Of a DNA stretch of 64,000 nt, positions 1-64,000 are shown in pieces. The notes under the pieces were generated by a model, which did not search any database, was not told where the DNA came from, and saw only the letters and a program-made list of their open reading frames with translations. Location of the stretch: the NCBI GenBank assembly GCA_024275955.1, contig JAJRYD010000023.1:1-64000 (forward strand). The letters run 5' to 3'. The first letter of the stretch is position 1. Every line of letters starts with the position of its first letter. Made by a program: the position numbers and the translations under genes. The DNA is from Nitrospirota bacterium. GTDB taxonomy: Bacteria; Nitrospinota_A; UBA7883; JACRGQ01.

Positions 1-50
1 CTTTCAATTCTACTATTGCCATCAATCTTCTTTCCGTTTACTCTGTCCAT
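1..50 (-). CDS. 5' end of an unidentified gene, cut by the left edge
   Basis: A minus-strand ATG at 50-48 is preceded by a strong Shine-Dalgarno sequence, GGAGGT, four bases upstream. The frame opens MDRVNGKKIDGNSRIE and then leaves the window, so no family can be given. It follows the GHKL ATPase gene in the same direction after 54 bases and may be co-transcribed with it. Only the start is visible; the call rests on the ribosome-binding site. Confidence 0.55.
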   Translation of the reverse strand, partial: MDRVNGKKIDGNSRIE

Positions 51-104
51 GTTGACCTCCTTGCTATTTTTTGTTCTTTCTCAAACATATCTTAGCAGGT
101 GAGG

Positions 105-866
105 TCATACCTTAATTTCAACTAACTTTAGGACAATTTCGATATTGCCTACTTCAATGTCTTTTGTGGTTAAAAAAAACTCAGTCAGCCTGTCTTCATC
201 GTTAACCTGTGATATCAAACTTGCCCTCTCGTCTTTAATTTCTGATAGATAGTGACCACGATTATTTTCTGTACTCCATTTAACTTCTTTGATGTTATGT
301 AGGAACAATAGTGACTCAGATTCTAGACTTTGCAGACGATTGGCAATTTGCTCGTAGGCATTGCCAGCTGTAATATCTGGGTGACCAAATGGCAGGATAA
401 TTTTCGTCAGTTGCTTTTCAGTATTATCTGATGGTATTTCTTCTGGAACAATAAAATCACTAATTTTAAAGTGATAGTCACCTGAGTGAATACTTGGCGT
501 CTTTGTAATTGCAAATACAGACTTAAAGCCTGCCCCAAATGTGCCAATTGAATTGACATCATCCTTTTTTGTTGACGACCCAACGGTTGTTATTGAATTA
601 ACATCCTCATAATTAAATAGTTTTTTGCCATTGTGAGTAATTGATAGTTTATTCGACGTCAATTGGAATGTGATTTTTGATGCACCTGCATCATCAGAAT
701 TTTGTAGAAGCTCATAAATGAAATGGGAAGGGTCTGAATACATATTAGCGATTATTTCATGTGAACTATCCTTATTATCACGACACGATTGAATGTGCTT
801 GCGTCTCTTTTGTGTTAAATCTTCTATCACCTTAATTTTAAGGTACCATAGGACTGTTGGCATCAT
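105..866 (-). CDS. Sacsin-like GHKL ATPase domain protein, short or truncated
   Basis: This 253-residue protein has the ATP-binding fold of Hsp90/sacsin-type GHKL ATPases. The N-box reads YELLQNSDDAG (about residues 51-61), and a G2-like box, IGTFGAGFKSVF, lies near residues 107-118, followed by the usual SGDYHFKI strand. In the bacterial sacsin/NO VEIN-like families this domain is normally the N-terminus of a protein of several hundred to over a thousand residues, often found in defence islands. Here it ends at a stop, and no other frame continues it, so it is either truncated or a genuine short form. The start is uncertain because no good ribosome-binding site precedes the ATG. A defence role is inference. 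Confidence 0.7.
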   Translation of the reverse strand: MMPTVLWYLKIKVIEDLTQKRRKHIQSCRDNKDSSHEIIANMYSDPSHFIYELLQNSDDAGASKITFQLTSNKLSITHNGKKLFNYEDVNSITTVGSSTKKDDVNSIGTFGAGFKSVFAITKTPSIHSGDYHFKISDFIVPEEIPSDNTEKQLTKIILPFGHPDITAGNAYEQIANRLQSLESESLLFLHNIKEVKWSTENNRGHYLSEIKDERASLISQVNDEDRLTEFFLTTKDIEVGNIEIVLKLVEIKV

Positions 867-912
867 ACATAAAAATATTATTAATACCCTTCCACCTACC
901 CCCTACCTACGG

Positions 913-1254
913 CTATTCATTTCCCAGCAATGAGTTGACCTCATCACGCAGTTGAGGAAGGCTTGATTGAATTATTCCCCACACGGTTTCATTTTCGACA
1001 ATGTCATATCCATGAACAATAATATTACGAAAGCCAATTATCTTTTTGTAATCGGTAAAGTTAGATATCGATGAAGTGTCAACCTTACTAAGCCGGTTTA
1101 AAGCCTCGCCGACAATAATCAACTGCCGTTCAACGCCAGATTGCAAAAGAGGGTCGCAAGAATAATCACTGAATGTTTTGGAGTCCAAAAACTTTTCAAT
1201 AAGGTCAACCGCTTGCCGGATATCGTACAGAAATTTTTTGGATTCAAGATTCAT
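913..1254 (-). CDS. HepT-like HEPN ribonuclease toxin (DUF86)
   Basis: A 113-residue all-helical protein of the HEPN/DUF86 family. It carries the R-x4-H-x-Y motif as RNIIVHGY near residues 76-83, the catalytic signature of HepT RNase toxins. Its start overlaps the end of the upstream nucleotidyltransferase gene by 11 bases, the classic MntA-HepT arrangement in which the antitoxin AMPylates a tyrosine of the toxin. Family assignment is firm from motif and context; toxicity itself is not shown by sequence. Confidence 0.88.
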   Translation of the reverse strand: MNLESKKFLYDIRQAVDLIEKFLDSKTFSDYSCDPLLQSGVERQLIIVGEALNRLSKVDTSSISNFTDYKKIIGFRNIIVHGYDIVENETVWGIIQSSLPQLRDEVNSLLGNE

Positions 1255-1555
1255 AGACCAAAATTCTACTTTTATTTACCGACTCAAGGAAATATGGATT
1301 TTTGATTGCTTTGGTTTCAACAAGGTCAACTGGGTATCCGAGAGCTGTTTCAAGCTCCTCTTTCAAACCAAAGTAGGCATCCGAATGTTCAATAAAACCA
1401 ACCTCGTCTAACTCAACCAGAAAATCAATATCGTTAAGAGTATATTCTAAACCATCTTTTGTTGCCGAGCCAAAAAGCTCTAGACGCTTTACCTTAAATT
1501 TAAGACAGAGTTTTTTTATCTCTTCGGATTGATTTTCAACAACACTGTTCATCAT
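1244..1555 (-). CDS. MntA-like minimal nucleotidyltransferase antitoxin
   Basis: A 103-residue protein of the minimal nucleotidyltransferase (MNT) family. The GS motif (LFGSATKDG, about residues 27-35) is followed 11 residues later by D-I-D, which binds the metal and nucleotide. Such proteins neutralise HEPN toxins by adding AMP to the toxin's RX4HXY tyrosine. It is first in a two-gene operon with the HEPN toxin. A Shine-Dalgarno sequence, AAAGGAAG, precedes the ATG pair; either ATG (first or second codon) could be used. Confidence 0.88.
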   Translation of the reverse strand: MMNSVVENQSEEIKKLCLKFKVKRLELFGSATKDGLEYTLNDIDFLVELDEVGFIEHSDAYFGLKEELETALGYPVDLVETKAIKNPYFLESVNKSRILVYES

Positions 1556-1693
1556 GCTTCCTTTCTAGTATGGGAGGATTTTACCATATATTTTTATAAG
1601 CAATGAATGGCAAAACCTTCAGGCTCCCTGAGACTCATTGAACAGACGAATCAGATATAAGCCTATTTTTACCCACTCTACCGCCTACCATAC

Positions 1694-1720
1694 GCCTACC
1701 AGAAAGAATTACTGGTAGGC
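1694..1720. repeat. Perfect 9-bp inverted repeat downstream of tRNA-Thr
   Basis: GCCTACCAG (1694-1702) and CTGGTAGGC (1712-1720) pair perfectly across a 9-base loop. The hairpin lies 26 bases beyond the 3' end of tRNA-Thr. It is not followed by a T run on either strand, so it is not a clear terminator. The CCTACC core recurs at 1684-1689 and, beyond the toxin-antitoxin pair, at 895-900 and 902-907. Confidence 0.6.
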
Positions 1721-1745
1721 AGAAAACTATAACTCGTTGCTTTAT

Positions 1746-1821
<76 letters not shown>

Positions 1822-1878
1822 ATCTAAAGAAAATAGGTTTTGAGAGGTATCACAAATCACGAAAAGCAGTCAATATGC

Positions 1879-2397
1879 CTAAAGCCCCCACTGGCGATGC
1901 TCTTTCAAAACGGTTTCGACAAATTCCCTAACTGCTCCTTCGCCGCCATTGAAACGGCTGACAAAATCTACCTTCTCTAAAACAGATTCATCGCCATCTT
2001 TCGGCGCGGCAGAAAGCCCTGCAACCTCTATTATCGGCATATCGTTTATATCGTCCCCTATGAACGCCGCTTCTTTTGCTTCAAGCCCCAGCTTTTCTAA
2101 AACCTCATAAAACTTCTTACGCTTGTCGCTGACGTTCTGGTGTATCTCCTCGATGCCGAGTTCGGTTATCCGATGCTCTACCACTTTGGAATAACGCCCA
2201 GAGATAACAGCAAACCGATAACCTTTTCTACGCGCAATCGCCATAGCCATGCCGTCGCGGACGTTGAAATTTTTCGACTCCACCCCATCGTCGTTAATAA
2301 TTATTTTTCCGTCGGTCAACACTCCATCGACATCGAGAACGAAAAGTTTTATAGCTTTAACTTTTTTTTGAGCGTCGGGCGACAGAGCGAAGCTCAT
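1879..2397 (-). CDS. kdsC: 3-deoxy-D-manno-octulosonate 8-phosphate phosphatase KdsC
   Basis: KdsC removes phosphate from KDO 8-phosphate in the cytoplasm, the step before CMP activation for lipid A core synthesis. The 172-residue length is normal. HAD motif I is DVDGVLTDG (residues 22-30, nucleophile D22), motif II is SGR (66-68), and motif IV is GDDINDMP (114-121). The ATG overlaps the stop of kdsD by four bases (ATGA), so the two are translationally coupled and perform neighbouring steps of one pathway. Confidence 0.95.
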   Translation of the reverse strand: MSFALSPDAQKKVKAIKLFVLDVDGVLTDGKIIINDDGVESKNFNVRDGMAMAIARRKGYRFAVISGRYSKVVEHRITELGIEEIHQNVSDKRKKFYEVLEKLGLEAKEAAFIGDDINDMPIIEVAGLSAAPKDGDESVLEKVDFVSRFNGGEGAVREFVETVLKEHRQWGL

Positions 2398-3365
2398 ACA
2401 ACGCCGGCTTTTAGAAGGTCGTGCAGATGGACAACCCCTTCCGGTTTATTGTCGGCTGTTACAATCAGGAGCGATGTTATTTTATTATCTTCCATAACCT
2501 TTACCGCCGCTCCGCCCATAGCCTCTTTCTCTATCGTTTTACCTGTAGATGAAACAAGTTCAGAAACTTTTTTTGCCATAGGGTTTTCAATCTTCCCGAA
2601 AATGCGGCGCAAGTCGCCATCAGTTAGTATCCCTTTCAGTCTTCCATCGCCGCCGGTAACAACCGTCATGCCGAGCTTTTTAGAAGATATCTCCTCTACC
2701 GCTTCAGCCAAAGATACATTCTCATCAACAATCGGCAAGCTATCGCCGGTCGTCATAAGGTCTTCCACCTTTACCAGCATACCCCGTCCTAAACTTCCGC
2801 CGGGGTGGCGCTTGGCAAAGCCTTCCTGATTAAAGCCTCTTTTCTCCATCAACACAATCGAAAGTGCGTCGCCCATAGCAAGCGCCGCCGTTGTAGACGA
2901 AGTCGGGACGATATCCCACTGGCATGCTTCGGCCTTGACCGAAACATCTATAAAAACATCGGCCGATTTTGCAAGCGTAGAATCTTTCCTTCCACAAAGA
3001 GCTATCATCCTAAGCCCAAACCTTTTAACGATTGGGATGAGACGGGCCATCTCCTCCGACTCACCAGAGTACGAAATCGCAATTAAGAGATCATCGCCAT
3101 CTAACATACCGAGGTCTCCATGAATCGCCTCGGCTGGGTGCATGAAAAAAGATGGTGTTCCGACAGATGAAAGCGTAGAGGATATCTTTTTGCCTATTAT
3201 GCCGGACTTTCCCATTCCGCTAACAACGATACGCCCCTTTGCCTTTGTCGCCAACATCATCATCCCGATAGCCTTTTCGAACTCCGTGCCGATAGAATCT
3301 ACAAGGCTGGTAAGCGCGTCCCTCTCCACGCCTATTATTTCTCTTGCTCTTCCTATTATATCCAC
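2394..3365 (-). CDS. kdsD: D-arabinose 5-phosphate isomerase KdsD (KpsF/GutQ family)
   Basis: KdsD converts ribulose 5-phosphate to arabinose 5-phosphate, the first committed sugar for KDO. An SIS domain contains VVSGMGKSGIIGKKI and the HPAEAIHGDLGM segment; two CBS domains follow (LMTTGDSLPIV onward and VSELVSS onward). The frame is open up to 3446, but that extension contains the rho-independent terminator of pilT. I therefore place the start at the GTG at 3365, giving 323 residues, the usual length. A promoter-like pair ends seven bases before this GTG and there is no ribosome-binding site, suggesting a leaderless mRNA. An ATG at 3410 is the alternative start. Confidence 0.93.
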   Translation of the reverse strand: MDIIGRAREIIGVERDALTSLVDSIGTEFEKAIGMMMLATKAKGRIVVSGMGKSGIIGKKISSTLSSVGTPSFFMHPAEAIHGDLGMLDGDDLLIAISYSGESEEMARLIPIVKRFGLRMIALCGRKDSTLAKSADVFIDVSVKAEACQWDIVPTSSTTAALAMGDALSIVLMEKRGFNQEGFAKRHPGGSLGRGMLVKVEDLMTTGDSLPIVDENVSLAEAVEEISSKKLGMTVVTGGDGRLKGILTDGDLRRIFGKIENPMAKKVSELVSSTGKTIEKEAMGGAAVKVMEDNKITSLLIVTADNKPEGVVHLHDLLKAGVV

Positions 3366-3372
3366 AGGGTAA

Positions 3373-3401
3373 ATTCTACTTTGCCAAGATGTTAAGGGCA
3401 A
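3373..3401 (-). promoter_or_regulatory. Predicted sigma-70 type promoter of kdsD
   Basis: On the minus strand TTGCCC (3401-3396) and TAGAAT (3378-3373) are separated by exactly 17 bases. The -10 box ends seven bases before the proposed GTG start at 3365. It lies just beyond the pilT terminator, where an independent promoter would be expected. Confidence 0.45.
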
Positions 3402-3417
3402 TATCACCATTTCAAAT

Positions 3418-3458
3418 AAAAAAGGGGAAGCAACAGGCTTTTGCACCTGCCGCTCCCC
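3418..3458 (-). terminator. Rho-independent terminator after pilT
   Basis: Read on the minus strand, GGGGAGCGGCAGG (3458-3446) pairs with CCTGTTGCTTCCCC (3437-3424) with one bulged T. The loop is eight bases, and six T residues follow (3423-3418). It sits 22 bases after the pilT stop and closes the rodZ-aroE-pilT operon. Confidence 0.85.
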
Positions 3459-3479
3459 TCAATAACCTTTCGTTCTTTA

Positions 3480-4556
3480 CTAGGAAAACTGGTCCGGCGG
3501 TTCTTTAAGAAAGTTAAGGAACCTGTTTTTCTCTATCGCCTTATCGTACGCCTCTTCCGGCGCTATCCACCCTTTTTGCAAAAGGTCAAGGATGGCATCG
3601 TCGAGCGACTGCATGCCGAACTTCTTACCTGTCTGTATAGTTGATGGTATCTGAAACGTTTTGCCCTCGCGGATAAGGTTGCCGACCGCGGAGGTAGCTA
3701 TAAGAATTTCCAATGCCGCGCACCTTCCCTTTTTATCTACCCTTTTAAAGAGGTTTTGCGCCGCGACAGCTTTTAGAGCTTCGGAAAGGGTGGTTCGTAT
3801 CTGCCCTTGCTGGTTTGCCGGAAAAACATCTATAACACGGTCTATCGTTTTACCGGCAGACTGCGTATGAAGCGTTCCGTAAACTAGGTGGCCGGTAGCC
3901 GCCGCCTCGAGAGCTAGGGCTATCGTTTCGAGATCCCGCATCTCTCCGACCAATATGATGTCTGGATCTTCACGAAGCGCGCCTCTTAAAGCCGAGCTGA
4001 AAGACTTGGTATGCTTACCTACTTCGCGGTGGTTGATAATACAGCCCTGCGACTCGTGGACAAACTCGATAGGGTCTTCAATAGTAAGGATATGATCTTT
4101 TCTCATTTTATTAGCATGATCAACAATAGCCGCCAGTGTGGTAGATTTACCAGAACCTGTAGGGCCGGTAACAAGCACCAGCCCCTTTTGAAGCATAGCC
4201 ATTTTCTTTAAAATTTCCGGCAGGCCGAGGTCGTCCGCGGTGAGGATTTTGCTTGGTATTTCACGAAAAACAGACGCGATACCGTTTTTCTGCTGGAAAA
4301 AGTTAGCACGATACCTGGCAAGGCCCGGAATCTCGTAACCAAAATCCAAATCTCCTGTCTCTTCAAATTGTTTGATTTTGTCTTCTGGGCATATTTCGTA
4401 GAGCATCGCCTTTAGCTCGTCATCTTCCAGCTCTTTGTACTTGACCCTCTCCATCTCGCCGTTTATACGGAGTATCGGCTGGTTGCCCGATGCCAAATGA
4501 AGGTCGGACGCACCCTGCTCATTCATCAGCTTAAAAAACGCATCTACTTTGGCCAT
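3480..4556 (-). CDS. pilT: Type IV pilus retraction ATPase PilT
   Basis: PilT is the hexameric ATPase at the inner membrane that depolymerises type IV pili for twitching. The 358-residue protein has the N-terminal ASDLHL motif (16-21), Walker A GPTGSGKST (131-139), an Asp box around TIEDPIEF, Walker B with LREDPDIILVGEMRD (194-208), and the His box TGHLVYGTLHT (221-231). Its ATG follows directly after the stop of aroE, so the two are co-transcribed. No other pilus genes are in the window. Confidence 0.96.
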   Translation of the reverse strand: MAKVDAFFKLMNEQGASDLHLASGNQPILRINGEMERVKYKELEDDELKAMLYEICPEDKIKQFEETGDLDFGYEIPGLARYRANFFQQKNGIASVFREIPSKILTADDLGLPEILKKMAMLQKGLVLVTGPTGSGKSTTLAAIVDHANKMRKDHILTIEDPIEFVHESQGCIINHREVGKHTKSFSSALRGALREDPDIILVGEMRDLETIALALEAAATGHLVYGTLHTQSAGKTIDRVIDVFPANQQGQIRTTLSEALKAVAAQNLFKRVDKKGRCAALEILIATSAVGNLIREGKTFQIPSTIQTGKKFGMQSLDDAILDLLQKGWIAPEEAYDKAIEKNRFLNFLKEPPDQFS

Positions 4557-5405
4557 TCATGTTCCCCTAGATAAAAACTTATTCAATCGTTTTAAAACTT
4601 TTTCTTCTGGAAATCTTCTGCCTGTCCAAATTTTAAACGACTCGCTCCCTTGATAAAGCAACATACCAAGACCGTTAATCGTCCTAGCTCCCCTTGCTCT
4701 TGCATTTTTCAAAAACCTAGTCTCTTTTGGAGCGTAGATTATATCATAGAGATACTGCCCTTTACGCAAATTTGCCCCGGCCAGTGGAAGCGGGTCGGAC
4801 ATCTTCATACCTAGCGAGGTGGTCTGTATCACCAAATCGCTACTTGATACAGCTTTTAGAGCCTCTGCGGATCTGGAAGAAATAAACCTGCATTCTCCTA
4901 TATTTTTCAACGCGTTCACAAGGTTCTTCCCTCTTGCCCCGCTTCGATTGATTATAGAGAGGGATGAAATTCCAGCTTTGAACAATGAAACGGCGATAGC
5001 TCTCGCCGAGCCGCCGGCCCCTATCATCGCCACAGATTTTCCCCGTGGGCGAAACCGAGATTTTTTTAACGAGCGGATAAACCCTATCCCATCGGTATTA
5101 GAACCAAACAGCTTTCCACTTTTGAGAGTTATTGTATTCACCGCGCCTATCTGTATCGCGTTTTCATCGAGACTATCTAAAAAAGGAACCACCTTTTCTT
5201 TGTACGGCACAGTTACGTTTATTCCGGCTATCCCGATAGCCCTCATGCCGTCGAGAGCTTTTTTAAGGTTTGCAGGCTCGACATCAAACGCGTTGTATGT
5301 GTATGGAAGAGATAGATACTCGGACGCGCTATTGTGCATAAGCGGCGAGAGCGAGTGCGCCACAGGGTGGCCGATAATTCCAAGCAGTTTCTTTTGCTTA
5401 TCCAT
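4557..5405 (-). CDS. aroE: Shikimate dehydrogenase AroE
   Basis: AroE reduces 3-dehydroshikimate to shikimate with NADPH in aromatic amino acid synthesis. The 282-residue protein shows the substrate motif SLSPLMHN (18-25), the catalytic lysine in VPYKEKV (K69), NTDG (103-106) and the dinucleotide-binding loop GAGGSARA (129-136). The C-terminal GLGMLLYQGSESF segment is also typical. It lies between rodZ (3-base gap) and pilT (no gap) on one transcript. Confidence 0.96.
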   Translation of the reverse strand: MDKQKKLLGIIGHPVAHSLSPLMHNSASEYLSLPYTYNAFDVEPANLKKALDGMRAIGIAGINVTVPYKEKVVPFLDSLDENAIQIGAVNTITLKSGKLFGSNTDGIGFIRSLKKSRFRPRGKSVAMIGAGGSARAIAVSLFKAGISSLSIINRSGARGKNLVNALKNIGECRFISSRSAEALKAVSSSDLVIQTTSLGMKMSDPLPLAGANLRKGQYLYDIIYAPKETRFLKNARARGARTINGLGMLLYQGSESFKIWTGRRFPEEKVLKRLNKFLSRGT

Positions 5406-5408
5406 CTG

Positions 5409-6368
5409 CTAGTCTGCTTGGGGTAAAGGTATTTTCCAATTTCTAATAACTCCGCTTGCAGGAACATCCATTTTCACTTCCTCGCCATTGAGGATAAGTT
5501 TTATATGTTTTGCATTGCCTGTCGTAAACAGATAACTTTTATTCCCCCTTATAACTATCCTCTGCCCTGAGCGGACAAACATATTCCTCACTCTTTCGTC
5601 GTCAACCAAAACCAGCACCCATACATCCTCCTTGCCGGCGATAAGCTCTAGCCTGTATTTGCCTGTCGGGAACTTAAGCGCCTCCTCGGCTCTCTTAATC
5701 TTATCTTTTTTATTAAAAATCTCCAGAACAGGTTTGGGCTTTTCGACAGGTTTCTCCGGCACCAAGCCGGTTTTTGGTTTTTCCACGGCAGGCTCTGCTT
5801 TCACCTTATCTGGCAAAGGCTTTTGTTCCGTCTCCAGATTAGCAAGAGGAGGCTGTTCCATGTCGGCCGACGGCATCGCTCCCTCATCCGGCAATGGCAC
5901 CGTTTTGGCAACCTCTGCCGTTTTAGCTTTTGCCGGCTCAAGAACCTTTTTTAGAGCCTTAGGGGTTGCCTTTTGGCTAGACCTTGCCCCCACCCTGTTA
6001 ATTCCAGAATTAATTGTACTTTGGTAAACGACGTAGGCAGTCGCGAACAAAAACAAAATAACGACAAGTACAATAATCGTTATATTGTTGCCATCAGTCT
6101 CTATACGCTCGGTATCGGCTGTTTCCGAACTCTTTTCAGCTTTGGTAGATTCATAATCCAAAATTACTTTTTCGGAATCAATACCGAGATGATTGGAATA
6201 TGACCTTAAAAACCCGATTATAAAAACTTCTGCTGGAAACTCTGAGTAGTCGTCATTCTCAAGCCCTTCAAGAAAGCTCATGTTAATGTTGGTAGCGTCT
6301 GCTATCTCCTTTATCGAAACCCCACGGCTCTCCCGCTCCATTTTCAGTCTTGCGCCAAGTGTAGCCAA
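5409..6368 (-). CDS. rodZ: RodZ-like transmembrane helix-turn-helix protein
   Basis: A 319-residue bitopic membrane protein. Residues 5-65 form the HTH_25 helix-turn-helix (LGARLKMERESRGVSIKEIA), residues 96-116 one membrane helix, residues 125-235 a Pro/Lys/Glu-rich linker, and the remainder a DUF4115-type beta domain. This is the RodZ architecture, which links MreB to the rod-shape wall machinery. It starts with TTG, chosen for the GGAAGG ten bases upstream. It heads the aroE-pilT operon and is divergent from lnt. Confidence 0.85.
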   Translation of the reverse strand: MATLGARLKMERESRGVSIKEIADATNINMSFLEGLENDDYSEFPAEVFIIGFLRSYSNHLGIDSEKVILDYESTKAEKSSETADTERIETDGNNITIIVLVVILFLFATAYVVYQSTINSGINRVGARSSQKATPKALKKVLEPAKAKTAEVAKTVPLPDEGAMPSADMEQPPLANLETEQKPLPDKVKAEPAVEKPKTGLVPEKPVEKPKPVLEIFNKKDKIKRAEEALKFPTGKYRLELIAGKEDVWVLVLVDDERVRNMFVRSGQRIVIRGNKSYLFTTGNAKHIKLILNGEEVKMDVPASGVIRNWKIPLPQAD

Positions 6369-6525
6369 TTTAGAAAGCCTTCCTTTAAAAACGTTATTTT
6401 ACAATTCCTTAAACCTGCTCCACCAGAGTGAAGCCAGCTTATGGTGTCGATATTTCACCGCAACATACCTATTCTACAAACATTCTTTGACACAAAGTCT
6501 ATAATTATCTACCAAATGATAACTT

Positions 6526-8064
6526 ATGAACGTTGAAGGGGCGCTTAAAAAAAATTCGATGATTTTACCTGTTCTCTCTGGCCTTTTGCTGGTAGCCGCT
6601 TTTCCTCCATTCAATCTCGGCTGGATAGCATGGGTAGCTATGGTGCCTTTATTGGTATCAATCTCTCAAAAAGAGAAGCTGGAGGCTTTAAAAGCCGGTT
6701 TTATCTGCGGCGTTATCTACTTCGGCGGGGTTATACCGTGGGTAGTGACCACTCTATCCATCTACGGGCATATATCGTTTCCGATAGCTGTTTTTCTAGC
6801 GCTCCTGCTTATCTGCTACCTTGCCCTCTATATATCCCTTTTTGGCTGGCTGATACGGTTTTTCGGCCATTCACCAGAAGCACTTCTCGCGTCTGCTCCG
6901 GTTTTTGTCTGCCTTGAGTATGGCAGAACATATTTCATATCAGGCTTCCCCTGGGCTCTTCTCGCGCACTCACAAGCGGAAAACCTCTCTGTTATACAGA
7001 TAGCAAGCATTGCCGGAACCGCCGGAGTAACCTTTCTTATCGTTCTTGTAAACAGCACTATCGCATTTTCTATCCTTAAATTTAGAGAAAGCGGAAAACT
7101 GCCGATAGCTGTTCCTTTGGCGGCGTTAATCGCGGTTTTGGGCAACTCCGCTTGGGGCAATAGCGAGATAAAAGCTATGGAGAAAGCTAACGCTAAGGGA
7201 CAAAACTTCCAAGTCGCCGTTATACAGGGGAATATAGATCAGGATAAAAAGTGGGACGTAGCTTTTAGGGAAAAGGTAATCTCGACCTACTTTGACCTGA
7301 CCCGAAAAGAGGCGACAAAAAACCTAGACCTTATAGTCTGGCCAGAGACTGCCATTCCGTTTGTTTACGGCAAAGACAAAGACCGCACGAATAGGCTTTT
7401 AAAACTGACGGAAGAAATATCTACGCCGATTATTTTTGGAGGTATCGGAGTGAAGGAGAACGGCGAGGAAAGGCCAGACTTTTTTAACCGAGCATACGCA
7501 ATAGACAGATACGGACTTGCCGGACAGTATGACAAAATACATCTCGTTCCGTTTGGTGAATATGTTCCTTTTAGAAAACTTCTCTTTTTTGTAGATAAAA
7601 TCACCGATGCCGTCGGAACAGACATAAACGAAGGAACAAGCGTGGAACCTATTTTAGTAGGCACTGTTCCTATAGGCATGCAGATATGTTACGAAATTAA
7701 GTATCCAGAGCTTACAAGAGAGTTCGTCAAAAACGGCGCGAAACTTATCGTAAACATAACAAACGATGCGTGGTTCGGAAAATCTGGAGCATCGGCACAG
7801 CATATGGCATCGCTCCCGTTCAGGGCTGTCGAAAACAGAGTACCTCTGGTACGCTCCGCCAACACCGGCATCTCAGGCTTTGTGACAGCTGCAGGTAAGA
7901 TGGTGGCAAGAACCGATATATTCAAAACAGCTTCTGTCACGCATACGGTTAAAATCCCTCAAACTACAGGAACCTTCTACACAAAGAATGGCGACCTTTT
8001 TGCCTTTTTGTGCGCGGTTTTTTCGATAATCGGCCTTTGGTATTCAAGAAAGAACAGAGGCTAA
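6526..8064 (+). CDS. lnt: Apolipoprotein N-acyltransferase Lnt
   Basis: Lnt transfers the third acyl chain to the N-terminal cysteine of lipoproteins at the inner membrane. The 512-residue protein has an N-terminal membrane domain of several helices (about 12-210) and a nitrilase domain. The catalytic triad is visible as E274 (WPETAIPF), K337 (YDKIHLVPFGEY) and C388 (MQICYE). No convincing Shine-Dalgarno sequence precedes the ATG; an in-frame ATG at residue 12 is a possible alternative. It is followed immediately by a sugar-nucleotide reductase gene. Confidence 0.95.
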   Translation: MNVEGALKKNSMILPVLSGLLLVAAFPPFNLGWIAWVAMVPLLVSISQKEKLEALKAGFICGVIYFGGVIPWVVTTLSIYGHISFPIAVFLALLLICYLALYISLFGWLIRFFGHSPEALLASAPVFVCLEYGRTYFISGFPWALLAHSQAENLSVIQIASIAGTAGVTFLIVLVNSTIAFSILKFRESGKLPIAVPLAALIAVLGNSAWGNSEIKAMEKANAKGQNFQVAVIQGNIDQDKKWDVAFREKVISTYFDLTRKEATKNLDLIVWPETAIPFVYGKDKDRTNRLLKLTEEISTPIIFGGIGVKENGEERPDFFNRAYAIDRYGLAGQYDKIHLVPFGEYVPFRKLLFFVDKITDAVGTDINEGTSVEPILVGTVPIGMQICYEIKYPELTREFVKNGAKLIVNITNDAWFGKSGASAQHMASLPFRAVENRVPLVRSANTGISGFVTAAGKMVARTDIFKTASVTHTVKIPQTTGTFYTKNGDLFAFLCAVFSIIGLWYSRKNRG

Positions 8065-8066
8065 AA

Positions 8067-8948
8067 CTGAAAATCCTGATAACAGGCGTTACCGGACAGA
8101 TAGGATCTAGACTGGCTGAAAAGCTTGGTGAGAGGCATGAAATTATAGCGGCAGTACGAGACAGAACAGGTTTCAAAGGTAGATACAAAACCGTTCTACT
8201 AGATTTAAGCGACCCGAACAGCACTAAAAAAGCTGTAGAGCTATCGGCTCCAGACCAGATAATTCATTGCGCCGCTATCACCTCGCCGGAGAGTTGCGAA
8301 AAGAACAAAAAACTCTGCCAAAAAGTCAACGCAGTGGGAACCGCCGCCATCGCCTCGGCCGCTGTCGAAACAGGCTCAAGGCTTATTTACCTTTCTACAG
8401 ATCTTGTTTTTGACGGCAAAAAGCGCTTTTACAATGAGAACGACAAACCAAACCCGCTTAGCTATTACGGGTTTTCAAAGCTGGAAGGCGAAAAAGCTGT
8501 ATCTGGAACAATGCGGAACTATCTGATAGCTAGAACCGCTATCGTCTTTGGCAAAGGGCTTTACCGGCCTGAAGGCGGGTTTGCCGATTGGCTGATAAAA
8601 AACCTTACCGAGAAAAACAGATTGAACCTGTTCACCGACCAGTTCAGGTCGCATTTTTATCTTGGTGATTGCGTGCGGGCTATAGAACTGCTGGTCGAAA
8701 GCAGGGAAAAAGGACTGTTTCACATCTCTGGCGGCAACAGAGAGTCTAGGTATGATTTTGCTATAAAGCTCGCAGAAAAACTGGGGCTAGACAGGCGGTT
8801 GATAACCGCTACCAAAATGGCAGGTATTCCGTCGGTAGCAAAAAGGCCGAAAGACTGCTCTTTAGATAACAGCCTCTTAAGCAAAGCAACAGGCTTTGTA
8901 CCTCTACAGATAGAAGAAGGACTAGAAGCGATGAAAATGGAGTTGTAG
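8067..8948 (+). CDS. RmlD-like NAD(P)-dependent sugar-nucleotide reductase
   Basis: A short-chain dehydrogenase/reductase of the dTDP-4-dehydrorhamnose reductase (RmlD) type. The nucleotide-binding loop is GVTGQIG, the catalytic pair is Y-x3-K (YYGFSKLEGEK), and S/T lies in YLSTDLVFDG. The typical N-terminus, KILITGVTGQIG, begins right after a CTG at 8067 with AGAGG six bases upstream. The open frame reaches back to a GTG at 8010, but that would overlap lnt by 55 bases and has no ribosome-binding site. I favour the rare CTG start (293 residues). The substrate is unknown. Confidence 0.82.
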   Translation: MKILITGVTGQIGSRLAEKLGERHEIIAAVRDRTGFKGRYKTVLLDLSDPNSTKKAVELSAPDQIIHCAAITSPESCEKNKKLCQKVNAVGTAAIASAAVETGSRLIYLSTDLVFDGKKRFYNENDKPNPLSYYGFSKLEGEKAVSGTMRNYLIARTAIVFGKGLYRPEGGFADWLIKNLTEKNRLNLFTDQFRSHFYLGDCVRAIELLVESREKGLFHISGGNRESRYDFAIKLAEKLGLDRRLITATKMAGIPSVAKRPKDCSLDNSLLSKATGFVPLQIEEGLEAMKMEL

Positions 8949-9029
8949 GGACTGTTTCCAAAAGAGTTTTTTAAAACATTTTAAGGAAAAGTTTATTTTC
9001 TAACTTCTTTAAAATAGAACCGTTAGAGA

Positions 9030-9218
9030 GTGGCAATTTGTAGCAAAATCAAGATTGTCTTATTGGGCAACAGCCCCCTTGTAGAAGATATTTCGGCTAC
9101 CTGCCCTGAAAACCTTAAAAGATTAAAAAAAGAGAAACAGACTCGATCATTTACAGGCTCGGCTCCAACGGCCGGTATGAGCCGTGAAGCAGACAAACCG
9201 GAAATATTTCCAGCTTAG
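9030..9218 (+). CDS. Possible small protein in a convergent gap, doubtful
   Basis: A 62-codon frame starts with GTG after AGAG in the 266-base gap between the reductase gene and the convergent HU gene. It resembles no family I know, and its C-terminal third is compositionally odd. It overlaps the end of the HU gene by four bases. It is listed only so that the gap is described; the same stretch could instead be the transcript ends of both neighbours or a small RNA. Confidence 0.2.
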   Translation: MAICSKIKIVLLGNSPLVEDISATCPENLKRLKKEKQTRSFTGSAPTAGMSREADKPEIFPA

Positions 9219-9490
9219 CTGTTTACTGTTTCGCGGAAATCTTTGCCGGTTTTAAAAAAAGGAACTTTCTTAGGCGGGACAAAAACCTTCTCTCCACTTT
9301 TAGGGTTTCGCCCTTCCTTAGCGGCACGATGCCTTACCCTAAAGCTTCCAAAACCCCTTATCTCTACCTTATCCCCTTTGGCAAGCGCTTCGATAATGGA
9401 GTGCGAAAAGATGTTGATAATCCCCTCTGCCTGCTGTTTGTTAACCTTTATTTTTTCGGCTAGCTTTTCGGCCATTTCAGATTTAGTCAC
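9215..9490 (-). CDS. HU/IHF family DNA-binding protein
   Basis: A 91-residue nucleoid protein that binds and bends DNA as a dimer. It has the family signature IRGFGSFRVRHR, then GRNPKSGEKV with the proline at the tip of the DNA-intercalating arm. Length and sequence fit HU and IHF-beta equally. The start is a GTG. Upstream lie three tandem 10-base units, each containing a GAGGGG Shine-Dalgarno-like sequence. Confidence 0.93.
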   Translation of the reverse strand: MTKSEMAEKLAEKIKVNKQQAEGIINIFSHSIIEALAKGDKVEIRGFGSFRVRHRAAKEGRNPKSGEKVFVPPKKVPFFKTGKDFRETVNS

Positions 9491-9492
9491 AC

Positions 9493-9522
9493 ACTACCCC
9501 TCACTACCCCTCACTACCCCTC
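9493..9522 (-). repeat. Three tandem Shine-Dalgarno-bearing 10-mers before HU
   Basis: On the minus strand GAGGGGTAGT is repeated three times without interruption (9522-9513, 9512-9503, 9502-9493), ending two bases before the GTG start of the HU gene. Each copy holds a GAGGGG sequence complementary to the 16S rRNA tail; only the nearest copy is at normal spacing. Confidence 0.85.
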
Positions 9523-9557
9523 AAATCAAAAAAGAAACAGGTAACTAGCTATCTTTT

Positions 9558-9581
9558 CTGAGGTTATCAAAAATGCCTCAG
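9558..9581. promoter_or_regulatory. Dyad CTGAGG/CCTCAG upstream of HU
   Basis: CTGAGG (9558-9563) and CCTCAG (9576-9581) form a perfect 6-bp inverted repeat with a 12-base centre, about 70 bases before the HU start. It overlaps a weak promoter-like pair (TTGACC, 17 bases, TAACCT on the minus strand), so it could be an operator. There is no T run to support a terminator. Confidence 0.3.
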
Positions 9582-9606
9582 CCGGTCAACTAATTATTCA
9601 AATAAA

Positions 9607-9843
9607 TCAATTATAGCTCTCTTCCGACGAATCCTCGAAATGATGTTCAACATAGTCGTCAATCATGTCGTTTACTTTTTCCTGAAAAATATCAATCTCC
9701 TCAATCTCTTCAAGACGGTCGAGAAGAAGCCTTAAAACTATCTCAAGAATCGACTCCCTGCTTTGGGTAGGGAGGTCATTCTCGAGAAGGAGCCTGCTTA
9801 TCTCAGAAAAAACCTTATCCTTTTGTTCTTCATCCATATCCAT
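9607..9843 (-). CDS. Small acidic protein, unrecognised
   Basis: A 78-residue, strongly acidic, predicted helical protein (for example LLLDRLEEIEEID) with no membrane segment and no family I recognise. A GGCGG-type ribosome-binding sequence lies about ten bases before the ATG, and a TAGAAT box lies 26 bases before the ATG. It stands between ruvX and the HU gene, all on the minus strand. Base composition and spacing look like a genuine chromosomal gene. Confidence 0.6.
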   Translation of the reverse strand: MDMDEEQKDKVFSEISRLLLENDLPTQSRESILEIVLRLLLDRLEEIEEIDIFQEKVNDMIDDYVEHHFEDSSEESYN

Positions 9844-9947
9844 ACTGAAATTCCGCCTCGCAAAAATTCTACTACATAAAACCGGAGTAATATCACAAAA
9901 ATGAAACTCTCTAAATCAACCCTTGAGAAAACTTGAAACCTGCTATA

Positions 9948-10382
9948 TCAGCTGTCTGCTTCACTATCGAGATGTCTCTGCAAAATAAGCTGAGCCGCCA
10001 TCATGTCGATAACCTGCTTCCTCTTTTCCCTTGGTATGCCGGCCTCTTTCAGCACAGCCTCCGCATCCTCGGTTGTAAACTTTTCGTCTAGGTATCCGAC
10101 AGGTTGCCGGCAGAGAGCCTCCAAAGCCCTTCCAAACTTTTTAACCTTCTCGTAAATGGTTCCCTTACTGCCGTCCAATCTCATCGGAAGACCTATGAAA
10201 AGCTTTTTTACGTTCTTTTCCTCTATAATTTTTTTTATAGTCTTTAAATCTTTCTTCTTCCCCTGCCTCTCAAGAGTGCAGACAGGCTGTGCCGTCAGCC
10301 CCAAAGGGTCGCTGATAGCAATACCTATCCTCTTCTCTCCGAAATCGAGCGCTAAAATCCTTGATTTCTCTTTAATTTCCAT
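9948..10382 (-). CDS. ruvX: Putative pre-16S rRNA nuclease / Holliday junction resolvase RuvX (YqgF)
   Basis: A 144-residue RNase H-like protein of the YqgF/RuvX family, which trims the 5' end of 16S rRNA and has been linked to Holliday junction processing. The first acidic residue is in LALDFGEKRIGIAISD (D13). FIGLPMRLDGSKG and the helix DEKFTTEDAE follow, all family hallmarks. Length is typical. It is probably transcribed separately from the downstream small acidic gene, with a 104-base gap. Confidence 0.92.
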   Translation of the reverse strand: MEIKEKSRILALDFGEKRIGIAISDPLGLTAQPVCTLERQGKKKDLKTIKKIIEEKNVKKLFIGLPMRLDGSKGTIYEKVKKFGRALEALCRQPVGYLDEKFTTEDAEAVLKEAGIPREKRKQVIDMMAAQLILQRHLDSEADS

Positions 10383-10519
10383 ACCTTCTACCAGCCTATT
10401 GTAGATAAAACAGGTTGACTTGACAAATGGGATTTGCTAGCTTTGTGGACTGAATTCCTGTCAGAAGCTATCTACCTTTGACGGAATAAACGTTTGATTT
10501 TACTAAACTTGGAGGAATC

Positions 10520-11095
10520 TTGGGAAACTTGCGTGAGAAAATTTTCTCTTATTCAATTAATAAGGCGCTCGACAGCCTCAGGCTGGAGATGTGCAGAAAG
10601 TACAAACCTAAAAAAGGCAACCGTTTCTTTACGGATGATATCACCTACGAAATAGGGGTGGGCAAGTTCGTGCCGGGCGGAGTTCAGCTTGAAATAAGTT
10701 CAAAAATTCCGGCAGAAATTTTTGATAAAAAGGGTGTGACCGATAAATACTTCAAGGAGGTCAAGAAGATTATGACCTCAAAGACAAAAAAACCGGAAGA
10801 TATCAAAATGGAGAATATAGTCCACTCGACTACGACTAACGAGATAAAGGAACGCGATTACATTAAATGTATCTACATTTACGAAGACAAGGAACTGTTC
10901 AGCGATGACGAAGTCGACCAAATTATCAGCTTGGCAAAAGAAAATAAAGTAGACCTCGACCAGATAAAAGGGGCCAACACCCTTGCGGGGAGGGCTGTTA
11001 TATATGCCTCTATGGAGAACATGGGTAAGTTAGCCAGTGAAAGCGTTACCGACCTAGTGCAGACTAACGCCGAAACGATTAAGAAATATATGTAG
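10520..11095 (+). CDS. Conserved-looking protein of unknown function upstream of prfB
   Basis: A 191-residue soluble, highly charged protein with no signal peptide or membrane helix. It starts with TTG after a good GGAGG four bases away. I recognise no family; features are a Lys-rich N-terminus (MCRKYKPKKGNRFF), a beta-rich middle and a C-terminal helical part. It ends five bases before the prfB start, so the two share a transcript. A role linked to translation is only a guess from that position. Confidence 0.7.
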   Translation: MGNLREKIFSYSINKALDSLRLEMCRKYKPKKGNRFFTDDITYEIGVGKFVPGGVQLEISSKIPAEIFDKKGVTDKYFKEVKKIMTSKTKKPEDIKMENIVHSTTTNEIKERDYIKCIYIYEDKELFSDDEVDQIISLAKENKVDLDQIKGANTLAGRAVIYASMENMGKLASESVTDLVQTNAETIKKYM

Positions 11096-11100
11096 ATAAA

Positions 11101-12232
11101 ATGGGAGAAGAAAATGGAAAAAGAACCGACGACGAGATAAACGAAATTCTCGTCAGTCTATCTTCCCGTCTACAACGGCTCCGAGGTTTTCTTTGACCTC
11201 GAAAACAAGGAAAAACGGTTAGCCGAACTTAAAGAGAAAATCGAACATCAAGATTTCTGGAATGACCACAGCTCGGCACAAAAAACTCTAAAGGAAAAAA
11301 CAGCCTTAACAAACCTGATAAACCTCTACAAGGAATTGCACTCCCGCGTTGACGACAGTTCCGAAATATTCAGCCTTGCTCAGGGCGAAAATGACGAAGA
11401 AACGATAGCAGAAATAGACAGCGAACTTAATACCATCACCAAAGAGACCGGCTCCCTTGAAATAAAGCTTATGTTATCGGGGCCGTATGACCAGGGAAAC
11501 GCGATCTTAACTATCCACCCAGGTGCTGGCGGTACCGAATCTGCCGACTGGGCGGAGATGCTTTTGCGTATGTACTCACGTTTTGCAGAGAAACAAGGGT
11601 TTAAAGTAAATCTGGTAGACCTCCAGCCCGGAGAAGAGGCAGGAATAAAGAGCGCCACAATAACGATAAGCGGAAGTTATGTTTATGGTTATCTACGGGG
11701 TGAAGGCGGTGTTCACCGTCTGGTAAGGATATCCCCCTTCGACTCCAATAAGCGCAGACATACCTCCTTCGCATCGGTATTCGTTTTCCCAGAGCTGGAC
11801 GACGACGTAGAGGTAGAGATAAACGAAGCCGACCTTAAAACAGACACCTACCGCGCATCGGGCGCAGGGGGCCAGCATGTAAACAAAACCGATTCGGCTG
11901 TGCGGATAACACATCTGCCGACAGGCATTGTGGTGCAATGCCAAAACGACAGGTCGCAACACAAGAACAGAGCTACAGCGATGAAGGTGCTAAAAGCCAA
12001 GCTTTTTGAGCATGAGGAAAGAAAGAAAAAAGAGGAGATGAACTCGATTTCAGGAGACAAAAAGGAGATAGGCTGGGGAAGCCAGATACGCTCCTATGTT
12101 CTTCACCCATATAGGATGGTAAAAGATATCCGCACAGGCTCCGAAACCAGCAACACCGAAGCGGTGCTGGACGGTGATATAATGCCGTTCATAGAGGCTT
12201 TTTTAGCCAGCTCTGACAACCGCTCCGGCTAG
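11101..12232 (+). CDS. prfB: Peptide chain release factor 2, with programmed +1 frameshift
   Basis: RF2 releases peptides at UGA and UAA. The zero frame from ATG 11101 reads 31 codons ending RLRGFL and meets TGA at 11194-11196. Skipping the T at 11194 gives DLENKEKRLAELKEKI and continues to the stop at 12230, 376 residues in all. The peptide anticodon SPF (SPFDSNKRR) and the catalytic GGQ (GAGGQHVNKTDSAV) are present. The arrangement CTT TGA C with an upstream GAGG is the well-known autoregulatory RF2 frameshift. No strong Shine-Dalgarno sequence precedes the start, so coupling to the upstream gene is likely. Confidence 0.96.
11183..11197 (+). promoter_or_regulatory. prfB +1 frameshift site
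   Basis: The site contains an internal Shine-Dalgarno-like GAGG (11183-11186), then TTTT, then CTT TGA C (11191-11197). The ribosome pauses at UGA when RF2 is scarce and slips +1 on CUU to UUU. E. coli uses the stronger AGGGGG at a similar distance. The codons before and after the slip match conserved RF2 sequence, so this is not a sequencing error. Confidence 0.92.
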
Positions 12233-12252
12233 CTTGAGGAAAGGGAGGGGCA

Positions 12253-13353
12253 TTGTTCTCTTCAAAAAAAAAGGTACAAAAGAAGATTCGGTTAATTTCC
12301 AACAGACACCACTCCGCCCGTCCCAGAGGCAAAAGGATAGTATTTAGGGCAGACGGTTCTAAAAAAATCGGCTTCGGCCACCTTGCCCGCTCTGCCACGC
12401 TGGCACTTGAGCTTAGAAAAATCGGGTATGAAGTCCTTTTCCTAACCTCTGTTCTGGACAAAAATGTGGTGAATTTTCTAGACAGCTACAAACTCGATTT
12501 CATGGGGCTGGCTCCTCCATCAATAGATTTTGCAATATACAACCACCTAAACGTCATGGATATGTTTGGGGCTGTTACCACCGTTCTAGATTCGTACACG
12601 ATTAACGATAAATACCGCAAAGGACTAAAAGATGGAGAAGCGAACATCGCCGTTATAGACGATGTTTATAAGCACTACTCCTATGCCGATGTTATAATAA
12701 ACCACAACCCAAGTGCCGACAGCCAGTGCTACAAAGGCTTTGACGGAGAGGTTTTATCTGGAACCAAATATTCGCTAATAGACAGCAAGTTCGCCTCCGC
12801 TAAACGAACAGCTAACGATAAACCGAACATAATGGTGATGATGGGCGGATCTGACGCTGGAAACCAGACCGGCAGAGTGCTAAAACTTCTCGATTCTGTT
12901 GATGCTGAGTTCCGCATAACGGCGCTTAAAGGTTTTTATCCAGATGGAGATATTAATAAAAACCTGAAGCATGAGACAGAGTTTATAGACGCAAGCCACG
13001 ATATTCCAGCGATAATGGCAAAATGTGACGCGGCGGTAACGGCAGGCGGCATAACCACTATGGAGCTTGCGGCATCCGGGGTGCCGTTCATGCTGTTCCT
13101 TACCAATTTTCGTCAGCTCGATAACGCCAAAGCGTGGGGAAATTCCGGCGCAGGTATCTACGGCGGAGATACCGAAAAGATTTCTGACGAGGAGATGCTC
13201 GCATCGCTTAAACTTCTGATATCAATAAAAGATAGATGGCCTGAGATGGGCGATAAAGGGAAACAGGCTGTCGACGCGCTCGGCGCGACAAGAGTGGCGA
13301 GAAAACTAGACCAGCTTGACAGCTCAAAAGAAAAAAACCTGTCTGGAGAATGA
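12253..13353 (+). CDS. PseG/SpsG-like nucleotide-sugar hydrolase or glycosyltransferase
   Basis: A 366-residue protein of the GT28-like fold. The N-terminal FRADGSKKIGFGHLARS (about residues 31-47) matches the sugar-nucleotide motif of PseG, which hydrolyses UDP-sugars in pseudaminic acid synthesis. A C-terminal TAGGITTMELAASGVP loop binds the nucleotide. It starts with TTG after GGGAGGGG. No other pseudaminate or legionaminate genes are nearby, so the exact substrate is open. Confidence 0.8.
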   Translation: MFSSKKKVQKKIRLISNRHHSARPRGKRIVFRADGSKKIGFGHLARSATLALELRKIGYEVLFLTSVLDKNVVNFLDSYKLDFMGLAPPSIDFAIYNHLNVMDMFGAVTTVLDSYTINDKYRKGLKDGEANIAVIDDVYKHYSYADVIINHNPSADSQCYKGFDGEVLSGTKYSLIDSKFASAKRTANDKPNIMVMMGGSDAGNQTGRVLKLLDSVDAEFRITALKGFYPDGDINKNLKHETEFIDASHDIPAIMAKCDAAVTAGGITTMELAASGVPFMLFLTNFRQLDNAKAWGNSGAGIYGGDTEKISDEEMLASLKLLISIKDRWPEMGDKGKQAVDALGATRVARKLDQLDSSKEKNLSGE

Positions 13354-13357
13354 ATAT

Positions 13358-14569
13358 ATGAGTTTTGCCGATTCGAAGCCGAAACTAAGAATGCTCGAAC
13401 CGCTTCCCATTAACCACGAAGGAAAGAACCTTGTGGTTTTGCGCGACCCGACCAGACTATCCGATAAAAGCTTAACCGTTTCACCGGCGGCATACTGGAT
13501 TACCACCCTCCTAAACGGTGAGATAAGCATGAAGGAGCTACATGAGAAGTTCAAACAGCAGTTCAACACGGAAATCCCGCTGGGAGATATTGAAAGCCTT
13601 GTAGGCCTTCTCGACAAATCGTTTTTTATTGATAACGAGAACTTTGAAAGCTATAAAAACTACATAACCTTTCTCTTCCACGGAGAGACCGTAAGAAAAT
13701 CGGCTCTTGCCGGAACAAGCTACCCCAAAGACAAAGATGAAATATCAAAGGAACTAGACGGTTACCTTGACGGCCACGATTCGCCGGCAAAAGCTCCGTT
13801 CGCGATAGTCGCCCCGCATATAGATTTGCAGGTCGGCGGCTCTACGTTCGGCCCCGCGTATGCGGCGATTAAAAACTCGCAGGCAGAGACATTCCTTATA
13901 CTGGCTATCGGTCATACCCTTTCGGGCGACTTTTTTGCCTGCATTGATAAAGATTTCGAAACACCGCTTGGAACAACAGAGACCGACTCCGGTTTTTTAA
14001 AAAACCTTAGGGAAGATTTTAAAGAACCTATATTCGAAAACGCTTTCGCGCACAAAGACGAGCATTCCGCCGAGTTTCAGGTACTGTTTCTTCAAAAACT
14101 TTTTGAAGAGCGCAAACAACCGTTTAAAATCGTTCCTATACTGCTTTCTTTTCCCGAAAATATCGACGAGATAGACCACCCTCTTTTTAACCTTAAACGG
14201 GTAGAGAGGTTTGCGAAAGCACTTAAGAAAAATGTGGACGCTATGGGAGATAGAATATCCATAATAGCCGGAATAGACCTTTCGCACGTCGGCAAACGGT
14301 TCGGACAGCTGGAGGGAGCTACCAAAAGCCTTCGTAAAAATGTCGAAAAAGATGATAGAGAGGTTCTCAGCCTCCTTGCCAACAACGACAAGGACGGCTA
14401 TATAAGGCTGATGAAAAAAATAAACCAGAAAAACCATATCTGCGGGTTTCCGGCTATGTATCTCCTCTTTGACCTGCTTGATGGGAAAAAGGGAGAACTT
14501 TTGGGCTACAGCCAAAACGTAGAAGGAGACAACGATTCAATGGTTTCCTTTGCCGCTATGGCTTTTTAG
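13358..14569 (+). CDS. amrB: Memo-family protein (AmmeMemoRadiSam system protein B) with N-terminal extension
   Basis: The C-terminal ~285 residues are a Memo domain: APHIDLQVGGSTFGPAY, AIGHTLSGDFF, DEHSAEFQVLFLQ, IDLSHVGKRFG and CGFPAMYLLF carry the conserved His/Cys residues. The first ~120 residues are an extra region (TVSPAAYWITTLLNGEISMKEL) resembling PqqD-like winged modules. The ATG at 13358 is used, preceded by GGAG; the frame extends upstream to 13316 but would overlap the previous gene. Its usual partners AMMECR1 and a radical SAM protein lie 43 kb away at 57.8-59.3 kb. Biochemical function of the system is unknown. Confidence 0.88.
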   Translation: MSFADSKPKLRMLEPLPINHEGKNLVVLRDPTRLSDKSLTVSPAAYWITTLLNGEISMKELHEKFKQQFNTEIPLGDIESLVGLLDKSFFIDNENFESYKNYITFLFHGETVRKSALAGTSYPKDKDEISKELDGYLDGHDSPAKAPFAIVAPHIDLQVGGSTFGPAYAAIKNSQAETFLILAIGHTLSGDFFACIDKDFETPLGTTETDSGFLKNLREDFKEPIFENAFAHKDEHSAEFQVLFLQKLFEERKQPFKIVPILLSFPENIDEIDHPLFNLKRVERFAKALKKNVDAMGDRISIIAGIDLSHVGKRFGQLEGATKSLRKNVEKDDREVLSLLANNDKDGYIRLMKKINQKNHICGFPAMYLLFDLLDGKKGELLGYSQNVEGDNDSMVSFAAMAF

Positions 14570-14674
14570 CCAAGTTTTAACTAAACAGAGCTATTGATTT
14601 TGGGTAGCTAATCAAATAGATTTTCTACCTTACATACGGTTGCAAAAATTTTTGGATATGGGAGTAACTGACCA

Positions 14675-15250
14675 ATGGGCAAAATAGCGATTGCCAGCGA
14701 CCACGGCGGGTTCGAGCTTAAACAGGAAATAGTAAAGCACCTTAGCGAAAACGGTTTTGAAATGGACGACCTCGGCACCGACTCGCCCGAATCTGTCGAT
14801 TACCCTGACTTCGCCCATCTGATTGCCGAAAGGATAGCAAACGGACAAAACGACCGTGCCATACTGGTCTGCGGTACCGGCATAGGAATGAGCATTACCG
14901 CCAACAGATATACGCATGTGCGTGCCAGCCTTTGTAACGACATCTACTCGTCCAGAATGAGCCGTCTCCACAACGACGCTAACGTGCTGGTGCTTGGAGG
15001 CAGGGTCATCGGCTCCGGCCTTGCTGTAGATATAGTTTCTACATGGCTGGGAACAGAATTTGAAGGCGGACGGCATACGCGAAGGCTAGACAAAATAGAA
15101 AAGGAACATCTTGAAGACGTTATCCAAAAAGTTTTGGCAAAGAAACTTGAGACAAGCGGAACGGTAACCAATGAGATGATAAAAAGCATCGTTGTCGAAA
15201 CGATAGAGAAACTGCAAATCAACGGCAACTCAAAAAATAACAAGGAGTAA
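14675..15250 (+). CDS. rpiB: Ribose 5-phosphate isomerase B, C-terminally extended
   Basis: RpiB interconverts ribose and ribulose 5-phosphate. The substrate motifs [18 protein letters not shown] and CGTGIGMSI (with the catalytic Cys) are intact, as is GGRVIG. RpiB is normally about 145-150 residues; this one has 191, with a polar helical tail of about 40 residues ending in KNNKE. GGGAG lies ten bases before the ATG. The stop is two bases before glyA, so the two are co-expressed. Confidence 0.93.
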
Positions 15251-15252
15251 CT

Positions 15253-16503
15253 ATGTCCGCGCTTTCCGATACCGACCCAGAAATATACGAATCTATACAG
15301 AGCGAAACAAAACGGCAGTCATCCACACTTGAGATGATAGCATCCGAAAACTTCGTGGATGAGGCTGTGCTGGAAGCCCAAGGGTCGGTACTTACAAACA
15401 AATATGCCGAAGGCTACCCCGGCAAAAGGTACTACGGCGGATGTGAGCATGTAGATGTGGCGGAAACTTTCGCGATAGAAAGAGCCAAAGAGCTTTTCGG
15501 CGCCGAACATGCCAACGTACAGCCGCACTCCGGCTCGCAGGCAAACACCGCCGTTTACGTTGCGACAATAAAACCGGGCGATACGATAATGGGAATGGAT
15601 CTAAGCCACGGCGGACACCTTACACATGGACACCCGATAAGCATCTCCGGCAGGTATTTTAACGTGGCGAGCTACGGAGTGAACCGTGAAACGGAAAGAG
15701 TGGACGAAGCTGAAGTTTTAAAAGTAGCAAAAGAAGCCAAACCGAATATCATCATCGCCGGCTGGTCGGCATACCCGCGGATACTCGACTTTGCGGCGTT
15801 CCGCCGTATAGCCGACGAAGTAGGCGCGCTCCTTATGACCGACATGGCGCATTTCGCTGGGCTGGTCGCTACCGGACTTCACCCAAGCCCGGTGCCTTAC
15901 TCTGATTTTGTAACAACTACAACACATAAAACATTGCGCGGCCCCAGAGGCGGGATGGTGCTTTGCAAAGAGGAACATGCGAAGGCCTTAAACACCGCCG
16001 TATTCCCCGGCATACAGGGCGGGCCGTTGATGCATGTTATCGCCGCCAAAGCAGTTGCCTTTAAGCTTGCGCTACAGCCGGAGTTCAAGGAATATCAATC
16101 GCAAATTCTTAAAAACGCAAAAGCTCTTGCGGTAGGCCTTACTGATGCCGGCTTCCGCTTGGTAAGCGGCGGCACCGATGTACACCTTGTGTTGATAGAC
16201 CTTACCGAAAAAGGGGTAAGCGGAAAGAAGGGCGAACGATTGCTAGAAGAGGCGGGAATTACGACAAATAAAAATACTATTCCATTCGATAAAAAAAGCC
16301 CGATGATAACAAGCGGCATCCGCATCGGCACCCCTGCTCTTACAAGCAGAGGGATGAAAGAAGCTGAGATGCAAAAAATCACTGGATGGATTAGCGACGT
16401 TATTTCCGACCCCGAAAATGACAGCAAGCGTGCCGGCATACGCAAAGAGGTGGAAACGCTATGTGAAGGCTTTCCTCTTTATGAAAGCAGGCTGGACAGG
16501 TAG
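15253..16503 (+). CDS. glyA: Serine hydroxymethyltransferase GlyA
   Basis: GlyA converts serine and tetrahydrofolate to glycine and methylene-THF. The 416-residue protein shows the PLP lysine in [14 protein letters not shown] (K226), [12 protein letters not shown] (91-102) and [13 protein letters not shown]. Length is normal. AAGGAG precedes the ATG. Pairing with rpiB is common in diverse bacteria. It is convergent with the phage-like operon, whose last gene ends 121 bases downstream. Confidence 0.97.
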
Positions 16504-16623
16504 CCCTGCCTGCTAAGCTTCGCAACCATCGCTTCAGGTTCTTTAAATCTACCGTTTGACATTTATGGCTGAACGATATCATCTCTACAGGCTCATAGTT
16601 TTATCGAGCCGATAGGTATGAAG

Positions 16624-16932
16624 CTATACAGCCACCTTCGGATACTTTGTTTTAATCGCCTGTCTCTCGGCTTCCAGCAATTCCAGCCCACTGCCCGCAG
16701 GGATAGTTATTACCTTCAAAAGCTCATCAACAAGCTCTCCTATAGCTGGATATTCACTCGCCCTGTTCTCTGCGTAAGTCGGCAGGATTGTAGGGTCAGC
16801 TGGGTCGGGGGTGTTGCCTGCTATAACCCAATCTTGGTATTCTTGCCAAGCTGTACCATTTTTAGTTATGTCGGTATGCATGCCATTCTCTATTTTAACT
16901 ACACCTGTTTCATTCAATTTATATAAAGCCAT
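16624..16932 (-). CDS. Small phage tail-fibre-associated protein
   Basis: A 102-residue protein, last in the phage-like operon. It opens MALYKLNETGVVKIENG and contains WQEYQDWVIAGNTPDPAD, a pattern frequent in small proteins encoded just after tail-fibre genes in many prophages (fibre chaperone or tip-attached proteins). The ATG at 16932 follows the fibre-gene stop by one base; a frame extension to 16947 would overlap it. Function inferred from position only. Confidence 0.65.
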   Translation of the reverse strand: MALYKLNETGVVKIENGMHTDITKNGTAWQEYQDWVIAGNTPDPADPTILPTYAENRASEYPAIGELVDELLKVITIPAGSGLELLEAERQAIKTKYPKVAV

Positions 16933-16933
16933 T

Positions 16934-18145
16934 TTATAACTCCGCATTAAGTTCTAAGTATTCACCATTAACATTAGGATAAAACCCACCAGCATTGTTA
17001 GCTGTTGCTCCGGCGACTGTAGGTTGTATTTCTATCTCTGTAATACTTTTTTTGTATGTAATACCAGATAGAGTTAATGCACCACCACCAGTTTGATACC
17101 GCCAATTAGCTATAGTTATAGCTGTTGAGTATGTATCAGTTCTCATAGGGACAGGGTGAGATAAAAGACAGCTACCTTTAGTTGTACTTGAAGTCCACCC
17201 GTTAATAGCTTGGTATTGCACTCCGCCGTACCGCCAATAATACCTTTGACATAAAGCTAACTCTTGCCCATAAGGCCTATGCTCAAATGAAGTAGCTACG
17301 GAACCTGCTTCAACTTGGATTAGTTTCACCGTGCCAGCCCCGCCAGCACTGGAAAATTTAACCGTTGCATCTGTACCGCCTACAAGAGTGAACGTATCAC
17401 CGCTTGCTTTGGTTACCCCATCAACAGTACAAACCGTATCGCCGGTTGCTGTGAACGAAATTACATAAGTACCACTTTGAATGTTCAAACCTTCGATAAC
17501 CTGCTCGATACCGCCGATAGGAAGCGTCATGGTAACGACATTATCCGTAGTGCTGAATGTAAGAGCTTGACCACTTGTAACTACTCTCCATCTGTCAAGA
17601 GTGTACTGGTTCGCTCCTGTTGTAACTATGGTGCTTTCATAGGCTCTTTGATTCACGAGAGGGTTGCCGTTGATGATGAGGTTTTTCCTAGCGAGATTCG
17701 CAAAAGCTTTAACCGATTGCTGACTAGGTGCTTTTGCAGATGAATCAGATGCCATATCATCTTCGTCTAACAAGAAGAAATGCTTCGTGCCATCGGCTAA
17801 ATGGGCATCTACTTGCGCGTGACTGTTTGTGCCGATATTTGACAACCCTGCATGATTTACCTGCGCTCCATCACCACCTGAATGGTCGTGGCCATCGCCG
17901 TTGGTTACCCCTTTGGCTGTATCCGAAACAGCTACCCACGATACTCCATTGTCGTAATAGAGAGCTTTGCTATCCGATGCGAAATAAAACCTCTCGGCCG
18001 TTCCTGCCGCCGGGCGGCTTGCGAAGGTTCCAACCGTCAGCCTGTTCTTGTCTAGTAGAGTCAGATTTTCGTCATACTCGGTTTTATAGTTTGAGCCGAG
18101 CGCGCTTGTTTTAAGACCGTGTGTGAGTATATTTTCAACTGTCAC
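16934..18145 (-). CDS. Phage tail fibre protein
   Basis: A 403-residue fibre-like protein. An N-terminal region with low-complexity segments (GDGHDHSGGDGAQVNHAG) leads to a His/Gly-rich stalk typical of trimeric fibres, and the C-terminal part has FEHRPYGQELALCQRYYWR, a motif recurrent at the end of many phage tail fibres. It starts with GTG after TTTGGAGG. It probably contacts the host surface together with the preceding discoidin-domain protein. Confidence 0.8.
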   Translation of the reverse strand: MTVENILTHGLKTSALGSNYKTEYDENLTLLDKNRLTVGTFASRPAAGTAERFYFASDSKALYYDNGVSWVAVSDTAKGVTNGDGHDHSGGDGAQVNHAGLSNIGTNSHAQVDAHLADGTKHFFLLDEDDMASDSSAKAPSQQSVKAFANLARKNLIINGNPLVNQRAYESTIVTTGANQYTLDRWRVVTSGQALTFSTTDNVVTMTLPIGGIEQVIEGLNIQSGTYVISFTATGDTVCTVDGVTKASGDTFTLVGGTDATVKFSSAGGAGTVKLIQVEAGSVATSFEHRPYGQELALCQRYYWRYGGVQYQAINGWTSSTTKGSCLLSHPVPMRTDTYSTAITIANWRYQTGGGALTLSGITYKKSITEIEIQPTVAGATANNAGGFYPNVNGEYLELNAEL

Positions 18146-18147
18146 GA

Positions 18148-19245
18148 TTAACCTCCAAAGTTATAGCCAAAGTCAATGCCGAATCCGTTTGTTAGGGACG
18201 GCCTATTTGTAATAAGAAATTTTGGGTAAATAGAATGAGCTGTCGCTACCTGTTGCGGAATGTTTATCCTTAGCTGGATATGCCGCGCCGTTCCGCTTGG
18301 TATAACACCAACCGAGAGACCGCTGGCAACGGGGTTGCCGCCTACCGGCGTGAACAAAGCTTGAACGTCATCGACGATACTGCTACCACTAACGCCGTTA
18401 CTTTTAAGCTCTAGCCATTTCGCATCCAGCATCTCCTGCCCATCTTCGTTCAGCCCTCCAGCGAAGCTTCGGTCAACAAGGGAGAGAGAAAGAAAAACTT
18501 CGGTCATCGAAAGAGTTTTAAAGTTCCCTAACCTGTTATTCCACAAATGAAGCTCCACCTCTTTTGAAACTTCGCCGCTGTTTAAAAGGCCGAGCCGGAC
18601 ATTCTCCAGCCTATCTCCAGATGGTGAATATATTTCGACAACCGGCGGAGCGATAAAATAGAAACCGAGAATAGATTTTTGAGAACTCTGATAGGAGTGA
18701 TAGCTAGCCATCAACGACCTGCTTTGACTGGTGGGGTACGAATATCTTTGCACTACCTTCTTCGTGGTGCCGTTCCTTGAGTTGTAGGTCGCACGCGCAG
18801 ATTTAAGAAGTGGGATCTTTCCCATCATCTCTATCTCTTTTGCGCCGGCGAAGTAACCGCTAAACGGACTGTACCAATGATCTATTATCTCCAATTTATA
18901 ATAGAGATAACTGGTCGAATTAGAAAAAGTAAACTCGTACCATTGGTCGGTGTTAGACGATGTCGCACTCTCAAGCAAAAGGCTGTAGACCGAATCATCG
19001 TTGGAGCCATAAAGCTTAAAATTCTTTATAAGCAGATAGCCGGTATCGTAGTCTGGCCTTAGTCGTAGCTTCGAGACAGCTTTTGCGCTGACAAGCTGAT
19101 ACTTAATCCATTGCGGAGAGCTGGTAGAACTCGCCTGCCAAATAGTCGAGACACTGTCGTCAAACGCGTTAGACGGGTACTGACTTCCGTTCGTGCTAGA
19201 AGCGGTAACGATGCCGCCTATACATAAATCGCTAGAGTAAGCCAT
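18148..19245 (-). CDS. Phage structural protein with F5/8 type C (discoidin) domain
   Basis: A 365-residue protein. Residues ~10-145 look like a galactose-binding/discoidin fold: TASSTNGSQYPSNAFDDSVSTIW then QWIKYQLV, KLRLRPDYDTG and FKLYGSNDDSVY are the usual jelly-roll landmarks. The remainder is unrecognised. Such domains bind carbohydrate, so a receptor-binding role fits its place next to the fibre gene. The ATG at 19245 is preferred over a TTG two codons earlier; the gene overlaps or abuts its neighbour. Confidence 0.7.
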   Translation of the reverse strand: MAYSSDLCIGGIVTASSTNGSQYPSNAFDDSVSTIWQASSTSSPQWIKYQLVSAKAVSKLRLRPDYDTGYLLIKNFKLYGSNDDSVYSLLLESATSSNTDQWYEFTFSNSTSYLYYKLEIIDHWYSPFSGYFAGAKEIEMMGKIPLLKSARATYNSRNGTTKKVVQRYSYPTSQSRSLMASYHSYQSSQKSILGFYFIAPPVVEIYSPSGDRLENVRLGLLNSGEVSKEVELHLWNNRLGNFKTLSMTEVFLSLSLVDRSFAGGLNEDGQEMLDAKWLELKSNGVSGSSIVDDVQALFTPVGGNPVASGLSVGVIPSGTARHIQLRINIPQQVATAHSIYPKFLITNRPSLTNGFGIDFGYNFGG

Positions 19246-19247
19246 AG

Positions 19248-20024
19248 TCAAACAGTATCGGCCTTAAAGGTAAGCGAAAAATAATTCTCAGGATAACGTT
19301 CGGTCGTCGCTGTTACGACACGCTTTATCCAGACCCCGTAGCTACCGCCGCTCGCAAGGCTACCTATCGAAAGAGCGTTTGCTTCGCTGTTTGCCGTGGA
19401 GAAGGTCAATGCTGTCGGCACTGTTGTTTCATTTGCAACGCTCTGTATCGCTCCAGCCGATGTAGCCTCTATCGCTATCTCTACAGTATCGTCCACGAAC
19501 GGGGTGTTGGTATCTATCCAAACTTTCATTGCGCCCATCGAGAAGGCAGAATCGTTTCTAACTATTAAGGCACGGTACTCCGTACTGCCTGCCTGCGCTT
19601 GGGTTGAGCTGACAGAATCGAAAAGATTTTCCATAAGATTAGAAAGGGTAACGCTGTCCGACTGACTGGACGACGGCAGGCTTGCAGAGGTTACGGTAAC
19701 TACCGCGTACTTTGTCGTGTCATTAGAGTAAAGCTGATACGTTCCATCTGTCGAGACATCGGCCGCCGCACCTACCGTATCTCCGGGGGCTGTGTAGCTT
19801 AACGTCGTTGCGGCAAAATCGAAAGAGAGCGTTGCCGTTCCTATGCCACTACTAGACGAGACATCGTCAATCAGAACGCCTGTTACGTTTGCTAGAGCTG
19901 TTGTCGAGAGCGACTTTAGAACCGTGCCAGAGCGTTTCCCGCCAAGTGATGAGTTTGGGTCGCTTTGCGCGTCACCATCGGTTGCCACTCCGGTAAGGTA
20001 TATGCCTATATCCATCTCCGCCAT
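19248..20024 (-). CDS. Phage structural protein with a domain shared with the head decoration-like protein
   Basis: A 258-residue beta-rich protein. Residues ~46-126, from NVTGVLID to VTSASLPSSSQSD, align with residues ~115-189 of the 216-residue protein encoded at 26404-27054 (NITGVVVN to VTSASLPVADQSD). The C-terminal half (YRALIVRNDSAFSMGAMKV onward) resembles an Ig-like or coat-like module. It is probably displayed on the particle or tail. Function unknown. Confidence 0.65.
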   Translation of the reverse strand: MAEMDIGIYLTGVATDGDAQSDPNSSLGGKRSGTVLKSLSTTALANVTGVLIDDVSSSSGIGTATLSFDFAATTLSYTAPGDTVGAAADVSTDGTYQLYSNDTTKYAVVTVTSASLPSSSQSDSVTLSNLMENLFDSVSSTQAQAGSTEYRALIVRNDSAFSMGAMKVWIDTNTPFVDDTVEIAIEATSAGAIQSVANETTVPTALTFSTANSEANALSIGSLASGGSYGVWIKRVVTATTERYPENYFSLTFKADTV

Positions 20025-20033
20025 TACTTCCTC

Positions 20034-21017
20034 CTATATTGTTAACTGTCTGCGTGCTTTTATTGTCATCCGTTCGCTTTTCGGCATGACGCGCCAGCCT
20101 ATTTCATAGACCTCTACTATTTCGCTTACCACCCCGCGCTGAAAATCAAGTTTTAGCCTCATGCCCAAATCTATATACGGATTAACCAGCGGGAGAGAAA
20201 AGCGGACTGTTTTGGAATCGACCAGTAAACCATCGACAATATCGCCGCCATTAAATGCAAACTGAAAATCGGCGGCGGGATAGCTTGGCCTAAAAGCCTT
20301 TCCCGCGTCTGGTTCCTGCGCGAATGTATAAACTATTTTCCCGTTGCGGTCGCCGTAGCGGATCCTCTTCTCTCCAGTAAGAGGAAGTAGTTTGGCCTGC
20401 TTTTTAATAAGCACCTCATCGGCCGCCATAAGCGCGTTTGGAAAAATTTCGTTACAGGCGGAGACCTTTTCGGTATTAAAAAGAATTACAGGCTCCAGAG
20501 GGTTAAGAACGGCATTGGCTACAAGTTTCGCCTCTACTGTTTCGGTAGAGGCGAAAGGGGGCAAATAGCTTGTAATGCGGGACGCGACTCCTGTTACATC
20601 TTCGACTTTTATTTCTATAGTACCGGAATTGGCCGTATAGCTTTCCCGCACTCCCTCCGGTGAAGGGACTCCGGTAAGAAGCGGTATTTCTTTATCGCCC
20701 GAAGCGTTGCCGACAACGGAAAAAACTTTGATGCGTAGGTTGTCGTTAGGCACAAGTATCTCTTGCCAAGCTCCCACGGTTCTTGGATTTTTAATTTCCG
20801 GCCATGCGACGGTAAGAGTTGCCTGACTGCCTCTATATGAAACGGTTCCGGCAAAGCCCGCTATATCTTCCAGCTCGGTTTCTACATTGCCGTTTGCCCA
20901 TACAACGCGAAGCCTTCTGCCGCCTTGAGAGACCGGCCCCTGATAGCTAGATGACAAGAGGCTTTTGAGCGCCTCGCTGTTAGAAACGGCAAGCGTCATA
21001 TTAAAATGAGAGTTCAC
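20034..21017 (-). CDS. Phage structural protein, possible tail hub, unrecognised
   Basis: A 327-residue, mostly beta protein without signal peptide. Visible segments are RRLRVVWANGNVETELEDIAGF and a long mixed C-terminal half (YGDRNGKIVYTF, RMTIKARRQLTI). Its place before the receptor-binding genes fits a hub or baseplate-like component, but no motif decides this. Its start overlaps the stop of the preceding gene by four bases. Confidence 0.55.
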   Translation of the reverse strand: MNSHFNMTLAVSNSEALKSLLSSSYQGPVSQGGRRLRVVWANGNVETELEDIAGFAGTVSYRGSQATLTVAWPEIKNPRTVGAWQEILVPNDNLRIKVFSVVGNASGDKEIPLLTGVPSPEGVRESYTANSGTIEIKVEDVTGVASRITSYLPPFASTETVEAKLVANAVLNPLEPVILFNTEKVSACNEIFPNALMAADEVLIKKQAKLLPLTGEKRIRYGDRNGKIVYTFAQEPDAGKAFRPSYPAADFQFAFNGGDIVDGLLVDSKTVRFSLPLVNPYIDLGMRLKLDFQRGVVSEIVEVYEIGWRVMPKSERMTIKARRQLTI

Positions 21018-21355
21018 AATTCACCCGTTACCTTGAAGGAGATCTTTACGTCACTGTTTCCGGTTTCGTTTAAAATTGATTCGACAGATTCAAGCAGTCC
21101 TTGATAGGAGCTTCTCGAAAATGAAAAGCCGACAGGCTTGCCGTTGGCTAGAACCGCTATCAACGACGCAAGCCCGTCTTGAGGTAATTCTGCTTCTACA
21201 ATCATTTCGATATCGGACGCGTATGAGCCTAGATCGCGCGACCGCGACCCTTCAAGAGTTTCCACCGTTGCCACTCTTCTTGGGATTTTTAAAGGTTCTT
21301 TTGTTTTTAGTTCAAGGTAAAAACCTGAATCGGTCAATGAAAATAAAACTGCCAT
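21014..21355 (-). CDS. Small phage structural protein, unrecognised
   Basis: A 113-residue protein starting at the ATG at 21355, with GGAG seven bases upstream; the frame is open to 21391 but that would run into the previous gene. It is alpha/beta with no known motif. It sits between the large Cys-motif protein and the hub candidate, all tightly packed, so it is probably a tail or adaptor component. Confidence 0.55.
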   Translation of the reverse strand: MAVLFSLTDSGFYLELKTKEPLKIPRRVATVETLEGSRSRDLGSYASDIEMIVEAELPQDGLASLIAVLANGKPVGFSFSRSSYQGLLESVESILNETGNSDVKISFKVTGEL

Positions 21356-21357
21356 TA

Positions 21358-22998
21358 CTATTCTCCGTAAAAAAATTCGATACGCTGACATTCAAGCTTT
21401 GCAGGGTTTGGATAGTATGGGTCAAACTCGCCGGAAGGTTTTGCCACGTTTCCCTGTAGATAAAATGTGACTAAAGAAAGAGAGGGAAAGTTGCCCTCCA
21501 AGTTTATATCGGGATTAGCCATAAACGGAAACGCCGCTAGAAAATCGCGGTAGATATTTCTGGTGACGGAAGTCTGCATTCCTATTTCAAAATAACCTGG
21601 GTGCAGACCGTAAGACCACGGCGCTGGGTTTGCCGGAGTGATGTCCGCGCCGTCGTAATTAAAGCAGCGGTAATGAAGCTCTCCTGCCTTGCCGAAAGAT
21701 ACAAGGTCGTCATCCATCGGCACGTTGTACCAGAGCCTGCCGGAAGGCGGAGGTGAATTTAGATAGCTTCCCTCTGCTGTCCTTATCGGCGTCGGCCTAA
21801 AGAGGGCGTGCTGTTTATCCCGCGAAACACCGGGGTAGGCCCCCCTTGCGTATGAAAAATCCTGCGTGCCGGGAGCTGTGTAGACGAGTTTAAAATTTCT
21901 GTCGAGGTTATTTTCAAAAACGGTGCCGTATTTATCACTGCCGTTAGGGTAACTGTAAAGAGATGAATTTATCCGCGAGCCGTCCAGATAATCGGGCCAT
22001 GGAGATTTATTAAAGATAAGTACCATACATGCCGGTAGCTGTAGTTTCGAATCGTATCCAAGCCCTGCTTCGTAATCGAACTGCGTCAACAGGTTTACCG
22101 ACATAAAAAGCTCCTTCTCTCCGCAGAGAAGCGGGCGTGATATTGACTTTTCCGTTACGACCGGCGGAGAGACTATCAGCGGGTCCGCGTCGTATTTTCT
22201 CTCAAGCATAGGGGCTGGATAAATTAGCCGGAGGGCATCTTCCTCAACTGAGGATATCCCATTTGCTTGAAGCGGAAGCGACCGCATCCGAAGGGCGTCG
22301 CCTGCCCATACCGTGGCTGGAATACCGTAGGACATCCCTTCATTTATATAGACACCGGCTGTTTTGGAATTCCATGAATCTATCTCATTTTTTTCCGGAG
22401 CTGTTTTTTTAAAGGTGAACTTTCCATCGCCAGAGAGGTCGGCGGAAGGTGTCAGATAGTTGCGCCAGAACTCATAACGGGAAGAGCATCTTCTTGGAGA
22501 CTGCGAACAGCCAAACCCTGCTACCCACGGCTCTGCGTTTCCACTTAAGAGGCAATCTGGGTCAAGCGGGTCTATCTTATCGTGTATAACGGCAACGCAG
22601 TCGCCAATCTGATAATCGACAGAATCGTTTATCGACGCGCAACCACCCCCGACAAAACTAAGCCTGCCTTTCTTTACACCGCTTACGACCTTGCTTAAAT
22701 CTTGCGATTCACTTTTGAGCATTTTGTCGGAATAAAAATAGTAGCCGACAGCTGTGGCAGGATTCGCTTTGGCAAGCAGAGAAACATCTGTCCATCTTCT
22801 AGATGTTTTGTACGGCAGTAGCCTGAAACTGCACGGCTTATATTTGCCGTTGGGCGTAAAGAGGCGGTACTCTACGCCGGTTTTATATTCATACCCTTTA
22901 ATTCCCGACTGAACCTTATGCGAGACCCCAAGATCGTCCTCAACAAGGTACCAATCCGGCCTGCCCTCTACCATTGAAATTACTTTTGCTCTTGCCAT
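21358..22998 (-). CDS. Large phage tail protein with four-cysteine motif, unrecognised
   Basis: At 546 residues this is the largest protein of the phage-like operon. Cysteines at 134, 149, 164 and 171 include a C-x6-C pair (GCSQSPRRCSSRYEFW), reminiscent of the iron-sulfur cluster ligands of lambda gpL-type tail-tip proteins and the Cys-rich end of GTA hub proteins. The rest is beta-rich and Pro/Tyr-rich. No catalytic motif is seen. The role as tail-tip or hub protein is an inference from that motif and gene order. Confidence 0.55.
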   Translation of the reverse strand: MARAKVISMVEGRPDWYLVEDDLGVSHKVQSGIKGYEYKTGVEYRLFTPNGKYKPCSFRLLPYKTSRRWTDVSLLAKANPATAVGYYFYSDKMLKSESQDLSKVVSGVKKGRLSFVGGGCASINDSVDYQIGDCVAVIHDKIDPLDPDCLLSGNAEPWVAGFGCSQSPRRCSSRYEFWRNYLTPSADLSGDGKFTFKKTAPEKNEIDSWNSKTAGVYINEGMSYGIPATVWAGDALRMRSLPLQANGISSVEEDALRLIYPAPMLERKYDADPLIVSPPVVTEKSISRPLLCGEKELFMSVNLLTQFDYEAGLGYDSKLQLPACMVLIFNKSPWPDYLDGSRINSSLYSYPNGSDKYGTVFENNLDRNFKLVYTAPGTQDFSYARGAYPGVSRDKQHALFRPTPIRTAEGSYLNSPPPSGRLWYNVPMDDDLVSFGKAGELHYRCFNYDGADITPANPAPWSYGLHPGYFEIGMQTSVTRNIYRDFLAAFPFMANPDINLEGNFPSLSLVTFYLQGNVAKPSGEFDPYYPNPAKLECQRIEFFYGE

Positions 22999-23319
22999 TT
23001 ATACGTTTGTCACCGTTAAAAGGTTTTCCTGTTTTATTCTGATAATCACTTCTTCCATCACTCTGCTTACGAGGTCGTGTATCGCTCCGTCGGCACCATC
23101 CACTTTTACCTCTACGCTGTACTGTTTTTCGCTGAGCAATGCTCTGTTAAGAACCTCTAGCTTCGTGGATAGATCTTTGACTGTCGCGGAGAGTTCTAGA
23201 AATATCTGAAGGTCAGCTCCGCCCTGTCGCCTAGCTATAGCAGAAAGATTTCGGTTCACCTCAGTAAGCTCTGCTAGTATTTCGTTATCTATCGCTATAT
23301 CAGAATTTTCTTGTGCCAT
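22999..23319 (-). CDS. Small coiled-coil phage protein
   Basis: A 106-residue protein predicted almost wholly helical. Residues ~10-65 show a heptad pattern (EILAELTEVNRNLSAIARR, then LSTKLEVLNRALL). It lies between the possible tube protein and the large Cys-motif protein, where siphoviruses encode the tape measure. If it has that role the tail would be very short. No other evidence of function. Confidence 0.55.
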   Translation of the reverse strand: MAQENSDIAIDNEILAELTEVNRNLSAIARRQGGADLQIFLELSATVKDLSTKLEVLNRALLSEKQYSVEVKVDGADGAIHDLVSRVMEEVIIRIKQENLLTVTNV

Positions 23320-23332
23320 TACTCTCTCCTTT

Positions 23333-24313
23333 CTAAACGGTTTCTACCGATGGTTTTTGACAGGGAAGAAGATTTATTTCTCCCTCCATAACCGAGCCGG
23401 GGCTATAGAGAGCCGAAGTTTCGAGATGAGCGTAGTAAAGCTCTTTTCTGCTACCTGACGAATCCGGCATAAACTCTATAAAGCGGATAGTGCCGTCTGC
23501 CCTCCTTATGAGGTCGGCCTGCTGGGCGGAAAGATTCAGCTTAGTAAGACCGCTTTTTACCTTCCCTGCGGAAAGTTTTCCTATTGCAAAATCAAACTCC
23601 GCCGCCATTACCGGAGGCCTGAACGAAACAACATCGAGAAAAGCCAACTGCGGTTCGCAGTAGGTGATATATACGTTCGCCGTTACTAAGCCTGTATGAA
23701 TGAGAGGGAGTCCGCTTCTAAAGCGTACCTTAGCTTTGTAGGGAAAAATTTCGGCTTCCGGCATATGCGAAAGCTCCGGCTTGAAAGAGATTTCCTTATC
23801 CAAAATCTTTGCCGAAGCAGATGTGAGCAGTGTAATAGCAGCCAGCTCCACTTTGCCAAGCGGGATAAACGGAGGGCCTCCATTGGCTCCTCTTACAGCA
23901 GATACCGTTGCTCCTTCAGCTCCGTCCAGCGTTAAGAGTGTCGCTGTTGCGTCTGCTATTATGGAAACGATTTTAACGTTTGACGATGATGGGCGCGTAA
24001 CGGCAAGATTGCTAACGGCATTTACCAAAACCACAGCTCCGCCTATGCATATACTTCCTCCGCATATATCGACGGCATCATTCACCCCAGATAAGGCTGG
24101 ATAAACGAGACAACCGTTTCTCAGGCCATCTGGTCTTACTACCGGTCTTCTGTCGATACCGTTCTCATCTTTTTCGCAAAGTGAAAAGCGCGTACCTGCG
24201 GTGGTAAAAGTGAGATGGTCTCCAGCGTCTGTCATTAGCGAAGGACCACTGGAGATATATCCATCTTCCAGCTTCAGAGAGATATTTTCGGCGGTTGGAA
24301 TTTTTACGTTCAT
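23333..24313 (-). CDS. Phage structural protein, possible tail tube, unrecognised
   Basis: A 326-residue beta-rich protein, first gene after the gp37-like tail-terminator gene. It has a Gly/Ala/Val-rich middle (ICGGSICIGGAVVLVNAVSN) and a C-terminal domain with YYAHLETSALYSP. Position suggests the major tail or tube protein, but I see no diagnostic motif. The ATG at 24313 has no competitor nearby. Confidence 0.5.
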   Translation of the reverse strand: MNVKIPTAENISLKLEDGYISSGPSLMTDAGDHLTFTTAGTRFSLCEKDENGIDRRPVVRPDGLRNGCLVYPALSGVNDAVDICGGSICIGGAVVLVNAVSNLAVTRPSSSNVKIVSIIADATATLLTLDGAEGATVSAVRGANGGPPFIPLGKVELAAITLLTSASAKILDKEISFKPELSHMPEAEIFPYKAKVRFRSGLPLIHTGLVTANVYITYCEPQLAFLDVVSFRPPVMAAEFDFAIGKLSAGKVKSGLTKLNLSAQQADLIRRADGTIRFIEFMPDSSGSRKELYYAHLETSALYSPGSVMEGEINLLPCQKPSVETV

Positions 24314-24323
24314 TTATTTTTCC

Positions 24324-24761
24324 CTACTCAAATGTTTCGATTTTCCATTCCTGTCTGTAAACCGATTGGCGCGCGTTTTTGGCGTAAGGTTTTTCCGAAA
24401 CTCTTTCCATAGGCTGGATGTTAAGCCCGATAGTGCTACCGGAAAGAGTTTGACGCACCGTTTCCATCGCATTAAAGATTCCCGCGGTTCCTGCGTCGCC
24501 CTTTGCGGCGGAAGAACGCGAGCGAAGGTTGCGGGCGATAATGTAAATATTAAAATAGAACTCAGATCCTCTAAGTGACACTGTCCTCTTTTTTGAATCT
24601 ACAGTCCGCTCGAAGGAGACCAAAACGAGTGGAGGTTTTGCCACCTCTTTTAAATAGGCATCTTCTCCAAGTTCGCCGTGAAACGCTTTCGCGTTAAGAG
24701 AGGCAGAGCTTAGCGCGGCGACGATAGCATCTTCTATCTGTCCTATCGAATACATTACCAA
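24324..24761 (-). CDS. Mu gp37-like connector / tail terminator protein (DUF1834)
   Basis: A 145-residue protein resembling the DUF1834/gp37 family: IEDAIVAALSS at the start, the strand KPPLVLVSFERT, then FYFNIYIIARNLRS and the C-terminal RQEWKIETFE. In Mu this protein closes the head-side end of the tail. It overlaps the end of the DUF1320 gene by seven bases, keeping the Mu order gp36-gp37. Confidence 0.72.
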   Translation of the reverse strand: MVMYSIGQIEDAIVAALSSASLNAKAFHGELGEDAYLKEVAKPPLVLVSFERTVDSKKRTVSLRGSEFYFNIYIIARNLRSRSSAAKGDAGTAGIFNAMETVRQTLSGSTIGLNIQPMERVSEKPYAKNARQSVYRQEWKIETFE

Positions 24762-25186
24762 CCCTCAAGTTTTTTGCGGGAAAATTTTCTATCTTCCGAT
24801 GAAAAGCCAGCAATATCTAAAAGAGTTGCCGAAAGTTCCGGCTTTGGCGCTATTCCTTCAAGCGTCGCCTTCCCCTCGACGAGCCGTTGAAAAAACTCTA
24901 TCGCCGATTCGTAAGCCTGCTTCCATACGCCTGGGTCTACCGAACGGAAAAGGTGTATGCGGTAAACCGCTATCGTTACCGAATGTTCCCTTATAACTTT
25001 CGGCACGTTCGCCAGAGGAACCAGATAGATAGGCGAAATGAGACTGTTTATAAGCGCGTCGGCGCCTTCTATAGCACTTGCCACTATTGCCGAGTCTACC
25101 TGCCCTGTTTCGTTTACATCTGTGAGCTGTATGAGGGTTGCCTCTTCCAGCCTTTGGACGATATCCGATTGTGTTGAGTAAGCCAT
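24755..25186 (-). CDS. Mu gp36-like head-tail connector (DUF1320)
   Basis: A 143-residue protein with the DUF1320 pattern: MAYSTQSDIVQRLEEATLIQLTD at the N-terminus, an Asp/Ala-rich ADALINSLISPIY helix, then IREHSVTIAVYRIHLFR. In Mu-like phages it forms part of the neck between head and tail. It follows the capsid gene in the usual order. Confidence 0.82.
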   Translation of the reverse strand: MAYSTQSDIVQRLEEATLIQLTDVNETGQVDSAIVASAIEGADALINSLISPIYLVPLANVPKVIREHSVTIAVYRIHLFRSVDPGVWKQAYESAIEFFQRLVEGKATLEGIAPKPELSATLLDIAGFSSEDRKFSRKKLEGW

Positions 25187-25263
25187 TTTTTCTCCGGTTA
25201 AATTGGAACCATCAGGCGCGTCCGGCTTAGAGCCGGACTACGCCTTGATAGCTACCTATGGTT

Positions 25264-26250
25264 TTAAGCGCCGCCTGTTGAACCGAAGATAAGGTGGGGC
25301 AGGCCGTAACCTGCGTTGCCTCTGTAATCGACGCCGTAGATATATTCCTTACGCATGAAAACATTTTCATCCTGCAGATTGTCGAGACCGACGAACTGCG
25401 GATCACGCCGCGATTGAAAGATAAACGGCTTGGCGGCGCGGCTGGAATCTGCGAGGAACCAATAGGTAGGATTTGCCGCAAGTTCCGGGGCTACCAGCAG
25501 GTCAGCAGAGTCTTTCCAGATATTGGTTTCGCCGTTGGCCGATTTATCGGCCCGCAGAATAGCCCTTGCTACCGCTTCGAGCTGAGGCGGAACGATAAGC
25601 ATCGCCGGTGTTACCCTTAATGGACGGTTCTCTTCGTTTACGAGAGACATCATCTGCGAACGCGCGTTCTCGTATTCCGTGGAGCTAAGGACGGCTGTTC
25701 CTCTGTTGCTCCATGCCGACATATCTCCATTTGGATGGTCGACAGCGAAGAAGGTTTTACCGTCAAAACCGTTCGCTACAAATCCGTTCAGAAGCAGGTC
25801 GAAGATAAGCTCATCGGGATGCTGTCTTGCCGATTCGCCAAGCTGTTCAAACATCGGCCTGTAAAGCCCTATCGCGTCGTCTTCTAGATCGTTTCTATCT
25901 ACAGAGACTGTCGCCTCGAAATCTCTATTCTTTATAATAAAGCCATCGACGCTAAGATCTTTGACCGCTCGCTCTCCTATCCACTCGCGAAGGCCCGGGA
26001 ACTGCCCGAGCCACTTATACTCCTCTTGCCTTGCGGATGAAGGAACCAAAACCGCAAGCTTATTTACCGCTGTTGCGGCACCATCATACGCCTGCTGAAA
26101 AATTGTCTTGAAACCTGTGTAGGCAGATTCTAGCGACGACTGGTTTACAACGACGCCTAAAAGAACAAACCTTTCGAAAATATTCGCTGAACCGCCGTTA
26201 TCGGAAAAGATAGCGGTCAGCGCTCCTATTAAAGTTATTATCAGTTTCAT
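25264..26250 (-). CDS. Mu gpT-like major head (capsid) protein
   Basis: A 328-residue major capsid protein of the Mu gpT family. Landmarks are KWLGQFPGLREWIGERAVKD, FEATVSVDRNDLEDDAIG, FFAVDHPNGDMS, LRVTPAMLIVPPQLEAVAR and DLLVAPELA. The first ~35 residues (MKLIITLIGALTAIFSDNGG) differ from the usual start and look hydrophobic. AGGAG 12 bases upstream supports this ATG. A strong inverted repeat precedes the gene. Confidence 0.92.
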   Translation of the reverse strand: MKLIITLIGALTAIFSDNGGSANIFERFVLLGVVVNQSSLESAYTGFKTIFQQAYDGAATAVNKLAVLVPSSARQEEYKWLGQFPGLREWIGERAVKDLSVDGFIIKNRDFEATVSVDRNDLEDDAIGLYRPMFEQLGESARQHPDELIFDLLLNGFVANGFDGKTFFAVDHPNGDMSAWSNRGTAVLSSTEYENARSQMMSLVNEENRPLRVTPAMLIVPPQLEAVARAILRADKSANGETNIWKDSADLLVAPELAANPTYWFLADSSRAAKPFIFQSRRDPQFVGLDNLQDENVFMRKEYIYGVDYRGNAGYGLPHLIFGSTGGA

Positions 26251-26285
26251 TTTTACTTTATCTCCTTTTTAAAAATTAAATTTTT

Positions 26286-26320
26286 GCCGTCTGCGGGCTT
26301 GGGGTTTGCCCGCAGACGGC
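26286..26320. repeat. Perfect 13-bp hairpin in the leader of the capsid gene
   Basis: GCCGTCTGCGGGC (26286-26298) and GCCCGCAGACGGC (26308-26320) are perfect inverted repeats with a 9-base loop. They lie in the 153-base gap between the decoration-like and capsid genes, the longest gap inside the operon. No T run follows on the minus strand. The AT-rich stretch AAAAATTTAATTTTT, itself palindromic, and then the capsid ribosome-binding site follow. Confidence 0.85.
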
Positions 26321-26403
26321 GCGCGCGAAACAGCGTGGAGCAACGGGCGGACGTCCGTTTAACGGTATTGAGGTGGGATGCTGGGGTAGGTATAGCAAAC
26401 CGC

Positions 26404-27054
26404 TTAACTCCTCGCCGCTGTTGAGATGTCGATAAAGACCGAACTTGCGGAAATATATTCGATAACCCTTCCGGCTTTTAGATGGCGCATCTGTATGTTA
26501 TCGCTCTGGTCGGCAACCGGAAGCGAAGCAGAAGTTACCACAACCTCTACCGTTGAACCGTCTGTAGCGGTAAGCGTGTAGCTACCATTTGTCGAAACCG
26601 TTACAGCTGTTCCGCCTCCGTAGGCGATCGTCGTACCTGCCGCTATAAAAGCTAGGCTTTTAGTGCCGCCTTTTGTAAGCGCTGTCCTGTTTACTACTAC
26701 GCCGGTGATGTTTACCGGCTGGGCGACTATTCCGTCACCGACGGTATTGTCGTCGACCACATAAACATCTTTTGCTAAGTTTGCCTGTGTTAGACCGGCG
26801 CTGTTCATCTCGAAAAGGCCGACCATATAGCCTTCGGCCGTTTTCCCGCCGTTGGCGCCGTTTGTGTTGTCGCTCTCTTTTCGTGAAACACCAACAAAGC
26901 TCTCGCCTGCCGTATCCGATGCCGGCACCATGTAGCCGTTGGCATCCGCGCTGACCATCGCCCCTGAATAAATACGCGCCGTTGCCGCTACCGGAAGGGC
27001 GAATATTATTCCCTGCTTTCTCTCTGTCTTTCTATCTGCTGTTAAAACTGCCAC
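26404..27054 (-). CDS. Head decoration-like protein (DUF2190-like N-terminus plus Ig-like domain)
   Basis: A 216-residue protein between protease and capsid genes. The N-terminal ~115 residues (IIFALPVAATARIYSGAMV, VGVSRKESDNT) resemble small capsid-stabilising DUF2190-like proteins. The C-terminal ~75 residues form a beta domain also found in the 258-residue protein of this operon. It probably decorates the head surface. Confidence 0.65.
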   Translation of the reverse strand: MAVLTADRKTERKQGIIFALPVAATARIYSGAMVSADANGYMVPASDTAGESFVGVSRKESDNTNGANGGKTAEGYMVGLFEMNSAGLTQANLAKDVYVVDDNTVGDGIVAQPVNITGVVVNRTALTKGGTKSLAFIAAGTTIAYGGGTAVTVSTNGSYTLTATDGSTVEVVVTSASLPVADQSDNIQMRHLKAGRVIEYISASSVFIDISTAARS

Positions 27055-27066
27055 AATTTCTCTCCT

Positions 27067-28038
27067 TTACTGGTTAAAACTTTCAAAAACTTTTCTCGAT
27101 ATCCCTAGAAGCTTGTTGATCTTTTCCTGCGTTTCGCTGAGTGGAAATTTTCCATTCCCTTTCTTTGCAATTTCGACAAGCTCTCCCATCTGCACCATCG
27201 GCCTGCTGTTGACAAGAAAACTGCCGAACCCTTGAGGGTCCGACACTGCGTAGGAGACTGCCCATTCCTTCTGGGCTGGAAGAATTTTCCCTTCGGCTAT
27301 CGCAGAATTAACTTTTGCTTCGAGATCTCTTTGCTTTATTTCCGCAAGCTCTACTTTAAGCGTCTGCCACTCCTCTACCGTCGGCCTGCCCTCTTCCTGC
27401 TGTAAACGGTTCGCATTTTTTTCAATGGCGGCGGCAACCTCTACCGTAGATATTTCTATAGGCAAACCTGCCGCCTCTTTAAGCGCGGCTAAATCCTTTT
27501 GGAGCGATTCCACTTCGCCAAGCCTCGTAAAAAGGCTTTCCGACAGTTCGGAATTTCCTGCGTCATCAGGAAGGCCAAGAAACTCCTTTAGCCGTGTTAA
27601 CAATTCATCCATTTTCTCCTCCATCTCAAGTTGATTAAAAAGCGGCTTCATAGCCGGTATGTTTGGGTGGTTGGTAAGACCGAGGCTCACCAACTTTTCT
27701 ATATAAAGTTTTCCATCTTTTGACTCTTCCGGGCTGAACGTGAAGACAGGCGAGAGGTAGCGAAACTTTTTTTCCCGTATCATCGCCTCTGCTTCTTTTG
27801 TCCATTCCAGCTCTCCGTAAAGGCCGTCCGGCTCTGCCTTTAGCGAATCTGCCAAGAGCAATCCTGCCGTTTGCGCATCTTTCGATTCGAAAGATGCGTG
27901 CGCAAAGTCGACAGGTATGCCGGCCTGCTCCGCTTTGGCTATTTGCAAAACCCTTTGCAAGGTATCTTCGTTTATTATCTGTAGGCCGCGCTCATGCTGA
28001 AAGTTTCCGAGTGGAACTGCAAGCACTCTTCTTTTCAT
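27067..28038 (-). CDS. Mu I (gp32)-like phage protease / scaffold
   Basis: A 323-residue protein of the Mu gp32 protease family. N-terminal landmarks are IPVDFAHASFESKDAQTAG, EWTKEAEAMIREKKFRYLSP and LVSLGLTNHPNIPAM. The C-terminal half is helical (about 130-260), as expected for an internal scaffold. Its ATG overlaps the portal stop by four bases. The protease matures the head and removes the scaffold before packaging. Confidence 0.88.
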   Translation of the reverse strand: MKRRVLAVPLGNFQHERGLQIINEDTLQRVLQIAKAEQAGIPVDFAHASFESKDAQTAGLLLADSLKAEPDGLYGELEWTKEAEAMIREKKFRYLSPVFTFSPEESKDGKLYIEKLVSLGLTNHPNIPAMKPLFNQLEMEEKMDELLTRLKEFLGLPDDAGNSELSESLFTRLGEVESLQKDLAALKEAAGLPIEISTVEVAAAIEKNANRLQQEEGRPTVEEWQTLKVELAEIKQRDLEAKVNSAIAEGKILPAQKEWAVSYAVSDPQGFGSFLVNSRPMVQMGELVEIAKKGNGKFPLSETQEKINKLLGISRKVFESFNQ

Positions 28039-29267
28039 TTTGTCACCTCAGAGAGAAGCTGGTCGTTTTTTGCCGGTTCGCTTATGCCGGCCGCACCGTA
28101 AACCTGCGAAAGAGAAACAGGCACGCCCATCTCATGGAGCTTTTTGAGGCTATCGAGTTTTTCCATACGAGAAGAGCCGTCATCAAAATCGGTTACGAAC
28201 GACGGGTAGCTTTTCATTTCGCCGAAATTCATTTTTACAAGCGGGATTATAAAATCGCGGGTTAAGGTTTCATCGAGAGAGGCACAGTCGAAACGGACTA
28301 TATCCCGCCTTACCATGTCGTGAATATTGCCGAGGGAGTATGAACCGCTTTTGCCTTGCTCTGTTGTGAGTGTTTGGCCAAGCACACGCTTGCTCTTCTG
28401 CGCGTTGAAAAATTCGACGGCATTTTGAAAAAGATCGTGGCTACCGCTTAGTTTCGATTCTATAAACTCAATCGTGGTATCATCGCTAATAACCGCCGCC
28501 GCATCGGAGCCTAGATTGTAGACAGCTTTTTTTAATATCTCCCGCGATTTTTCATCCGCTGTCGGCTTGAACTTCCCTAATCTTAACGGAATGCCGTAAA
28601 TATCCATAAACGACATCCAGTCTTTCATCGAATAATTTGTAAAAAGAAAGTACCACGCGAGGCCACGGTAAAGCCCGCCGCGCAAAGGGCCGCCAGCGGA
28701 AGCGCGGTAGGTATGATATATGAACTTTTGCCGTGGAAGCTTTTGGCCGTTGATCTCACCGTTTGGCAGGTAGTTTGGAAAGCCTAGTACCTCTTCCGGT
28801 TTTTCAAGGCTGGCAAAGGTAAAAAGCGACTGCGGGCAGAAGTTTATTTTTTCTATTACCATTAACCCGTCTACCACCTTGTAGATAAGCTCGGCTATGG
28901 AAAAACCTTTGCCTATCGCTGTCAGCAGATCGTGCATAATCTGCGTGCGGCCTTCAAGGTTTTCCCACACGGATCTTACAAACTCCGCCTGTTTTTTTGC
29001 TTCCGCCCTATCGGAGGCTGGAACTACTCTTCTTAGTTTTGACGCGGCGGACGATATCCGTGTCTGCATGACGGTTGCGAGATGAATATCCTTTTCTTCC
29101 ATCTCGTCAAAGAACTCCATCGCATTTTTGCACTGGCCTGAATCCAGCTCCCTTAAGAGCAAGGCAAGCTTTGCCGGCGTAACGCTTCCCGAATAGCCGC
29201 GCCTCCATACTGCTTGCCCCGCGTTTATAATTCCGACATCCGGTTTGAACTTTTGTAAGCTGTTCAT
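28035..29267 (-). CDS. Mu gp29-like portal protein (DUF935)
   Basis: A 410-residue portal protein of the DUF935 family: MEEKDIHLATVMQTRISS, VERR-like SVWENLEGRTQIMHDLL, the GPLRGGLYRGLAWYFLFTNYSMKDWMSF segment (read here in two parts), YGIPLRLGKF and TLTRDFIIPLVKMNFG. The portal forms the DNA-entry ring of the head. In Mu and most relatives the next gene is the MuF-type head morphogenesis gene; here the protease gene overlaps directly. Confidence 0.9.
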   Translation of the reverse strand: MNSLQKFKPDVGIINAGQAVWRRGYSGSVTPAKLALLLRELDSGQCKNAMEFFDEMEEKDIHLATVMQTRISSAASKLRRVVPASDRAEAKKQAEFVRSVWENLEGRTQIMHDLLTAIGKGFSIAELIYKVVDGLMVIEKINFCPQSLFTFASLEKPEEVLGFPNYLPNGEINGQKLPRQKFIYHTYRASAGGPLRGGLYRGLAWYFLFTNYSMKDWMSFMDIYGIPLRLGKFKPTADEKSREILKKAVYNLGSDAAAVISDDTTIEFIESKLSGSHDLFQNAVEFFNAQKSKRVLGQTLTTEQGKSGSYSLGNIHDMVRRDIVRFDCASLDETLTRDFIIPLVKMNFGEMKSYPSFVTDFDDGSSRMEKLDSLKKLHEMGVPVSLSQVYGAAGISEPAKNDQLLSEVTK

Positions 29268-29271
29268 CGCA

Positions 29272-30771
29272 TTACCATCTCCATTTTTCTGTTTTGGTGA
29301 AATTCTTTTGCCTTGTTGAAATTGACTCGTATGAAACGCCTGCCTCTTCTGTCTGACGCGAAGCGTGGCAACAAAGCAGTATCGCCCACGCTATATCGGC
29401 GTGATGATCCGGCGATGACGCTACGGTGAAGATTATGTTCCCCGATTCCGTAACTTTCTGCTCTATGCTTCCAAGCTGTGCGATGATAGATCTTTCAAGA
29501 GGCAGGCGAAGCTTTCTATCCAGCAGCATCATCCGCGCTTTGTTTACCATCTTCGATTTTATCTGCGACGTAAAATGAACCGGAATGACGATAGAGCCGT
29601 AGGCCTGCTCCAGCTTTTCGGCAAGCGGCAGGCCTATGCCTGTGGCATCTATCGCCAGCCTTGTGATGCCGTTTTGCATCGTAGCCTTTAAAATATTTTC
29701 CTGGCTTGTGAAATCTACATCTCTCAGGCGCACGAGCATCCTCGCTTCCATTGTGCCGTCAACCTTGTCCATTACAAAAAGTACCGATTCGTCTCTCTTT
29801 CTTCCTACATCGAAACCGGCTAACAGCCTTCCTTTGACGCTCTCTTTTAGCCATTGCCATTCGGAGGCAAGCGGCACTCTGCTTAGTGAAAGGAACTTCA
29901 GCTCCGCGTCCGGCTAAACGCCGAAACTTGGCGTGGCATTTTCATGTAGCAACTCCACGGTAAAAACGGAACTTTCTGAATCTAAAAACTGTAGTTCCGA
30001 CTCCTGCCTGAATGCCGGTTCCGGCATTGACGAATAGATAGCGAGCATAGAGGGGGTCCCGAAACTTTTTACTCTCTTGGCTGTCACAAGTTTCGGGGCC
30101 TCCCTCTTTGCGCGGTTTATATCTACGCATAGTGAAGAGCATTCCCACCACGGGATGCTGTAAAGGTTGAAATTTTCGAGCTTGCCTTTTGATATATCGT
30201 GAAAGATTCCGCTCTTGCCGAGGGGGCTACTTTCTATTACAAGCGAGTGCGATGCTGACCTTGACGTAACGTGCAATGCTCCTTCGTATATCTCTCTGGC
30301 GGCGCGGCAATGCGGAAGTTCTGAAATGCCTACGTCTCCGCCTTTGCCTCTTGGTGCTTTGGACGCAAGGGAACGGAGTACCGACCTGTTTCCATAGGCA
30401 TCTTCGAAAACCAGCTCTGTTTTTGAACGGCCTACCCTTTTCTTTTTGAATCTTTTTGGGATTGATTCGTACATAGCATCGGCATACTCTATCTTTCCTT
30501 TCGCCTCTTCTAGATTTAGGCTTATGAATGTGCCTGAGTAGTTTCTTTGCAGTTGCGAACGGATAAACATTTTAAGAGTCATAACCCAGCTACCGCCGAC
30601 CCTTCTGCTTTTGAGGATGGAGATAAACTTTGACTCATCTAGAAGAAAACTTTTTTGCCAATCGTCTAAAGTTACGGCACCCCCTTCCACCTTTACAAGA
30701 TTTGCGGCGAAGTTTACAGGGTTTAGCAACCAGCTAAGCATATCGCCATGCAAAGCAACCGTCTTTGACAT
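29272..30771 (-). pseudogene. Mu gp28-like large terminase, interrupted by one in-frame TAG
   Basis: Two frames encode the large terminase. The ATPase part (29914-30771, 285 residues) has LDDWQKSFLLDESKFISILKSRRVGGSW, here the Walker A-like R-rich loop of gp28 proteins, and FEDAYGNRSVLRSLASKAPRGKGGDVG; the latter two are quoted in pieces. The nuclease part (29272-29877) begins AGFDVGRKRDESVLFVMD and has IAIDATG-like RLAIDATGIG. The TAG at 29916-29914 is followed in the same frame by 12 sense codons leading into the nuclease part, and the joined length of 499 fits gp28. The second frame has a GTG but no ribosome-binding site. Either a nonsense mutation, amber read-through or a split enzyme. 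Confidence 0.82.
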
Positions 30772-30773
30772 CT

Positions 30774-31424
30774 TTAGCTACCTTCCTTTTCCATTAGATA
30801 TTTTTTATGCAGTTCCTGCATAAACTCGATTTCGGGGAGTTCCTTTTCGTCTATCAGGCCTTTAAATTTCTTAACGATTGATTGTTTTTTGCTTTTAAAC
30901 TCTAAGGCGAGCGTTTCGCTGGTAGACAGCTCATTTTCGACAAGCTCTATTAACTTTAGCGCGAGTGCTGATGAGAGCTTCTCGCTTGACGGCTCTCCTT
31001 TAACAGCGCGCAGTGATGAGATATTCAGCTTTCTATAGTCATTCGTGATTTTGATTACATCTTTTATATCTAGCGACTCAAGGCCTTCTTCCTGCATCGC
31101 GTAGCGCCTGAGAGAATCGACATAGACGGCATGTTCCAGCGCCGCCTGCAGGTGCGAAACATCTTGCCCTTCTTTCGCGCCTTTTAGAAATTCGCCAACA
31201 ATCTCCGCGCCGCTTTGCTTGTATGGGAATATCCTTTTAGCATCTGACGGGATAGGCTTTGCGCGCTTAAAGCTTTCTATCACTTTTAGCGTTACCTTTT
31301 CTTTGAGCTCTCTTCTTATCTGCCCTTGTATCTGCCTTCCTGTTTTGCCGTTGACCAGCCCTTTTTTGATTATTTCGATAACTGTTTTCGAGAGGCGAAG
31401 CTCTTTTTTTCTTTTAGTCGGCAT
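30774..31424 (-). CDS. Mu gp27-like small terminase (DUF3486)
   Basis: A 216-residue helical DNA-binding protein of the DUF3486 family, which recognises the DNA to be packaged. The N-terminus (RLSKTVIEIIKKGLVNGKTGRQIQGQI) forms a helix-turn-helix, with a long helical middle and a C-terminal tail ending in LHKKYLMEKEGS. The ATG at 31424 is chosen; an upstream extension to 31472 would overlap the winged-helix gene by about 60 bases. It precedes the large terminase by two bases. Confidence 0.82.
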   Translation of the reverse strand: MPTKRKKELRLSKTVIEIIKKGLVNGKTGRQIQGQIRRELKEKVTLKVIESFKRAKPIPSDAKRIFPYKQSGAEIVGEFLKGAKEGQDVSHLQAALEHAVYVDSLRRYAMQEEGLESLDIKDVIKITNDYRKLNISSLRAVKGEPSSEKLSSALALKLIELVENELSTSETLALEFKSKKQSIVKKFKGLIDEKELPEIEFMQELHKKYLMEKEGS

Positions 31425-32013
31425 CTTCGCCACCCCATGCTTCGGAGGAGCTGTTCTCGACGACATCGACACCTTTAGCGGTAAGGCGCGCCATGAAAAC
31501 CTGATCGCCGCCGAGGCTGAAAGACTTGATTTCCAAAAGCTCGTTCTGCCCCAAGTACCATATGTGAAACCTAATCTCCTCTAGGAGGAGGTTTAAAAAA
31601 CCTGAATCGCGAAACTCCTCCAATATCTCGGTATCTTCATTAAAAAACGTTTGGAAGGAATAGCAGTAGGCTAGGATGCCGCGCCGTATCTCCTTTTTAT
31701 ATTCAAGCTTCGCGAACTCTCTGCATGAAGCTTCTATGCCTCTTACTTTTATCGCGCCGTCGAGAAGATCTATCCCTTTTGTAGTTACCTGTATCGAATG
31801 TGCCGACCATGTTTTGCGAAGCGTGACGAGCCCTTTTTGCTGGAGATAATCGAAAAGCTCTCTTGCGTGCTCTATCGTTAAAGCCGAAAACCTATTTTTA
31901 AGGTTGGCGACAATCGCCCTGTCGGTTAATGGATGCAGGTAAAGGTCTGATGCCTGCTGAAGGATATGTTTTCTTACTACTTTCTTCTTCGCGACATTAA
32001 GGTTTGGTGTCAT
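31414..32013 (-). CDS. Winged-helix protein of the phage-like operon
   Basis: A 199-residue protein whose first ~100 residues form a winged helix (HPLTDRAIVANLKNRFSALTIEHARELFDYLQQKGLVTLRK in pieces, then VTTKGIDLLDG). The C-terminal half repeats a similar pattern (FHIWYLGQNELLEIKSFS, LTAKGVDVVENS). Similar proteins occur between lysis and terminase genes of Mu-like phages. It may regulate transcription or assist packaging. Start GTG or ATG near 32013 is supported by four-base overlap with the upstream stop. Confidence 0.65.
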   Translation of the reverse strand: MTPNLNVAKKKVVRKHILQQASDLYLHPLTDRAIVANLKNRFSALTIEHARELFDYLQQKGLVTLRKTWSAHSIQVTTKGIDLLDGAIKVRGIEASCREFAKLEYKKEIRRGILAYCYSFQTFFNEDTEILEEFRDSGFLNLLLEEIRFHIWYLGQNELLEIKSFSLGGDQVFMARLTAKGVDVVENSSSEAWGGEDAD

Positions 32014-32432
32014 CTGATTTTGGTCCCTCCATTGTTAAGTGCTTGGTAGATGGAGTCGATCTTATGATTGATAGTCGCTGTGAACGCTCCGAACTCCTGC
32101 CTAGTTACAAATAGATTGGCATAAGCGGTTTTTTGCGCTCTTAAATGGTTTTTAATTTCATTCTTATTAAACCTGTTTTGGTCTTCTATCTTTTTGTCTA
32201 ACGCTTTAATTTGACCTTCGATCCCAGTGACTATCGACCTGAGAGCAATCTTCATTTCTGCTTCGTTTCTTTTAACCATTCTCTTTAGGTCGCTACCTGT
32301 TTTATCCATCCTGCTGAAACCAGATTCCATTTTCCCATCTATTGAATGAAGGGTTCTTTTGGCGAGGAAGAAAATTACTGACCAGCCTACGCCAAGAACG
32401 AAAACTACAAACTGAGCTATTACTTTTTCCAT
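32010..32432 (-). CDS. Small phage membrane protein with coiled coil
   Basis: A 140-residue protein: an N-terminal membrane helix (FVVFVLGVGWSVIFFLA, about 8-24) followed by a long coiled coil (about 35-90). This form is common among accessory proteins in the lysis region of Mu-like prophages (DUF2730-like). Function unknown; it overlaps the winged-helix gene by four bases. Confidence 0.6.
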   Translation of the reverse strand: MEKVIAQFVVFVLGVGWSVIFFLAKRTLHSIDGKMESGFSRMDKTGSDLKRMVKRNEAEMKIALRSIVTGIEGQIKALDKKIEDQNRFNKNEIKNHLRAQKTAYANLFVTRQEFGAFTATINHKIDSIYQALNNGGTKIR

Positions 32433-32444
32433 TTTTAAATCCCG

Positions 32445-32837
32445 CTAGAGCAATAAGAGTAGAATCACCGCGCCGCTCGCTGCAGAGACGGCCCACGTTA
32501 TAAATCTTTGGCCCGCAACACGGCGGCGCAGTGACTCTTCATTTTTTTCCATTACTTCTACGACATCATTCAGGTACTCGGCATGTGCCAGACATTCGGC
32601 TGATTCCTTTTCCAGCCCTGCAACTCTTTTTTTCGCGTTTTGGAGACGCGCTTCCGTCGCTTTGAGGCCTCCTTTCAAAAGCATGTTGATTTTGCGGCAG
32701 GTGGAGACCTCTTCTTTTAGCGACGCGTTTATCTTTTTGTACTGCTTCTGCTTTGAAGATGACGCCGCTAGAGCAACAGGCATGGCCAAGCCAAGAAAAA
32801 GGAAGACGGCTAGAACCGTGGATAATCTACGCGCCAT
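32445..32837 (-). CDS. Phage membrane protein with signal peptide, coiled coil and C-terminal helix
   Basis: A 130-residue protein with a signal-type N-terminus (VLAVFLFLGLAMPVALAA), a helical coiled middle rich in Lys and Glu, and a C-terminal membrane helix (WAVSAASGAVILLLLL). The layout would span the envelope, as do spanins, but no lipobox is present. Its place next to holin and lysin supports a lysis role; this is inference. Confidence 0.55.
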   Translation of the reverse strand: MARRLSTVLAVFLFLGLAMPVALAASSSKQKQYKKINASLKEEVSTCRKINMLLKGGLKATEARLQNAKKRVAGLEKESAECLAHAEYLNDVVEVMEKNEESLRRRVAGQRFITWAVSAASGAVILLLLL

Positions 32838-33142
32838 TATCTAAGCCTTTCCAGCAGTAGCCGTTTGCTCTGCAACGTTTCTGCTTTTAATTCTAGTTTT
32901 TGGATTTTTTTCTCCAGCTCTTCTATTTTTCCGGCTAATTCTTTGTCGGTTTGTTCGTAAAGTTTTTGTTGTTCCTCATTTTTCTTTTTGCGAATATCTT
33001 CAAGCTTGGCTATCCGTTTTTTGTATGGAGAGATATCCGGCCTCTCTGGCGGCGACAAAAAAAGAGCAAACGACACGACAACAAAACCTGCCAAAAACAG
33101 CCAGATAAACGGACGGCGGATATCTTTTTTAAATCGCTTCAT
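32837..33142 (-). CDS. Possible inner-membrane spanin-like protein
   Basis: A 101-residue protein: N-terminal membrane helix (FIWLFLAGFVVVSFALFL, about 12-29) then a periplasmic coiled coil of ~65 residues. This matches the shape of Rz-type i-spanins, which connect inner and outer membranes during lysis. Overlaps the lysin gene by four bases and the next gene by one base. No o-spanin lipoprotein was found embedded in it. Confidence 0.5.
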   Translation of the reverse strand: MKRFKKDIRRPFIWLFLAGFVVVSFALFLSPPERPDISPYKKRIAKLEDIRKKKNEEQQKLYEQTDKELAGKIEELEKKIQKLELKAETLQSKRLLLERLR

Positions 33143-33714
33143 CTATTCCAGCTCCTGTAGAGAGGCTCCCACCTGTTTAATATTTTTTTCGGGTATTCAA
33201 TATTTTCACGGCAGAAAATATCTTTCCTGAATTTTAGGCAACAGTTTAGATTTAGATCTCTGCATGAATTGAGCTCTTTATAAATCCAGCCGAGTCCGCC
33301 GTTGTAGGCTCTTAAGGTCAGTGGCCATCTTTGGTTTTTGGGCTGACCTTTTTTTTCAATCTTTTGGTAGAGGAACTCGTCGTAAAAGACCATAGCCTTT
33401 ATCGACCATTTCCAGTCGTACCTGATATCTGGCCTTGCCCCTTGAGCTACTTTGAGCGTTGAGTATCTTTTTGATATCCATCGCGCGGTTTGCGGGGTGA
33501 ACTGCGAAAGGCCAGCGGCATACTTTGATTCTGCCTTAGAGTTCCAGTTGGACTCTTGTCTTATCTGCGCGGCGAATATAGATACCTTTTGGTCCATTCC
33601 CCAAACGAAGCGAACCTGCTTTATGAGGAACCTTTTGTACTTGAGGTTGACTCCGTCCCGCGGCGCCATCGCAGAGGGGATGACTAACATTATGGCTAGA
33701 AGTCCGTTAATCAT
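33139..33714 (-). CDS. Lytic transglycosylase (SLT domain), phage endolysin
   Basis: A 191-residue wall-degrading enzyme. After an N-terminal signal-like helix (MINGLLAIMLVIPSAMA) comes the SLT fold: FAAQIRQESNWNSKAES with the catalytic Glu, AAGLSQFTPQTARWI, then LRAYNGGLGW. Such enzymes cleave the glycan strand to release particles. The ATG at 33714 overlaps the holin stop (ATGA), so they are coupled; the frame is open to 33933 but that part lies inside the holin gene. Confidence 0.88.
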   Translation of the reverse strand: MINGLLAIMLVIPSAMAPRDGVNLKYKRFLIKQVRFVWGMDQKVSIFAAQIRQESNWNSKAESKYAAGLSQFTPQTARWISKRYSTLKVAQGARPDIRYDWKWSIKAMVFYDEFLYQKIEKKGQPKNQRWPLTLRAYNGGLGWIYKELNSCRDLNLNCCLKFRKDIFCRENIEYPKKILNRWEPLYRSWNR

Positions 33715-34082
33715 ATTCCGCCTGCCACTGCGAATATAATGGAAACTGCCATTGCCGAGATGAGAATCGTCTGGCTCAACGCTATTAAGGCTTTGGAAAG
33801 ATTTTCTGGTTTTCCGTTTTCTGCCTCCTCTAGCACTTTTTGGTAAGAGCTTTGGAGGTCTATATATGGAAACATCGATTTGCGTACAAAGTGGAAAATG
33901 ACAAGGCCGGCCCCTACGACGGCGGTTTTCCACAAAATCAGCCTTATATCATTCCTTGTTCCAAAGACGAGGAACGGAATGAAACAAAGAAGATAGGTAG
34001 GAAATAGCCTCACCAGACCTAACCTCACTTTTTCTGAGATTTTCTGCTTTTGCTCTTTGTTGTTTTTGCTCTCGTAACCCAT
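33711..34082 (-). CDS. Putative phage holin
   Basis: A 123-residue membrane protein with two or three hydrophobic segments (LFPTYLLCFIPFLVFG, LILWKTAVVGAGLVIFHFV, and a C-terminal TILISAMAVSIIFAVAGGI). It is the first gene of the phage-like operon and is coupled to the SLT lysin. Size and topology fit Mu-type holins, which permeabilise the inner membrane. No ribosome-binding site is obvious. Confidence 0.7.
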   Translation of the reverse strand: MGYESKNNKEQKQKISEKVRLGLVRLFPTYLLCFIPFLVFGTRNDIRLILWKTAVVGAGLVIFHFVRKSMFPYIDLQSSYQKVLEEAENGKPENLSKALIALSQTILISAMAVSIIFAVAGGI

Positions 34083-34083
34083 G

Positions 34084-34102
34084 AACCGAAATTTAACCGA
34101 AA
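34084..34102. promoter_or_regulatory. Two direct AACCGAAA repeats before the holin gene
   Basis: AACCGAAA occurs at 34084-34091 and 34095-34102, an 11-base period, immediately upstream of the holin start (read TTTCGGTT on the minus strand). One helical turn of spacing is typical of tandem operator half-sites. No repressor gene lies in the element, so a host factor would have to bind. Confidence 0.35.
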
Positions 34103-34274
34103 GTTTGGCTTTAGGGAACAGCTGTTGGCCGGTTTGGAGGCTTTCTTGAATGAAGGGAGTTTTGCAGAGTTTAGTTCTTTGGAAAGCTTTGGAAGGTATG
34201 ACCGATTTGGCATTTGAGAAGTGGTGGATAATTTCTTAAGGGGTAATATTGAGAATTGATGGTAATTGCATGAT

Positions 34275-34303
34275 TTGACAAGGCTTAAAATTTGCAATAT
34301 ATT
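34275..34303 (+). promoter_or_regulatory. Promoter of tRNA-Leu
   Basis: TTGACA (34275-34280) and TATATT (34298-34303) are separated by exactly 17 bases and end nine bases before the tRNA. It is one of the best sigma-70 matches in the window. Confidence 0.85.
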
Positions 34304-34312
34304 GTACTGGTT

Positions 34313-34395
34313 GCGAAAGTGGCGGAACTGGTAGACGCGCTGGATTTAGGATCCAGTGGGCAACCATGGGGGTTCGAGTCCCCCCTTTCGCACCA
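34313..34395 (+). tRNA. tRNA-Leu (anticodon TAG)
   Basis: A class II tRNA with acceptor arms GCGAAAG and CTTTCGC, anticodon stem CTGGA/TCCAG around TTTAGGA (anticodon TAG), a long variable arm, the T-arm sequence GGTTCGAGTCC, and an encoded CCA. Its 5' side faces the phage-like operon, which is the wrong side for ordinary tRNA 3'-end integration. Confidence 0.95.
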
Positions 34396-34419
34396 ATAAA
34401 CTGAAAAGCGATGCTCTGC

Positions 34420-34447
34420 TTGACTTTAAATAGTTCGGTTTTATATA
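34420..34447 (+). promoter_or_regulatory. Predicted promoter of the tig operon
   Basis: TTGACT (34420-34425) and TATATA (34442-34447) with a 16-base spacer lie about 50 bases before the trigger factor start. Read-through from the tRNA-Leu promoter is also possible. Confidence 0.5.
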
Positions 34448-34498
34448 TGAAGGATGTTTAAAATAAAGCAGGGACTATTTTAGAAAGGAATCATTAGG

Positions 34499-35842
34499 GT
34501 GGCAACAGCGACAGACGAACTTAAAGTAGAGACAGAAGATATTCGGCCCTGCGTGAAAAAGCTTTCGATAGAGATAGCGGAGCCTCTGGTAGCCCGCAGG
34601 TTTGATGAACTGCTTAAAAGTGTGCGCAAGAACGCGAATGTTCAAGGCTTTAGAAAAGGGAAAGCTCCCAGAGAAATTGTTAGGAAAATCTATTCCGAAT
34701 CTATCCTTTGGGATATCGGTCAAAAACTGATAAGCGAAACTTACGAGAAGGCTATCAAAGATAACAGCCTTAAGGTTTTTGGAGATCCTTCTATAGAAAA
34801 CGTTAAGGTTGAGGGCGGTAAGCCTATCTCGTTTACCGCGACTATTGAAACGCTTCCAGATATCACTGTCCCTGATTACAGTGGGTGGGAGTTTGCCCGA
34901 AAGATAGAAAAAGTTGGCAAGGAAGCTATTGAAGCTCCGATAGCGGCTCTGTTGGAGAGGTTTGCCGAGCTTGTCCCTGCCGGCGACAGAACGGTAAAGG
35001 ATGGGGATTTTGTAATCCTAGATTATGTCGGCCGAGTGGCAGGGGAAGAGAGTGACAACGAAAAGCTTTCCGGCAAGAATGCCGAGCTTATTGTATCTAC
35101 AACAGATCAAAATGTTTTGGCAGATTTCCATGCCAAGCTGATAGGTGCGGAGAAGGACAAGGAAAACGAATTTAAAATTACATTGCCAAAGCAGTTTCCG
35201 GCACCTGACCTTGCCGGTAAGGAGGTGTCGTTTAGGGCTACTGTTCTTGGCATAAAGGAAAAGAAACTGCCGGAGCTTACCGACGAACTGGTAAAAGAGA
35301 ACACTCCGCATAAAACTGTGGCGGATATGCGGGCCGGGACGAAAAAGAACCTTGAGGAACATGCCGAAAGGATGGGGGATGAGAACCTTAAATCCGATAT
35401 ATTGGACCGCTTGATAAAGGAGACCACGTTCGATCTTCCTCCTAAGATGATGGAATATTTTACCCAGACGCATGCCAACCAGATACAGTCCCGCTATGCT
35501 CAGGCTGGTATGCAGATGGAACAGATGCCGAACTTTGACAAGGCTGTTTTTGAGAAAGACTGCGCATCTGCCGGCTCGCGCGCGGCGAAAGAAGAAACAA
35601 TACTAAGCGCCATATCGGAAAAAGAAGAGATAAAACCGGATACGAAGGAACTGATAAGCCTGCAAAAGGAGTACCTTAAAATCATCAAGGACGCTAACCC
35701 CAAAATAGACGAAAAGGAATCTAACAGCAGAGCTTTTTCGTACGCTTTTAAAGAGGTGATAAACTCTTCGGTTTACAAGCACCTCTTATCGAAGATAGAT
35801 ATAAAAGATAAAATTGAAGCTAAAGCAAAGGAGAATAAATAA
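34499..35842 (+). CDS. tig: Trigger factor
   Basis: The ribosome-bound chaperone that meets nascent chains. The 447-residue protein has the ribosome-binding signature [12 protein letters not shown] in the N-terminal domain, the FKBP-like prolyl isomerase domain ([14 protein letters not shown] onward) and the helical C-terminal domain. It starts with GTG after GGAATCATTAGG. It leads a proteostasis operon; its stop overlaps the clpP start (TAATG). Confidence 0.95.
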
Positions 35843-36459
35843 TGCCCCTTATTCCGATGGTCGTTGAGCAAACCGCGCGCGGCGAGAGATCTTACGATAT
35901 ATACTCACGGCTTTTGAAAGACCGAATCATATTTCTTGGTACCGCTATAGACGACCATGTCTCCAACCTTATTATCGCCCAGCTTCTTTTCCTTGAAGCG
36001 GAAGACCCCGACCAAGATATATACATTTACATCAACTCTCCGGGCGGCGTAGTGACATCCGGCCTCGCGATTTATGACACGATGCAGTTTGTAAGACCGG
36101 ATATTCAGACTATCTGCACAGGTCAGGCGGCGAGCATGGGTTCGCTCCTTCTTTCCGCTGGAGCGAAAGGCAAGCGGTTCGCGCTTCCGCACGCGAGAAT
36201 AATGATTCACCAGCCTATGGGCGGTTTTCAGGGGCAGGCGTCCGACATCGACATTCAAGCGAGGGAGATAGGCCGTTTAAGGGAGAAGCTTGAGAAAATC
36301 TACTCTAAACATACCGGCCATAGTGTAAAAAAGATACATACCGACTCCGATAGAGACTTTTTCATGTCTTCGGAAGATGCTAAGGAGTACAGCTTGATTG
36401 ACGAGATAATCGAATCGCGGGTAACGGCAAAAAAGGGTGAGACGAAAAATAAGGATTAG
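35842..36459 (+). CDS. clpP: ATP-dependent Clp protease proteolytic subunit ClpP
   Basis: The tetradecameric serine protease chamber of Clp. The 205-residue protein has the catalytic Ser98 in GQAASMGS, His123 in IMIHQPMGG and Asp172 in the SDRDFF segment. Length is typical. It is directly followed by clpX, its unfoldase, with a ribosome-binding site TAGGAG in the 42-base gap. Confidence 0.97.
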
Positions 36460-36501
36460 GCGTTAGAAGCTGAGACGATAAATTTTTAACTAGGAGTAGA
36501 T

Positions 36502-37740
36502 ATGCCGAAAAAAAGTGACGGCCGTAACTTAAGGTGTTCATTTTGCGGAAAAAGCCAGAGCGAAGTGAAAAAGCTGATTGCCGGACCTATGGTTTATATC
36601 TGTGACGAGTGCATTGATCTATGCAACGAAATAATAGTAGAGGAATGGAACCAGGAAAAAAGCGCCGCTTTCACCACGCTTCCAAAGCCTAGCGAAATAA
36701 AAAAGACTCTTGATGATCATGTTATAGGGCAGGATTACGCCAAAAAAGTTCTTTCCGTGGCGGTACACAACCACTACAAGAGGGTGGACTCTAGTGTCGG
36801 GGTGGACGAAGTGGAGCTCCAAAAGAACAATATACTTCTTGTGGGGCCGACAGGAACAGGAAAAACGCTTCTCGCGCAGACTCTTGCCAAAATGCTTAAC
36901 GTACCTTTTACTATCGTTGACGCGACGACTCTTACCGAGGCCGGCTATGTGGGAGAGGATGTTGAAAATATAATCCACAGGCTTTTACAAGCGGCCGACT
37001 ACGACGTGGAGAAAGCCGAGAAAGGTATCATCTATGTGGACGAAATCGACAAGATAAGCAGAAAGACCGACAACCCCTCGATAACGAGAGATGTATCGGG
37101 CGAAGGTGTTCAGCAGGCGCTGCTTAAAATTATCGAAGGAACTGTCGCCAACGTACCGCCGCAGGGTGGAAGGAAACACCCTCAGCAGGAATTTTTGCAG
37201 GTAGACACTAACAACATTCTTTTTATCTGCGGGGGAGCTTTTGTCGGCTTGGACAAGATAATAGAAAACCGTCTTGGCAAGGTTACTCTTGGTTTTGGCG
37301 GCAAAGTAAAATCTAAAAAAGACAAGAAAAAAGACCGCATACTGCAGATGGTTGAGCCTGAGGATCTGCTTAAGTTCGGCCTTATACCTGAGTTTGTGGG
37401 ACGATTGCCTGTTATATCTATGATGGAAGAACTAACGGAAACAGCTTTGAAAGATATACTGGTAAAGCCCAAGAACGCCATTACAAAACAGTATCAGAAA
37501 CTTTTCGGCTTTGACAAGGTGAACCTTCGTTTTGCCGACTCTGCCTTAACAGCTGTGGCAAAAGAGGCGGTAAAGCGTAAGCTTGGAGCGAGAGGCCTTA
37601 GGGCTATTCTTGAAAAAGCGATGCTCGACATAATGTACGAGGTTCCGGAAAACCCGGACGTAGAAGAAGTGATGATAACCGAAGAGGTTATAAAGAAGAG
37701 ATCCCAGCCTATTATTACTTACAGGAAAAAGGCGGTTTAG
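36502..37740 (+). CDS. clpX: ATP-dependent Clp protease ATPase subunit ClpX
   Basis: The hexameric unfoldase that feeds ClpP. The N-terminal zinc domain has C12, C15, C34 and C37. The AAA+ core shows Walker [14 protein letters not shown], the pore loop GYVG, Walker [11 protein letters not shown] and the LGFGGK ClpP-docking loop. Length 412 residues is normal. Confidence 0.97.
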
Positions 37741-37756
37741 GGCGCGCCCAAAGTTT

Positions 37757-40180
37757 ATGAAAACCAAGAAAAAGCTTGCCCCTTCTCTTAAAGGAGACAG
37801 ACTGCCTTTGCTTCCTTTGAGGGACATTGTCATCTTCCCCGATATGGTGGCACCACTTTTTGTCGGCCGCGAAAAATCAATAAAGGCGGTTGACTACGCT
37901 ATGGCGCATGGAAACCTGATTCTGCTTGCCACCCAAAAATCGGCCGGCAACGAAAACCCTACTGCCAAAAGTATCTACAAAACAGGATGCATATGCGAAA
38001 TAATTCAGGTTTTTAAAATGCCTGACGGTACGGTGAAGATAATGGTAGAGGGTTTGGCCCGTTCTCCGATTATAGAGTATCTGTCTTCTTCTCCTTTTTT
38101 CATGGTGAAGGCGAAGCCTGTTTTTGCTCAAGCCTTAAAATCTGATTCTCTTAAATTTGAAGCTGTTATTAGAGGCGTAAAGTCGCTTTTTGAGAAGTAT
38201 CTCAAGATGGAGACAAGGCTTCAGCCTGAAACCGCTATGCTTATAGGCGAGATAAAGGAACCGGAAGAGCTTAGCAACGCGATAATGGCTCATCTCGTTT
38301 TGGAAACACAGCAACGCCAGTCGGTCTTATCTGAAACCAACCTTGAAAAAAGGTTCGGCATGATCGCCTCCTTCCTTGAAAAAGAGGTAGAGATACTCCA
38401 TATAGAGAAAAAGGTAAAGGGCCGCGTAAAGAGACAGATGGATCAGAGCCAGAAAGAGTATTACCTTAACGAGCAGATAAAGGCTATTCAAAAAGAGCTT
38501 GGACGGGCCGACATAAAGAACGAATCGGAAGAGTTTAGGGAAAAAATAGCGCGGGCCGGAATGCCCAAAGATACCGAAACGAAGGCGCTAAAGGAACTCT
38601 CGAAGCTGGACCAAATGCCGCCGATGTCTGCCGAAGGCACAGTGGTAAGAAACTACCTTGATTGGCTTACCGATATTCCATGGAAAAAGAAAAGCAGAGA
38701 CAGGCTTGATACGCTGGAAGCGAAAAAAATACTGGACGCTGACCATTACGGCCTCGGCGACGTGAAAGAACGGATACTTGAGTATCTCGCGGTAAAAAAA
38801 CTTTCGAAATCGGGCCGTGGGCCGATACTTTGTCTTGTCGGCCCTCCGGGAGTAGGTAAAACTTCGCTTGGGAAATCTGTCGCGCGCGCGCTTGGCCGTA
38901 AGTTCATACGGGTTTCGCTTGGCGGTATACGCGACGAGGCGGAAATACGCGGCCACCGGCGGACATATATCGGCGCATTGCCAGGCAGGATAGTGCAATC
39001 TATGAAAAAGGCTGGCACTATAAATCCTGTGATGATGCTTGATGAGATAGACAAGATGAGCATAGATTTTCGCGGGGATCCTTCTGCCGCGCTCTTAGAA
39101 GCACTGGACCCAGAACAAAACAAAAACTTTAGCGACCATTATCTGGAAGTAGACTACGACCTTTCTAGCATTCTTTTTATAACAACCGCCAACCTTTTAC
39201 ACCCGATACCAAGCCCTCTTCGGGACAGGATGGAGGTTATAGAAATAAGCAGTTACACGGAAGACGAAAAACTTGGGATCGCCAAAAATTTTCTTGTGCC
39301 AAAACAGCTTAAGGAGCATGGGCTTTCTAAAAAACAGCTGACGTTTGGTGACGAGCTTCTTGGCAAAATCATATCTGGCTATACACAAGAAGCTGGTGTT
39401 AGAAACCTTGAGAGGGAGATTTCCAGCGTATGCCGAAAAGTGGCAAGGAAGGTGGTTGAAAACAGACAATTCAACTCTATGCCTACCGCTGACGCCGCTT
39501 GCGAATATCTTGGGCCGGAAAAATTCAGACAGGAAAAAGCCGAAATGCACAACGAGACAGGTTTTGCTATCGGCATGGCATGGACGCAGGCGGGCGGAAT
39601 GATAATGCATGTCGAGGTGAGCGTGGTGCCGGGCAAAGGTAAGCTGATACTTACCGGAAAGCTTGGCGAAGTTATGCGGGAATCGGCGCAAGCGGCTCTT
39701 TCGTACATCCGGTCCCGCGCGAAACGGTTTGGCCTTAAGAGCGATTTTTATTCCAAGTCCGACATACATATACATCTTCCCGAAGGAGCTATTCCAAAAG
39801 ACGGCCCATCGGCGGGGATAACTATGGTATCGGCTATGGTATCTGCTTTTTGCAATACTCCTGTGCGGCATGATGTTTCGATGACAGGCGAAGTTACCTT
39901 AAGGGGGCGGGTGCTTCCTATAGGCGGGCTGAAGGAGAAGGTTCTGGCGGCGCACAGAGCCGGAATTAAAGAGATAATTTTCCCTAAAGAGAATGAAAAA
40001 GACTTGAAAAAAATTCCAAAGAAAATTCTTAGCAATATTAAATTCACGCCTGTCTCATCGATGGACGAAGTATTGTCGGTAGCTATGGTGAAGCCTGTTT
40101 TTGTTAAAAGCAACGGCGACAAAGTAAGGAAAAAGAAAGCTCCCTCTGGCGGCATAGGTCACCAGCCGGGCATAAACTGA
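37757..40180 (+). CDS. lon: ATP-dependent protease Lon
   Basis: An AAA+ serine protease for damaged and regulatory proteins. The 807-residue protein has the substrate-binding N-domain ([15 protein letters not shown]), Walker [13 protein letters not shown], Walker [10 protein letters not shown], and the catalytic Ser in [11 protein letters not shown] with the Lys in [14 protein letters not shown]. It follows clpX after 16 bases and completes a protease cluster. Confidence 0.97.
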
Positions 40181-40259
40181 CGTTTTAAACAGGCCTGCCA
40201 TGCTGTTAGAGAGCGGCTGGAAGGTTTAACTTGGTCTTTATTAGTAAAGGTTTATCCTG

Positions 40260-41882
40260 ATGGTTCAAAAGTCTATTACAAAAGATGTGCTGAATCAGGT
40301 GATGGAGCGTTACGGCTGTAGCGAAGAGGACGCTATACGGGCCTGCCTTGAAGCTGAGAACAGTTACGAAGAGGCGCTTGACAGCATGCTTGGCGAAGAC
40401 TCCGGCACAAAGGCCAAAGAGGCGCCTCTATCGCACACACCGATGGAGATAAAAACCTACCTTGATAAGTTTGTAATAGGACAAGAGACATACAAAAAAA
40501 GGCTGGCGATAGCGGCGGCGTATCATTTCGCCACGGTAAAGGCGAAGCACGATAATCTGGAGGCGATTAGAGACTTTAACGTAAAACGATTCCGCAAAAA
40601 GAACACCCTGATAGCAGGGCCTTCCGGTAGCGGCAAGACATACTGCGTGGAGGTGCTGGCTGACCTTCTTGGCGTTCCGGTAAATATCGTCGACGCTACC
40701 GATTACACCGAAGCTGGGTATGTCGGCAAAAGCGCTGACGATATGGTGAGGGAGTTGATCGCTATGGCCCCGGGTGACAGCAAATCTGAGAAAGCGGATT
40801 TTATAAACAGATACGGCGGACTCATTTTCGTGGACGAGGTAGACAAGAAAGCTAAAGACGGAAGCCACGCGGGAGCCGACGTAAGCAGAGAAGGCTTTCA
40901 AAGAGCTGTTTTGAAGCTGATAGAGCGTAAAGCTGTATCAATAGACGACCCCAACAGCCCTGCTTCGCAGATTCAAGGCCTTGTAGACCAGCAAAGGGGA
41001 ATCTCCGGCAAGAAGAAAGATACCATGCTTGGCACCGAGAATATTCTTTTTGTTCTTGGCGGTTCTTTTCAGAGAGCGCACGACAGCATGGAAGCTATCG
41101 TAAAGAAAAGAATGGATAGTAAAAGCGGGAAGCTAAAGGAAGACGGAAGCCTTAACATCTCTGGCTTCGCGTCGCCTTCGAACGATTCAAGACATAAAGA
41201 GTTCCGCAACTACTACAAAGACGCGATTGATGACGACTATATACGTTTTGGCCTTATACCGGAGCTTGTAGGCAGAACGCCTATTAGAACCTATGTAAAC
41301 GCCCTTTCCAAAAACGACCTTGTGCGGATAATGACTAACACCGAGGATTCTATCCTCAATCAGTACAAGATGGAGTTTACTCTTTTTAATATTGATATAG
41401 ATTTTGCTTCTGACGCTATAGAAAAAGTTGCCGAGAAGGCGGAAGCAAAAAAGACAGGGGCTAGGGCACTCGTAAGTGAATGGGAATCTATACTTACCGA
41501 TTTTCAATTTCAGCTTCCCGGACACAAAGTGTCGGCCTTTACCGTTACCAAAAAGATTTGCGAGCATCCACAAGACGAGCTTTTGAAGATTCTTGAAAAA
41601 TCTCCGGTTTTTGATTTTGCAGATAGATTTAGACAAGAACATGGCGTTCAGCTTCGTTTTACCGATGAGTCGGTCGGGTACATTGAAAATTATGCCAAGA
41701 AAAACGGGATGCAGGTATCCGACGCTCTTGGAAAGCTTATGGCCGGAGCGCCGGCTCTTAACTATATGAACCACAAAGGAGAGTTTGTCGTGGAGCCGAA
41801 GGCTCTTAAGGATGAAAAGTATTTCGACAACCTCTATGTGGAATGGCACAAAAAGCAAATAAAGGACCAGCCTCTCAAATAG
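40260..41882 (+). CDS. ClpX-like AAA+ ATPase with UBA-like N-terminus
   Basis: A 540-residue ClpX paralogue. The AAA+ core is complete: Walker A AGPSGSGKT (119-127), pore loop GYVG (153-156), Walker B LIFVDEVD (188-195), FGLIPELVGR (330-339) and sensor-2 GAR (400-402). Instead of the ClpX zinc finger, residues ~11-44 (VMERYGCSEEDAIRACLEAE) resemble a UBA-like helical domain as in EF-Ts and NAC. A ~105-residue C-terminal extension follows the core. The ClpP-docking loop of ClpX is not recognisable. It sits 79 bases after lon. Substrate and partner protease are unknown. Confidence 0.85.
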   Translation: MVQKSITKDVLNQVMERYGCSEEDAIRACLEAENSYEEALDSMLGEDSGTKAKEAPLSHTPMEIKTYLDKFVIGQETYKKRLAIAAAYHFATVKAKHDNLEAIRDFNVKRFRKKNTLIAGPSGSGKTYCVEVLADLLGVPVNIVDATDYTEAGYVGKSADDMVRELIAMAPGDSKSEKADFINRYGGLIFVDEVDKKAKDGSHAGADVSREGFQRAVLKLIERKAVSIDDPNSPASQIQGLVDQQRGISGKKKDTMLGTENILFVLGGSFQRAHDSMEAIVKKRMDSKSGKLKEDGSLNISGFASPSNDSRHKEFRNYYKDAIDDDYIRFGLIPELVGRTPIRTYVNALSKNDLVRIMTNTEDSILNQYKMEFTLFNIDIDFASDAIEKVAEKAEAKKTGARALVSEWESILTDFQFQLPGHKVSAFTVTKKICEHPQDELLKILEKSPVFDFADRFRQEHGVQLRFTDESVGYIENYAKKNGMQVSDALGKLMAGAPALNYMNHKGEFVVEPKALKDEKYFDNLYVEWHKKQIKDQPLK

Positions 41883-41944
41883 CCTCCTCCCCTCCAGCCT
41901 TTCTTTTATCTCTGTAACTTAAGGCCGGAATGTGGTAAAAATCT

Positions 41945-42487
41945 ATGAACATGATACGGATTGGCGGCATTTTACTCGGACTACTGCTTATCAGCAGTTG
42001 TGCTGGAACAGGAAAGATAACAACTGGACCTGTTACCGATACCGCATACTTTGACGGCAAAATAGAGCTTTTGGCGCAGGAGCTGGTAAGCAATTCATCA
42101 AAACCTCTTAGGCGGGCGGCGGTGCTCGGCTTTACTAACCCGGACGGCAGAACATCCCAACTGGGGAAATATCTATCTACTAAGTTCTCGATAATATCTA
42201 CTAAGAATAGACTGTTCATTGTCCCGTCGGCGGGGCAGGTTTTGGAGGCGATGAAAAGCGAGGGGATAAATTACCGTGGTTCGCTAGACAAGGAGCAGGC
42301 GGTAAAGCTTGGAAAAGCATTAAAGGTGGACGGGTTTGTCGTCGGCGTGCTGTCTGACCTGCAAAAGGGAAGCGATATTGACCTTATGGTTAAGATAATA
42401 GAAACAAAAAACGGGAACATGGCATCGGCCGCCAACATCAGCATCCATAGAAGCAAGTCGGTAAGCACTCTTATGCAGTTGTTTTAA
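41945..42487 (+). CDS. FlgO-like lipoprotein
   Basis: A 180-residue lipoprotein: signal peptide with lipobox LISSC (Cys19), then a FlgO/CsgG-like domain with RRAAVLGFTNPDGRTSQLGKYLSTKF (in pieces) and KALKVDGFVVGVLSDL. FlgO proteins sit in the outer membrane and are linked to flagellar or export functions; no flagellar gene is nearby. Outer-membrane location is inferred from Ala after the cysteine. Confidence 0.75.
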   Translation: MNMIRIGGILLGLLLISSCAGTGKITTGPVTDTAYFDGKIELLAQELVSNSSKPLRRAAVLGFTNPDGRTSQLGKYLSTKFSIISTKNRLFIVPSAGQVLEAMKSEGINYRGSLDKEQAVKLGKALKVDGFVVGVLSDLQKGSDIDLMVKIIETKNGNMASAANISIHRSKSVSTLMQLF

Positions 42488-42553
42488 ATACCGCGTGGCA
42501 AGCATCTGTGGATGAGCTTTCATCAGTCGCGCCGTTCTGCTAGAGGCATGGAT

Positions 42554-43207
42554 ATGAAAATAAAAATCTGCGGACAAACGAGACTAGAAGATATCGAATA
42601 CTCTTTTGAGAGAGGGGCCGATTTTTGCGGTGTTGTTATCGAAGTGCCGTCTTCCAAACGGTCGATGACAATTAAAAAAGCAAAGCCGTTGTTTGAGGAA
42701 CCTCTTATGGGGAAAATGGTAGCTCTTACCGCCGATGCCGACCACTCTCTTTACAAAGAAATTTCTGATGTTTTAAAACCAAACGCCGTACAGCTTACCG
42801 CCAATGAAACGGCTGAGGATATAAAAAAAATTAAAGAAAAGTTCGGCTTTAAGATTTTCAAATCTCTCCACCTGCCTATGGAAGGCGGGCGGGCAAGTTC
42901 TCCAGAGAAATTTCTTGATAAGATGAAGAGCTATACAGACGCAGGGGCCGACGCTTTTATCCTAGACACTCTTGTGCCGGAGATGCACGGCGGCTCTGGA
43001 AAAAAGTCTGACTGGAAACTGGCTGGCAAAATACTTTTAGAATCAAGAGCCGATACTTTTCTCGCGGGCGGTATAGGCCTTGATAACGCTAAAGAAGCGG
43101 CAGAGCTTAAACCGTACGGGATAGACCTTGCCAGCGGGGTGGAGATTTCTCCCGGTGTTAAATCTTGGGAAAAGATAGACCTTCTTTTTACGGCACTTGG
43201 GAGGTAG
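42554..43207 (+). CDS. trpF: Phosphoribosylanthranilate isomerase TrpF
   Basis: TrpF rearranges phosphoribosylanthranilate in tryptophan synthesis. The 217-residue TIM barrel has the catalytic Cys in KICGQTR, the substrate Asp in FILDT and the C-terminal phosphate loop LAGGIGLDN, then GIDLASGVE. The ATG at 42554 has AGAGG at the correct distance; upstream in-frame starts at 42512 and 42548 do not. Unusually, no other trp gene lies near. Confidence 0.92.
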   Translation: MKIKICGQTRLEDIEYSFERGADFCGVVIEVPSSKRSMTIKKAKPLFEEPLMGKMVALTADADHSLYKEISDVLKPNAVQLTANETAEDIKKIKEKFGFKIFKSLHLPMEGGRASSPEKFLDKMKSYTDAGADAFILDTLVPEMHGGSGKKSDWKLAGKILLESRADTFLAGGIGLDNAKEAAELKPYGIDLASGVEISPGVKSWEKIDLLFTALGR

Positions 43208-43211
43208 CTTT

Positions 43212-44561
43212 GTGAAACTTTTATCTACTGCTATCTTTACCCTGCTTCTTTTGGCATCTGCCGGTTTTGCCGAGGCTCTGCCCAGCTCCGCTCTCGAAGC
43301 TCCGATACTAACAAGCGTGGTAGCTGGTGATTCCTACTGCAAAATGGAATGGAACGAGGCTGAGAATGTTTCCGGCTACAACGTATACCTTAAAAAAGAA
43401 GACGGCAGTTTTGTGCCTCTTAACTCCGTACCTATAAAAAACGAGTGGATACTGGTGAACGACCTTACAAATGGAGAGCCTTACCAATTTGGCATAACCT
43501 CTATCGGAAATGATCGGCATGAATCGGCGGTAACTATAACCGGATTGGTAGTGCCTACTGGGTATTCGCACTCCGTTCTACAGCTAAAGGGAGGGGCTAA
43601 GGCGGCCGACTATCAGCTTTTTTCCTCTCCTTTTATAACAGAGAGAAACAGGCCGGAAGATATTTTTAGCTACTTTCCTTCTTACGATACAAGCTCGTGG
43701 CGGTTTTTTTCCGAAGACGGCGGTGAGTACAAAGAGTTTGGCGATATTAAATCGGTAAAACCCGGAAAAGGCTACTGGTTTTTATCCAGAAAAGATATGA
43801 AGCTCTTTCTTTCCGGCAAAACGAAAAATGTTTACGAGCCTACAGAAATAGAGCTAGACCCCGGCTGGAACGTTATCGGCTCCCCTTTTCTATTTCCTGT
43901 TGAATGGAGCGAGGTGCTTAAACATAACGAAAACCTATCGAAACAGATAGGCGACGCTGTGTGGGAATTTTCTGACGGCGGTTTTCAAAAGTCTGGGATG
44001 TTTAAACCGTTTAAGGGGTATTACATTTTTAACGGGTACGGCGAGAAGGTTTACCTTCTCATTCCGCCGATACCTGTCGCGCCAAAGGCTATAGCGGAGG
44101 TTTCGGCTAACATCGGTGGTACTGTTTCGGCAAAAGGCCCGCTTACAACCCAAAACGGTGAAGGCTGGTTTATCAATATAGAGGCGGATGATTCGGTTTA
44201 TACCGACAGGTTCAACCTCCTCGGGGTGGCGCCATTGGTTGACGCGGAAAATATTGCCGCAGTGGCAGAACCGCCGGCATGGCCCCAGCATCTCTCTTTC
44301 TACTTTGTAAAAGAGGGCGAGCCGATAGAAAACAGAAGGTCGACCGACATCCGCTCCGGCGAAGACAAAAAAGAATGGACAGCATATATCGAAGGGGGAG
44401 AGACAGGAAAAGTAACTCTCAGATGGAAGGGATTGGCTGGAGATACAGGGCACCTTCTATTGATTGATACCGTTCTTAACCGGTCTGTCGATATGACGAA
44501 GGCCGGTTCCTACACTTTTACGAGAAACGATTTTTCGCCAAGAAGATTTACTATTAGATGA
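43212..44561 (+). CDS. Secreted protein with fibronectin type III domain
   Basis: A 449-residue exported protein. A signal peptide (LLSTAIFTLLLLASAGFAEA) is followed by an FnIII-like domain at about 30-115 (YCKMEWNEAENVSGYNVYLKK, GEPYQFGITSIG). The rest is beta-rich and unrecognised (repeating KPGKGYWFLSRK / FKPFKGYYIFNGYG motifs around residues 190 and 270). The GTG at 43212 has GGAGG eight bases upstream. Possibly a surface or polysaccharide-associated protein. Confidence 0.7.
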   Translation: MKLLSTAIFTLLLLASAGFAEALPSSALEAPILTSVVAGDSYCKMEWNEAENVSGYNVYLKKEDGSFVPLNSVPIKNEWILVNDLTNGEPYQFGITSIGNDRHESAVTITGLVVPTGYSHSVLQLKGGAKAADYQLFSSPFITERNRPEDIFSYFPSYDTSSWRFFSEDGGEYKEFGDIKSVKPGKGYWFLSRKDMKLFLSGKTKNVYEPTEIELDPGWNVIGSPFLFPVEWSEVLKHNENLSKQIGDAVWEFSDGGFQKSGMFKPFKGYYIFNGYGEKVYLLIPPIPVAPKAIAEVSANIGGTVSAKGPLTTQNGEGWFINIEADDSVYTDRFNLLGVAPLVDAENIAAVAEPPAWPQHLSFYFVKEGEPIENRRSTDIRSGEDKKEWTAYIEGGETGKVTLRWKGLAGDTGHLLLIDTVLNRSVDMTKAGSYTFTRNDFSPRRFTIR

Positions 44562-44866
44562 ATATAACTAAAAGGAACGGCAGGGGAGCGCATTTGGTTT
44601 ACTCCCCGCTATTGCAAACATGGAAAGCCTCTTTTGTGGTCGCTTTTAAGAAACGGCTATTCAGCTGGAAGCAAAACGGTACCTCAGTCTGCGACCTTGA
44701 TGACAAAGAAGCGATAAGCGAAGCTATTACACTCTTGAGACGTTTGAGCGATGCCAAAATGCTACACCCCTCCGCACTGTTCGGCACTTTAACCATCGAC
44801 CAGTGGAAAAAAATACATCTTGATCACGCGGCTCATCACCTCAGTTTTTTATTACCTAAAATTTAG
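44558..44866 (+). CDS. Short DinB/DUF1569-like protein, probably truncated
   Basis: A 102-residue protein whose C-terminus (ALFGTLTIDQWKKIHLDHAAHHLSFL) matches the end of DUF1569/DinB-like four-helix proteins, including the metal-binding His pair. The family is usually about 150 residues, so the front is short or divergent. Its ATG overlaps the preceding stop (ATGA). Function unknown. Confidence 0.6.
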   Translation: MNITKRNGRGAHLVYSPLLQTWKASFVVAFKKRLFSWKQNGTSVCDLDDKEAISEAITLLRRLSDAKMLHPSALFGTLTIDQWKKIHLDHAAHHLSFLLPKI

Positions 44867-44962
44867 AAAGAGGCTCCAAGACCGCCGGCTAAAACCTACG
44901 CTACTAAGGAGTTCGTCAACATCTAGTTGAAAAGAGACTTTGGCCTGTTAGCCTTGCTGAAC

Positions 44963-44980
44963 ATGCGGGGCATTATTTTT
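44963..44980 (+). terminator. Weak candidate terminator between convergent genes
   Basis: ATGC (44963-44966) and GCAT (44970-44973) form a 4-bp stem followed by TATTTTTTT. It would end the FnIII/DUF1569 transcript. The stem is short, so this is uncertain. Confidence 0.3.
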
Positions 44981-44989
44981 TTCGCCTGA

Positions 44990-46219
44990 TTACTTCTGCT
45001 CTCCCTTGTCAAAGTCGAAGCCCATTATCTTTGCCGATGTCATGTCGTCTGTCGGCTGGTATGTGCAGTACGGCTCTTCTTCCATGTAGTCGTTCTTTTC
45101 GTAAAACGCCCGCGCTCTGCAACCTTCGCAAACGGTTTTATAATCGCATATCCCGCACTTGCCTTTAAGCAGTTCGACATTTCTCAGTTTTGCAAAAACT
45201 TCCGACGCATCCCAAACCTCTTTGAACTCCTGCTTATGTATGTTGCCGGCCTCTACAGGCAGATAACCGCAAGGGAACACCTTGCCTTCGTGCGATACAA
45301 AGCAGATAGCGCTTCCGGCAAGACAGCCTTTGGTCATCGCCGCCATGCCATGCGTTTTGGGTGTTACCTCTATCCCCTCTTCGGCCGCCTTTTGGCGCAT
45401 GATGCGAAAGTAATGCGGGGCGCAGGTCGCTTTGGTTTCTATTTTCTTTTCTTTGCTCACTTCGTAAAACCAGCCTAAAACCTCCTCGTACTTATCGGCA
45501 TCGAGCATCTGGTCTTCCGCTATCTGCACGCCGCACCCGACAGGAACAAGCATGAAAATATGGAGCGCCTTAACGCCGAGGTTTATGGCGTTTTGATAAA
45601 TATCTTCTACCTGATCTACATTATGCTTTGCTATGGTGCAGTTTATCTGCGTATCCATCCCTAGCTCTTGCAGGTTTTTAATCCCCTGCACAGCTCTATC
45701 GTACGAACCGGGAAGCTTGCGGAAGCCGTCGTGTACTTCGCCTATGCCGTCTAGCGAAATAGAGACACGCTGTACGCCGGAATCGACAATCTTTCGCGCC
45801 ATCTTTTTATCGACCATCGTACCGTTGGTGGCAAGCGCGACTATAAGGCCGACACTCTTGGCATACTTCGCTATCTCGAAGATATCTGGCCTGAAAAGCG
45901 GTTCGCCGCCGGAGAGAACAAGTATCACTTTTCCAAGCTTGGCTATGCTGTCTATCATTTTGCACGACTGCTCGAAAGTAAGGTCGTTCTTCATTAGCTG
46001 TTTCGAGACATCAAGCCTTCGGCAGTGGATACATTCGAGATTACAGCCAGCGGTTGTCTCCCAGAAAACAAGACGCAGACTGCTACCAGAGTTCATCATA
46101 TATTTGTGGGAATGTTCCGCCGCATCGCCGTCGGCCATACTTTTCATCTTGCCGTATTCGTCTTTTATGGTACCGGGGTGTCCGCCGCCCGGATGCCCAC
46201 CCGATGGATGCCGGCTCAT
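44990..46219 (-). CDS. ahbD: AhbD-like radical SAM heme synthase
   Basis: A 409-residue radical SAM protein with the cluster motif CNLECIHC (C59, C63, C66) and a SPASM-like C-terminal cysteine set (KGCLAGSAICF, GKCGICDYKTVCEGC). It resembles AhbD, which decarboxylates Fe-coproporphyrin III to heme in the siroheme-dependent route of sulfate reducers and archaea. The His/Gly/Pro-rich N-terminus (HPSGGHPGGGHPG) is unusual. Its ATG overlaps the ahbC stop. NirJ is the main alternative name for this family. Confidence 0.82.
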   Translation of the reverse strand: MSRHPSGGHPGGGHPGTIKDEYGKMKSMADGDAAEHSHKYMMNSGSSLRLVFWETTAGCNLECIHCRRLDVSKQLMKNDLTFEQSCKMIDSIAKLGKVILVLSGGEPLFRPDIFEIAKYAKSVGLIVALATNGTMVDKKMARKIVDSGVQRVSISLDGIGEVHDGFRKLPGSYDRAVQGIKNLQELGMDTQINCTIAKHNVDQVEDIYQNAINLGVKALHIFMLVPVGCGVQIAEDQMLDADKYEEVLGWFYEVSKEKKIETKATCAPHYFRIMRQKAAEEGIEVTPKTHGMAAMTKGCLAGSAICFVSHEGKVFPCGYLPVEAGNIHKQEFKEVWDASEVFAKLRNVELLKGKCGICDYKTVCEGCRARAFYEKNDYMEEEPYCTYQPTDDMTSAKIMGFDFDKGEQK

Positions 46220-47508
46220 CGGGTCACTTCAGACTTTTTAGAAAGAAGATGAGCCGGAACGATAAATTCCTCTCCTCTTGCTTTTAAGTCTGCCTTTTTC
46301 TCGTCGGTAAGTCCTATCTCTTCGTCTGTAAGGTAGCATGCTGGGTCCGGCGCGGATGGGTCGTCAAAAATAACATTTGCCCGCACCCTCATAGAGCCTC
46401 CGCAGGCGTTTAGCCATTTGCAAACGGAACAACGGCCTTTTAGATGGTCTAGCCTGTTTTTAAGCCCTTTCATTATAGGGTCGGATTCGTCTAGCCATAT
46501 ATCGCCGAACTTTCTTTCCTTTACATTGCCAAAAGAGTAATCTTGCCAGAACTGGTCGGCATGCACATTGCCGAAAAAATCTATATCGCCAAACGATACG
46601 CCGGATGAATAGCGCCCGCCGCCGTTCCATTCGAGCATTTTGAGCACTTCTGCCGCTCGCTCTGGCTTATCTTTAAGAAGCTTTAGGTAAAGGTAAATGC
46701 CGTCTACATGGTTATCTACCGTGAGGATATCTTTGTGCAGTCCCCGTTTATGAAAATCTGCCGTTCTCTCTATAATGATATCCATAGCGTCTCTGCTTTC
46801 TTCGTGCGTTAGGTCTTCGTTTGCCATATCTGTGCCTCGGCCAGCGTAAACGAGATGATAAAAACATGCGCGCTGTATGTTCTCTTTTTCTATAAAGTCG
46901 AAAATCTCGTTAAGGTTTTCGTAGTTATGGCGCGTAAGAGTAAGCCTTAGGCCTACCCTCTGCCCAAGCTCTACGCAGTTTTGAAAACCTTCCATAGCTT
47001 TTTTGAAAGCGCCTTCCTTGCCTCTAAACTTATCGTTTATCTCGCCTATGCCGTCTAGCGAAATGCCGACATAAACAAAACCGCTCTCTTTTATTTTCTT
47101 TGCCACCTCTTTATTTATAAGCACTCCGTTGGTGGAAAGGGTGCATCTGAGGTTTTGCTTTTTGGCGTGGGCTACCAGCTCGAAAAGGTCTGGCCTTATA
47201 AGAGGCTCGCCGCCGGAGAAAAGAAGCGCCGGAATGCCGAACTCGGCAAGCTCTTCTATCAGCTTTTTGCCTTCTTTGGTGGTCAGTTCGCCGGGGTAGT
47301 CTTTTGCCTCGGAATCGGTGTAGCAATGTATGCACTTAAGGTTGCATGTGCGGGTTATGTTCCATGCCGTTACCGGCTTTCGCTCTTGCGAAGTTTTGGG
47401 AACTGTGTGGGCATGCGGCATGGCGGCCATCTTTTTAGACTGATGACCGTAGCGTATTGCATCGCCCTCATTCTCAGTCTCACAATAAAGCTTTGAAATC
47501 CCTATCAT
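46216..47508 (-). CDS. ahbC: AhbC-like radical SAM protein (didecarboxysiroheme deacetylase)
   Basis: A 430-residue radical SAM protein with CNLKCIHC (C55, C59, C62), GGEPLIRPDLFELV and C-terminal cysteines (GRCSVCKWLNACGGSMR, ACYL). AhbC removes acetate side chains from 12,18-didecarboxysiroheme to give Fe-coproporphyrin III, the substrate of AhbD. It starts with ATG after GGAGGGCG. The pair ahbC-ahbD plus the Met8-like gene at 60.7 kb support the alternative heme pathway. Confidence 0.82.
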   Translation of the reverse strand: MIGISKLYCETENEGDAIRYGHQSKKMAAMPHAHTVPKTSQERKPVTAWNITRTCNLKCIHCYTDSEAKDYPGELTTKEGKKLIEELAEFGIPALLFSGGEPLIRPDLFELVAHAKKQNLRCTLSTNGVLINKEVAKKIKESGFVYVGISLDGIGEINDKFRGKEGAFKKAMEGFQNCVELGQRVGLRLTLTRHNYENLNEIFDFIEKENIQRACFYHLVYAGRGTDMANEDLTHEESRDAMDIIIERTADFHKRGLHKDILTVDNHVDGIYLYLKLLKDKPERAAEVLKMLEWNGGGRYSSGVSFGDIDFFGNVHADQFWQDYSFGNVKERKFGDIWLDESDPIMKGLKNRLDHLKGRCSVCKWLNACGGSMRVRANVIFDDPSAPDPACYLTDEEIGLTDEKKADLKARGEEFIVPAHLLSKKSEVTR

Positions 47509-47697
47509 TACGCCCTCCAGTATTGCTCTAAACGCCCCCGAAAAGGGAACGGGAAAAACGATATATCTCTTAATCTCATTTTGGAATTAAGCATTGTACC
47601 ACAGAACCGAGCCGGTTCCAGCACCTGCATTACCGCTTGGGTTTGCTTCTCGCCGCACGATAAATTTAGTTTGCCGGATAATGACAAAGAAGAAAAA

Positions 47698-48142
47698 ATG
47701 GCAAGCTTGAGAGAAGCCTTTTTTAAACCAGCTCTTTTTAATGAAATTCACAAACAATACAAAGAAACCCTACCAAGTGACGACAACTTACGGGCATTCC
47801 TGCTTACGGCAAAAGGGCTTTGCAAATGCAACGGCGGCAAATATATGCATAAGGGTCTATAAAGAAACTTACAATTTAGTTTCTTCCTTTGGGAAAATCT
47901 CCCCTGAAAGTGAAACAGAAAAAAAAGATGCTAATAAGCCTCTACCTTTTGACTCCTCAGAGACCGCTCTGGCGAAAGAATCACGCCAGAAAACAAAATG
48001 GCATACGGATAAACTCACCCTTCCTAGTGGGAAGTCCGCAGAAATATATATTGAAGGGGTACCTTCCAAAAAAGACTTTGAAGCTCTAACGGATTACCTC
48101 GAGTTAAAAATTAAATGGCTGAAAGAAGAGGAAGATGGCTAA
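47698..48142 (+). pseudogene. DUF5343-like gene, frameshifted
   Basis: Two frames form one protein. The first reads MASLREAFFKPALFNEIHK, YKETLPSDDNLRAFLLTAK; the second resumes with KGFANATAANICIRVYKETY and ends LPSGKSAEIYIEGVPSKKDF, LEEEEDG-like. The shift lies near 47812 in GCAAAAGGGCTT; removing one G restores a 147-residue protein. The family pattern (SLREA..PALF, LPSDDNLR, RVYKET) matches proteins with an N-terminal winged helix, which is absent here, so the gene is both 5'-truncated and frameshifted, or the sequence has an error. It adjoins a hicA remnant. Confidence 0.6.
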
Positions 48143-48303
48143 AAACATGAAGATTCGTGATATCACCAGAAAAATAGAAGGTAATAGATGAAAGCTGGCG
48201 GCAACCAGAGGGAGCCACAGGCAGTACAAGCATCCAAAAAGAGCAGAGTAACATTCTGGGCATCTATCAACGATAGCCGTTGCCTCTCGCCACTGTAGGC
48301 GGT
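48135..48303 (+). pseudogene. hicA toxin remnant
   Basis: Read in one frame, MKIRDITRKIEG is followed by a TGA where HicA proteins have Trp, then KLAATRGSHRQYKHPKRAE, where GSHRQYKHP is the hallmark of HicA RNase toxins with its catalytic His. A second break follows at TAA; the next frame reads RVTF. A start at 48135 gives the extra residues MAKN. The first stop looks like TGG to TGA. No hicB antitoxin gene is visible. The gene is dead unless read-through occurs. Confidence 0.65.
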
Positions 48304-48308
48304 AAACT
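48280..48308 (+). promoter_or_regulatory. Predicted promoter of hisG
   Basis: TTGCCT (48280-48285) and TAAACT (48303-48308) with a 17-base spacer end nine bases before the hisG ATG. No Shine-Dalgarno sequence is present, so transcription may begin at or next to the start codon. Confidence 0.4.
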
Positions 48309-48317
48309 TGCCGGACT

Positions 48318-48980
48318 ATGCGAAACTCTAAGATTACCGTAGCTATCCCTAAAGGGAGAAACCTAAAGCCGACTGTGGAGCTGTTTAAACGCGCTGGGAT
48401 AGACTTTTCTCCAGCGCTTACTAACGATAGAAAACTTATATTTGACGACGAAAAAGCCGGCATCACTGGGATAATAGTGCGTGATACCGACATACCTGTA
48501 TATGTAGAGGGCGGCGCCGTCGACATCGGCGTTTCCGGCAAAGACCAGCTGGACGAGCAGGAAAAAAACATTTACGAAATGCTCGACCTCGGCTACGGCT
48601 ACTGCCGGCTGGTGCTTTGCGAACCGGCATCCTTAAAAGAAAATGACGACCCATCACGCTGGACGAACATACGGGTGGCATCTAAATTTACGAACCTTAC
48701 CACCAAATATTTTCAGGCGCGGGGCATTCATGTGGAGATAATAAAGCTTTACGGCTCTATAGAGATTGCTCCGCTTGTCGGGCTATCGGAAAGGGTGGTA
48801 GACCTTGTCTCTACCGGAGCGACGCTAAAGGCGAACGGCTTAGTGGAAGTGGAAACGATAATGGACGTAACGGCGAGGCTTGTGGTAAACCGCGCGTCGC
48901 TAAAAACAAAGCATAAGGCTATATCTTCGCTTATTAAGGCGATGGAAGAATCGCTTTCCAAAAACCCTATAAAGGAATAA
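48318..48980 (+). CDS. hisG: ATP phosphoribosyltransferase HisG, short form
   Basis: HisG commits ATP and PRPP to histidine synthesis. The 220-residue short form lacks the C-terminal regulatory domain, so it needs a HisZ partner, which is not in the window. Signature sequences are AIPKGRN, VGVSGKDQ-like VDIGVSGKD and the PRPP loop DLVSTGATLKANGL. It is followed by pyrE after four bases. Confidence 0.94.
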   Translation: MRNSKITVAIPKGRNLKPTVELFKRAGIDFSPALTNDRKLIFDDEKAGITGIIVRDTDIPVYVEGGAVDIGVSGKDQLDEQEKNIYEMLDLGYGYCRLVLCEPASLKENDDPSRWTNIRVASKFTNLTTKYFQARGIHVEIIKLYGSIEIAPLVGLSERVVDLVSTGATLKANGLVEVETIMDVTARLVVNRASLKTKHKAISSLIKAMEESLSKNPIKE

Positions 48981-48984
48981 CAGG

Positions 48985-49560
48985 ATGGCGGACGACAGGC
49001 AGAGGCTTTTGGCGATACTTACCCGAAAATCTTTCATCTATTCCAAAGAGCCTACATTCAAGCTTGCTTCCGGCAAAATGAGCTCCTATTACGTCAACTG
49101 CAAGAAAACGACATACGACCCAGAGGGGATAGACCTTATAGGCAAGGCTGTTTTCGACCGGATGATAAGCTTTTCGCCGGACGCTGTGGGGGGCCTAACA
49201 CTTGGGGCCGACCCTATAGCTGTAGCGGCGGCGGGGGAGAGCTTTCGGCGGGGAAAGCCTATAAAAGCGTTTGTCGTTAGAAAAGAGATTAAGGAGCATG
49301 GCACCAAGGCGCCTATCGAAGGCGACTTACGGAAGGGAGAATCTGTCGTTTTAATAGAAGATGTAATTACCACCGGCGGTTCGGCATTGAAAGCTTTTGA
49401 GGCTCTGGATAGCTTTGGCGTTAAAGTGCTTGCTGTTATCGCTCTTGTCGACAGGCAGGAGGGAGGCAGAGAGGCTATCGAAGCTAAAGGGCTGAGGGTA
49501 GAATCTATCTTTACCAAAGACAAAATTATGGAGCTTTATAAAAGTGGAGATTGCGCCTGA
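48985..49560 (+). CDS. pyrE: Orotate phosphoribosyltransferase PyrE
   Basis: PyrE makes OMP from orotate and PRPP in pyrimidine synthesis. The 191-residue protein carries FKLASGKMSSYYVNCK at the start, the catalytic Lys in VVRKEIKEHGT and the PRPP-binding loop VVLIEDVITTGGSA. Length is normal. It overlaps the next small gene by 17 bases. Confidence 0.95.
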   Translation: MADDRQRLLAILTRKSFIYSKEPTFKLASGKMSSYYVNCKKTTYDPEGIDLIGKAVFDRMISFSPDAVGGLTLGADPIAVAAAGESFRRGKPIKAFVVRKEIKEHGTKAPIEGDLRKGESVVLIEDVITTGGSALKAFEALDSFGVKVLAVIALVDRQEGGREAIEAKGLRVESIFTKDKIMELYKSGDCA

Positions 49561-49816
49561 GCTACTTCTGGAAGAGCTGAGAAACGTGCTTGAAAAACTC
49601 GGCATCACTCTGGAGACGCGAAACCTCGACGACGAAGAGCTGACAATAAAGAGCGGATACTGCGAAGTAAGGAAAGAACAAAAACTGATAATTGACAAAC
49701 GGTACCCAGCTTCTATTCAGGCAAAAACTATTATAGATTTTCTAAAAAACGAAAACCTTGATGGAATATATATACCGCCGAGAGTAAGAGAGATTATAGA
49801 ATCCGGCGGGGCATGA
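49544..49816 (+). CDS. Small conserved-looking protein, unrecognised
   Basis: A 90-residue soluble protein starting with GTG inside the end of pyrE, with GGAG-like AAAAGTGGAG near. Helix EELRNVLEKLG is followed by ITLETRNLDDEELTIKSGYCEVRK and a C-terminal IYIPPRVREIIES. The pattern, with an acidic stretch and a CEVRK strand, recurs in proteobacteria as a small hypothetical, but I cannot name it. It lies between pyrE and lpxK on one strand. Confidence 0.6.
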   Translation: MEIAPELLLEELRNVLEKLGITLETRNLDDEELTIKSGYCEVRKEQKLIIDKRYPASIQAKTIIDFLKNENLDGIYIPPRVREIIESGGA

Positions 49817-49837
49817 ACAAAAAACTTTAATCTAATA

Positions 49838-50920
49838 ATGCGAAAACTTTTCGAGAAATTAAAAACCAAAAAGCCGTCTAAAGTCGGCATTCAAGCTGTC
49901 GGCCTCATCCCTTTTTCGTACATCTACAAAGCTATAACCGCTTTTAGGCTGTTTCTTTATAGCGCGGGCATCGTGCCGTCTTCCAGCGTGGAAGGTATAA
50001 AGGTGTTGAGCATCGGGAACATTACCGTGGGGGGAACCGGCAAAACTCCTACCGCGATAATGATTGCCAAAACATTGCTGACGGCTGGAAGAAAAGTCTG
50101 CGTTGTAAGCCGTGGGTACGGCAGAGAATCGCTGGAAGAGGTGCAGGTTGTATCTAACGGCGAGGGAAAGATTTTGGCGCGCTACCCCCAAGCGGCGGAT
50201 GAAGCACTGTTAGTGGCAGGTGAGCTTAGAGCGGTGCCTGTTATCTGCTCTGCCAAAAGAGTTGACGGAATAAAGGCGGGGAAGGAAAAATTTGACTGCG
50301 ATACCGCTATTCTTGACGACGCTTTTTCGCACTTCTCCGCTAAAAGAGATATAGACCTTTTACTGCTGGACGCATCCTACCCTTTTGGCAACGGCTGGAT
50401 GATACCTGCCGGCCCTTTAAGGGAGCCTGTAGAGGCGATAAAACGGGCCGATGCCATACTGCTTACAAGGGCGAACCTTGCGGACGGCGCGAAGATAGAA
50501 AAAACGAAAAATGAGATTAAAAAAATTACCGCCGACGCAAAAATTTTTCTTCTCGATATTTTGCCCTGTGAAATAATCTTGCCGGACGGCGAGAGGTCGC
50601 GCGCGGAGAGCTTCTTTAACGACGTGGAAAAGATAATTCTTTTAAGCGGCATAGCATCGCCCAAACAGTTTGAGCTGACTGTCAAAAATCTTGGCGGTAA
50701 GGTGAAAAAGCATTTCGCCTTTCCAGACCATTACAGTTTTAGCGAGAGCGATGCCGAAGATATCTTTAAAGATGCCGAGGCGGGAACGCTGTTTTTGACG
50801 ACGCAAAAAGATTTTGTAAGAATACCCGCGCCGCAAAAGGTACGGTTTCACCAGCTAACCGTAAACGCTATAGCCAGAGATAAAGAAGGTTTTAAATCTT
50901 TTCTCGCGGAATCTCTTTAA
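49838..50920 (+). CDS. lpxK: Tetraacyldisaccharide 4'-kinase LpxK
   Basis: LpxK phosphorylates the lipid A precursor at the inner membrane. The 360-residue protein has the P-loop GNITVGGTGKTP (about 56-67), the segment SRGYGR and DDAFSHFSAKRDIDLLLLDA with the DD pair; the canonical form is DDGFQH, so this is a mild variant. It supports a lipid A-bearing outer membrane together with kdsC and kdsD. Confidence 0.94.
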   Translation: MRKLFEKLKTKKPSKVGIQAVGLIPFSYIYKAITAFRLFLYSAGIVPSSSVEGIKVLSIGNITVGGTGKTPTAIMIAKTLLTAGRKVCVVSRGYGRESLEEVQVVSNGEGKILARYPQAADEALLVAGELRAVPVICSAKRVDGIKAGKEKFDCDTAILDDAFSHFSAKRDIDLLLLDASYPFGNGWMIPAGPLREPVEAIKRADAILLTRANLADGAKIEKTKNEIKKITADAKIFLLDILPCEIILPDGERSRAESFFNDVEKIILLSGIASPKQFELTVKNLGGKVKKHFAFPDHYSFSESDAEDIFKDAEAGTLFLTTQKDFVRIPAPQKVRFHQLTVNAIARDKEGFKSFLAESL

Positions 50921-50935
50921 AGGTTTGCAGGCGGC

Positions 50936-51529
50936 TTAACCGCCGCCGTCTTGCCGAGCGATGAAAACGAGGTCTGGCCTTTTGAAAGAGCATAAAATGG
51001 AATTTCCATCTTTGTTCCAGTAAAGGTTCACGCCAAAACCTTTTAATATGGCAAGCCCCCTGCCGGAGACGCCAAGCAGTTCGTCGTTTGAAATATCTTT
51101 GGAAAATTTTTCTTCGTGATTAAACCCTCCTCCTTCATCATGCACGCCTAGCAACGCTCTCTTGTCGTTAATGCAAAAACTGATAGAAACAGGCTTGTTC
51201 TTTTTTCTCCACTCATGTTCTATATATGCTTCGTACTCTTCGCCCTTTTCTGCCCTCATCATTCTTTTTTCGGCCTTATCCATACCTAGCATGCCGTGCT
51301 CCACGGAATTTAGAACCGATTCAAGAAGGGTGGATTTGACCACAAATTTAACCTCTTTAGAAAAGCCGTGCCACGGCTCTTTTTCGAGTATCAAACTCAT
51401 TATTTGAGACGAAACAGCATCAAGCTCTAAAAGAGACGAGACAGTAAAATGATACCCATCAGAGCATTTACTGCACCCGATGTTTTCCTTCATGCGATGT
51501 TTCAAAATGCATTTAGAATTAAACGGCAT
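50936..51529 (-). CDS. RsbW-like serine kinase / anti-sigma factor with Cys/His N-terminus
   Basis: A 197-residue GHKL-type kinase: N-box ESVLNSVEHG, G1 box VHDEGGGF and G2 box SGRGLAIL, as in RsbW/SpoIIAB anti-sigma factors that phosphorylate STAS antagonists. The first 25 residues contain C7, H11, C19 and C22, a possible zinc or redox site. No antagonist or phosphatase gene is adjacent. Start ATG at 51529 has GGGG nine bases upstream; M13 is an alternative. Confidence 0.82.
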   Translation of the reverse strand: MPFNSKCILKHRMKENIGCSKCSDGYHFTVSSLLELDAVSSQIMSLILEKEPWHGFSKEVKFVVKSTLLESVLNSVEHGMLGMDKAEKRMMRAEKGEEYEAYIEHEWRKKNKPVSISFCINDKRALLGVHDEGGGFNHEEKFSKDISNDELLGVSGRGLAILKGFGVNLYWNKDGNSILCSFKRPDLVFIARQDGGG

Positions 51530-51681
51530 ACAAGTTACCCCAGCTATATAAAAAACCGCTGACAGAGAGATTGATCTGTAACTGCGCGAGACATTATTTC
51601 ACCATGGTAGCATAAATAAATAGTAATAGATAATAGTGGTTCCGGCTGGAAGGTAAGAGAGGGGACGGCTGGCTATCCCGC

Positions 51682-54093
51682 TTAAATATAAAAGTTAAAC
51701 AGCTGAAAAAGCAGGCGAAAACCTTTTTGAGAAACAGCCAGTTGATAATCTTTATCTGTAGAATCATGGTACGCGAGATAAAACGGGTATAGATTGTTTT
51801 CTATTTCCCAGCTGTCTATCGAAATTTTATGTTCTTTTAAGAGCATCGCCGAGTTGACCATCGCTTCCGCACAGTTTTCATCTTCTTGGCAACACTTTTC
51901 ATCTAGCCGTTTTAAAAGATAGGCAGAAAGATTTGCTTTTGTTTTGCCCAGCCCGAGGCGTATCCCCCATTTTTTTGCATACTCAAGGTTGCGTTTTAGA
52001 ACTTCGTGGTCTTTTTCGCTATTGATATCGAGAAAAAGAGAGGAAACCCTTTTTTCGAATACATATCTGGCGGCAACCTTGAACTCCTCCGGTACCGGAA
52101 CGCCGATATCGAGAAAATAATTCATAAGTTTTCTATTTTTCTCGAAGAGATGCCGGTAGGCATCGCTTACCTGCTCCAGCGGCTTACCGACCAGCAGTTC
52201 CATAACTTTTTTTCTATCATCATCAAACAGAGCTTCAAAAGTAAGGAAGCCACCCGGAAAATATTTTTTAACCTCCTCTATCATCCCCGGCACCGAATCT
52301 TTTCGGAATGCCGTTACCAGCTCTTCCTTCAGTTCGTCAAAGCTTCTCCTCTCGTCAACCGGCTGTATGGAGCAGTTGAAGTCGTGTCCGCCGAAATGGA
52401 GGAGACAATACTCGAATTCATTTTCCTCCATCGTGGTAAGGCAGGAGACGCGGACTCTTCCAAGCGCGAGCATAGTATCTCCACGCTTGTCTATCCATTT
52501 TTGAAATATATCTATATCGTGACCAAATACTTTTAGAGAATCTTTTTCCAACTCCAGCGAGTTGAGCATAACCGTACGCGCGATGATCCTATTCCGCCCC
52601 AGCCTTAACGGCCTAACCTTTGAAATATAGATATCGGCTCCGCTTTTGTTCTTGTCTGTATTGCTTTTAGCCTTTTCAAGCTCAGTTAGCATCTCCTCCT
52701 CAAGGTTTGCCGCGCCAAAAGCTTCCGCTATATCTATCGCCTTTGCGGCGTATTTCATAATCTGTGTCGATTCCAGCCCCGATATATCGGCAAAAAACCA
52801 TCCGCACGAGGTAAACATTTTCATCGCTTCGGTCTGCATTTCCATAAGCTTTAGCACCGCGGTTGTTTCCTTTACCGAAAGCTCCCGCTTTGCGTGAAGG
52901 CCGATAAACCGTTTGACGCTTTCCTTCCCCGTTTCGAGCTTTACTTTTACATAACCGTTTCTTGCATCCCAGGGCGACTTTAATAGCGGTGAGAGGTTTG
53001 TTTCGAAAACCAAGTCGAGCTTTTCTTTGAGGTTTTCAAACGCGGTTCTCAATGGAGCCCGCCATTCCTGCGTCCATCCGTCTCTTGCGCCTGTGGAGCA
53101 TCCGCAATCGGACTTCCACCTTTCAAACCCATGCGCGCAACTCCACGAACTTTCGCTCTGAATCTCCACTTCCGTTACAGGAGAAAACTCGGCAAGGTAT
53201 TCGCCATAGTTTGTCAGCTTTACCTCATCGCTCTCTTCCACCGTCTTGACAGCGTACGCGAGAGCCATCTCGCCGAAACGGTGATGATGCCCAAAGCTTT
53301 CACCATCAGTCGCTATATGAACAAGTCTGCCGGACTTTTCGCAGTTCACAGCTTTTGATAAAAAGGTCTTCCCAAGCGCTTCACCGTCAAAAAGCGAGCC
53401 ATCGAAAGCTACCGAATGGGCAAGAGCACCGTCGTAGAAGAAAATAGTAATGGAACTTCCGTCATCGAGCCGATAAAGATATGGACAGGTTGTGTCGATA
53501 TTTCCGTTCGCCTCTGTCCATTCCGATCCGTCTGCCAGAGGCCTGAAGCTTTTGGCCTGAGCCGGAGCTAGTATGGTGAACTTTATTCCATGCTTTGAAG
53601 CAACGGCGAGGGAGTGCCTATCGACGGCGGTTTCGGCAAACCATATCCCTTCCGGCATTCTCCCAAACCTATGCTCAAAATCTGTTATGCCCCATACTAT
53701 CTGGGTTTCCATGTCGCGTTCGCTATTGAGCGGCATTATGGAATGGTTGTAGACCTGTGCTATAGCGTTGCCATGCCCTGACCTTTTGCTAACGCTTTTT
53801 TTATCAGATTCGATTATCGCTTTATAGGTTTCCGGTTCGTCTCTTTCCATCCACGATAGAAGCGTTGGCCCGAAATTGAAGCTTATCTTTTCGTAGTTGC
53901 TTACTATTTTGCAGATTTTGCCATCTTTAAAAACCCTTGCGAGCGCATTGGCGGCGTAGCACTCTCTTGTTATCCGTTGGTTCCAATCGTGAAACGGGGC
54001 GGCGGAAACCTCTTTTTCCACCTCTCCAAGCCATGGGTTCTCTCTTGGCGGCTGGTAAAAGTGGGCATGAATGCAGATATGATTAAGAGGCAT
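51682..54093 (-). CDS. GH57 family glycoside hydrolase with DUF3536
   Basis: An 803-residue enzyme of glycoside hydrolase family 57 (alpha-amylase/glucanotransferase type). The start HICIHAHFYQPPRENPWLG is typical. The nucleophile is likely E154 in GIWFAETAVD and the acid Asp in HIATDGESFGHHH. The C-terminal two thirds match the helical DUF3536 extension. No signal peptide, so it acts on cytoplasmic glycogen-like polymers. It follows thrC by 18 bases. Confidence 0.9.
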   Translation of the reverse strand: MPLNHICIHAHFYQPPRENPWLGEVEKEVSAAPFHDWNQRITRECYAANALARVFKDGKICKIVSNYEKISFNFGPTLLSWMERDEPETYKAIIESDKKSVSKRSGHGNAIAQVYNHSIMPLNSERDMETQIVWGITDFEHRFGRMPEGIWFAETAVDRHSLAVASKHGIKFTILAPAQAKSFRPLADGSEWTEANGNIDTTCPYLYRLDDGSSITIFFYDGALAHSVAFDGSLFDGEALGKTFLSKAVNCEKSGRLVHIATDGESFGHHHRFGEMALAYAVKTVEESDEVKLTNYGEYLAEFSPVTEVEIQSESSWSCAHGFERWKSDCGCSTGARDGWTQEWRAPLRTAFENLKEKLDLVFETNLSPLLKSPWDARNGYVKVKLETGKESVKRFIGLHAKRELSVKETTAVLKLMEMQTEAMKMFTSCGWFFADISGLESTQIMKYAAKAIDIAEAFGAANLEEEMLTELEKAKSNTDKNKSGADIYISKVRPLRLGRNRIIARTVMLNSLELEKDSLKVFGHDIDIFQKWIDKRGDTMLALGRVRVSCLTTMEENEFEYCLLHFGGHDFNCSIQPVDERRSFDELKEELVTAFRKDSVPGMIEEVKKYFPGGFLTFEALFDDDRKKVMELLVGKPLEQVSDAYRHLFEKNRKLMNYFLDIGVPVPEEFKVAARYVFEKRVSSLFLDINSEKDHEVLKRNLEYAKKWGIRLGLGKTKANLSAYLLKRLDEKCCQEDENCAEAMVNSAMLLKEHKISIDSWEIENNLYPFYLAYHDSTDKDYQLAVSQKGFRLLFQLFNFYI

Positions 54094-54111
54094 ATCAAAA
54101 ATACCTTGCCA

Positions 54112-55467
54112 TTAACGGTTTAACTGATTATCTATTATCTTTTTTATCGTGTCCAAGTCCGGGTCGCATTCAACAGGGGCATTGGCGTAATTGCTTTTAA
54201 TGCCTTCCAACGTTTTTGTATGGTACTTAAGTTTAAACTCTGAAAACTTGAGCCCATGCGCCGTCGATATCACCACAACCTGTTGACCTTTCTTTATTGT
54301 ACCTTTTTTCTTTAGCTTCAAAAGCGCGGCAAGGGCTACCCCAGTGTGGGGACAGGCGTACATCCCCGTTTTGTCTGCCATAGCACAGGCATCTACAAGC
54401 TCCTGCTCATTGGCATGTTCCACTATTCCATTAAACTTTTCGAGTATATCGACAGCCTTCTGGACGCTTACAGGATTGCCTATCTGTATTGCCGACGCTA
54501 GAGTGCTTTTTGCCGTTATCGGTTCGAACCCTTTAAACCCTTTTAAAAACGAACGGTAGAGCGGGTTCGCGTGTTCTGCCTGAGCGACCACGATTTGCGG
54601 GCGTTTATCTATAAAGCCAAGCTCTTCCAACATCAGAAAACCTTTTCCAAGCGCGCTTACATTGCCCAGATTGCCGCCGGGGATTACCACTACATCAGGC
54701 ACCGACCAGTCGAACTGCTGAGCAAGCTCTATAGCTACTGTTTTTTGCCCTTCAATACGAAGAGAGTTCATCGAATTGGCTAGGTATATCTGTTTATCAT
54801 TGGTGATTTCCTGCACTACTTTCATACAGCCGTCGAAATCGGTATTAAGCGAAATCACCATAGCGCCGTTCGCTATCGGCTGTATAAGCTGTTCCATCGA
54901 AACTTTGTCTTTTGGAAGAAAGACAATACTTGGTATCCCTCCGGCGGCGCAGTAGGCGGCGAGAGCCGCCGAGGTATCTCCCGTAGAGGCGCAAGCAACC
55001 GCCTTGATATCTGCTCCGTCAGAAATCATCTGCTTTACAACTGAAACAAGTACCGTCATCCCCAAATCTTTAAAGGAACCTGTATGGGAATTTCCGCAAA
55101 GCTTTATCCAGAGGTCGGACAGGCCTATCTCCTTGCCAAGCCGTTCGGCCCAAAAGAGGTTAGAATTGCCTTCGTACATCGAAACAACATTTTCGTTGTC
55201 GACAGTCGGGCAGACCCACTCTTTGAGGCCCCACACACCAGAGCCGTACGGCCATTCGTTGCCATGCTTTCTTTTTTTGAAAAGTGCTTTCCATTCGTCC
55301 GAGTTTTTTTCCGAAAGCTTCGCCATGTCGTGAACAACCTGTAGAAGCGACCCGCAGGCAGAGCATCGGTAGACAACCTCCTTAATGGAGTGCCGTCCCT
55401 CACAGCCGTTAACGCACTCAAACCACGCGTTGTAGCCTTTTGCTTTTCCTTTGTCTATATTGACCAT
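54112..55467 (-). CDS. thrC: Threonine synthase ThrC
   Basis: A PLP enzyme making threonine from O-phosphohomoserine. The 451-residue protein begins with a zinc-ribbon-like segment (C18, C22, C35, C38), then the PLP lysine K133 in [23 protein letters not shown] phosphate loop and the C-terminal [10 protein letters not shown]. The ATG lies six bases after a promoter -10 box and no ribosome-binding site is present, suggesting a leaderless transcript. Confidence 0.94.
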
Positions 55468-55821
55468 CTGTGGATTCTAAATAACCAAAAAGAAAACATC
55501 AATGAATAAGAATTAATTACGGGGCTAATATCTAAACTTTCTGCTAAAGCTCTCTTTTAAAAACCCCGATAAAGGGAGAAAAAGAAGGCAGGAAGGTAAA
55601 CATGGGAAGATATTTTGGGGGAAAACGGCAAGCAAAGGCGAGTAAAAAGATAAAGACCATGTTTGATAGAAGAGCCTACTCTTTTGATGGGAAAAGTTTT
55701 ACAATCCTCTGCCCACGCATGGAATATAGCGAAAGAGTTCTTAAGCGTCCAGCCGTGCCTGTCGTCTAAACAAGACAGCCGCCAGTCTAACATGCTGTTT
55801 TAAAATAGAATAGCCGGAAAA
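55468..55821. other. Intergenic region upstream of thrC, 354 bases
   Basis: The left part holds the thrC promoter (see its own entry). I find no RNA gene, repeat or convincing protein in the remainder. Short frames here lack a start with a ribosome-binding site; the 3' end of rpmA lies at the right border, so part of the stretch is its transcript end. Confidence 0.6.
55474..55502 (-). promoter_or_regulatory. Predicted promoter of thrC
   Basis: On the minus strand TTGATG (55502-55497) and TAGAAT (55479-55474) have a 17-base spacer. The -10 box ends six bases before the ATG at 55467, so the first transcribed base would be at or near the start codon. Confidence 0.6.
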
Positions 55822-56079
55822 CTAGCGGGCCGACTCTATATGAATGTAGCGCCTGTCGCGTCCTTTGCGCTTGATAACTACATAACCGTCTGCCCTTGCA
55901 AAAAGTGTGTGATCGTTGCCTATTCCGACATTCGTGCCGGGAAAGAATCTGGTGCCTCTTTGACGTACGATGATATTTCCAGCCTTGACCACCTCACCAC
56001 TGCATTTTTTAACGCCAAGCCTCCTACCGGCGCTATCGCGTCCGTTCGATGTACTTCCCTGTCCTTTTTTATGAGCCAT
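55822..56079 (-). CDS. rpmA: Ribosomal protein bL27
   Basis: The 85-residue protein of the large subunit near the peptidyl transferase centre. It starts [24 protein letters not shown] and has [15 protein letters not shown]. No N-terminal extension that would need cleavage is present. It follows rplU, the standard order. Confidence 0.97.
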
Positions 56080-56096
56080 TATTTACTCCCTTTCCC

Positions 56097-56396
56097 TCAA
56101 GCCTTTGTGATGGAAGTGATTTCCACCAGAGTGTAAGCCTGGCGATGACCTGTCTTCCTACGGCTGTTTTTACGCCGTCTATGCTTCATTATTATGATTT
56201 TGGGCCCTTTTGTTTGGGATACTATCTTCCCTTCCACCTTAACAGAGCCAGCGTTAATCGATTTACCGTCAGAGGTGAGCAGAATTTCAGGAAACTCTAC
56301 CTTATCGCCCTCGGCACCTTCCAGCTTTTCTATTTCAATAACGTCGGATTCGCTTACTTTGTACTGCTTTCCGCCCGTTTTAATTACGGCAAACAT
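56097..56396 (-). CDS. rplU: Ribosomal protein bL21
   Basis: A 99-residue large-subunit protein: MFAVIKTGGKQYKVSE at the start and the basic HRRRKNSRRKTGHRQ loop. It has GGAGG seven bases before the ATG and a good promoter upstream, and precedes rpmA by 17 bases. Confidence 0.97.
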   Translation of the reverse strand: MFAVIKTGGKQYKVSESDVIEIEKLEGAEGDKVEFPEILLTSDGKSINAGSVKVEGKIVSQTKGPKIIIMKHRRRKNSRRKTGHRQAYTLVEITSITKA

Positions 56397-56425
56397 CGTT
56401 CCTCCAGAAATTTTGCAAAACAGTC

Positions 56426-56454
56426 ATTCTCCATGTTCCGCAGCCTCTTGTCAA
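56426..56454 (-). promoter_or_regulatory. Predicted promoter of rplU-rpmA
   Basis: On the minus strand TTGACA (56454-56449) and GAGAAT (56431-56426) are 17 bases apart, and the -10 ends 29 bases before the rplU ATG. A perfect -35 box supports it. Confidence 0.65.
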
Positions 56455-56489
56455 CCAGATACCGCTAAGCGGTTATTACCGCAATATAC

Positions 56490-56663
56490 GGTAATGTATC
56501 AGTTTGAAAATTACAGTCATTTTTCTCCTCCCCTCGCGAAGCTAAAGGTGAGGGCGTCCCCCGTGAGTGCGGGACGAAGGGGGCTACCTTAAGGAGTACC
56601 GCCCCTCAGTCTCCTCCTTTTTCAAAGGAGGGGAACCACTGAAATCTAAACTGACACACTGCC
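56490..56663. mobile_element. MITE, 174 bp, with 8-bp target duplication
   Basis: The element begins GGTAATGTATCAGTTT and ends, read inward on the other strand, GGCAGTGTGTCAGTTT: 13 of 16 positions agree. It is flanked on both sides by the direct repeat CAATATAC (56482-56489 and 56664-56671). It has no coding capacity. TGTGTCAG-type ends with 8-bp duplications are typical of the IS256/Mutator group, so it was probably mobilised in trans. The interior has the GGAGG / CCTCC-rich pairing CTCCTTTTTCAAAGGAGG. The insert separates the two promoters. Confidence 0.75.
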
Positions 56664-56678
56664 CAATATACGGGGCAG

Positions 56679-56707
56679 TTGACAATATTTATCGTGACTT
56701 GGATAAT
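56679..56707 (+). promoter_or_regulatory. Predicted promoter of ispB
   Basis: TTGACA (56679-56684) and GATAAT (56702-56707) with a 17-base spacer. The -35 box begins seven bases after the right target duplication of the MITE. Confidence 0.7.
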
Positions 56708-56753
56708 GAAGGGTAAATCAACACTTTTGTTGACCTAGAGGAGGTTTTTCAAG

Positions 56754-57767
56754 TTGCAGGCCAGGAACAATATCGCGCCGGCAGTCCGGTTTACTCCAAA
56801 AGAGATACAGGCTCTTTTTAAGGAAAAGCTGGAAGCGGTAGAAACATCTATAAAGGATAACTGCCAATCTTCGGTAGCTATGATACCTATGATAGGGGAA
56901 TATCTAGCCGCAGGCGGCGGTAAAAGGCTCCGCCCGATGCTGGTGCTGGCAACCTCCAGCCTATGCGGCTACAAGGGAGGCAACAAAGATGTAATACATT
57001 CCACAGTTATCGAATATATACATGCCGCCACTCTCTTGCACGACGACGTGGTAGACGATGCCGATATACGGCGCGGCATCCCAAGCGTCAATGTAAAATT
57101 CGGCAACGAATATTCTGTCCTTACCGGCGACTTCCTTTTCGCGAGGTCTTTTTCGATGATGTCGGTAAACTCGACACCGGAAATGATACAAGCGTTAAGC
57201 GACGCTACCGCCAATCTGGCGGAAGGTGAGATACTGGAGCTTGTCCATAACGCCGATATGGAGCTTACCGAAGAAAAATATATCGACCTCGTTTACAGAA
57301 AAACCGGCGCGCTGATACAGGCATCGTGCGTGATAGGCGCGCATATCGGCTGTGCGGACAAAGAGAAGCTGAAGGCACTTAAAAACTACGGGGAAAATAT
57401 CGGTATCGCCTTCCAGATTGTCGACGATATGCTCGATTTTACCGCCAGCAAGGAAAAGCTGGGCAAGCCGGTGGGGCAAGATCTCGTGGAGGGACATATA
57501 ACACTACCGATAATTCATGCCTGCTCGCAGGCAAGCGAAGATGAAAAAAGGTTCCTTACCGAAACGGTAAACGACGAAAAACTTACCAAACAAAATATCG
57601 GAGAGATTCTTGCCGTTGTGAAAAAATATGAGAGCATCGACTACTGCCAGCGGATAGCCGAAAAATATGTAGAGGAAGCTGTAGCCTCGCTCGACTGCTT
57701 TGAGCCTGACAAATACCTTGATGCCCTAAAAGGACTGGCAGAATACATCGTCAACAGGGATACCTAA
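56754..57767 (+). CDS. ispB: Polyprenyl diphosphate synthase (IspB family)
   Basis: A trans-prenyltransferase that builds the side chain of quinones. The 337-residue protein has the first Asp-rich motif LLHDDVVDDADIRRG (D97, D98, D101), GGGKRLRP and the second motif FQIVDDMLDF. It starts with TTG after GAGGAGG. Chain length cannot be read safely. It leads an operon with amrA and amrS. Confidence 0.92.
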   Translation: MQARNNIAPAVRFTPKEIQALFKEKLEAVETSIKDNCQSSVAMIPMIGEYLAAGGGKRLRPMLVLATSSLCGYKGGNKDVIHSTVIEYIHAATLLHDDVVDDADIRRGIPSVNVKFGNEYSVLTGDFLFARSFSMMSVNSTPEMIQALSDATANLAEGEILELVHNADMELTEEKYIDLVYRKTGALIQASCVIGAHIGCADKEKLKALKNYGENIGIAFQIVDDMLDFTASKEKLGKPVGQDLVEGHITLPIIHACSQASEDEKRFLTETVNDEKLTKQNIGEILAVVKKYESIDYCQRIAEKYVEEAVASLDCFEPDKYLDALKGLAEYIVNRDT

Positions 57768-57774
57768 ATTTACC

Positions 57775-58281
57775 GTGCACCCTTATGCCAAGCTTGCGGT
57801 TGAAGCGATAAGGGAAAAAGCAAAGAACAACAGAAAAACAGAGCCAGCATCGCCTCTACCGCGCGACTTCGATAAAAGAGCTGGTGTCTTTGTCTCTATA
57901 AAAAAACAGGGCAAACTGCGCGGTTGCGTAGGCACGATTTACCCTACATGCAGAAATATAGCCGAAGAAATAATCGAAAACGGCATCTCCGCCTCCACAA
58001 AGGATAGAAGGTTTGACCCCGTGAGAGAAGGCGAGCTTGACGAGCTTACCGTGTCGGTCGATGTTCTTTCCGAGCCGGAAGCTGTATCTTCGCTCGACGA
58101 ACTTGACCCGAAAAAATACGGCGCGATAGTAAGCGACGGAACAAGACGGGGGCTTCTGCTTCCAGACCTCGAAGGTATCGACACGCCGGAACAGCAGGTA
58201 GAGATATGCCGAAAAAAGGGAACGATACCTGCCGGCTCTAAAGTAAGCCTCCAACGCTTTACCGTAACCCGCTACAGATAG
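57775..58281 (+). CDS. amrA: AMMECR1 domain protein (AmmeMemoRadiSam system protein A)
   Basis: A 168-residue AMMECR1 protein. The family core is GKLRGCVGTI (about 48-57); FVSIKKQGKL, ASTKDRRFDPV and DTPEQQVEICRKKG are also typical. It starts with GTG eight bases after ispB. Two further system members lie in the window: the radical SAM gene directly downstream and the Memo gene at 13.4 kb. The chemistry is unknown. Confidence 0.93.
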   Translation: MHPYAKLAVEAIREKAKNNRKTEPASPLPRDFDKRAGVFVSIKKQGKLRGCVGTIYPTCRNIAEEIIENGISASTKDRRFDPVREGELDELTVSVDVLSEPEAVSSLDELDPKKYGAIVSDGTRRGLLLPDLEGIDTPEQQVEICRKKGTIPAGSKVSLQRFTVTRYR

Positions 58282-58289
58282 AAGCCGTT

Positions 58290-59285
58290 ATGGAAAATGC
58301 CGGAACCAACGCTTCGTTCTGGGAGACGGGAGAAAGCTCCGTTACCTGCCGGCTATGCCCGTGGAACTGCAAAATTTCCGAAGGAAAAATAGGTGTCTGC
58401 AGGGTAAAGAAAAATGTTGGCGGAAAACTTATCGCCACAGCTTACGGGCAGACGACATCTTTCAACCTAGACCCGATAGAAAAAAAACCGCTTAGCCACT
58501 TCTATCCCGGCAGTTCGATACTTTCCGTAGGGCCAAACGCCTGTAACTTCGATTGCGCCTTCTGCCAGAACTATCAGGTCTCTCAGATCGATGCCGCTAC
58601 CAGATTTGTCTCTCCAGAACAGCTTGCCAAATCGGCCAAAGAGGCGGGCGATGACTGCATAGGGGTTGCCTATACCTACAGCGAACCGCTTATGTGGTAC
58701 GAATATATAATCGACGCGGCTGAAAAGGTAAAAGATAAGGGGCTGAAAAATGTTCTTGTTACCAACGGCTATCTAAACGAAAAACCTTTCAGGGAAATAC
58801 TCCCTTTAATCGACGCTTTGAATATCGACCTGAAATCGATGGACGAAAGTTTTTACAAAAAGATATGCAAAGGAAAGCTTGAGCCGGTTCTGCGAAATAT
58901 AGAGATTGCCGCTAAAAGTTCACACATAGAAATAACCAACCTTGTGATACCTACCCTTAACGACTCGGACGAGAACTTTGAAAAGCTAGCAGAGTTCATA
59001 GCAGATATCGACCCGTTCATACCGCTACATCTCTCCCGCTATCATGCCGATTACAAAATGGATATAGGGCCGACCCCGCCGGAAACTCTGCTTAGGGCAA
59101 AGACGATTGCGGATGAAAAGCTGAAATACGTTTTTATAGGCAATATAAACATTCCTAAAATGGCCGACTCTCTCTGCCCTTTTTGCAAGACAGTTCTCAT
59201 CTCAGGCAGGTACGGCAGTAAAGTTTATCGCCTAAAAGACGGTTCCTGCTTGGAATGCGGCAACAAGGTTCATATAATTACCTAG
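58290..59285 (+). CDS. amrS: AmmeMemoRadiSam system radical SAM enzyme
   Basis: A 331-residue radical SAM protein. An N-terminal CRLCPWNCKIS...GVC set (Cys 20, 23, 27, 37) precedes the radical SAM cluster CNFDCAFCQNYQ (C85, C89, C92). The C-terminal part has a CPFCK and CLECGNKV pair. This is the PflA-like protein regularly encoded beside AMMECR1. It may modify the Memo or AMMECR1 protein, but this is not established. Confidence 0.92.
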   Translation: MENAGTNASFWETGESSVTCRLCPWNCKISEGKIGVCRVKKNVGGKLIATAYGQTTSFNLDPIEKKPLSHFYPGSSILSVGPNACNFDCAFCQNYQVSQIDAATRFVSPEQLAKSAKEAGDDCIGVAYTYSEPLMWYEYIIDAAEKVKDKGLKNVLVTNGYLNEKPFREILPLIDALNIDLKSMDESFYKKICKGKLEPVLRNIEIAAKSSHIEITNLVIPTLNDSDENFEKLAEFIADIDPFIPLHLSRYHADYKMDIGPTPPETLLRAKTIADEKLKYVFIGNINIPKMADSLCPFCKTVLISGRYGSKVYRLKDGSCLECGNKVHIIT

Positions 59286-59305
59286 ACTAAAAAGGGGAGT
59301 GCTTT

Positions 59306-59890
59306 ATGACGGACGATGTCGACGATACGGAAGAAAAAGGTGTCTGGCTTGAAACCTCTTTCTCTACCGAATACCAGCTTTTGGACGCGTCGGAGATGGC
59401 CGATGCCGTTACACGGGTAACGAACCACCGCACCAGCGATAGGCTCGGCCTGCCGCCGCCTTTTGTAGATATGCCGTCCGACATAGAAACATACAGGGAG
59501 ATGGAAGAGATTCCCGCGTACGCCCTTAAGATGTGGAACTCGATAGACCGAAAGCTAGATACATTACTGCGCTTTGCCAGCGGGGAAACCAACCGGCTGG
59601 AAAACTGTGAAAGCGGAATAGTTACAAAAATATCTCAAGACGGTCTAAACCTTAAATGCGCCGCAAAGGCGAAGACAGGCGACAGCTTTCTTATACGGCT
59701 GGTTCCGCCTACATATCCGGCATTTACCATAGATGTAATAGGTAAAGCAAAATCAATAACCGAAGATGACACGCAAAAGATTATTCACCTTGAGTTCTAC
59801 GCCTTGAACAAAGACGATAGAGAACTGCTTATCTCTTATATTTTTAAGCTACAAAGGTCGATACTAAGAAGCCAGAGCGAAAACGACTAA
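59306..59890 (+). CDS. PilZ-like domain protein
   Basis: A 194-residue protein with a predicted PilZ-like beta barrel at residues ~105-190: ENCESGIVTKISQDGLNL, the DxSxxG-type loop ISQDG, then RLVPPTYPAFTIDVIGKAKSI and IHLEFYALNKDDRELLISY. The RxxxR motif needed for cyclic-di-GMP binding is not clear. The first 100 residues are unrecognised and acidic. It may sense cyclic-di-GMP or act as a structural variant. It follows amrS by 20 bases. Confidence 0.65.
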   Translation: MTDDVDDTEEKGVWLETSFSTEYQLLDASEMADAVTRVTNHRTSDRLGLPPPFVDMPSDIETYREMEEIPAYALKMWNSIDRKLDTLLRFASGETNRLENCESGIVTKISQDGLNLKCAAKAKTGDSFLIRLVPPTYPAFTIDVIGKAKSITEDDTQKIIHLEFYALNKDDRELLISYIFKLQRSILRSQSEND

Positions 59891-60676
59891 TTAATAGACA
59901 TGAATGCCGAGAGAGAGTATCGCGGCGCCAAAAGCTAGCGCGCCAAAAAGCGTTATCTTATGCCCCCGCCATTTAAAGAGAAGCCTCCCGGATATTAAGA
60001 CGGCATAGAGCAACCATACAAACACAAAAGGAAGAACCCTAACAAGATCCGGCCCGTACCAGTTGCCGAATTTTGACCAGCTCCAGATAACCGCCGAGCC
60101 GTAGCCGACAGTGATAAGCGGAAATCCGAAAATAAGCGAACCGTAGTAAAGGTTGTCGAGCGTATCTAAATCTGGCATTTTTTTGAACCAGCCTGTCAGC
60201 TGGTGCGACTTTAAACGCCTTTCCTGCATAAGGTACATAACCGATGCGGAAAACATAACCGCGAACGAACTTAGCGCAAGAAAGCCAAGAGTAAAATGCA
60301 TAGTAAGCCAAAACTCCGTAGTCGGTGTCGTGCTTGGGTCTCCGCTTGGAAGAGTAAAGGAATAAAACATTATTAAAAAACCGACAGGCGACACGAACGC
60401 CCCTATATGTGTTACGCGGAAATAGAGTATCGCCGATATTAACGCGCCCATAGTTGTCCAAGCGAAGAACGATGCCTGCCCGAACGGGTTGGCGTAAGGG
60501 GCATGGCCTGTCTCGGCCGACAAGGTAAACAGCATAGCTGTATGCAGTATAAAACCGATAATTATCATAAGCGTCGCCATGTAGAAAAAACCGTTTTTCC
60601 TCACCGCCATATGCATGAAAAATTTCGTCATCCCGAGGAAGTAACAGATGGCCGATAGAATCATCAGTGTGTTCAT
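59891..60676 (-). CDS. hemX: CcsA/HemX-type membrane protein (cytochrome c assembly family)
   Basis: A 261-residue protein with about eight membrane helices and the family pattern: LSAETGHAPYANPF... FFAWTTMGALIS, LTMHFTLGFLALSSFAVMFSASVMYLMQERRLK (quoted in parts). The WWD heme-binding motif is poorly kept (AVIWSWSKFGNWYGPD), as in HemX proteins beside heme genes. It overlaps the siroheme gene by four bases, supporting a heme or siroheme function. Confidence 0.8.
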   Translation of the reverse strand: MNTLMILSAICYFLGMTKFFMHMAVRKNGFFYMATLMIIIGFILHTAMLFTLSAETGHAPYANPFGQASFFAWTTMGALISAILYFRVTHIGAFVSPVGFLIMFYSFTLPSGDPSTTPTTEFWLTMHFTLGFLALSSFAVMFSASVMYLMQERRLKSHQLTGWFKKMPDLDTLDNLYYGSLIFGFPLITVGYGSAVIWSWSKFGNWYGPDLVRVLPFVFVWLLYAVLISGRLLFKWRGHKITLFGALAFGAAILSLGIHVY

Positions 60677-61305
60677 TTTGAAACAGCTGTCTCCAGCACT
60701 TTTTTAGCCGAAAATGTTTCGCCGCCTTTTATTCTTTCGAGGATGTCAGAATTTGCTATTTCAGATAAAATCTTCATTCGCTTATCAAGGTTTGGCTCTG
60801 CTTCTATCACAAGCTTCCTCACCTCTCCCATAAGCTTTAGCATCTCGGCATATTCCGGGCCAAACTTCTTTTGAAGCTCTTTTCTTATCTGCTTAGAAAA
60901 CGCCGGCGATTTGCCGGAGGTTGATATAGCAATAAGGAGGTCGCCCCGCTCCACTACCGATGGAACTATGAACGAGCAGAGATCCGGTACGTCAACCACG
61001 TTGACAGGTACCCCTTTAGACGAAGCATCTTCATAAACCGCGCGGTTGACCGCTTCGTTATCGGTTCCAGCTATTACAAGCACCACCCCGTCTATCTGCG
61101 ATTTTTCGTATTCGCCTTTTAGGTGATTAACACTTCCGTTTTCCAGAAGCGGTTTAAGCGAATGGTCTATCTCCGGCGCGACAACTTTTACCTTCGCCCC
61201 GCACGAAACCAGCATCTCGATTTTTCTTGCCGCCACGTCGCCGCCGCCTACCACGAGGCAGTGGCGTTCTTTAAGGTTCATCATCATCGGGTAAAATTTA
61301 GGCAT
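60673..61305 (-). CDS. Precorrin-2 dehydrogenase / sirohydrochlorin ferrochelatase (Met8/CysG N-terminal type)
   Basis: A 210-residue enzyme that converts precorrin-2 to sirohydrochlorin and may insert iron to form siroheme. NAD-binding VVGGGDVAARKI (about 18-29) is followed by NVVDVPDLCSFIVPSVVERGDLLIAISTSGKSPAF, the family signature, read in parts. No methyltransferase domain is fused. With ahbC and ahbD it feeds the alternative heme route. Confidence 0.9.
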   Translation of the reverse strand: MPKFYPMMMNLKERHCLVVGGGDVAARKIEMLVSCGAKVKVVAPEIDHSLKPLLENGSVNHLKGEYEKSQIDGVVLVIAGTDNEAVNRAVYEDASSKGVPVNVVDVPDLCSFIVPSVVERGDLLIAISTSGKSPAFSKQIRKELQKKFGPEYAEMLKLMGEVRKLVIEAEPNLDKRMKILSEIANSDILERIKGGETFSAKKVLETAVSK

Positions 61306-61765
61306 TGTTCTTTTTATCCTTCAAAAGGTCGGAAAGCTCGTCCATAAACTCGTTTACATCTCTAAAAGAACGATAGACAGAAGCAAACCGTACATAAGCT
61401 ACCTCGTCCAGCCCTCGCAGTTCGTCCATTATCTTTTCTCCTACTTTGGAACCGTTTATCTCCTTTTCGCCGGATTCTCTTACAAACTGCACCACCCTTT
61501 TGAGTAGCTCCTCCTTTTTATCGACAGAGATAGGCCGCTTTTCACACGCTCTCGATATACCGCGCCTGATTTTGTCGGTATCAAAATCTTCCCTGCTACC
61601 GTCTTTTTTGATTATGGAAGGAAGAATTTCCTCTATCCTCTCATGGGTGGTAAAACGCTCCCCGCATTGCTGGCACTCACGTCTTCTACGGGTTACATCG
61701 CCATCTTTGCTAAGCCTAGAGTCGACTACCCTTGTATCTATATTACCGCAGGAAGGACATTTCAT
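61298..61765 (-). CDS. nrdR: Transcriptional repressor NrdR
   Basis: NrdR represses ribonucleotide reductase genes. The 155-residue protein has the N-terminal zinc ribbon (C3, C6, C34, C37 around MKCPSCGN and RECQQCGERFTT) and the ATP-cone domain ending in VAYVRFASVYRSF. Its coding end overlaps the siroheme gene start by eight bases, so they are co-transcribed. Confidence 0.95.
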   Translation of the reverse strand: MKCPSCGNIDTRVVDSRLSKDGDVTRRRRECQQCGERFTTHERIEEILPSIIKKDGSREDFDTDKIRRGISRACEKRPISVDKKEELLKRVVQFVRESGEKEINGSKVGEKIMDELRGLDEVAYVRFASVYRSFRDVNEFMDELSDLLKDKKNNA

Positions 61766-61898
61766 CGCTTGCTACAAACCCAAATTAAACAGCTCATTTC
61801 AACCAATCCTACCACACCCAGATAGCATCTGGAGGCGGTTGTCGCCACGCGGTAGATAAGCTTAAAAGAACTTTATAAGCTCTCGCCGTATACCACTG

Positions 61899-61922
61899 CC
61901 GCCTCACGCGATGCGTGGGCGG
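61899..61922. repeat. Strong hairpin in the nrdR / def gap
   Basis: CCGCC(T)CACGC pairs with GCGTGGGCGG across a 3-base loop with one bulged T. No T run follows, so this is not a certain terminator. The 231-base gap otherwise shows no gene. Confidence 0.5.
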
Positions 61923-61996
61923 GGCGCGTTGGCTAGTTTGAGCTTTCAACTAAGAGACTGTTTGCCGCTTGCGAAAAGCAGGCCCGCAATGCAGGG

Positions 61997-62491
61997 CTAG
62001 CTGGCAAGAAAACCGGCTACTTCGGCTTTGCGTGTCTCTTCCGGCAGGTTGTCCCAGATAAGCTTGCCATCTAGATGGTCTATCTCGTGCATAATCCCTC
62101 TTGCATGATATCCCTCAAATTCCATTGAAAAACTGTCACCATGTTCGTCCATAGCCTCGATAAGCACCCTTTTGGGCCTTGACAGCTTTATCCAGTGGTC
62201 GGGGATACTAAGACAGCCCTCCTCGCCCAGAGCTTCGCCGAAGGTTTGCCTTATTAGCGGATTTATAAAAAGAACAGGAGTAATAGATTTTTTATCTGTC
62301 GGCTTTTTTATCGCAAACATTCTAAGCGGTACCCCTATCTGTATCGCGGCAACCCCCAATCCTCTTTTAGCCAATATGAGGTTTTTAAGCTTTTCGCCGG
62401 TTTCAACAGCCTTACCGCTGTATTTTGTAACCTTTATCGACTTACGGGAGAGCAGTTCATCAGGGAAAATCAGTATCTCATCCAGCTTCAT
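61997..62491 (-). CDS. def: Peptide deformylase
   Basis: Def removes the formyl group from nascent proteins. The 164-residue protein has GLGVAAIQIG (motif 1), EEGCLSIP (motif 2) and HEIDHLDG (motif 3), which give the metal ligands Cys and two His. Length is typical. A -10 box ends six bases before the ATG with no ribosome-binding site. Confidence 0.96.
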   Translation of the reverse strand: MKLDEILIFPDELLSRKSIKVTKYSGKAVETGEKLKNLILAKRGLGVAAIQIGVPLRMFAIKKPTDKKSITPVLFINPLIRQTFGEALGEEGCLSIPDHWIKLSRPKRVLIEAMDEHGDSFSMEFEGYHARGIMHEIDHLDGKLIWDNLPEETRKAEVAGFLAS

Positions 62492-62497
62492 CCATAG

Positions 62498-62526
62498 ATT
62501 TTAATATGTTCCACAGAGCAAACCAA
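62498..62526 (-). promoter_or_regulatory. Predicted promoter of def
   Basis: On the minus strand TTGGTT (62526-62521) and TAAAAT (62503-62498) with a 17-base spacer. The -10 box is six bases from the ATG, so a leaderless mRNA is likely. Confidence 0.5.
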
Positions 62527-62681
62527 ACCATTATCGCCAAAATCGTTGTCCGGAAGAAACTGTTTTCTGTTAGACTGTCCGAACTGGGGATTTCCGGTTT
62601 TTTACCTTTTGGGAAAACAACACCTGAATTTTAAGTCGCTCTTGAGTAATATTTTCAGCTTGGGCTTGGAGGTTTTTAAAG

Positions 62682-64000
62682 ATGAGTACGGTTCCTACGC
62701 ATGCAGATAAAGATGGTTTTATTAATGTCGGTGGAGAGATAGAAGCCGGAGCTATTCACCTTTTTTCTTCGCCCAACACAAGACGCGGCGGTATAAACAT
62801 AGCCTACGAGCTAGCTTGCGAACAGCCAAACGTACTAAAAACCCATACCCATATGTCGGATGTGGCTAATGTAGGGCTTTTTGAAACCAACAACAAAGTG
62901 CTGGTATCAGTTACCGGACGCGATACGGGACGCTCTCCGTGGGCGCGCCATATTGTCGACAGAAACAACCCTGAGGAGTACCAAAGGCTCAGCAAAATAG
63001 TGAAAGACGCAGTTCGAGAAATTTTGCCTTTACCTAAAGTGGCTGTCAAATGTTTTTTCGGGCGCGGTAAAAACGCGATGGGCGAATGCGAGTTTCTCGT
63101 AACGCAAAAGTATGCCAAGCACGCGCTCGATTTCATACTAAATTTCGTGCCAGGCACAGACGAAACAAAAAGCATCTACAAAAAAAGCCGGCCGCTTAAC
63201 TTTAAAAACATAAAGCTCGTTTCCTACCCCGACTGGGTAAACCCAGACTACAAGGCATGGAAGATGCGGGTGAACCCAAACGACCCTAAACAGATAAAAG
63301 ACGACCCTGAACCGCCAAGAATAATGATGATATTCGACCCTGCCGACAATGTCGGTTTTCTGCTTGGAAACTACTACTTCGGGGAGTGCAAAAAGGGCGC
63401 TCTATCACTCATCTGGAGCGCGTTCCTCAATAACGACCTCGGCATGCCGATACACGGCTCCAGCAAATCGCTTACCCTTCCTTCCGGCGATGAAAAAGTG
63501 TTTATTACCATCGGCCTTTCAGGCTCCGGCAAATCGTCACTCGGCAACGCCTACCACAAGGAATTTATAGATAACGGAGCTTTGAAAGATGTAAAGCTTG
63601 GAAACGACGACGCAATAGTAATCCAGACCACCGTTAACGAAACCACAGGGCTTGAGTCCGGCCTTTACAACAAAACAGACAGCTACGCCCCCGGCTCGTT
63701 TTGGGAAAAGACAATCCAGTCTGCCGAAAACGCGATGGTATTTCAGAACCCAGACGGCAACAGAACCCCATACTACATGGACGCGTTCACCAAAAATGGA
63801 AGGTGCATATCTGCGCGGCATTTTCTGCCAGGCGCCAACCCGACATCGCTAGATACACCAGCGCCAAGCTACATAACCACTATACAAAAAGACAACACTT
63901 GGGGGCCGATAACGCTTATAGAAGACCCTATCCTACAGGCGGCGCTCTACATTACTCTTTCCACCAAAAGCACGGCGGCGGAAAATATCTCTCTCTCCGA
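62682..64000 (+). CDS. pckA: Divergent phosphoenolpyruvate carboxykinase (ATP type), cut by the right edge
   Basis: The frame opens MSTVPTHADKDGFINVGGE after TTGGAGG and remains open for 439 codons to the edge. It resembles the ATP-dependent PEP carboxykinase family: the kinase-1a loop ITIGLSGSGKSSL (canonical GLSGTGKTTL), a kinase-2-like KLGNDDAIVI (canonical GDDEH), and SARHFLPGANPTSLD. The region around residues 60-110 (KTHTHMSDVANVGL, TGRDTGRSPWARHIV) matches PckA. Several motifs deviate, so the assignment as active PCK is not certain. Confidence 0.75.
   Translation, partial: MSTVPTHADKDGFINVGGEIEAGAIHLFSSPNTRRGGINIAYELACEQPNVLKTHTHMSDVANVGLFETNNKVLVSVTGRDTGRSPWARHIVDRNNPEEYQRLSKIVKDAVREILPLPKVAVKCFFGRGKNAMGECEFLVTQKYAKHALDFILNFVPGTDETKSIYKKSRPLNFKNIKLVSYPDWVNPDYKAWKMRVNPNDPKQIKDDPEPPRIMMIFDPADNVGFLLGNYYFGECKKGALSLIWSAFLNNDLGMPIHGSSKSLTLPSGDEKVFITIGLSGSGKSSLGNAYHKEFIDNGALKDVKLGNDDAIVIQTTVNETTGLESGLYNKTDSYAPGSFWEKTIQSAENAMVFQNPDGNRTPYYMDAFTKNGRCISARHFLPGANPTSLDTPAPSYITTIQKDNTWGPITLIEDPILQAALYITLSTKSTAAENISLS

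Follow-up and report, generated by a model that had tools for sequence, protein, structure and literature searches.

The phage-derived gene cluster at positions 16624-34082 of the 64,000-nucleotide window (the whole stretch of DNA analysed, from a 2.45 Mb Nitrospinota assembly) is best read, with a probability of roughly 60%, as an element of the gene transfer agent (GTA) type, in which the late genes (lysis, packaging and head) of a Mu-headed phage, together with a reduced tail, have become immobilised and are inherited with the chromosome. An earlier note had proposed it as a GTA candidate, and candidate status is supported by genomic sites common to several genomes, by the agreement of host and cluster trees and by the lack of a linked mobility gene. 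Given that the cluster is handed down in place without replication or insertion genes, it probably encodes a virus particle that the host has domesticated. On this reading it was immobilised in an ancestor of the window's Nitrospinota family, and probably of the whole class.

The cluster forms a single operon of 24 open reading frames (ORFs) on the minus strand, 98.7% coding, in which neighbouring ORFs mostly overlap or nearly abut, as the earlier note had described. It encodes a holin, an exported lysin, Mu-type packaging and head proteins, connectors and a reduced tail; the original assignments (holin, SLT lysin, terminase, portal, protease, capsid, connectors and a short tail set) are borne out by Pfam and PHROG matches with E-values far below chance. 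The host-like composition was likewise confirmed, with 47.3% GC in the cluster vs 46.1% in the remainder. The description as largely intact holds for all ORFs except that of the large terminase (TerL), which has an in-frame TAG. The host flanks are memo-rpiB-glyA on one side and tRNA-Leu(tag)-tig-clpP-clpX on the other, with 120 bp separating the cluster from glyA and about 230 bp from the tRNA gene, and the portal gene is present in a single copy per genome. The cluster is endogenised, as host genes abut both of its ends in the window genome (G000) and in a genome of another genus (G002).

The operon begins with a holin candidate (33711-34082; this and all following features lie on the minus strand), a membrane protein of 123 aa recognised by position and hydrophobicity, with homologues in the same place in G003, G005, G006 and G008. 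Next to it lies an SLT-domain endolysin with an N-terminal signal peptide (33139-33714; PF01464, 2e-10; phrog_669 endolysin, 5e-34), the start of which is most likely 33714 and not 33933, judging from the ribosome-binding site ahead of it and the signal peptide. Sequence inspection only points to a small spanin-like protein with an N-terminal transmembrane segment and a coiled coil (32837-33142), and likewise to a spanin-like partner with a signal peptide, a coiled coil and a C-terminal transmembrane segment (32445-32837). A lipoprotein or membrane protein of the phrog_462 type (32010-32432, PHROG match) precedes a winged-helix protein (31414-32013) in which two stretches match phrog_436, a single-domain protein of Mu-type packaging regions; this tandem form, of 195-200 aa, occurs in all Nitrospinia clusters, whereas the phage proteins are single-domain and 99-107 aa long. 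The lysis cassette is gone in G002, and the lysin of G008 carries a stop.

The probable small terminase (30774-31427) was assigned by position and has a variable N-terminal part, which is HTH-like and poorly conserved in the window family (f1) and absent in G011; the small terminases of known GTAs are reported without an HTH, whereas that of the window family keeps the HTH-like N-terminus. TerL is represented by two ORFs because of the in-frame TAG at 29914-29916, the N-terminal ATPase part (29914-30771) ending at this codon and the C-terminal RNase H-like nuclease part (29272-29877; PF17289, Terminase_6C, 4e-12) following it. Both domains lie in one frame save for the TAG, which falls within a variable linker, and TerL is an uninterrupted single ORF where it was read in relatives (G002, G003, G011, G013, G017, G018 and G019). 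The TAG may have arisen by mutation, may mark a naturally split protein or may be an artefact of the assembly, and the window genome's copy, if the codon is real, may be inactive or translated as two polypeptides.

The head and packaging genes are present in Mu order, as judged from Pfam and PHROG matches and comparison with Mushuvirus. They encode a Mu-type portal (28035-29267; PF06074, Portal_Mu, 7e-89), a head maturation protease of the Mu I type (27067-28038; PF10123, Mu-like_Pro, 8e-44), a virion structural protein of the decoration type (26404-27054; phrog_1731, 6e-27), a major capsid protein of the Mu gpT type (25264-26250; PF10124, Mu-like_gpT, 2e-95), the head-tail adaptor Gp36 (24755-25186; PF07030, 3e-26) and the Gp37 neck or tail terminator protein (24324-24761; PF08873, 2e-12). 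The window genome also holds a second Mu-like head fragment (G000:C28 9748-13522, L146) with a protease, a decoration protein and a capsid protein that is 39% identical; this remnant lies beside host genes and is cut by the contig end.

The tail is much shorter in gene content. A probable tail tube protein (23333-24313; phrog_30644, 4e-30) has a homologue in the tail-tube position of Marinobacter phage PS3, and it is followed by a 106-aa protein (22999-23319) which, by its position, appears to occupy the place of the tape measure. Further along are a 546-aa tail protein (21358-22998) for which neither phage records nor viral contigs yielded a relative, a 125-aa tail protein (21014-21391) whose order is kept in G002, G004, G005 and G006, a 327-aa tail or hub protein (20034-21017) without a relative in phage records, and a virion protein (19248-20024; phrog_13135). 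Cross-matches reveal that the latter shares a domain with the 26404-27054 product, an internal duplication kept across the family. The operon ends with an F5/8 C (sugar-binding) tail protein (18148-19251; PF00754, 2.5e-12), a tail fibre (16934-18145; phrog_4492, 2e-28) and a small fibre-associated protein (16624-16947; phrog_9114, 1e-6). No sheath or tape-measure family was matched among the cluster proteins in Pfam and PHROG, the largest protein having 546 aa, in line with the claimed absence of a sheath and a long tape measure. Two genera have the tail tube together with a tape-measure-like protein of ~210 aa, the window family has the 106-aa version, and the G011/L046 lineage is without either protein; when the two lineages' tail proteins were compared by profile, no relation emerged. 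AlphaFold models of the tail-tube candidate (pLDDT 34, no usable fold) and of the 546-aa protein (pLDDT 57, small OB-fold matches only) gave no assignment.

Neither MuA nor MuB was found in the cluster or its flanks, and integrase and rve domains had no match on its contig, both occurring elsewhere in the genome. A Mushuvirus MuA query returned nothing in nine genomes, a search run without a positive control, and a PF09299 search that was silent in its own controls was not used as evidence. No direct repeat of at least 10 bp joins the cluster ends, the tRNA-Leu 3' end is not duplicated, and there is no room for early phage genes between glyA and the fibre gene or between the holin gene and the tRNA gene. 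The lack of transposase and integrase genes and of att repeats proposed from the window alone was thus upheld, and the wider search for MuA and integrase found nothing linked to the cluster, its MuA part being weakly controlled.

The earlier note had named as a check whether relatives carry the locus at an equivalent position, and the outcome was strongly positive, with sites common to several genera. The junction with tRNA-Leu-tig-clpP-clpX is identical in three genera, in two of which glyA also adjoins: in G002 the cluster lies 37 bp from glyA with its other end before tRNA-Leu-tig, and in G006, which belongs to a third genus, tRNA-Leu-tig-clpP again adjoins the lysis end. A second site is common to G013 and G017, which represent two genera outside the window's family. 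A third is common to G005 and G008, two species of one genus with the same neighbours at the lysis end; the G008 contig ends inside the cluster. G010, a third species of that genus, has the same flank, but there the beginning of the holin gene runs directly into fibre-like sequence, which marks a deletion scar. ORFs other than TerL are open in the window genome and keep their order across genera, where identities are about 40-75%. The cluster was not found in G001, G007, G009 and G014, a patchy distribution. From this comparison, the element is old and mostly stationary within a lineage, has been relocated or re-inserted between some lineages and has sometimes been lost. A histidine-kinase-like gene adjoins the lysis end in one genus (L178 5083-6639; L210 5695-6471). 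A locus in G012 (L042/L043, G012:C79 60-79 kb) was excluded because it represents another lineage that branches more deeply. It encodes a tape-measure-like protein and an HTH protein resembling a repressor, and may derive from true prophages close to the ancestor.

A host tree based on Tig, ClpP, GlyA, ClpX and RpiB and a module tree based on seven cluster proteins have five of eight splits in common, against a maximum of four among 5000 random trees, and conflicts between them are located at weak or deep nodes. The distances of host and cluster are correlated (Mantel p 0.002) and similar in size, with within-family means of 0.371 for the host and 0.385 for the cluster proteins. The host topology is mildly rejected by the cluster data (AU p 0.04), and given that the cluster position also differs between family branches, some horizontal movement or relocation is possible. 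In one close pair (G018 and the IMG/VR contig L046) dN/dS was 0.153 overall, 0.11-0.25 by gene and 0.13-0.16 for TerL and portal. Vertical descent is favoured because of the common sites and the tree agreement, as an active phage could equally be under purifying selection.

Upstream of the holin gene the flanks cannot be aligned, and TTTCGGTTANNTTTCG (16 bp) is the only stretch conserved across the family; in seven genomes (window 34083-34102, L132, L030, L032, L178, L179 and L210) its last base lies a few bases from the holin start codon. It belongs to an operon-start element, TTTCGGTTAAATTTCGGTTC (34083-34102, minus strand), which immediately precedes that codon, has two 7-bp direct repeats with an 11-bp period and is invariant in these seven genomes; TTTCGGTTANNTTTCG is kept even in the lysis-less G002 and in the G010 scar. 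Exact matches number eight in 24 Nitrospinota genomes, seven of them at the pre-holin position. The eighth, a second copy in G002 (38929), precedes a radical-SAM gene, has the opposite orientation and probably arose by chance. Two 7-bp direct repeats at an 11-bp period are a layout bound by response regulators of the OmpR/PhoB family, and the element may be the target of a putative host regulator.

Among known phages, Mushuvirus mushu (Faecalibacterium phage FP_Mushu), a Mu-like transposable phage, resembles the cluster in gene order from holin through neck (holin, lipoprotein, DNA-binding protein, TerS, TerL, portal, protease, decoration, major head, adaptor and neck), with 38% identity in the portal and 50% in the capsid protein. 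However, its repressor, MuA, MuB, Gam, late activator, minor head protein, sheath, 795-aa tape measure and baseplate have no recognised counterpart in the cluster. Compared with Mu-like transposable phages in general, the cluster has the head and packaging genes but neither linked MuA/MuB nor the contractile tail with sheath and long tape measure. Phage PS3 encodes a homologue of the tail-tube-like protein (29% identity), but it is temperate and has an integrase and a 911-aa tape measure. Relatives of the 546-aa and 327-aa tail proteins were found in no phage record. Of 2.9 million IMG/VR viral contigs, two carry a related portal (52% and 37%), one of them probably being the same class-level element, and none was matched by the tail-tube or 546-aa proteins; with the capsid protein as query, 19 Mu-like relatives of greater distance (33-53%) were obtained, which is what the head family would lead one to expect. 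This scarcity is supportive only, because the pattern-based scan can miss relatives.

GTAs have been defined by particle proteins derived from caudoviricetes, a fully endogenised genome and mostly vertical inheritance or co-diversification, further criteria being the encapsidation of mostly random host DNA, a head too small for the element's own locus and the delivery of DNA to other cells (Kogay et al., 2022; PMC9662315). Caudoviricete-derived proteins, endogenisation and co-diversification (AU p 0.04 against exact congruence) were all found here, and by these sequence-testable features the cluster is a strong GTA candidate, not a proven GTA. The alphaproteobacterial RcGTA and BaGTA and the spirochaete VSH-1 likewise combine caudoviricete-derived structure and lysis genes with endogenisation and mostly vertical descent (PMC9662315), whereas the present cluster has a Mu-type (gpT/Portal_Mu) head, belongs to another phylum and has a putative particle activity. 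Its ancestry is presumably independent of the known GTA types. We do not claim a first Mu-headed GTA, as the Desulfovibrio Dd1 agent may have a head of this type.

Vertical inheritance under purifying selection would be equally predicted for a domesticated particle with another use, e.g., a competitor killer released by lysis, or one with incidental DNA cargo, and the interruption of TerL in the window genome, where capsid, portal and tail genes are open, points the same way. We nevertheless consider this unlikely, as TerL and portal are under constraint in the pair mentioned above, TerL is whole in the relatives read, and a tail-only killer could dispense with packaging genes, yet the heads are kept; a tailocin was rejected outright on the presence of portal, capsid and terminase. 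Somewhat less probable is an old, decaying prophage remnant, a reading to which the TerL TAG, the G008 lysin stop, the lysis loss in G002, the G010 deletion and the second Mu-like remnant would all lend themselves. Neutral decay over family-level divergence would leave neither open and syntenic ORFs nor a dN/dS of 0.15 nor a preserved non-coding element.

An active temperate phage, with early genes unrecognised or located elsewhere and with repeated insertion at tRNA-Leu, has in its favour that tRNA genes are common attachment sites, that the sites differ in G003, G004, G005 and other families and that the class-level version is found on one IMG/VR contig. It is improbable, however, given the lack of space for more genes at the cluster edges, of an att repeat and of an integrase on the contig, as well as the single portal copy and the near-congruent trees. 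Capsid-encoding satellites are characterised in outline by their size and missing early genes, and with its 17.5 kb the cluster fits this outline; a capsid- and packaging-encoding satellite using helper functions is still very improbable, since the cluster has its own lysis, fibre and tail genes, is without an integrase or regulator and has long co-diverged with its host.

The GTA-type reading can be extended, more tentatively and at somewhat less than even odds, to a class-wide Nitrospinia GTA that arose independently from a Mu-headed phage, with stepwise shortening of the tail and a host regulator acting on the 11-bp direct repeat. Experimentally proven GTAs are confined to a few lineages, and a literature search found no paper linking GTAs with Nitrospinota. 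A Mu-headed GTA in the Nitrospinota, relatives of nitrite oxidisers that live in the ocean and the subsurface, would represent an independent domestication, would indicate that heads of transposable phages can be exapted and would add a route of horizontal transfer in a group important to the marine nitrogen cycle. We infer how particles would be regulated, formed, filled with host DNA, released and delivered as follows. A host signal from upstream would act in some of the cells via the direct-repeat element before the holin gene, and the operon would be transcribed as a single unit; Gp36, Gp37 and a very short tail would join the Mu-type heads, which the terminase would fill with chromosomal DNA, and holin, lysin and the spanin-like proteins would lyse the cell, with recipients taking up the released DNA. 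Conservation of the operon-start element makes the control of the cluster directly testable. ComEC is present in all eight genomes tested.
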